Position numbers and translations under genes: made by a program. Below the pieces are notes generated by a model. It was given only the letters and a program-made list of their open reading frames with translations, was not told the DNA's origin and searched no databases. Of a DNA stretch of 37,560 bases, positions 1-37,560 are shown piece after piece (within the stretch, counting starts at the first letter, position 1; each line of letters opens with the position of its first letter). The DNA lies in the NCBI RefSeq assembly GCF_026151205.1, contig NW_026971823.1, forward strand, positions 1-37,560, written 5' to 3'. This stretch comes from Bolinopsis microptera. Lineage: Eukaryota; Ctenophora; Tentaculata; Lobata; Bolinopsidae.

Positions 1-1900
1 AATTTCAAAAAATTGGCCCCGGAATTCAACCCGGGAAATTTTCTTTTAAAAATGTTCCTGAAATGTATATTTTTGTTTAAATTCTTGCTAAGGGGCATCC
101 AGTCAGTACTCTCAGTAACCAGTGAATTCAACGGTCACTTGTTATCTGTCAGCGCATCTTATAAAGCCGTTCATGTGAGATTTAATTGTGTAACACAAAG
201 AGTCAAAGCAGCTGTCAAGACCACTGACAAGACAATGCTTTATTCTTTTATTTGTGAGCATTGCAAGCAGTACAGAGGTTTCTTGCTTTATTATAATTTT
301 GGTAAGCGAACCCGTTGTTTATGTTAACTCCCCTTAGGCTTATACCATTAACCAGGATTGAAACAAAGGCCATTAGCCATTAAAAACATTGGACATTTTC
401 CTCGGTTATGCCGACGCTACGAACTTATGAGAGCTGCAGATTTTTAACTTTATTTCTAAAACAATTTTTTCCGTTCACTCTTTTGTAAAAAGGCAATAGT
501 GAAAGGTTACGAATGGACGTTTTTGCAGAAAAACGTGGATTTTGGAGATAGCGGTAGGCGGGTCTGAATATGTTGTCATCTGTCCTTCCGTCCGTTACCA
601 TGCCAACCAGCGCGCAGTACGCAGCGCGCGAGGATTGCTTGCGGAGATGTGATGTATAGATAGCCTGTGGTCAATGAATGCGCGGCGCGACTGTGTGAGT
701 GTGTTTCAATGTATATAACGGTGTAATGTATAGTATTAGGTTATAAGCGGGCCAAGCTCAATTTGTACGTGGCATGTGTTATACTTATAGTATAGTGCAC
801 TGATGTGTATCAATATTATTATTATGAAGTGAGCTGATTGGAGCTTATATTTATAATTATAGTGAACGGAAATCTAGCGTCCGCCAAAACGAGACAAAGG
901 GCGCAATTCTTGTTATATTTGTGCTAGGTAAAGCGCAGTAAATTCTTGCAATGTGCGTTTTGATTTATTCCAACTCGTTTCTAGCTTTACTCTCTCTCTG
1001 TTCTGGTCAACGGTTTCTGGCCTCTTACGTTAAGATGGAGGCCTTCTCACCGTGCCCACAGAATGCAACTCCTGCTAGCTGCACGCCAGGACTCCCAAAG
1101 TATATACGAAATCATAAAATAATAAATATCAATGCAACAGACCCCTGGAGTCTTGAAGCTGTCACTACCTGTCTCAGAGCAAACCCACTTCCGTTGTAGT
1201 TCTTCTGCGGGTAGACAAGGGACTTCCGAGCAAGGTCAAAGCCTGGGAGATAGCTCTACTCATACAGCAGATCAATCAGTGACCTCTGCACTGCTCACAC
1301 AACATATCAACCAGTGACTGCTGCTCGCAGTTAGTCATACTGTAAGCACTTTCTTATTGTGTCCACATGGCTTTTAATATTATGATTGATAAAAACCCAT
1401 AATCAAGGATTAATCTCACTTTTATGGAAATTTCCAGCAGCCTTAAATTTTTTCTTCTTATTATCCGGTTCTGATCCAGCAAAATGCGGCAATCGGTTTT
1501 AAGGGAAAATATCTGAAGGAGCTAGTACGGGATAGTGGAAAAGAAGCAGCTCACCGTTCCAGATGGATCTCCTTGTTGTCAAGGAAGAAGGAGTGGGAGA
1601 TCAGGAAGGACCAAAGGTTGGAGCTCAACTCTCTAAACTGAGGCATTCCGCATCTTGGGTGAATATGCGTACGTCAACATACTAAACCCGAGTGAGGCAA
1701 ACCCTGGCAAACCCTGGTGTGGCCTAAACGGCACAGTCAGGTTTGTTGTCAACTCGCTGACTGTAAACCAAGGGAGAAGGTATATCCGTATTTCGCTGCT
1801 AGTGATGTAGTCCTTGGTCTGACAATCGACGCTTCTATGGTTTTTGACCAACTATATATGTACCATTGGGCTTGTGAAGCCGAACGGTTCAAGAAAGAAA
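1..1900. other. AT-rich region with no supportable gene
   Basis: I read both strands and found only short open frames with no recognisable domain, no tRNA-like fold and no transposon ends. A GC-richer patch with several GCGC motifs lies near 605-700. A 10-base direct duplication (CAAACCCTGG twice in a row) lies near 1697-1717. The stretch is probably intergenic or upstream flank of the receptor gene. Small exons of an unknown gene cannot be excluded by eye. Confidence 0.5.
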
Positions 1901-2083
1901 GGGAGGGAGAAAGATAAAGGGAGATGTTAGGGTGGTTAAGGCCAGTAGGTTGAGTGTTTGGTATAGGGAGATGTTAGGGTGGTTAGGGTCAGTAGGTTGA
2001 GTGTTTGGTAAGGGAGAGAGAAAGATAAAGGGAGATGTTAGGGTGGTTTAGGCCAGTAGGGAAGGGGGGGGGGGGGGGGGGGG
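1901..2083. repeat. Short tandem repeat of two module types, ending in G20
   Basis: A module of about 46 bases beginning GGGAGATGTTAGGGTGGTT and ending GTTTGGTA occurs at about 1919-1964, again at 1965-2010, and partially at about 2030-2060. A shorter module of about 18 bases (GGGAG, G or A, GAGAAAGATAAA) precedes the first copy at 1901 and recurs at about 2011-2029. So the order is short, long, long, short, long. The last copy runs into an uninterrupted tract of 20 G at 2064-2083. This is a small minisatellite with no coding content. Confidence 0.85.
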
Positions 2084-2765
2084 TTGGTAAGAGTCTTCTG
2101 GTTTTGGTGTACAGCATTTTAGCCACTCCGCAGTTTATTGACTGTGTCTCAACTATACTTCATACTTTCATAAAACAATGGGCAAAGAAGTGCTACAAGG
2201 AATTGGAGTGAAATAGAACAACAGCAATTAGGCAAATCTCGTGAGCAAGGCTCTCCCATCCCACACTACTAGTTCTACTATTTTCACTGTCTCACTTAAT
2301 GTACCAGTTCGTTTGCTTTTTGTTTATCAGAGAGAAATCCAAATACTACTCCTACCTTAAGGGAAATAAAGTTGGTTCACGATAAATGTTGTTACAAAAC
2401 TTTTGGTTACCATAATTTTAGTCATAAATTTCGCACATTTTCAGTCTACATCGATTTTAGTCACATTTTTTGACTTTTCGAGACCATTTTCCATTCCATT
2501 TATTTGATTTTTCCATTATTTAGCTAGTTACAAAAATGTAAACTATCTAAATAAACAAGATGCAGATACTGCCTGAATCCTGATGGGAAAAGGAAGTAAG
2601 AGAATGTGAAAGCATAAAAGCAGTGGATTAAACATGTAACAGCAGTTAAAGTAGTTCAGCAGTAGGAACGTCGATGTCATTATAATAATTATAAACAATG
2701 AAACCTAAATAATATTTATGTCATCTATTATGCTCTACTTAACATATTATCTAGATGATGCTGCG
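2084..2765. other. AT-rich flank and probable 5' leader of the receptor gene
   Basis: This AT-rich stretch has no long open frame and no recognisable element. Its last part would be promoter and 5' untranslated sequence of the receptor gene that starts at 2766 or slightly upstream. I could not pick out a convincing TATA box or initiator. Confidence 0.35.
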
Positions 2766-2868
2766 ATGAAACTCGCCATATTACTGATCCTGTTGAAACT
2801 TGGTAAATCAGATATATCCTTTTCACCACAGATTACAAGCTCATACAATGCAGATGCTTTGTCCGAAG
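2766..2868 (+). CDS. Exon 1: signal peptide of the LDLa receptor
   Basis: The ATG at 2766 opens a peptide starting MKLAILLILLKLGKS, a basic residue followed by a leucine/isoleucine-rich core as expected of a secretory signal peptide. It continues with a polar stretch to ...ADALSE. The frame ends in phase 1 at G2868, followed by GTAATT, a good donor (GAAG/GTAATT). Two in-frame ATGs lie upstream at 2718 and 2730, after an in-frame TAA at 2706. I prefer 2766 because it places the hydrophobic core at the N-terminus. Assignment to the downstream receptor is inference: it rests on the phase match with the acceptor at 6436-6437 (split codon GAC) and on the receptor's need for a signal peptide. Confidence 0.6.
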
Positions 2869-5688
2869 GTAATTATTACTTATATCATTACGCGTAAACA
2901 TTAAAATGGACTATCAGGCACGTAGCCAGGATTTTTCTTTGGGGGGGGCTCGGCGAGCGGAGCGAGCCGACGCGTCCAACCCAGCTGCGCAGTGAGCGAA
3001 GCGAGCAAGCTGTAGCATGAATCTGGGGGCGTAGCTCCCAGCGCACAGGGGTACTATAGTGCAAAGAAACTGCTGCTAACTGCTGCTAACTGCTGCTAAC
3101 TGTTGCTAACTGCTGCTAACTGCTGCAAATGGCGCGCGCGACAGCATGGCAGTTAGCAGCAGTCAGCCGAGCGTGCTTAATCACTTTACACAGAAGGACT
3201 ATATTGCAAAGAAACTGCTGCTTACTGCTTTAAGCAGCAGTTAGCAGCATTGAGCAGCAGTGAGCAGCAGTGAGCAGCAGTGGGCAGCAGTGAGCAGCAG
3301 TGAGCAGCAGTTGCAGCAGTTTTTAGCAGTTTGCAGTAGTTGTTAGCAGCTGCACGTGGCGTGCGTTGCGCAGTAAAGACACACATAAAACTGCTGCTAA
3401 CTGCTGCTAACTGCTGATAACTGCTGCTCACTGGTGCTCACTGGTGCTAACTGCTGCTAACTGCTGCCCACTGCTCACAGGAGGAGCAAAGTGCAAAGAA
3501 ACTGCTACTAACTGCTACTAACTACTACTAACTGATACTATCTGCTACTAACTGCTACTAACTGCTGCTAACTGCTACTAACTGCTACTAACTGCTACTA
3601 ATTTCTGCTAACTGCTACTAACTGCTACTAACTGCTACTAACTGCTACTAACTGCTGCAATCGCGCCCACGCATTGCACGCACCGTTTGCAGCAGTTAGT
3701 TATAGCAGTTAGTAGCAGTGAGCAGCAGTGGGCAGCAGTGAGCAGCAGTGAGCAGCAGTTAGCAGCAGTTAGCAGCAGTGAGCAGCAGTGAGCAGCAGTG
3801 AGCAGCAGTGATCAGCAGTGAGCACACCATTGAGCGCAGAATAGCCAAGAAAGGATATGTCCTAGGCGTCTTTCTGGATATAGAGGGCGCTTTCGGCAAT
3901 GTCTCGTTCAAGGCTATCTCTGAAGCAGTCAAGGCCACGAAAGTGGACTTGGCTACAGCGCAATGGATCATCAACATGGTAACCAATCGATTCATCACAC
4001 TAAATCGTAAGGATAAGTCGAAAAGGGTTCGGATCAGGCGGGGTTGCCCCCAACGAGGCATTCTCTCTCCTTTCCTCTGGAACCTGGTAGTCGATGATCT
4101 CCTTGCCTTTACTGCAAAAGTCATACCGGGTTACCTGCAAGCATTTGCGGATGATCTGTTGTCTCTAGCGGAAGGGAATGATTTAGACATCATCTGGGAC
4201 CTAACATGCAAAACTATTAAAACGATAGAGAAATGGTGCAAAACCAAAGAACTATCTATTAGCGCCCTTAAAACTCAGATAGTCATGTTTACCTGGAATA
4301 GTAAGTGGACTCTAAGACCTATAACAGTTGGCAACAACATTATAGGTCTGTCCAAGTCTGCTAAATTTCTAGGAGTGACCTTGGACAGCAAACTCAACTT
4401 CAATGAACATATCATCAACACCACCAAAAAAGCCACGGCATCCCTCATGCAATGTCGAAGAGCTGTCGGCCCCACATGGGGTATGAGCCCCAAAACATGC
4501 AAATGGATGTACATTGCTGTCATCCGTCCCATCCTATCCTACTGCTGTAGTATATGGATCAGGGCCACTCAAACGGACTACAACGCGAAGAAACTCAAAC
4601 GTGTTCAGGCATTGGCACTCAGAATGATGTCTGGTGCTATGCCAAGCACACCTTTTATCGCATTGAATCACCTCACCGACACTTCTGACATCATACCCAC
4701 CTAGAGCAACGAGAGACCTAACAACACCAACCATGATGCTGGGACGGCACTTCACCGTCACATCTCCTGAAGCCGATAACACTGAATATAGAAATTCACT
4801 TCAAAACACCATTGACAACATTACCAGTGAAACGATCACCTGCTACACTGACGGGTCACTCACAGACTCAGAATGCGGGGCTGGCTATATAATCACAACT
4901 GACAACAATAACACCACCCTTGAAGAAAGATCATTCAAGCTCCCTGATTATTGCACTGTTTACCAAACAGAGCTCACCGCCATCATTGAAGCTTGCAAAT
5001 ATCTCTCTACCTATACCAACACACATATCATCATATGGTCTGACAGTCTCTCATCTATACAAGCTATCTCTGCGCATTCAACGCGGAGTAGAACTACAAG
5101 AGACTGTTACGACTCTCTCAATGCACTCAGATCCAACAACACGCTAGAGATACGATGGATTGCAGCACACATTGGATTGTGGGGGAACGAAAAAGCAGAT
5201 GAGCTGGCCAAGCTTGGTACAATCAGTGAATCCACTTTGAAGTGTCCAATTCCCTAATTGCACAATCCTACATCAAGCGTCAAATCGACAACAAAGTCAA
5301 CAGACTGAATCAGGAAACTTGGTTAACTGACAGTCCCAGACACACCAAACTGACACTCGGCAACAAGCACGCCAAAATCATCAAAAACCTCAACACTACA
5401 CTCAGCTAGCAACAACAGACAAAATTACAGAACTGCAGTTCACCTCATCACGGGTCACTGCGGCTTAAACAAACACCTTCACACCATTTGCAAATCAAAC
5501 ACCAGTGCTTGTCCTATGTGCGGCGACGGAGAGGAAACTGTCTCACACTTCCTTGGACAGTGTCCGCTGTTGCCAGGACTAATACCTCTCTGTCAATGAC
5601 ATATTCGACAACCAACACATCACCACGATTGCCAATTTCTCAAACCGCACCAAACGCAATTTTTTCCGGGTGGGCCGCCGCGAACCCC

Positions 5689-5722
<34 letters not shown>

Positions 5723-8700
5723 CTACGTGCCTGTCGACTATATCAGTTTAAAGATAGTAATTTTTGGTTAAGTAAATTAATGAAAACCTTAGATATTTTT
5801 AATAAGGGGGTGCACGATAAAAATATACTTCCTCAGATTTTCAAAATTTGTGTACCATTGTTTTTTGAGACTGTGAGAATTTTTACAGTACCAAATTTTG
5901 TTTATACCTTTTTGAAATGATCAGTGAGTTTCGTCTAGGTGCCATATTTGGTGGTGCGCGGCTTTTGGAGCAAAATAAGGTGTAAAAGTCGCTTAATTTG
6001 ACAAAATTCGTTGATTTTTGTCGTATAGTTATGTCATATCTTCAGTTCCTGAGCATGACTCATGCTGGAAATTTGTCATAACCTTCCAATCATACTATAA
6101 CTACCGAACCTAAATAGTCAGGAGAGATTAAATTGGCCTTGATTAAGAGGTCTAAAAAATGACAAAATAGGTATAAATTCTTTGATAACTCAAATTCTGA
6201 ACATCGAAATTGCTCAAACTAATTTAGGTTCAGTAGAACATAAATGTTTAAGTTAGCTGACCAAATTTCAACAAAATTGTTATATGGGAAGTATTTTTAA
6301 CTTTTTGATTGTTTCCGAAATAATGTGCTGGCCGAAATACGAGCTAAAAAGCCATTCAATTGGTTAGCGCGCGCGCATTTTACGGTCGATGGCGCGTGAA
6401 AATAGTATTTTCACATCGCTCATAAAACACTTTGCAGACAAGACGTGCAGTTTCCAAGAAGAAAGAGGATTCTTGAAACAGGTATGTCCGAGGAATGACA
6501 AGAGGTTCTATAAGTGTCACAACACAGAGGAGTATTATCAGAGTTACGACTTCAACTTGGGAATGTCATCTTTATGTTCAAATGATCCGCACTATTACCA
6601 GGCCTGTGGTGATGCCAGTGCCACTGTGTCTAAAATAATATTGAGATAAAAAAATCAAAAAGTAACATTCTTTGTGCAGGATTTTTGTGTAAAACAACAA
6701 GGTACAGCATCATGAATTCATTACAATTAAAATTTCGTCATATTATTTGTAATGGAAAACGTGACTGTGTTAATACAAGATTAGATGAGGAGGGATGCAG
6801 AAAAATAAAACTGATAACTATGCCGAGTGGGGAAAATATAGCGTCAAAGCTAATCTGTAATGATGTTTGTGATCAGTTTTACTGTGAGGACGAGGCTACC
6901 TGTAACGGATATAGTTACGGTATGTATTGTGACGATAAGTATACACCAGGAATAGTAAACTACATTGCACCAGGCTATATATGTGATGGATCTGAGAGAT
7001 GTGATAACGGAGAGTCGAGGGCGAAGCTAACTGTACCGTTACTAATAAAACACAGTACACTTGTAAACATTACAGTACTGGATTTACAGTACCAGTACAC
7101 AACTTTACAAGATGTACAGTGGTAGCCGATTACAACAGCTACTGCAGTGATTATGCTTCATATCACACAAACTGTTCAGATCCCGCCAGAGTAGGGATAA
7201 GATGTTTTGTTAACGGATACTTGTCCTCTGTATCAAAATATATGATATGCTTTGGTGAAAAGGCAATATGTGACGATAACTTTGAGAACCAGTGCATACA
7301 AACCTCTAGTCAGTGTACTGTTCACAGACACTTAATGTGTGATGGTCAACCAGACTGCAATGATAAAAGTGATGAAACTGGATCGTATCTGCATCACCAT
7401 GACACTGGTAAAGTGTGAAAGACGTGTTGGTCAGAAAGGGGAACTCCCAATACCTCTAGCTTGGTTAAGAGATGGGTTTAAGGACTGTTTGAGTGTAATC
7501 GACGAAGATGACATTTGGCCTACTTGTGGGAGCACTAAATCATTAAGATATGTTATCAGCAATGACATCTCGTGTGAAAATGTGTACCTTTGTCCATGGG
7601 GTGACCCTGGATATGTGGAATTTAGTAAACTATGTGATGGAGTTGAAACATGTGGAAATGAAAATAAGGTCTGCTCTGAGTCCCGCAAACAACCGAAACT
7701 GTCCACAATTGTTTTAACAACTGACAAAAACCTGATAAAGCATTTATCATACTGCATAAAGGGGATAAAAAACACTAAAAACTTCAAAAATCATTGCTTC
7801 ACCATCAGTACGTTTATATTTTTAAATGAAATCGTTTACGGAGGAACCAATACAACGGTTATAATGCCAAATGTTACTCAAAATTGTGACCACATGTTTG
7901 GAGAACAATATTTTTACACTAGTTGTGCAGGAAAGTGTATCAACTCTTCCTGTCCACTGAAAACTATTTCTAGATATGAGGCGTGTCCAGGACAACATCA
8001 TAAAAGAATAGGGACGATAGCCAATAACAAATTCCTAACATTTGTCACAAAATCCTATGAAAATATTTATACGAATAGATATTTCGTCTGTGACAATAAT
8101 ATCATTTGCATTGATTATTCCCAAGTATGCAATCTCATCAATGATTGCGGGGGATGGTTCGGATGAGGACAGCTGCACAAATAACTTCAAATGTAACGGT
8201 AGCTACATACCAGTGACGAAGAAATGTGACGGATCATTTGACTGCCTGGATTTGACAGACGAATGCAATGACCAGTGCTCAAGACAACTTCTAGAAGGGA
8301 ATGCTCTCAAATGGTCATCGTGGGTTTAGAGGATTTTTAGCCGTCATGGCAAATCTTATCATCCTGTCCAAAAATGCTGGAACTTCGAAGAACTGTAGAA
8401 CTACCGTAGCTCTGTTTAATAAGTCCCTTATCATGATGATATCTTTTGGAGACCTTTTAGTTGGTATCTACTTATTCGTAATATCAATTTACGATGGTGT
8501 AATCTTCAAGGAAGAATATTGTACCCACAGATCGATGGGATTACCAGCATCCAATGTTCAACTATTGGAGTTCTAAGCACCATAGGATCGCAAGTCTCGC
8601 TTTTTGCTATGTGTGCATTGAGCCTCACCCGACTTTACGGAATACACAACTCCCTGAGAATTCCGGGAGAAGTGTCATTGGTAAAATCACTCCAAGTTGC

Positions 8701-9572
8701 AGGAGGTGTTTTAATGATGACGTTGGCGTCCATTGTCATTGCTGTAATCCCAATTACCTCCAAGTTTGAGGATTTTTTTGTTAACGGAGTGAAGTATGCA
8801 GAAGAGATTAAGGTATTTATTGGAACAATGAACAAGCAGACACTATTTGCCGTCTTTCAGGGATACTTTGGTAGAATGAAGGAAAGAACACTTAGCTGGC
8901 GTATGATCAACAAAATGATGTCCGAGATGTATTTTCATGATAATGGTTATCAAGACTACACAAAAACATTGAAAAGGTAGATTTCTTTGGAAACGATGGA
9001 GTTTGCCACTTCAAATATTTGTCAAAAAAAATGATCCACAGAGGCACTTGTATGGGGCAATTCTTGCCCTCAACTTTGTTTGCTTCTTTTTCATTACAGC
9101 CTCATACTTGATCATTGGCATCATATCTCGCGAATCTTCTAAACGTTTGACACAGTCAGGAGGGAACCAACAGATTTCACAACGCAATAGGAAAATGAAC
9201 TTAAGAATCGCCATCATTATCACTACAGATTTCCTTTGCTGGGTACCTTTCATAGTGATCTGTGTACTACATTCCCTTGAAGTTCTAGATGCAACACCCT
9301 GGTATGGCCTGTTTTCAATGATTATTCTACCGATAAACTCAGTCATAAACCCACTTATCTATGATGACACTGTAACGAAGCTTATTAGCGCACCTGCTCA
9401 AAGACTCGGAACCCTAATCACTGGTTCAAGAATTTACCGAGAGTTAAGGCTAAGATTACAACGATCATCACCAGTAGAGACCATTGAGATGAATTGTGTG
9501 GCAGTACAAGACGGTGAAGTTCCAGGCACAGCAGTGATGACTGAAATACGAGACAAACAAATAAATGATTAG
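2766..9572 (+). CDS. LDLa-repeat GPCR, GRL101-like (three exons, frameshifted)
   Basis: The gene encodes a rhodopsin-class G-protein-coupled receptor of the plasma membrane with an extracellular array of LDL-receptor class A modules. The type member is the snail receptor GRL101. Ligands are mostly unknown; lipoprotein- or peptide-like ligands are proposed for relatives. I join exon 1 (2766-2868, signal peptide), exon 2 (6438-6608) and exon 3 (6680-9572, ectodomain, 7TM and tail) because donor and acceptor phases agree at both introns and the LDLa cysteine pattern continues across the exon 2/3 junction. GRL101 itself has leucine-rich repeats between the LDLa array and the first helix; none is seen here. 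Exon 3 needs about seven single-base frame corrections (near 7020, 7385, 8150, 8325, 8555, 8965 and 9027). The copy is therefore a pseudogene or a real gene with indel errors; conservation of the residues between shifts favours a recently functional gene. The stop is TAG at 9570. Confidence 0.72.
2907..2914. repeat. Left target-site duplication of the hAT-like element
   Basis: TGGACTAT lies directly outside the left terminal repeat. TCGACTAT lies directly outside the right one at 5734-5741. Seven of eight bases agree, and 8 bases is the duplication length made by hAT transposases. Confidence 0.65.
3068..3825. repeat. 10-bp CTGCTGCTAA-type arrays in alternating orientation
   Basis: The unit is AACTGCTGCT or the variant AACTGCTACT. 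It runs forward at about 3068-3127, 3388-3478 and 3499-3659. It runs as the reverse complement (AGCAGCAGTG, AGCAGCAGTT) at about 3149-3164, 3231-3350 and 3688-3825. Forward blocks are repeatedly preceded by the same lead-in TGCAAAGAAACTGCT (near 3059, 3205 and 3492). The gaps between forward and reverse blocks at about 3130-3148 and 3660-3687 are short and rich in GCGC, so each pair could fold into a long hairpin. At 3231-3234 forward and reverse units meet with almost no gap (CTTTAAGC). Confidence 0.9.
3811..4704 (+). pseudogene. Non-LTR retrotransposon reverse transcriptase, 5'-truncated
   Basis: The frame encodes the palm and thumb part of a LINE reverse transcriptase. Motif A is LDIEGAFGNV (near 3865-3894). 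Motif B reads GCPQRGILSP, with R where the family normally has G. The catalytic FADDLL of motif C is intact near 4144-4161. A thumb region with KFLGVTLDSKLNF follows near 4360-4400. The endonuclease domain and N-terminal third of the transcriptase are missing: the frame emerges directly from the 10-bp repeat array, so there is no true start codon (the first M would be a GTG). The frame breaks at about 4690-4704. The polymerase would act in target-primed reverse transcription in an intact element; this copy cannot. Confidence 0.88.
4703..5257 (+). pseudogene. LINE RNase H domain (second frame of the same element)
   Basis: The frame shifts by one base relative to the reverse transcriptase and continues as ...RATRDLTTPTMMLGRHFT..., with an ATG at 4733 that is probably not a start. 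All RNase H landmarks are present: YTDGS near 4850, the glutamate in TELTAIIEA near 4965-4995, the aspartate in IWSDSLSSIQ near 5030-5065, and AHIGLWGNEKADELAK near 5165-5212. A C-terminal RNase H after the reverse transcriptase marks the I/Jockey-related, RNase H-bearing group of non-LTR elements. I cannot name the clade. The frame ends at TAA 5255, again through a shift. Confidence 0.85.
5258..5670 (+). pseudogene. LINE C-terminal region with Cys/His motif, broken
   Basis: Translation in changing frames continues the element. There is a basic stretch at 5278-5406 ending in TAG. A segment LITGHCGLNKHL...CPMCGDGEETVSHFLGQC follows at about 5444-5565, whose CxxC...H...C spacing is the zinc-knuckle-like motif found after RNase H in such LINEs. 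A last piece lies near 5598-5665. At least three further frame changes confirm decay. The sequence then passes without a visible poly(A) tail into the GC-rich right end of the hAT-like element. Confidence 0.7.
5692..5720. repeat. C29 homopolymer beside the right terminal repeat
   Basis: Twenty-nine uninterrupted C directly adjoin the GGCTACGTGCCTG end. The left end carries a shorter G8 at the comparable place (2941-2948), so the tract probably belongs to the element's ends and has expanded. Confidence 0.9.
5734..5741. repeat. Right target-site duplication of the hAT-like element
   Basis: TCGACTAT follows the right terminal repeat and matches the left copy TGGACTAT at 2907-2914 except for the second base. 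Confidence 0.65.
5742..6437 (+). other. Remainder of intron 1
   Basis: This AT-rich stretch has stops in all frames and no recognisable element. A short GCGC-rich patch lies near 6366-6375. It ends in the acceptor CACTTTGCAG at 6437. Nothing else is seen. Confidence 0.5.
6438..6608 (+). CDS. Exon 2: N-terminal cysteine-rich part of the receptor
   Basis: The acceptor CACTTTGCAG ends at 6437. The exon then reads (D)KTCSFQEERGFLKQVC... to ...HYYQAC, with five cysteines and no stop. It is open back to an ATG at 6389, but the upstream residues look like translated intron. The likely donor is at 6608/6609 (TGTG/GTGATG), in phase 1. Joining to exon 3 makes ...QACGFLCKTTRYS, which starts an LDLa-like module. 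A second phase-1 donor at about 6617/6618 (CCA/GTGCC) is possible and would add three residues. The resulting intron 2 (6609-6679, 71 bases) contains the stop that ends the exon 2 frame and finishes in TTCTTTGTGCAG. Confidence 0.6.
6680..8325 (+). CDS. Exon 3, first part: LDLa-like ectodomain
   Basis: About seven LDLa-like modules can be seen, each with the spaced cysteines and acidic Ca-binding end of the family. Their landmarks are: CNGKRDC near 6750; ICDGSERCDNGE near 6980-7015; ICFGEKAICDD near 7250; MCDGQPDCNDKSDE near 7337-7378; LCDGVETCGN near 7630; a module near 8080-8175 ending GDGSDEDSC; and KCDGSFDCLDLTDEC near 8222-8270. Several N-glycosylation sequons (NXS/T) occur in the stretch between about 7845 and 7960. 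The reading frame changes near 7020, 7385, 8150 and 8325. The change at 8150 is explained by five G at 8149-8153 where four would keep the CGDGSDED motif in frame. No leucine-rich repeat separates the last module from the first helix. Confidence 0.75.
8326..9572 (+). CDS. Exon 3, second part: seven-transmembrane domain and tail
   Basis: Helices are placed as follows: TM1 near 8325-8375 (FLAVMANLIILSKN), TM2 near 8425-8495 (SFGDLLVGIYLFVISIYD), TM3 near 8560-8640, TM4 near 8690-8755, TM5 near 9050-9120, TM6 near 9205-9275 and TM7 near 9300-9362. Family marks are visible: LTRLYGI at the end of TM3 (the DRY position), TTDFLCWVPF in TM6 (CWxP), and INSVINPLIYDD in TM7 (NPxxY). The loop EDFFVNGVKY after TM4 and the segment NQQISQRNRKMN before TM6 are as I know them from GRL101-like receptors. 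The cytoplasmic tail of about 70 residues ends at TAG 9570. Frame changes fall near 8555, in an A5 run near 8963-8967 and in an A8 run at 9024-9031. Confidence 0.8.
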
Positions 9573-9831
9573 CTGAGACAAAGAAGGGAGCTTATGACGG
9601 CATTCTGGGAGACAAAGCAGGATAAAAACGATCAAGTTAGATGATTTGTCTTGTAACATCCGATATTATGGACTTGTAGAATATGCTGCACAAGCAGATG
9701 AGTGATGGAAGAAGAGAAGAAGCGACAAAGGAAATATGACATTTGATAAAATTATTAAGGGGAGTCACTTTAAGTTTAACAAAACTACCTTGTCAACGTG
9801 AAAATTAGCTTTGAAAATGTGGATGCCTCCG

Positions 9832-9865
<34 letters not shown>

Positions 9866-10529
9866 CTTATTATACGATTTGAACGTGCTTATACTTTTTA
9901 AGTCTATGACCAGTCCTTTTAAGTTTTAGTCGAAAGAAGAGTACAGTTTGGAATGATCAATTCATTATACTATTATTTTACTGACAATAGGTTCAAGGAA
10001 TTGGATTTCTTTTTGATTCTATAAAGTACATTTAAGTACATTAACTACATTAAGTACATCAAAGTACATTTAAGTACATTAAACGCTGATATTGCCATGA
10101 TTTCGCTTCTATCACTTATCTTTACAAACTTATTTATAATAAGTAAAGTGATGATAATACTTTTAAATTATAAGAGGTGTAGGTAATATCTTATTCAAAT
10201 TATCATACAAATTCCCCAAAATTTGTTTTATTACTAATTGTAAAATTATTGATCGCAAAGTTGATTTTTGAATAAGATATTACTAGACACTAGTATCGTT
10301 ATTTTTTAATAAAACCAACAAAAAAATTACTTTTAAAAGAAGGGGAAAAAAGGAAAACAAAAAAAGAGAAAATCTTTTCGTCTGCATAACGGACAATTTA
10401 TACATCTGGTATTGATTATGATGCTATGTTATTTTAGAATAATTGGAACATTTATTGAATTATTGAATTATACTGATATTTTAGTATTTAGTATTTGATT
10501 TTGAATAAGATATACTTGTTATAACCTCA
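9573..10529. other. 3' flank of the receptor gene, AT-rich, with C32 tract
   Basis: No gene is supported. A tract of 32 C occupies 9832-9863. An imperfect tandem repeat of AAGTACATT lies at about 10022-10082 (about six copies, some diverged). The rest is AT-rich. I see no convincing AATAAA poly(A) signal close to the receptor stop; an AATAAA occurs near 10308. Confidence 0.5.
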
Positions 10530-10584
10530 CCCCCCCCCCCCTCCCCCCCTCCCCCCCCCTCCCCCCCCCCTCCCCCCCCCCCTC
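10530..10584. repeat. C-rich tract with spaced T
   Basis: Runs of about 7 to 12 C are separated by single T, over about 55 bases. It looks like an expanded C homopolymer with regular T interruptions. Confidence 0.9.
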
Positions 10585-11600
10585 TTTAATCATCAGCCTA
10601 ATGCCGAAAAAACTGTTTACGGACTAAAACAAAAGATAACTGGCGAAATTTTTGTTTTAAAACAAGTTTTCCAAAAACTACTCGTAACCATAAATATTTA
10701 CAACTGGGTTAACTTAAATTATTATCGAATGAAATGGCGAATTTACGTTGTCGAAATCGTATTACTTTATCGACCAAGGTTAACCGGGCCAGCTACACCG
10801 AACCAATGTGGACCCTTCTCCCTCCCTAAACTCCCTGATGTCAACTCTCGCTCCGTGTCAACTCTCCAATTCCAGCAACGCAGATGGACTCCTGGCGGGC
10901 GCCAGTTTGGAAGAAAGGGACGTGTAAGAACCCCCCCCCCCCCCCCCCCCCCCCCTCGTTTTTGCCTCTCAGTTAATAGCTGAGTACAGAGATTTGACAC
11001 TTAAACTTCATACCTCATTCAAACCGTGGTGGACCTTACGGGACCTCCCCAGCAGCGAATGAAGGCTCATTAGAAGATAGCAGCGGCAAGACTTCCACCA
11101 CCTTCGGGAGCGCGCCAATCACCCCGAGCAACTATTCATGTGGTGACCAATCACGGAGTCCCGAACCGGGTGTCATGACGGCGAAACCCCGCATCTAAGT
11201 GGACAAGGAGAGGATGTTAAAAATGAGCTGGCACGATCAATTATAGAACCGCTAATTTTAGACGGTAATTACCACAATTTGGGAGACCACCCGAGGATGG
11301 CGAACTTCCGGTCACCTCACTTCGACTTTTTCAACTCCGATTCCGGCCACTCGACCTCCGGTTCCTGCACTGACCCTCCCGAGTCCCTCCAGATCTCGTC
11401 TTCTTGGCGACTGATAGACGAGATCAGACTCATCTTCGGACTTGCAAAAGGATGCCGACTCATTGAGCTGTAGATGGCGAATGCAGATCAATCTAGAACG
11501 AGCACTTCAACTCTCACGCCCAACTTGTCCTAGCGCGGTTAACTCGGTCGATACTATTAGTCAGTGTAATAAGCGCCAAGCGCGAGCACAATAAAATAAA
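10585..11600. other. Unassigned stretch with C25 tract and a GC-richer block
   Basis: A run of 25 C occupies 10931-10955. From about 11020 to 11530 the GC content is higher and short open frames exist on both strands (for example 11297-11473 on plus), but I recognise no domain. It could hold an exon or a diverged repeat; I cannot support either. Confidence 0.4.
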
Positions 11601-11604
11601 TCCA

Positions 11605-11638
11605 CCGTGTAGCAATTTTCGCTAAAAATGCTACACGG
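11605..11638. repeat. Strong hairpin, 15-base stem
   Basis: CCGTGTAGCAATTTT (11605-11619) pairs with AAAAATGCTACACGG (11624-11638) with one mismatch around the loop CGCT. No T-run follows it and the context is a eukaryotic repeat, so it is a repeat foldback, not a terminator. Confidence 0.85.
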
Positions 11639-11672
11639 CGCTTGTTCGCCGCGCGTGCTTTTCAGTTCATCA

Positions 11673-11823
11673 AGACGAAACTTTTAGTACTAATATTTCT
11701 AAGATTTAAAGGAAAATTATTTTCAAAAATTTTTAATCTGACACAAGGGTCCCCCCTTGTGTGAAATTTTGAACAAATTTTTGTGCTTCAAATATTATAA
11801 TTTTGGTACTAAAAGTTGCGTCT
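11673..11823. repeat. Imperfect 150-base palindrome
   Basis: AGACGAAACTTTTAGTAC at 11673-11690 is inverted at 11806-11823 with one mismatch. TAATATTT-like sequence continues inward on both sides, and the centre is the small palindrome ACACAAGGGTCCCCCCTTGTGT. It lies inside the MITE-like element. Confidence 0.8.
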
Positions 11824-12134
11824 GACTAAGTTCATTACGATCCTGTATGAATTATTTCAAAATATTCAATATGTTAGAGTTATAGGCATTTTAAGCAATA
11901 GATTACCCATTTTCCGTCCTTTGTACACTCTTGCGATGCACAAAAGGCCATCATACAGCTCGAAGTTATCGTGCTACACGGTGAATTTTCATTATTCACA
12001 CTTAGAGGCAACTTTTGGTACCACATTTATCAAAATCAGAAACAAAAAATTCTGGCCAGCTCATGGCGACTATTACAGATACTATATATTCTATTGAAAC
12101 TGATAACATGATATTCATAACTATTTTACCTTGA

Positions 12135-15100
12135 ATGACCAGACGTTCTGGGCGCTGCTGGTTTACTGTCTGTGGGGGGGCTGGGGGGGCTGGCTGCTGG
12201 TTGATTTCTGGTATAAGAGTAATCTGCTGGGGTCTGGTCTGGGTGTGGTTAGGGAGGTAGAGATCCTGGGCTGGGTCTGGGGGCTGGCTGGCGGGGGTGG
12301 TGAGTGGGGTGGTCTGGGGACTGGCTGGGTCTGTGGGCGCTGCTGGTGAGGGGGGCTGGTCTCATGGTTACTGAGGGGGGCTGTGACTGGGGGGGGGCTG
12401 GGGGGAGGATCTGTCTGGGCTGGGGCTGGGACGTTGACTGGGGGGCTGGGGTCCTGTTCTGCGGGGGGCTGGGGCTGTGGCTGGGGGGGGGGTTCTGGCG
12501 GGAGGCTGCTGGTCTGGGGGGCTGCCTGGGCTGCTGTGCCTGAGAGAGGCTGGTATAAAAGAGGGTGGGTGTGCTGGTTCTGTGGGGGCCTGGGCTGGGG
12601 GGGGATCTTTATGAGCGCTGGGGGGGGGGGGGGGCTGCTGGGCTGGGGGCTGCTGGCTGGAGGGTTCTGGGTGGGGGCTGGGGGCTGGGCTGGTTTCGGA
12701 GCTGGCTGGCTGGAAGGGGTGCTGCTGGGAGAGGGTTCTGGGTTTCGTCTGGCTGGGGGGGGGGCTGAATTCTGGAGTTGTTGTGGAATGGGGAGTTGTG
12801 GTTGCGTGGGTCTGGGCTGGCCGCTGCCTTCTGGGGCTGCGGGGGGGGGAGGGGTCTGTCTGGTGGCTGGGGGGGGGGTCTGGTGGTGGTTTAATTGCTG
12901 GTGCTGGGGTTCTGCGTCTGGGTTCCCCCTGGGTTCTGTGAGGTTCTGCTGCCTGGGGAGGGAGATGCTGCTGGGGGTTTCTGCTGCTGGGGGGGTCTGC
13001 TGGGGGGCTGGGTAGGTCTGGGGTGGGGGGTCTGGGTGCTGGCTGCTGTCTGGGGGGGCTGGCTGGGCTTTTGTTCTGGCTGCTGGGGGGGGGGGTTCTG
13101 CGGGGGTTGCTTGGGTCTGCTGGTTCTGACTGGTTTCTGGGCTGTCGTTTCTGGGGGCTGGGCTGGGGGGGGATGGCTGTCTTGGGGGGTCTGGGTCTCT
13201 GGGCAGCTGGGTGGGTGGGTCTGGGAGTGGCTTGGTTTCTGGGGTTCTGGGGCTGCTGGGCTGGGTTTGCTGGCTGGCTGGCTGGGGTCTGGGGGGTGCT
13301 GGGTCTTGGGGGGGGGGGGTTGTCTTCTGTCTGCGGGCTGGGGTGGTTCTGGGGGATGGGGCTGGGCTGTTCTTTTCTGCGGGGTGGGGGGCTGTGGGGG
13401 GTCTGGCTGGGGGGTTGCTGGTGGAGATATTTGTTTTTCTGGGTGGGGTTTCTGCTGTGATCTGTGTTCTGGGGGGCTGGTTTCTGTCTGTTCTGGTGGG
13501 CTGGGGGGGTTCTGGAGGGCAGGGGGGCTGGGTCGGGTCTTCTGGGGCTGGGGTTTCTGGGGGGGGGGGGTTCTGTGGCCTGTTCTGTATATGGGCGGGT
13601 TCTGCTGGAGTTTTGGGAGGAGATCTGTGTTCTGTTCTGGGGGGCTGTTTTCTGGGATCTGGCTGGGCGGAGGGGGGGGGGGGGGGGGTGGTTTTCTGGG
13701 TTTCTGTGGGGGTTCTGCAAATTCTGTGGCTGTCTGGCACTGGTCTGTAGGGGGAGTCTTGGGGAGGGGGGCTGCTGTCTGGGGGGGGGGCTGGCTGGGG
13801 GGGGGAAGGACTGGCTGGGGTGGGCTGGTCTGGGGGTGGTCTGCTGAGGGTGCTGGGGGGCTGGTGTGGGGACCTGGGTCTGGGGGGGCTGGGGGCTGTG
13901 CTGCTGTAGTTGATTTAGTTTGTTGGGCGGTGGCTGGCTGGGCTGGGGCTTGGGCTTGTGGATCTGGGTCTTCTGGGATGTATGGGTCGGCTGGGGCTGG
14001 GGGGGGGACTGGCACTGGCTGGGCTGTCTGGCTGGTGGGCTGGGGGGCTGCTGGGGACGGGGCTGGTAAATTTGTCTGCTGGGTCCTGGCTGCAGGGGGC
14101 TGTTCTGGGGTGACCTGGCTGTGGGGTGGGGGGGGGCTGGGGGCGTAGGTGTGCTGGGATGGGGGCTGGGGGGAGGTAGGCTGGCCTCTCTGGTGACTGG
14201 GGGGGGGGTGGGGGGGGACTGGGGGCTGGGGCTGGCTGGAGCTGTTCCCTGGCTGCTGGTGGTGGGGGGACTTGGGGTTCTGGGGGGGGGTGGGGCTGGG
14301 CTCCTGTTGAGGTGGGGTCGGGGGGGGGGGCTGGTCTGGGGGTGGGGAGTGTGGGCTACTGGGCTGTGTGGGCTGGGCTGTAGTCTGGGGGTGGGGGGCC
14401 TGGGGGCTGGTCTGGGGGCTGTGTGGGTGGATCTGGGGGCTGGGGGGTCTGGGGTCTTCGTGGGGTGGGAGGGGGGTCTGTTCTGGGGCTGGGGGCTGGG
14501 CTGGCTGGCTTCTTGGGGGACGGGAGGGGGGTTCTGCTGGGCTGGTCTGGGGGGGTGGGACTGGGGGTCTGGGGGTGGGGCTGCGGGGGAGAGCTGGGGG
14601 AGGTCTGGGCTGGAGTTGGTGGGGCTGGGGGGGGGTGCTGGGGTCTGCTGGGGGGAGTGGGCTGGCCCGGTCTTCTGCTGGGTGAGCTGGGCCTGGCTGT
14701 GGGGCTGGGGTAAAGTGGTATGGGTTCTGGGCTGCTGGCTGGGGGGTGGGGGGGGGGTGGCTGGGGCTGTCGTTTGGTTCTGTTGCTGGGGGGGCTCTGG
14801 CTTGGGGGCTGGGGAGGGCCTGGGGGTCTGCTGGGCTGTAGTGGGGTTCAGTCTGTGGTGCTGTGGGGAGGGGCTCTGGGGGGGGGGGCCTGGGCTGGGG
14901 GTTCTGGCTGGGCGGTTCTGGGGAAAGGGGCGAGGGTTTCTCGTCTTGAGGCTGGGGCTGTTCTGGGGGGGGGGTGCGGTTTCTGGGTTCTGCTGCTGCT
15001 GCTGGGTCCTGCTGTCTGGTGGGGGTTTTTGGCTGAGGGATGTTGTTGCTGCTGGGGGACCTGGGGCTGGGGTCTGGCTGGGAGGGGGGGGAGGGGGGCT

Positions 15101-18100
15101 GGGGGGTGCTGGGGGTCTGGTGGGGGGGCTTCTGGGCTGGGGGGGAGTTTCTGTGCGCTGAGTTCTGGGGGGGGAGGAGAGGTGGGGGGGCTGTCTTTCT
15201 GCGGGGTTCTGGGGGTCTGGGTTCTGGGGGCTGTCTGGGGCTGGGTGAATGCGTGGTCGGCTTTCTGGGGGGGGTGGGCTGTCTGCTGGGTTCTCTGGCT
15301 GGGGGTGGGGGGTCTGGGGGGGATAGATAGTGGAGGGGTGAGTTACTGGGGGTTCTGGGGAGGGGCTGAGGGTTCTGTTTCTGCTGGCCTGGATTGGCGC
15401 TGTGGGGGAAGAGCTGCTGCTGAGCTGGGGGCTGGGGGGGGGAGTGTCTGGGGGGGGGTTTCCTGTGGTTGTCTTGCTGGTCTGGCGGGGGGGGGGGGGG
15501 GCTGAGGGGGGGGAGGGGGGACGCGCTGGGGGGCACTTGGGTCTGGGGTCTGGGGCTGAGCCTGTGTGGGGGTGTCTGGGGGGCTGGCTGGGGGGGGGGG
15601 GGGGGGGGGGGTTCGGAATCGTAAAAGTACAGGTGGGGGGCTCTGGCTTCTGGGGCTGGGGGCTGAGGCGCTCTTCATGGGCTCTGCTGGGCTGCTGCTG
15701 TTTTTCTGGATGCTTCTCTTGGGTGGAGTCTGGTCTGGTCTGGGGGGGCTGCTGCTCTGCTGGGTTCTGGTTCTGGCTGGGGGTGGGTCTGCTGGCTTTC
15801 TCTGGAGGGGGGGGGCTGGTCTGCTGTCTGGGGGTCTGGCTGGGGGCTGGGGGGGGGTTGGTCTCTGGGCTGGTGGGGGCTGGGGCTGGTGGCCTGGCTG
15901 CTGGGTGCTGGGGTCTGCTGCTGCTGGGGGCCTCTGCTCTCTGGGGGGGGGCTGGGGGGCTGCTGGGTGGGGGGGGTGGGTCTCTTCGGCTGGCAGTCTG
16001 GGGGGGTCTGTGGGGCTGTCTGCTGAGCTGCTGGGGGCTGGGGTGGGGGGGCGGGTCTGGTTGCTGCTGGGTTTTCTGGGTTGGGGGGGGGGGGCCTGGT
16101 CTGGGGGTCTGGGGGAGCTGGGCTGGCTGGGGCTGTGGGGGGGGGGCTGTGGGTGGGCTGCTGGGGGGGGGCTGCTGGGTGTGGGGCTGGGGGGCCTGGG
16201 TGGCTGGCTTGAGGGGGGGGTTCTGGGGTCTGGGGGGCTTGGGGGGGCTGTCTGTCGGGGGGGCTGTTCTGGTTCTGGGGGGCTCCTGGGGTTCTGGGGG
16301 GTCTGGGTTCTGGCTGCTGGGGGGGGGCTGCGGGGGCTGCTGGGTCTGGGGGGGTGGGCTGGGGTGTGGGTCAGTTCTGGGCTGTTGTGATCTTGGCTCT
16401 GGGCTACTTCGTCTGGTCTGCTGGGAACTGGGGACTTGCGGCTGCTGGCCTGCCTGGTCTCTCGTTGTCTGGGCTGCTGTCTGGTGCCATAAAAGGGGGG
16501 CTGCTGGGAGGGCTCTGCTGCTGTGCTGGCTGCTGGGGGCTTCTGGTCTGGCCTGGGGGGGGGGCTGCTCAGGCTTGGGGGGCTGGGCTTGCTGTAGCGC
16601 GCACTCACATCCAGGGGTCTCTGGGGGGTGGGGGGGTGTTCAGCTGGGGTGGGTGGGGGCGGCTCTGGCTGCTCTGGGGGGGCTGGGCTGTGGGTGTCCT
16701 CATCTGGGTGGGGGTCCTGGGGGGTCTGGGTGCTGATGCTGCTGTGGGGGGTCTGTTCTGCTGGGCTCTGGGTGTGGCAGCTGGTGGGCGGCTGGGGTGG
16801 GGCTGGGGCTTCTGCTTCTGGCTGTCCCCTGGTTCTGGGGGCGGCTGGCTGGTGCTGGTGGCTCTCTGCTGTGCTGGGGGCTGGCTGGGCTCTTGGGGGC
16901 TCTGGGCTGGGGATTCATCAAGTACTCGCTGGGGCTCTGGGGTGGCTATCTGGCTGGCTGCTGCAGGTGGCAGGTCTGGTGCTGGGGGGGTGGTGGGTGG
17001 CTGCTGGCTGTTTCTCTGGTCTCTGTGGCTCTGGGGCTTCTCTGGGGTTCTGTTCTCTGGGCTGGTGGGGGGGGGGGGGCTGGGGGGGGGTTCTGCGGTG
17101 GCTGCTGGTGGCTCTTGTTCGTGTTCTTCTGGGGGTACTGGGCTGGGGGCTGGCTGGTCTCTGGAGGGTCCTGGGCTGGGGGCTGGTCTTGAGGTGGGCC
17201 TGGCTGCTCCTGGGGTGGCTGGCTGTTGCTGGGCTGTGGGGGGGCTTCTGACGTTGTGGCGGCTGGGGGCTCCGGCTCTGCTATGGGTCCTCTGCTGCTG
17301 TCTCTGCTGGGGGGCGGCTGCTTCTGGGGGGCTGGCTGACTGGGGCTCTGGGGCTGGGGGCTGTGGGCTGGCTGCTGCTGGCTGGTCCTGGGTTCTCTGG
17401 GTCTGCTTCTTCTGAGCTGCTTCTCTGGGGTGGGGGCTGTCTTGCTGTGCTGGGACTGGGCTGCTGTGGGCTGGCTGCTGGGGGTTCTGGGCTAGGGTGC
17501 TCTGGGGGTCCATGGCTGGCCTGCTGGCTGTGGTGGGGGTCTGGCTATGGCTGGGCTGGGCTGGTGCTGCTGTGAGCTGCTGCTTGGGCTGGGGGGGGGT
17601 CGGGTCTGGAGCTGGGGTGGGCGTGGCGGCTGGGGGGGTTGGGGGGCTGTCTTCCTGCTCTTTGCTTCTCTTCTGGTCTGGTCTTGGGGGTGCTTGGCTG
17701 GTGGGGCTGGGCTGCTCTGGGTGTGGCTGGGGCTGCTGGCACACACTGGGGCTCTGATGGGGGGTCTGCAGCCTTGGGGATCTGGGACTTGGCTCCTTTG
17801 GGGGCTGGTCCTGGTGGGGCTGGCACTGGTGTGGGCCTGGCTGGGCTTGCTGGGGGGGGGGCTGGCTTGTGGTCTGGGGGGGGGGGCTGGCTGCTGGGGG
17901 GCTGGCTGGGGTGTTCTGTGCTCTGGGGCTCTGGGCTGCTGCTGGGGCTTCTGGGGGCTGGGGTGCTGTGGGGGCTGGGGGGCTGGCTGGCTGGTGGCTG
18001 CTGCTGCCAGGCTGGGCACTGGGGGCTCTGCTCTGCTGGACTGGCTGTCGGGGGCTGCTGCTCTCTGGGGTGAGGCTGTGGGGCTGGTTCTGTGGTTCTG

Positions 18101-21100
18101 GGGTCTCTGGGGGTAAGTAAGTGGTGGGAGGGAGGGATCTTCGGGCTGGGGCTGGGGCTGGGGGCTGGGGTCTGTGTCTGGGGTGGGCTGGGGGCTTGGG
18201 ACTGGGGTCTGCTCTTCTGGGGGGGGGCTGGGGGTGGGGCTGGGGGCTGTGAGTGGTTGGGGGTTCCTGGGCTGCTGGGGGGCTGCTCTTGCTGGCTGGG
18301 GGGCTGGCTCTGCTGCTGGCTGGCTATCTGCTGCTGCTGGGGGCTCTGGGCTGGGGACTGGCTCTCTCTGGCTGTTCTCTGCTGTTCTGGGCTGCTCCTG
18401 GGGTCTGGGCTGGGGGGGGGCTGGCTGTCTGTCTGGTTCTGCTGGGGTGGGGCTGTGCTGGACGGGTGGGCTGGCTGGCTGTGGTGCTGGCTGGGGGCAG
18501 CTGGCTGCTGGGGCTGGCTGGTGTTCTGCGCTGCTGGGGGCTGGGGGGCTGCCTTGCTGGGCTCTCGGGGGCTCTGGGACTGGGGATGGGCTCTCTGCTG
18601 GGGGGCTGCTGCGGCTGCTGGGCTGTGGGGCTGGCGTGCTGGGGGTTTCTGGGTCTGCTGTTCTGGGGGGGTTGCTGTCTGGGGGGCTGGCATGGGCTGG
18701 CTGGGGGGGGGGGGCAAATTCAGTCGGCCGAGCTGCTGGCTGGCTGGCTGGGCTGGGTGTTGCTGGGGGCCCTGTCTCTCCTCTGGGGGGGATGAGCAAG
18801 ATCGGGTAGGGGCTGGGGTGGGGGCGTGGCTGCTGCTCTCTGGGGTCCTCGAACCGGGGGGGGGGGGGCTGGGCTCGCTTCTGGGGGCTGGAGGGGCTGT
18901 CTTCTGGGGGGCTCCGTGTTCTGCTCTCTCGGGGTGGCTTGGGGTCTGGCTGGGCTGGCTCTGGCTGGCTGGGCTGCTCGTGCTGGCTGCTGGGCTCTGC
19001 TGGTCTGCTGGCTTGGGGGGGGGCTGGGGTCTGGGGGAGGGTGCATCTGGGCGTCTGGGGGGTCTCTTGGGCTCTGGTGGGGGGGGGGGGCTGGCTGGCT
19101 GGACTGGGGGCTCTTGGGGGGGCTGGGGGCTGAGCTAGGGCTCTGTGGGCTGGGCTAGGGGGGGCTGGGGGGGGAGCTGGGGGGGGGGTCTGTTCTAAAT
19201 CAACTGAGACCTCCCCGCTAGCGACCGCGACTAGACTGCAGAGGGGGGGCCTGCTCTGGCTGGTGGCTGGGGGAAGGTTGCTGTCTGGGCCTGGGCTCTG
19301 CTGTTCTGGTGGGGGGGGCTGGGCTGGGTTCTCTCTGCCTTTGGGCTGCTGTCTGGCTGTCTGCTGGCTGGGGGGTCTCCTGGGGGTCTGGGGGTTCTTT
19401 GCTGGCTGCTCCTGGGCTGGGCTTCTGGGTTCTGGGGCTTGGGGCTGGCTTTTCTGCTGTCTGGGCTGGGAGGGCGGGGGTCTGGGGGCTGGGGGGGGCT
19501 GCTCTGCTGGTGGGGGGCTCTGGGGCTTGGGTGCGGCTCGGGGGGGGGGGGTGGGGGGCTGGGCTTCTTTCTGCTGGGCTGCGGGTCTGGTTGGGCTGCT
19601 GGGGTTCTTGGTCTTGTCTGTTCTGGGCTCTGCGATCTGTCTGTTCTGGTGGGCTGGGGCTGCTGTCTGCTCTCTTCTGGTGGGACACTGGCTGCTGCTG
19701 GGGGGGCTGGCTGGGGGGGCTGGGGTTTCTGGGATGGGGGGTGCTGGGCTGGTTTCTGTTCTGCTGGGGGGGTCTCTGGTGGTTCGTGCTGGGGGGAGTC
19801 TGGGCTGGGGGGCGGGCGGGGGGGGGGGGCTGGGGGCTGCCTCTCTGCTTGGCTGGCTGGCTGCTGGGAAGTCTGCTTCTGGGGCTGGGCTGGCTGGCTG
19901 GGCTGGGGTGCTGGGGGGCTGCTTGTCGGCTGGCTCTCTCTGGGCTGGGTGCTGCGGTTCTGGTGGGGGGGCCTGGGCTGGGCCTCTGTTTCTGTTCATG
20001 AGTGCTTTCGTGGGGGCTGGGCTGGGGCTTGGTGGGGGGGGCTGCAGGTCTGGGGCTGGGGGGGGGGGGCTGGCTGGGGGGGGGGCTGCGCTGGCTGGCC
20101 TCTGCTTGTGCCTGGGCTGCTCTGGGGCTGTCTGGTCTGGGGGGGCTGGGGTCTGGGCTGGGGCTGGGGGGGGTGGGCCGCTGGGCTGCTGTCCTCTCTC
20201 TTCTCGCTGCTGGGGGGGCTGTGTCTGGGGGCTGGGGGGCTGGCTGCTGGCTGGCTGTCTTGGGGTGGCTCTGCTGGGGGTCTCTCGTGGGGGGCTGGCT
20301 GGGGCTGAGCTGTTCTGCTGGCTGTCTGGGGCTGGGCCTGCGTCTGGGCTGCTGGGGGCTCTGGCTGGGCTCTCTCTCTGCTGGGGATGGGGGGGCTGCT
20401 GGGCCTGGGCTGGGGGGTTCTGGGGCTCGCTTGACCGGGGGCTCTCTGCTGCTGGGCGTCTGGTGGGTTCTGGCTGGGGGCGGCTGGGTGGCGGCGGTCG
20501 GGTGGGAGGGTGGCTGCTGGGGGCTGGGGGCTGTTCTGATCTCTGCTGCAGGTTTGGGTGTCTGTGTGGGGCGTGGGGTGGATGGGGCTGTCTGCTCTCT
20601 TTCTGGGGGCTGTTCTGGGGTCTTCTGGCGCTGCTGGGGGGGGTTTCATCTGGCTGGGGGCTGCTGCTGCTGGTCTGGGGCTGGGCTGGGGCTGGTTGCT
20701 GCTGGGGGGGGGGCTGGAGGGGGGGTGGGGGGGTCTGGCTGGGGGGGGGGGGGGGGCGGGGCTGGGCTGCTGGGTGTCTGTTCCTGGTGGGTTCTCTGGG
20801 CTGGGCTCTCTGGCTGGGCTGGGCCTTCTGGCTGGGGGGGTGGGGTGGCTGTGCTGGGGGGGGTCTGGTCTGGCTGGGTCTGCTGGCTGGTGGCTGGCTC
20901 TGGCTGCGGCTTGGGCTGGCTGTGGGGCTGGGGCTAGGCATGGGCTGGGGGGCTGGTTTCTGCTCTCTGGCTGGGCTGGGGGGCTGCTGCTGGGGGGGGC
21001 TGGTCGGGGTTTTCTGGCTCTGCTGGTCTCTCTGGGGGCCCCTTGGCTGGGGCTGGGGGTCTGCTAGGCTGCTGGCTCTGGCTCTGGGGGCTGGGGCTTC

Positions 21101-22690
21101 TCTCTGGCTGCTGGGGGAGGGGTCGGGGGGCTGGGGGGGGGTGCCACAGCATAAGGACATTTCTCTGACGTTCCTGGCTGCTAGCTTGGGGGCTCTGGGT
21201 TCTTGGGCTCTCGTGGGGGGCTGCTGGGCTGTCTGGGTGGCTCTGCTGGGCTCTGCTGGCTCTGTGGGGGTGCTGGCTCTGGCTCTCTGTCTGGGGGGGG
21301 GGGGCGGGGGCTGCTGGGGTCGGGGCTGGGTGGGCTTTCGCTGGCTGGTGGTTCCTGCTGGTCTGTCTGGGGGGGGCTGCTCTGGGGGGTGGTTGCTGTG
21401 GGGCTGGGGTCTGCTGGGTGGGCTGGCTGGGCCTGCTTGGGCTGCCTGCTGGCTGGGCTGGGTCTGGGGGGGGGGGCTGGGCGGGGCTGGTCTGGCTCTG
21501 GGGGGGGGCTCTGGGGCTCTGGGCTCTGGGGGAGGTGGCTGGGTCTGGGCTGGATCTGCTCTGGGGGGGCGGGGGGGGCTGGGCTGGCTCTGGGGCTGCT
21601 GGCTGCTGTGTCTGGGGGGCTGGGGGCTGGCTCTGGGCTGGGGGTCCTGCTGGCTGGGGCTGGGGCGGGGCGGGCTGGGCGGCTCTCTGGTGGGCTGAAT
21701 GGGGGGGGGGCTGCTCTGGGCTGTCTGCTGTGGGGCTGGGGGGAGGGCTGGGCTGGATGGCTGGGTGGGGGCTGCTGAGGTCTGCTGCTGGGGAGCTGGC
21801 TGCTCTGCTCTGCTGGGCTCTGGCTGGGGTTCTCTCTGGGGTCTGTGGGCTGGGGCATCTGCTGTCTGCCTGGCTGAGGGTCTGTCTGGGCTGGTGCTGC
21901 TGGGGGCTGGGCTGGGGGCTTTCTGGCTGGGGTGGCTTGGTCTGGGGGGCTGCTGTGCTGGGGGGGGGCGGCTCTTCGTGCTCTCTGGGCTCTGGCTCTG
22001 CTGCTGGGGGCTTGTGTGCTCGGCTTGCTTTCTGCTGGCTCTGGGGCTCTGTGGCTTGCTGGCTTGGCTCTGGCTGCTGCCTGGTCTCTTCCTGTGGGGG
22101 CTGGGGGGGGCTGGGCTCTGGGGGGTGGCTTGTCTGCTGGGCTGGGGGGGGCTGTCTGCTTGGGCCTGGACGATAGATGGGGGGCTGGGTCTGGTGTGCT
22201 GGGGGCTGGGTCTGGCTCTTGGGCTGGGGGGCGTGGGCTGGCTGGTGGGCTGGCTGGGGCTGGGGCTGGGGAGGGGGGGGTGGAGGCTGCTGGTGGTGCT
22301 GGGGGGAGGGGGAGGGCTGTGGCTCTCTGGCTGTTCTCTTGTTTTTCTGGGGGCTGCTGTCTGGGGGGGGGGGGCTGGGGGCTGTGCTGTGCTGCTGCTC
22401 TGGGGCTGCTGGCGTGGCCAATCACTTGATCTGGCTTGGTCTGCTGGGGGGGCTGCTGGGGGTGGTTCTGGGCTGCTGGACCTGCTCTCTCTGGCTGGGG
22501 GGGCTTGGGCTGCTGGGTCTGGGGTCTGGGCTGGGAGCTCTGGCTTGCTGTGGGGGGTTCTCTTGGGGGGGTCTGCTGGTACCTCTCTGCTCTCTGGTGC
22601 TCTGCTGGTGGCTGCTTCTGCTGTGCTGCTTCGTGCCTGGCTGTGCTCTGTGGCTGCTCTGCCTGCGCTGTCTCTGCTGTGGCTGCTCTG
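12135..22690. repeat. Low-complexity domain A: G-runs joined by CTGG
   Basis: The unique AT-rich sequence stops at about 12135-12170. The plus strand then becomes runs of G separated by CTGG, CTGCTGG, TCTGG or GGCT steps of irregular length, not a fixed tandem unit. A is nearly absent: by hand count 15 A in the 600 bases from 13021 to 13620. Long open frames on both strands, including one of 2275 codons on minus (starting at 24319), follow from this composition because every stop codon needs both A and T. G-quadruplex and R-loop potential is high on the plus strand. No gene is recognisable. Confidence 0.85.
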
Positions 22691-24770
22691 CTCCCTGCTC
22701 TGGTTTGCCTTCTTTTTTCTGTCTCTTGCCGCCCTATTGTCTTTTCTCTTTTGTTTCCTGTGCCCCTTGTGCTGTGTCCCTTGTTGACCCTGTGCCCTTT
22801 CCTTTCCTCTTGTGTGCTGTTTGCACTCTGTCTGCTTGCTGTCTCCCCCCTGCTTGCTCTCCTCCTTGTGTTCTTTGTTTTTCCATGTTCCTTCTTTTTC
22901 CTCTTCCTGCTGGTGTCCTGTGCTGCCTCCTTGCCCCCCTTTGCCCCCTTTTTTTTCCCTTCTGTGCTGTGTTTTGGCCTCCCCTGCTCTTCTCCTCTTG
23001 CCTGCTCTTGCCCTGTCTTTCCCCCTCTTGTGTTGTTGTCCCTGCTGCTGTGCCTTGCTTGTTGCTGATTCTTGTCTTTGCCCCTGGTGCCCTCTTGCTC
23101 CCCTTGCCCCTGCCTCCTCCCCCCTCCCTTGTATTTCATGCTGTTGTTGCTTTGTGGCTCTGTTCCCTGTCCCCCTGTGTGCTGCTTTTTTTTTCCTTGG
23201 CCTGCTTGTTTCCTGCTGTGTCTGCTGTCCTGGACTCTCTTGCGTGTGCTTTGCCTTTCCCCTGTTGCCCCTGCTTTTCCTGTTTCTGCTGCTGCTGGCT
23301 TCTTGTATGCCTTTTCCTCCCTGTGTCTGCCTTGTTTTTTTGTTCTCTGCTGCTTTGTTTGGCCCTGTGTTGTTTCCTGTGCTTACTGCTTGTGTTGTTC
23401 CTTTTGCCTGCTTGTTTGCTGTTCTTTGTTCTTCCTGCCTCCCCGCTACTGTGCTGTGTCTTCTGCTTGCTTCCCTTGTGTGCTGTTGCTTGCCCTCTTG
23501 TGGCTGTGCTTGCCCTGTGCTTTGCTTGTCTCTTTTTCTGCCTCTTTCCCTGCTCCCTCTTCTCCCCCGGTATTTGTGTTTTGCTTTTCTTGTTTTTCTT
23601 TGCTTCTTTGTGTGTTGTTTTTGCTTTTGTGTGTCTTTTTTTGCTGCTTTGTGCCCTCCTCCCTTGCCTTGCCCCCTCTCCCCTGTCTGTTGCCTTTTGT
23701 GTTTCAGTCCCCTGCTCCCCTCCACCTCTGCTGTGCTATTTCCCTGTCCCTGCTTGTTTGCCTTTGTCTGTTTTGTGATTTTTTTTCTTTGCTTGTCTGT
23801 ATTATGCCTGCCCTGCCCCTCCCCTGGGTTTGTTTGTGTTGGTTGCTTCTTGTGTCTCTCTTGACCTTCCCTCTGTTTTGTTGTTCCTTTTGCTGGTTCT
23901 GCCTGCTTTTTCTGCTCTCTTTCCCTGCCCTGCTTCTCCTCTGGCTCTGTGTGCCCCTCCCTGTGTCTCTTTGTCTTAGTTTTTCTCTTGCCTGGGTCTG
24001 TTTGCTTGTGGCCTTCCTGATGTCCTTGACCTTCCTTCCCTGCCTTGTGCCCCTGCTTCCTCTGTTCTTTGCCCTGTGTCTTTGCTTCTGTGCCCTCTTC
24101 CTGTTCTCTCTGGTCCTGCTGGCATGTTGCTTGGTGTCCTCTCTCCTGTGTTGTTGCTCCTGCCTGCCCTGTCTTGCTTGTTTGTGCTGCTTCTGTTTGC
24201 ATGCATGTGACCTCCTGCCCTGCCTTCTTCCCTGGTGCCTCCCCTCCCTGCTCTTCTCTTGCCCTTGTCGCCCCTGCTGCTTTCGTCTTTTTTCCTGCTT
24301 TTTTTGTTGCCTGCTTCACCCTGCTGCTCCTCCCTTTTTTGTCCCTGGCTCCTTTCTTGCTGTGTGGTGATGCTGCTCTTCTCCTGCCTGTGCTCCCTTT
24401 TTTCTCTCTTTGCCTGCGCCTCCTGCTGTGCCTCTTTTGTTCTTGCCCCTGCTCCTCTCTGCCTCTGTGTTGCTTCTCCTTTCCCCTGTGCCTGCCTGTG
24501 GGTCTGTTTCCTCTGTGGTCCTGCCTTGTGCCCTTGTGCCTGCCCCTGTTTCCTGCTTGTGTTGTTGCCTCTTTCTTCCTGTGTGTCCTTGCTGTTTTTG
24601 CTGCTTGTTGTTTGCTTTCTGCTGCCTGTGCCCCTGTCTTTCTCTTTTTTTTCTCTTGCTGCCCCTGTTGCTCTGTATCTGTGTCCCCTCTTCTGCCTCC
24701 TTCCTCCTGTTGTGTGCTCCTGTCTTTTTTTTTTTTTTTCCTCCTGTTCCCCCTTGTGTTCCCCTAGATT
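22690..24770. repeat. Low-complexity domain B: C/T-rich with GTG and CTGC steps
   Basis: From about 22690 the G-runs fade and the plus strand becomes pyrimidine-rich (TGCCCCTTGTGC, CTGCTTGCTT and similar). A stays almost absent: 5 A in 23041-23340 by hand count. The change is gradual over some 200 bases at the left, and fairly sharp at about 24770 (after a T13-14 tract and CCCCTAGATTGG). Confidence 0.8.
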
Positions 24771-25700
24771 GGGCCCTGCCTTTGTCCCTGTTGCTGCTGT
24801 TTTGGGGGGGTTTTTTTTTTTTTTTTGGGTTTTGGTTGTTGGGGGGGGGGGTTTTCTGTGTGTGTGGGGTTTTTTTTTGGTTGGTCTTTGTTTTTCTTTG
24901 GGTGGGTTGGGTCTGTTCTGGGGGGTTGGTGGGTTTTGGGGTTTGTTTCTGGTTTGGGTTTGTTGGTTCTTTGGTGTGTTTGGTTGGCTGTTGTGGGACT
25001 TTTTGGGTGGGTGTGTTTCTGTGTTTGTTGGTTGGTTGCTGGTCTGGTCTTGTTGTGTTTGTTTCTGTCTGGGGTGGTGGTGTTTGTTCTTGGCTGTCTG
25101 TGGTCTGGGTCTGCTTGTGGTCTTGTGTGGTGCTGTTGTGCTTCTGGTCTGTTCTTGGTTTTGGGGTTGTTTGTTCTGTTCTGTGGGTTTGTCTGTTTGG
25201 GTGTGTGGTTTGTGGTTGGGGCGTCTTTGTTCTTTGTGCTGTGTTTGGTGTGCTGGGGTTCTGTTCTGGGGTTGGTGTGGTTTTGGGCTGGTTTTTGGGT
25301 GCTTTCTGTTGGTGGTTCTGTCTTGTTTCTGGTGTTCTGTTGGTGTCTCTGGGGTGTTTGGTGGTTGGTCTGCTTTGTTGTCTTGTTGGGTGTGTTCTGG
25401 GTGGTGTGGGTTGTGGGTGTCTGGGTGTGTCTGTGTGCTTGTCTTTGTTTTTGTGTCTGTCTGGTCTGTTGGTGGCTTGGGCTGGTGGTGGTGGGTTTCT
25501 GTGTGGGGTTTGGGTCTGTTGGTGTGGCTTGTTGGGTTGCTCTTGTTTGCTGCTGTGTGTGTGTCTGTTGTGGGCTGTTGGTTGTTCTGTGTGGTCTGGT
25601 TGTGTGGTCTTGGCTGGCTTTTTCTGTTGTTGTGTCTGTTCTGGGTGTGTGTGCTGTCCTGGTCTTGGGTGTCTGGGCTGACCTGGTCCTGGGTCTGCTG
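24770..25700. repeat. Low-complexity domain C: G/T-rich
   Basis: The domain opens with alternating T- and G-homopolymers at about 24803-24900 (T-runs of ten or more, then G11), followed by irregular TTGG, TGTTCTGG and GTGTGT steps. C is much reduced compared with domain B and A is still very rare. There is no coding content. Confidence 0.8.
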
Positions 25701-28700
25701 GTCCTGTGCTGTGTGTGGGGTCCTCTGCTGGGGGGGCTGGGGGGGGCTGGTGTGTCTGGTCCGTCTGGGTGGCTGGTGTCTTCTGGGTCTGGGTCCGGCT
25801 GTGTGGTGTTGGGCTGCTGTGTCTGCCTGGGGTGGGTGCTGGTCTGGCTGTGCTGTGGCGGGCCCCCCTGGGGACTGGGGGCGTGCCTGGTCACCTGCGG
25901 TCTGGTGCAGTCTGGCTGCCTGCCTGGGGGGGGGGGTGGTGTGGGGGTGGTGGGGTGGGTCTGCGTTCCTGGTGGGGTGTGGTGCTGCTGGCTGTGCTGG
26001 TCTGGTGTCTGGTGGGTGGCTGGCAGGGCGTCTGGCCTTGGGTCCCCTGGGTGTGTGGTGGTGTCCACTGCTGGGGTCCCTATTGGCTGACCCTGGGTGT
26101 CTGGGCCTGTCCTGTCCTGGAGGTGGGTGGAGTGCTGTCTGCTGTGTCTGCTGTAGGTGAGGGGGGGTATAGGGGGGCCTGTGCTGTGGTCTGCCATGGA
26201 CTGGGGGCCTGTGGGCCCTCTGGGGGTGGCAGTGTGCTGCTTGTGGGGCACTGCTGGGCTGTGGCTGCTGTGGGTCTGGTGGCTGGCTGTCTGTGTGTCT
26301 GGGTCTGCATGGTGTCCTGCTGAGGCTGGGGTGGGGGCGGCTGTTGGCGCTGGTCTCTCTGGTCCTGGACTGCATATTGTCTGGTGGTGTCTGTGGGCCT
26401 GGGTGTCTGTGGCTGTGGCTGCTGTGGTGGGGGGTTCCCCCCCCCCCCCTGTCTGGGGGTCCTTGGGGGGTCTGGGGTGGTGTTCCTGGCCTGGTGGGGG
26501 TTTTGTGGGCTGAGGGGGTGGTTGGGGGTCTGACTGGGTGTGGGGTGGTCAGGCTGTTGGTCTGGGTCTGGGCAGGGGGTTCTGCTGGGGTGGGTGCTGG
26601 GGGGGTTGGCTGCTGTCTGGTCTGTGGGTGGGTGGCGTCTGTGGTGAGGTCTGACTGTGGGGGCCTGCTGGTCTGGTGGGTGCGTCTGAGTGGTGTGGCT
26701 GCTGTGAGAGCACCGTCTGGGGCTGGTTGGCTGGTCAGGGGGGGTGGGTGGTCTGTGGGTCGGTTCTGGTGTGTCTGGGGGGGTGGGTGGTCTGGCTGTC
26801 CTGTCTGGCTGCTGTGCCCCTGGGGTGTCTTGTGGTGGGTGTCTGGCTGGGGGCTGCTGGCTGTCTGGGGCCCTGCTAGGCTGTGGTGTGGCTGTGGGAT
26901 CTGTGGGGTGGGACCGTCTTTGATGGGGCCTGGGCTGCGACAGTGTCCTTCTGCGTCTGCCTGTCCTGCTGGGCTGTGCTGTGTTGTGGGACTGCTTAGT
27001 CCCTGGTTGCCGCCTGGTGCCTGTGGGGTCTGTGGGGTCTGGCTGCGCGGTCTGGCTGGGGGGTCCTGGGGGGTCTGTGCAGTCTGTGGTGCTGGCAGTG
27101 TCCTGGGCTGTCTGGCTGCTGCTGTGTGGCTGGGCTGGGCCTGTCTGGGGAGTTGGCCCTGTGTACTGGGGTCCCGTGGCGTCTAGTGTGGCTGTGTCTG
27201 AGGGGTCTGACTGGGTGAGGGTCTGGTCCTGGGGTGGGTCTGCGTTGGAGCTGTGTTGGTCTGCTGTGCTGGGGTGGGGGGTTTCACCCCACCCCCAGGG
27301 TGTGGCCGTCTGTGAGCTGTCTGGTCCTGTAGGGCGCCTGGGGGTGTGGGGAACTGGTGTGGCTGGTGTCTGGAGCAGTCTGCTGGGGTGTAGGGTGGGT
27401 GAGTTGGGGGGGGGGGTGGTCTGGGGCCGCGTCCTGTCTGTCCTGTGTGGGCTGTGGGTGATTTGTGGGGGAGGGGGTGACTCTGGTGGTGGTCTGGCTG
27501 GGTGTGCCTGGGGGTCTGTCTGGGGCAGGCCCCCTGGCTGTGGGGGGGGTTGTTGGGCCGGCTGTCTGGCTGAGGCCGGGTGCTGTGCCTGGCTGTGTCT
27601 GACTGTGGGGGCCCTGTCTGGGTCTGCTGCTGGTGCTGGGTGTGGGCTGGTGGGTCTGTCTGCTGGGCAGGGTGGGGTGGGAGTCTGGGGGCCAGCCTGG
27701 GTCCTGTGGTCTGGGCTACCTGGGTCTGGACGTCTGCCGTCTGTTAGGTGGGTGTCTAGAGGGACTGTGGTCTGTGTCTGGTCTGCTGGATCTGTCAGAG
27801 AGCGGGTGTGTGGTCCTGTGCTGGGGTCCCCCAGTCCTGCCCTGGGCTGACTGTGGTGCGGTCTGTGCTGCTGTGCTGGTGTCTGTGCAGTGTTCCTGAT
27901 TCCCCCCTGGTGGGGTCTGTGCTGTGGCGGGTTGGGGGGTCCCTGGGGCCCTGTCTGGTGCCATAGTGTGGTGGTGTGTGTGCGGTGGTCTGAGTTGGGG
28001 CCTGCCCTGCTGGGGTGACCAGTCCTGTGGTCTGCCCTGTCTGGGGGGGGGCTGGTTGGGGTGGCTGGGGGGGGCCGTCTGCTGTGCTGCTTTGTGTCTG
28101 TGGCTGCTGGTGGTGGGGGGGTGGTCTGACCCCCCCTGAGGGGGGCTGGTGAGTGGCTCTGGGCTGGGGGGGCAGTCTGTTGGTGTTCTGGACTGCCAGC
28201 TGTCCTGTTGTGGTCCCCCTGGGCTGTGTGGGGCCTGCAGGGGTGCAGGGTCTGTGTGCTGGTGTCCAGGGGGCTGTCCCTGGCCCTGGGCCTGGCTGGG
28301 TCCTGCTGGGGTCCTGTCTGCAGTCTGCAGTCTGCGGAACCTGTGCTGGACCTGGGGGGGGGTGTGACCGTCAGCGTCCCTGAATGGTGTCCTGGTCCTG
28401 GTCTAGGCTGGGCTGTTCTGGGGCCTGGTGGGGGTGGCTGGGCCAGATGTGTGGGCTGGGTGTGACCTGGTGGTACCCTGCCTGGCCTGGAGCCCAGCTG
28501 TTGTGGGCTGCCCTGTGGGTGGCTGCTGGCCCCCTGGGTGGCCTGTCTGTGGTCTGTGGCGGGGCGTCTGTGTCCTGGGTGGTGGACTTGGTGGCTGGTC
28601 TGGCCTGGTGGCGTCCTGGTGAGGTGCCTGCAGGTGTCTGGGCTGTCCCCTGTGTCTGCTGGGTCAGATGGCGTCGGTTCTGGTGGTTGTCTGGGGGTAT

Positions 28701-31700
28701 GAATGCGGGTGGAGGTGCTGAGCCGTGTGGGGTGTGTGTGGGGTGTGGGGCAGTAGGGGTTGTCTGGAGTCTGTGGTCTGTCCCTGTCCCCCTGTATGTC
28801 TGTGTTGCCTGGGTCTGGGGGTCTGTGTGTGAAGAGGGACGTCTGGGGGGGGTGGGTGTGTGGTGGGGGGGGGTGCGTAGTGGCTGTCCCCCTTGGTGGG
28901 ATCCTGTCTTGCAGGTGAGGGGGGGGCTTGTGTTGGGGCGTCTGGGTGGTGTGTGGGTGTGTGCCTGGGTAGGTGAGTGTGAAAGTGGGGTGTGTGTGTT
29001 CTGGTCTGAGGGGGCACCCCCACCCCCCCCCCCACCCCTGGGATGGGGACTTGGGGTCCCTGGAGGTCCTGGTGGGGTAGTCTGATGGTGTGTGCCTGTG
29101 GCTGATTGTGATGTGGGTGAGAGCTGCATGGGGTCCATGGTGGCCTGCTGGTGTGGTTTGGGTGGGTGTTGTGGGTGGGTTACAGTGAGTCTCGGGGCTC
29201 AGTTGTGCTGGGCACTGGTCTGGATCCGCCTGTGGTGTTACCAAGAGTTGGCTGTCCTGCTGGTGGGGGTTGTGTGGTCCTGGGTCTGGTCCTGTCTGGG
29301 GTGGGTCTGGGGGGGGTGCTGTCTGGCTGTAGGACTGGACTGTTGTCCTGTCTGTCTAGGGTGGGGTTGGTACTGGGAGGGAAGTCCCCCTGTAGTCCTT
29401 TCTGGGTCAGTGTGCTGTACCAGTTGGAGCACCTCCAGGCTAGTGTCCTGGCTGCATGTTCTGGCTGGGGGGAGGTGGTGGGCCTGGGCTGTGGTGGATC
29501 TGGAGGACGTGGTGTCTGTGGTGTGCTGGCTGGAGTACTGGTGGTGGGGCGTACAACTTGCTGTGCCAGTCGTTGGTGGGGTGTGGGGTGGAGGATCTGC
29601 CTGAGTGGTCATGTGGACTGTGGCTGTGGGGTCTGCCTGGTCTGGTGGTGGACGGCTGTGGTTTTGCATGGGGATGGTTTGGCGATTCTGGTGGGATAAG
29701 GAGTGCTGGGTCTGTGTGTGGTGTGTTGGCTGCCCTGGATTGGGGAGAACGACTGCTTGGGGTGGGGTCTGTGAATCCCTGTGTTGAAGTGGACTGGGTG
29801 TGTCTGTGGAGTCTGTGTGCTGGTGGGGCTGTCAGGGGCTGTGGTCTGTGGAGGGGTGCTGTGGAGGTAACCCTGGGTGGTCTGTCCTGGTGCCCTGCCC
29901 TGGGCTGAGGTCCTGGGGATGTGTACTTGCTGGGGGGTCCTGGGGAAGGTGTTGGTACCCCTTGTGTCCTGGGGGCCTGGCTGGTGTCTGGGAGTGTCTG
30001 ACATGGGGGGGCAGGGTCCCCCTGTGTAGTGGTCCTGCTGGAGTCTGTGTGTGGCCTGTCCTGGTGGACTGCTGGTGGCTGGGTTGTCTGTGTCCAGGCC
30101 TGCTGGGGGGGAGGTGGTGCTGGTTGAGTGTCTGGTGGCTCTGTCCCCCCTGTGGTCTGGTGGTGGTGACTGTGTTGGGTCTGCTGTGGGGGTGGGTCTG
30201 AGTGTCTGGGTGGGGTCTTTGTGCCCTGTGGGGTGGTCTGGGGCCTGTAGTTGCGGTATGAGGACTGGCCCCTGGGGGGGTGTGAGCCCTGTCCCCTGGG
30301 CCTGGCTGGGCGTGGGGGTGGGACCTGTCGTGTGATGGTGGGTGGGTGTGGTCTCTGCCAGGCGTCTGTGTCTCTGAGGGAGTCTGCTGGGGGTGTGGGT
30401 GGTGGGGATGGCCTGTGTGTCCTGTAGGGCTGGTGGGTCAGGTCTGGGGGGGAGGGTCTGTTGTGCTGGGCATACCGTCCTGGTCTGGAGGTGGGCCTGG
30501 GCCGTCGGGTGGGGGTGACTGGGATGGGCCCTGGGTGGTGGGTGCTGGGTGTCCTGGTGGTCCTAGGTGTCTTTGTGGGGTGGCAGCTGTGGGGTTCCTA
30601 TGGGGCTGGTCCTGTGTGTGGGCTGACTCCTGAGCAGGCTGGCCTGGGGCTGGCTGGCCCTGCTGCCCTGTGTGTGTGTTGGGTCCTGTACTGGCCCTGT
30701 GAGCTGTGCTGGGGTGTGTGGGGCTGTGGTGGGCTGGTCTGGGGCTGGCGTCTGCTGTCTGAGGTGGTGGGTCTGGTCTGCGTCTAGTCTGGGGCTGTGG
30801 CTGGTGTCTGTCCTGTGGTGGTGTCTGTGGTCTGAATCTGTGCTGGGGGTGGGGTGCGGAGGGCCCCCACCCCCCCTTTATGGGGTGGGTGGGGTTTGGG
30901 GCTGGAGTGTGGACCTCCTGGGGCTGGGTGGTGTGTGTGGGTGCCTGGCCTGCGACCTGTGGGTGGGGCTGGTGCTGGTGTGGTGTCTGGGTAGGTGCTA
31001 GATTGGTGCGGGTGCCGTCTGGTGTGTGTCCCTAGTGATGAGGGCAGGGATCTGTGAGGTCCCTGCCCTGGGTGGGTGGGAGAGTGGTCTGTCCTGTGGC
31101 TGTGGTGGCCTGGGGGGGGTGGGCTGGTGGTGTGGCCCTGGGGGGGTGATGGGGCTGGTGGTCTGTCTGTGGGGTCCTGGGCAGGGGTGGGCTGTGGGGG
31201 GGGTGAGTGTTGCTGGTGTGATCTGGTCTGTGGGTCTGTCTGGTGTGGTCGGGGAGGTGGGCGGGGGGGCCCTAGTGTGGATTTCTGGGGTCTGTGGTGT
31301 GTGGTCCCTGGCTGGGTGGCTGGTGGTGTTGGGTGGGTGGGTGTGCTGGGCCCCTGTGTGGTGTGGTTGTGGGGGGGGGTGGGGTTCCTGCTGGGTAATA
31401 TGGGGGTGATTCTGGCAGAGAGTGTGGGGCTGTGTGAGCTGGTCCTGTGGATCCTGTGCCTATCCAGCCTGGTCTGTGGCTGGGGTGGGTGCTGTCTGGG
31501 TGGTCTGGGGGGGTCTGCCTGGGATGTCCTGGGTGTGCTGGGTCTGTGGTCTGCTGGCTGGGGCTGCTGTGGTGGGGGAAGCTGCTGGCCTGGTGTGTTT
31601 GGGGTGAGGGGTGGTTCGTCTAGGGGGGGGGTCTGTGGTGGTGTGGGCTGCGCCTGGGTGGTCTGCTGTCAGGTCTGGGGTGTGGGCTGGGTGGCTGGGT

Positions 31701-33170
31701 GAGTTGGCCTGATGGGGTTGTGTGTGTGCTGAAGGGAGGGTCTGTGGTCTGCCTGCTGTGTGAGGCTGGTCTGGTGTGTGGTTTGTGTCCTGGTGGTATT
31801 TCCTGGTCTGGGGTGTGTCTGCAGGTGTGAGGTGGGGCGTCTGGGTCCTGTCTGGTCTGGGGTGGGAGGCCTTGGGTCTGTGGGGGTGGAGCTGAGGGTC
31901 TGTGGCTGTGCTGCAGCCACCCCCCCACTGTGGGCCCGCCCTGGGGTGTCTGTCTGGTCTGGACTGGGGTGTGTGGTCCTTTTGATGGGTCCAATCAGTG
32001 GGGTGGCTGGGTCCTGCTGAATTGGTTGTTGTCCTGTGGCTGGGGGGTGTGAGTCACCAGCCTGGACTGTGTGTGGGGGGTCCAGAGGCAGAGCTGTGGC
32101 CGTCTGGCTGGATGGTGTCTGTGCTGTGTGTGGGTCTGTGGGCCTGTCATGCCTGGTCTGTGATGTGACTGGCACCGTCTGTGGTAGTAGTGTGGGTGCT
32201 GTCTGTGGGAGTGTGTGAGTGAGGGGGTTACGGTGTCTGCTGAGTGCTGACTGTGTTGGGGGGCTTGGGGGTGGGGTATAAGCCCTGGGGGGTGTGGAGT
32301 GATCTGGGAGGGTAGCTGGTGGGGTGGTGGTCTGGAGCCGACGGGTCTGTGTGGCGGGGGGCTGAGGGGGGCTGCTGGGGCTGAAGGTCTGCTGTGCCTG
32401 GGTGGAATGGGTGCCTGTGGAGTGTCTGGGGTGCGGGGGGGTCTGGGGTGGCTGCTGTGGTGTCTGGCCGTAGCTGTGTGTGACAGGTCTGGTGTTGTGG
32501 ACTGTGGGGTGTCCGGTTCTGGTGGTGTGTGGTCCTGCTGGCCTGATGGTCTTGGCTGGGCCTGGGTTGGAAGGGGGTGTGGTTCTGTTCTGTCTAGCTG
32601 TCTGGTGGGCTGGACCTGCTAGGGTGGGGTAAGCTGTCTGGGGTTGGCTGTGGGTCTGACCTGCAGGCTGGGGAACACGTCTGTGGAAGGGGTTAAGGGG
32701 CTTGTTGGTTCCTGAGTGGCTGTCTGGGCTGTCTCTGGGCCTGAGTGGCTGGTGGGTGTGGGGGGGATCCCTGGCCTGCTGTGGGGGTCTGTGAGCTGGT
32801 CTGCGTGTTAGCGTCTGGGCCCAAGAGGCCTGGTGGTTGTGTTGAAGACTGTTCTGGGGTCCGGGCGTCTGGGGGGCAGTCCTGGCTGTGTGGGTCTGTG
32901 GGATCTGCCTGGTCTGGTGCCTGGTTAGCCTGGTCTGTGGTGCTGGGGGTGCTTGTGGTGAGTAGAAACCGTCTAGGCTGCGTGTGGTCTGGGTGGCCTG
33001 TTGCCTGGTGGTGGGGGGGTTCTGTCAGTGCCTGGTCCCTGGATGGTGGGTTGGGGGTGGGGGCTGAGTGTGTGTGCTGGGTCTGGATGTGGGTCTGCTG
33101 CTTGGTGGGGGGTGGCTGGTGGGGTTGTGTCACATGTTGGTGCTGCTTGGTGTCTGGCGTCTGTGGGAGA
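25700..33170. repeat. Low-complexity domain D: GTCTGGGG-type with local C-run foldbacks
   Basis: The plus strand is a mixture of GTCTGTGGGG, GGTCCTGG and GTGTGG steps with slightly more A and C than domain A. C-runs appear here, mostly just after a G-run, giving short foldbacks (for example 27271-27295 and 30845-30874). There is no fixed unit and no gene. Confidence 0.75.
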
Positions 33171-36150
33171 GTTTAGGCAATTTACCACCCCCCCCAATAC
33201 CAGTTTTGACCAAGGGTGGATTAGGGAGTCATGTGGGAAGCTTGATTGGTATGTTGTACAGCTACATGGTAGGTTGATAGCCTCATGCTGGGGTGATGTG
33301 AGGACATGTAGGTTGGCTGGGGTTGTTCTTATGACAGGGCTTAGGACCTGTGTGGCTGAACCGTCTTGGGGTGGGGCTGGGTGCGTGTCAGAAGCTGGGG
33401 TCCTAGTGGCCCTGTGGGGGTTTTTGTGGGCTGTGGCTGTGTCCTGCTGGGTGCTGTGTGGGTGTCCCTGTGGCTGGTAGGCTGTCTGGGGTGCTTGCTG
33501 TCTGTGTGAGTCCTGTGAGGCTGTGGGTGCTGGGCAGTGCGGACTGAGGGGTTGCAGGGCTGCCCTGGGGGTATGGCGTATGGGTGTTTAGGCGTTTGAG
33601 CTCTCCCAATAGTATTAGAGGTTGGCCAGAGGAGCCAGCCATATGAGGCACCCTGGTGTGATAGGTGTGGGGTTGACAGGGTTGGAGCAGCTAGTCCAGT
33701 GACCTGGAGGGACATATCAAGGGTGAGTTATGAGACCTGTTTGGGGCTGTGCCAGACCGAGTGTTGGTGGGAGTGCAGCCTGGCCGGCTGTTCAGGGTAT
33801 GTTGGCCTGGTGCCTGTGGTGGGCCAGTGTGGGTTGTTCAGGTCAGGGTGGAGTGGCAGGTGGGGGGGCTGTGCTGCCCAGTTGACTGATTGGTACCTGC
33901 AGGTGCTGTCAGGGTGTGGGCTGTCCAGGGCCTGGTCTGGTAGTTTGTCTGGTCTGGGCCTGGGGTGGGGTGGCTAGGGTGGCTGTGTGGTCCTGGTGGC
34001 TTGTGGAGGGTGGCCCAGGCCTGTGCTGGGGGGAGTGGGCTTGTCTGGGGTTTTGGCTGCCCTGCCCTGATTGTGGGGTGTGGGTGGGTATGTCACAGGG
34101 CTCCTGGTGCTGGGGTCTGGGAGGAGCCCTGGTGTTGGCTTGTCCTGGTGCTGTGGAGGGGTATGGCGGTGTGGTCCTGATAGTGGTGGTGGTGTTGGCA
34201 CTGTGGGTCTAGTGCGGCGTCTGTCTGCTGGTGGTGTTACTGCTGGTGGGTGTGGTGCTGGAGAGCAGGCTGGAGTGTCAGTGTTTAGGATGTCTGTCCT
34301 GTGGTTACTTGTGCTGCTGGTAGCTGTGGATTGCCCTGACTGGTAGGGAGTCCTCCTGGTGTTGGGTGGTCCCAGGCTGTGGGTGCTGGAGTGTCCCGTG
34401 CTGCTCTGGGAGGGGTGGCTGGTGACCGTCCTTGCTGGGGGGTGGGTGACTGCTGTGGTGGCTGGGTCTGGGCTGGGGGGTGAGGTGACTGGACATGTGA
34501 CTGGGGGGTGTGTGACTGTGTTGCTGTGTGGGGGGTGCTGTCCTGCCTGGGGTGCGTGGTGTGGGTGCTGGTGGTCCCTTGTCTGGGGCCCCTGGAGTCT
34601 GGTTGGTCGTCAGTGTGGGGGGGGCTGGGTGGTGTGTGGCTGACCTGGGGTGGGTTACCCCTGTGGGGGGTGAGGGGTGTGAGTGTTTGTGACTGTGTTT
34701 GGCTGTTGTGTCTGTGGGTTCTGGTGTCCTGCTGAGCTCTGGGGGTGGTCCTGGCTGGGGCTCTTGGGCCTGCAGTGTGTGGGGCAGGTGCTGGGTGTCT
34801 TGGGACCTGGCGTCTGGAGGGGTGGGTGTGCTGGAGGCATGTGTTCAGTGTCTGGCAGAGTGTGGGTGTTTGGGGGGGGTGCTGTGCTGTGCCCTGGGGT
34901 GAGCTGTGGGGTGGTCTGGGGCTGCAGAATGCAGCAACCGACTGGTGTTGGCTGTGGACCGTTCTGTACTGGGGGTAGGAAAAAAACAAAGCCGTCTGGG
35001 TCTGGTGTGCCCTGGGGTCAGCCCCAGGTGTGGATGTGGTGGTGATGTGGGTGGTGTGGCCTGGAGGAGGGTGGGGGGGAGTCTGGTGGTGGGGGGGGGG
35101 GGGGGTCTGTGGTCTGGTCTGGGCTGTGTGGGGGGGGGCTGGTGCTGGTTGGTGTGGGCCTCCTTGTGTGGGGGCCTGGGGTGTGCTGGCTGGAGTCTGC
35201 TGGCTGGGTGTGGGTGGGGCTCTTGTGGTGCCCTGGGTGTCAGGGGGTGTCTGTGGGTGGCTGGTGGTGGGTGCATGGTCCCCTGGCCTGGATTGTCGTC
35301 AGGGGTGGGTGCTTGGTCTGTGGTGTGGTGTGGCCCTGTTGTCGGTCCCCTGTGGTCCTGCCAGTTGCCCTGGCTGGGGTGGGCTGTGGTCTGGAGTGTG
35401 GGGGGTTGGGTTGTGGGGGAGCCTGGGCCCTCGTCTGTGTGGTTGCTTTGGGTCCTGGGGTGGGGCTGTTGGGTGCCCCTTACTGGGGGGATCTGCTGCC
35501 CCTGGGCCTGGTCTGGTTGGCTGTCTGTGGGGCCCTGAGCAATGTTGTGGGTCCGGGGTGGGGTCTGTGGCTGGGTGTGCCTGTGGTCCCTGGCTGTGTG
35601 GTCTCCACTGGTGTGTCCTGGGGCTGATTGTGTGACTGAGGGGCTGTGTCCCCTTGAGCTGGCTGTGGTGGGGTGTGGGTGTGTGGGTTTGATCCTGTGG
35701 GGTGGGTGCCTGAGTGGTTTGGTGCCATGGGAGCAGGCTGTGTGTTACCTGGAAAAAAAAAAACCGGTCTGTTGGGAGTGGGTGGCTGTGCTGGAGCGGT
35801 GCCTGGGGGGGAGTGTGTGTGCCCTGTTGCTGGTCAGTGAGGGGGTGGTCTGGCTGAGTGCCTGGGCCCTTGGTGCTTGTCTGTCTGCTGATGCCTGGTG
35901 GCATGGAGTGGCCCTGTGTGGTGGCCTGGGGGGGGGGGGGGTGGGGGGGGGTGGGGTCTCGGGGGGTGGGGTCTGCTGGGGGGAGGGGGGGGGGCGTCTG
36001 TGGTGGGGTGGTGGTGGTTGTGGCTGGGGGGTGCCAGGGCTGCTGCTTGGTGCTGTGTGCTTGGGTGGGGTGTGTCTGGGCTGTGGTCCTCTGGGGTGTG
36101 GCCTGGCTGGGAGGGTCCTGGTCTGTGTCTGGCTCCTGTGTGCCTGAGTC
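33171..36150. repeat. Low-complexity domain E: as D, with A-containing islands
   Basis: The G-rich GTGTCTGG style continues, but islands of more ordinary sequence occur at about 33171-33360 and 33590-33740, with shorter ones near 34925-34995 (including A7) and 35750-35763 (A11). I found no open frame with a recognisable domain and no transposon end in these islands. Confidence 0.6.
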
Positions 36151-37450
36151 CTGGGGAGAGGTAGCGCTTGTGTGTGGGGTGTGGTGTGGGGGGGGTGTCC
36201 TGGGGGGGGCTTGGGGGTGTGGGGCTGGGGGGGTGTGGGGGGTTTTGGGTGGGGGGTGGTGAGGGTGGGGTGGTGGGGGGGTGGGGGGGCTGGGGGGGGA
36301 GGGGTGTGCTGTGGTGGTCTGGTGGGCTTGTGGGGTGTGTGTGGCTGGTGCTGTGTGGTGGTGGTTGGCTGGTGTTCTGGGGTGCTGTGGTGTGTGTGCG
36401 TGGGGCTTGGTGTGGTGTGTGTTGGTGGTGGCGTTTGTCTGTTGGCTGGTTGGTGGTGCTGTGGTGTGGGTGCGGGTGGTGGGTGTGTTGGGTTGGCTGC
36501 TGTGGTAGTTGCGGTGCTGTGGTGTGTGGTGCTGGGTGCTGTGTTGCTGGTTGTGGTGGCTGGTGGCTGTGTGTGTTTGTGTTTGGGTCTTTGTGTGTGG
36601 TGGCTGGGGTGTTTTGCTGTGGTGTGTTGCTTGTGTGCTGTGCTGTGGGTGGCTTGCTGGGTGGTGTGGCTGGTTGGCTGGTTGCTGGTGCGTGGTGTTG
36701 TCTGCTTGTGTGTGTGGCTGGTGTGGTTGCTGTGGGGGTGTTGGGTTGTGCTGGTGGGTGGCTGGTGCTGTGGGTGCTGTGAGGTGGTTGTGGTGGTGCT
36801 GCTGTGTTGTGTGGGTGTGGCTGGGGGTGGTGCTGGCTGTGGTGTGTGCTTGGTGTTTGTTGCTTTTGCTGCTGTTGTGGCTTGTGTGTGGCTGTTGGGT
36901 GTGGGCTGGTTTTTGGTGTCTGTGTGGTGCTTGGTGGGTGGGGGTGTGGTCTGTTTGGGGTGTGTGGTGTTCTGGGCTGGGTGCTGTGGTGGTGTGGGTG
37001 TGGCTGACTGGTGTGTGCGCTGTGGTTGGATGGTGCTGCTTGGTGGTGCTGTGGTGCTGGTGGTGGTGGTGTGGTGCTGTGCTGGGTTGTGTGTGGCTGG
37101 CTGCTGGTGGGTGGTCTGTGGGTGTCTGGGTTTGGTTGGTGCTGGGTGTGTGAGTTCTGTGTGTGTGGTGTGGTGTGGCTGGGGGCTGTGGTCTGCTGCT
37201 GGTGTTGGTGCTGTGGTGGGGCTGTGGGCTTTGTTCTTGGTATGTCTGCTGTGGTTGGGTCTGTGGTGGCTGGTGCTGTGTGCTGTTGTTGCTGTGGGTG
37301 TGTTGGGGCTTGCTGGCTGTGGGCTTGTGTTGGTGTCTTGGGGGTGTGGTGTGCTGTTGTTCTGTGGTGTGTGGCTGCTGGGGTGGTGGTGGTCTGGGTG
37401 GTTGTGGGTTTGGTGGTGGCTGGGTGTTCTGTGCTTCTGTGGGTGTGTGG
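36151..37450. repeat. Low-complexity domain F: TG-rich (GTGGTGTGTGGCTGG)
   Basis: C drops again and the sequence becomes irregular GTGGTG, GTGTGTGG, GCTGTGG and TTGCTGTGG steps. A is almost absent. There is no fixed tandem unit and no gene. Confidence 0.8.
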
Positions 37451-37560
37451 TTGTGCTTTTTTGGTGTGTGGTGTGGCGTGTCGGTTGGTTTTTTTGGTTT
37501 GTTGGTTTTGGTTTTTTTGGGGTTTGGGTTTTGGGGGGGGTTTTTGGGGGTTTTTGGGGT
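37451..37560. repeat. Terminal T-run/G-run alternation at the window end
   Basis: The last 110 bases, and especially 37520-37560, alternate T-runs of 3 to 7 with G-runs of 3 to 8. The pattern continues past the window edge. Confidence 0.75.

Follow-up and report, generated by a model that had tools for sequence, protein, structure and literature searches.

Long wrong calls at the end of a normal read have been described for nanopore sequencing, where low-quality segments follow an inverted duplicate (Spealman et al. 2020, PMC7229812). These segments have a known trigger, and the portion of that report considered here describes no loss of one base. A second related case are unpurged haplotigs, small contigs whose real part duplicates a chromosomal locus, as treated in the portion of the Purge Haplotigs paper drawn on here (PMC6267036). 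The window studied by us is the whole of one such small contig (C64, 37,560 nt) from the 264,652,675-base assembly of Bolinopsis microptera (232 contigs, the last of them 10,124 bases long). Thirteen contigs of this assembly are chromosome-sized (C1 with 26.2 Mb, C13 with 16.35 Mb; C14 has only 198 kb; for C6–C11 the size follows from matches located beyond 15 Mb), and Table 1 of PMC11797021 gives 265 Mb, 13 chromosomes, a largest one of 26.2 Mb and 346 scaffolds, the 232 contigs perhaps lacking the shorter ones. Like the nanopore segments, the long A-poor block in C64 begins with an abrupt passage from normal sequence to calls unlike the template. However, one base is nearly lost, the reads most likely came from PacBio CLR sequencing, and filtered BLAST (E 1) found no inverted copy of the preceding left arm on either strand of the block, which is weak evidence in noise. 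In contrast to usual unpurged haplotigs, C64 appears to be alignable over about one third of its length only and to carry a noise tail. We found no title or abstract describing A-less noise of this type; PMC10234299, in the portion considered, concerns HiFi gaps. With a probability of about 90% we regard the block as an ordinary artefact, sequencer noise rather than a real feature of the genome.

The initial annotation had noted that two thirds of the window lack A almost completely on the plus strand, and base counts bear this out: positions 12135–37560 contain 4.2% A (1062/25,426), 18.6% C, 46.7% G and 30.5% T, as compared with 30.8% A in the left arm. Its hand counts of 15 A in 600 bases at 13021–13620 and 5 in 300 at 23041–23340 are exact. 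A-free runs extend to 682 bases within the block; in the left arm none exceeds 58. A is unevenly scarce, with 14.2% in the richest 500-base bin (at 33151). Composition changes at about 22420, 24825, 25675 and 36170, and A stays at or below 6.3% in every segment (Table 1). Stop codons need A, or T on the other strand, the base that the block lacks there, and this explains 12 open reading frames of at least 500 aa (up to 2275 aa); three of these 12 were scanned and gave no Pfam family at E 0.01. The suspicion that an artefact had generated false long proteins thus fits, the lengths being those expected from A-short sequence. G4 motifs are numerous on the plus strand of the block (146 without overlap); nonetheless, the proposed giant G-rich strand with G-quadruplex and R-loop potential has nothing beyond composition behind it. 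A telomere at the contig end, where the last 60 bases are G and T only, was rejected as unspecific, since the interior of the block has a comparable patch of G and T only, at about 24800–24850.

Table 1. Segments of the 37,560-nt contig C64 (base composition in % of the plus strand)
Segment	Start	End	Strand	Description
Left arm, first part	34	10018	+	Ordinary DNA, collinear with C13 from C13:7873405, 86% identical overall
Left arm, near-identical part	10533	12053	+	Matches C13 from 7883619 on
Final homology, unpolished-looking	12054	12150	+	12 differences in 99 columns; substitutions are mixed with gains and losses of single bases
Junction	12150	12150		C13 homology ends at C13:7885229; ordinary DNA continues on C13
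Regime 1 (probable noise)	12150	22419	+	A 3.4, C 18.1, G 52.2, T 26.4
Regime 2 (probable noise)	22420	24824	+	A 1.6, C 31.7, G 21.6, T 45.2; C/T-rich
Regime 3 (probable noise)	24825	25674	+	A 0.1, C 9.5, G 40.9, T 49.4
Regime 4 (probable noise)	25675	36169	+	A 6.3, C 18.1, G 46.9, T 28.6; A-richer island at about 33150–33900
Regime 5 (probable noise)	36170	37560	+	A 0.6, C 8.4, G 52.2, T 38.8; reaches contig end

The left 12 kb are genuine genomic DNA, a divergent allele or a duplicate of C13:7873405–7885229. Homology to C13 stops at 12150 and not at 12135, where the block had been thought to begin, and accuracy is already lower from 12054. Positions 11001–12150 match C13:7884083–7885229 at 98%, with the match ending at the junction. 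Differences amount to 12 in 403 columns at 10533–10932, beside C runs, and to 5 in 1,123 columns at 10933–12053, as against the far denser differences of the final homologous stretch (Fisher p 1.9e-10); a coarser count gave 11 differences in 102 columns for 12033–12132. This 12% difference could in principle be allelic, as substitution levels of 4–32% per 500 bases occur elsewhere in the left arm. Past 7885229, C13 has a balanced composition with 29–34% A per kb over the adjoining stretch examined, whereas C64 ends inside the block, the noise reaching its last base.

Compared with C13, the left arm is a mosaic, for which gene conversion, a switch between haplotypes or chimerism of the contig may be responsible: substitutions per 500 bases range from 0% to about 32%, near-identical stretches (0–0.6%) lie at 5501–6500 and 10501–12000, divergent ones (4–32%) at 1–5500 and 6501–10000 with about 32% at 6501–7000, and 10001–10500 aligns poorly (48%). 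The 3.3 kb at 6501–9800 are nearer to C13:7813939–7817191 (92%) than to their collinear place on C13 (79%) and have, among the matches listed, at least 17 relatives of 84–92% identity, 12 on C13 and the rest on C4, C5, C9 and C12. They include, at 9003–9569 (+), a partial gene for a rhodopsin-type receptor (7tm_1, E 3.4e-11) in short open reading frames and no single frame. At 3808–5254 (+) lie retroelement remains in which one open reading frame encodes reverse transcriptase (E 2.4e-20) and another RNase H (E 4.1e-17); arrays of a 10-base unit adjoin them at 3068–3824. A 263-base repeat at 990–1252 has at least 12 copies of 100% identity on C1, C2, C3, C7, C8 and C10; this family is very young or strongly homogenised. 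C runs occur in ordinary DNA at 5692–5720, 9832–9863, 10530–10582 and 10931–10955 (25–32 bases pure, one of 53 interrupted); elsewhere in the assembly, the first 43 bases of C40 are all C. A dispersed repeat with inverted-repeat structure at 11590–12088 stops about 60 bases short of the junction and might have contributed to the failure of the read; the assembly search with 11001–12200 yielded 783 candidate places, of which 40 were scored, with 166 matching pieces.

The alternative that survives best is that one haplotype truly carries an inserted G-rich, A-poor array at C13:7885229, the unit of which was blurred by bad reading. The genome does hold such arrays, one on C2 and another at C5:22171880–22175310 (A about 7%, G about 63%), a minisatellite with a unit of about 33–35 bases that is likely a genuine G4-rich locus and shares with the block the G-rich, A-poor plus strand and CTGGGG-like words. 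For each segment we compared the longest exact repeat with 20 Markov simulations of order 2 and order 4 trained on that segment. Regime 1 showed 25 bases against means of 24.9 (order-2) and 25.6 (order-4), and regime 4 showed 19 against 19.5 and 19.6; with order-2 means in brackets, the values were 15 (15.4), 15 (14.3) and 17 (17.5) for regimes 2, 3 and 5, where the order-4 simulations agreed too. In contrast, the C5 array, used as a control, contains an exact repeat of 355 bases (simulated 21 and 32), while within any one regime of the block none exceeds 25; ordinary C13 DNA contains one of 99 (simulated 14 and 20). A control array on C2 consisting mostly of G runs was scarcely apart from its simulations (76 vs means of 57 and 48, maxima 93 and 70), so that the test is poor for homopolymer tracts. 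The repeat content of the block is that of a low-order Markov generator without duplication history.

Smoothed autocorrelation, which covered regimes 1, 2, 4 and 5, revealed no period: the excess was at most 0.0081 at 12200–22600 and 0.0062 at 25650–36140 as compared with 0.077 for the C5 array. Both values lie at the upper edge of the simulations, reached by 1 of 30 in each case, which we attribute to composition drift. A C5-type array corrupted with 34% simulated error still retained an excess of 0.012–0.020 near lag 35. Regimes 2 and 5 gave 0.0127 and 0.0122, but both are short stretches in which simulations often did as well (16 of 30 and 8 of 30, respectively). Tandem Repeats Finder reported only short arrays in the block, with a best score of 156 among the 150 of 174 rows listed, whereas a noisy tandem array at C66:35001–36000 (unit about 70 bases) scored 628; noise of the ordinary type thus does not mask arrays. 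This C66 array is apparently unpolished and lies less than 2 kb from its contig end. A satellite or minisatellite is rejected on the autocorrelation and exact-repeat tests, in both of which the C5 control stands out, and the earlier remark that the block lacks a fixed repeat unit holds, neither autocorrelation nor shared-word checks giving a clear period or unit.

Similar blocks elsewhere were also looked for in the assembly, as the initial annotation had proposed. Regime 1 (query 15001–17000) gave 40 matches of 65–82% identity to G-rich stretches on C2, C3, C5, C6, C8, C9 and C11, and also to C64 itself at three further places. This low-level similarity to chromosomal G-rich stretches would suit a real array, but we read it as shared composition. 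The regime 2 query (22701–24780) matched only itself, and 26501–29000 matched itself and one stretch of C64; the search skips simple repeats and missed the own place of 15001–17000, so that absent matches are weak evidence. The A-richer island (about 33155–33900) was considered as genuine DNA and rejected, the sole match found in the assembly being its own place. Since the C/T-rich regime 2 is almost A-free as well, and in view of the repeat tests, we consider a blurred array very unlikely.

A-less tails were not seen on other small contigs: none of 18 stretches near their tails, 7 of which reach the last base, was alike, the lowest A content being 18% (the C66 array), and none of the 60-base starts of 20 contigs, 6 of them chromosomes, resembles the block. 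A-less noise is therefore no general fault of this assembly, judging from the tails sampled. Contig C45 measures exactly 40,000 bases and looks like a software cut.

Real DNA past the junction with G in place of A, through hypermutation or systematic miscalling, would agree with the sum of A and G, which is 50.9% in the block and 51.1% in the left arm with T and C little changed. However, with A collapsed to G, the base after C is G in only 10% and 15% of cases and T in 84% and 55% for the two long regimes, as compared with 49% G and 29% T for ordinary DNA. A collapsed alignment of the first 500 bases with the C13 continuation scored 83.5, within the range of 66 controls (mean 66.4, sd 19.2, maximum 113), and alignments anchored directly after the junction were equalled by 427, 1098 and 2115 of 3000 random places for 25, 40 and 60 bases, respectively. 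Such a conversion is thus highly improbable. That the block is a corrupted version of what C13 carries past the junction was rejected too, none of these alignments rising above controls. We see an equally slight chance that one haplotype carries at C13:7885229 a real, non-repetitive insertion of more than 25 kb with almost no A on its G-rich strand, with its composition in blocks and not built by duplication; if true, this would be a new kind of non-repetitive, one-base-depleted DNA. Contaminants are common on small unplaced contigs, but contaminant or mobile-element DNA of odd composition has hardly any probability left here, as the left arm is host chromosome, 26000–33900 (the sole part tried) matched none of 72,556 plasmid and 50,697 phage records with the low-complexity filter on, and the three long open reading frames scanned lack a Pfam match.

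Of the two readings originally offered for the block, the artefact has held up and the real giant strand has not: the C13 flank continues normally, the last 97 bases before the junction are inaccurate, the contig ends inside the block and its repeats are those of a random generator. Most likely, one or more error-prone long reads ended in low-quality calls, and this unpolished tail entered the consensus at the end of a small leftover contig. The platform, the cause at read level, the history of polishing and purging, and why A in particular was lost are what we infer in the following. At about 12,150, the read would have ceased to report its template, and the base caller would have emitted calls almost without A until the contig end, the balance of C, G and T drifting between stretches while one base channel stayed nearly silent. 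As A is lost whatever this balance, a cause in the read-out is suggested rather than one in the sequence. On the PacBio Sequel, bases are told apart by colour and brightness, and a shift in signal level could lose one base. According to the portion of PMC10232365 considered, PacBio CLR, HiFi or Iso-Seq libraries were run on the Sequel II for three sequenced species, and the Bolinopsis microptera assembly was built with wtdbg 2.4, TGS-Gapcloser, Purge Haplotigs and pilon with Illumina reads. The use of wtdbg points to PacBio CLR as the data type behind this assembly and most likely behind the noise tail.

The polishing and purging steps may also account for the junction and for the survival of the contig. 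Short reads would be unmappable in the block and polishing would halt about one short-read length before the junction, which may be why the low-accuracy stretch is about as long as one short read. With noise making up two thirds of C64, the default of 70% alignment given in the portion of the Purge Haplotigs paper considered (PMC6267036) would be out of reach, and the contig probably escaped purging because the part alignable to C13 does not exceed about 12.15 kb of the 37.56 kb (32%). It counts against an artefact that the assembler wtdbg2 normally wants several supporting reads per path, so that 25 kb should not arise from a single bad read. However, wtdbg2 compresses homopolymers, and compressed words common to noise stretches may give false overlaps of unrelated bad reads: 343 of 5,179 homopolymer-compressed 17-mers of regime 1 recur in regime 4 as compared with 4 of 6,749 between two ordinary loci.

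Taken as the artefact that it most likely is, the block is a quality warning: 25 kb of noise stand in a public animal assembly and should be trimmed. Such noise yields false long open reading frames, false G-quadruplex density and false low-complexity content. A noise tail can be flagged without raw reads by four cues, namely a second copy of the locus that is free of the block, a drop in accuracy before the junction, Markov-like repeat content, and one base that is missing throughout switches in composition.
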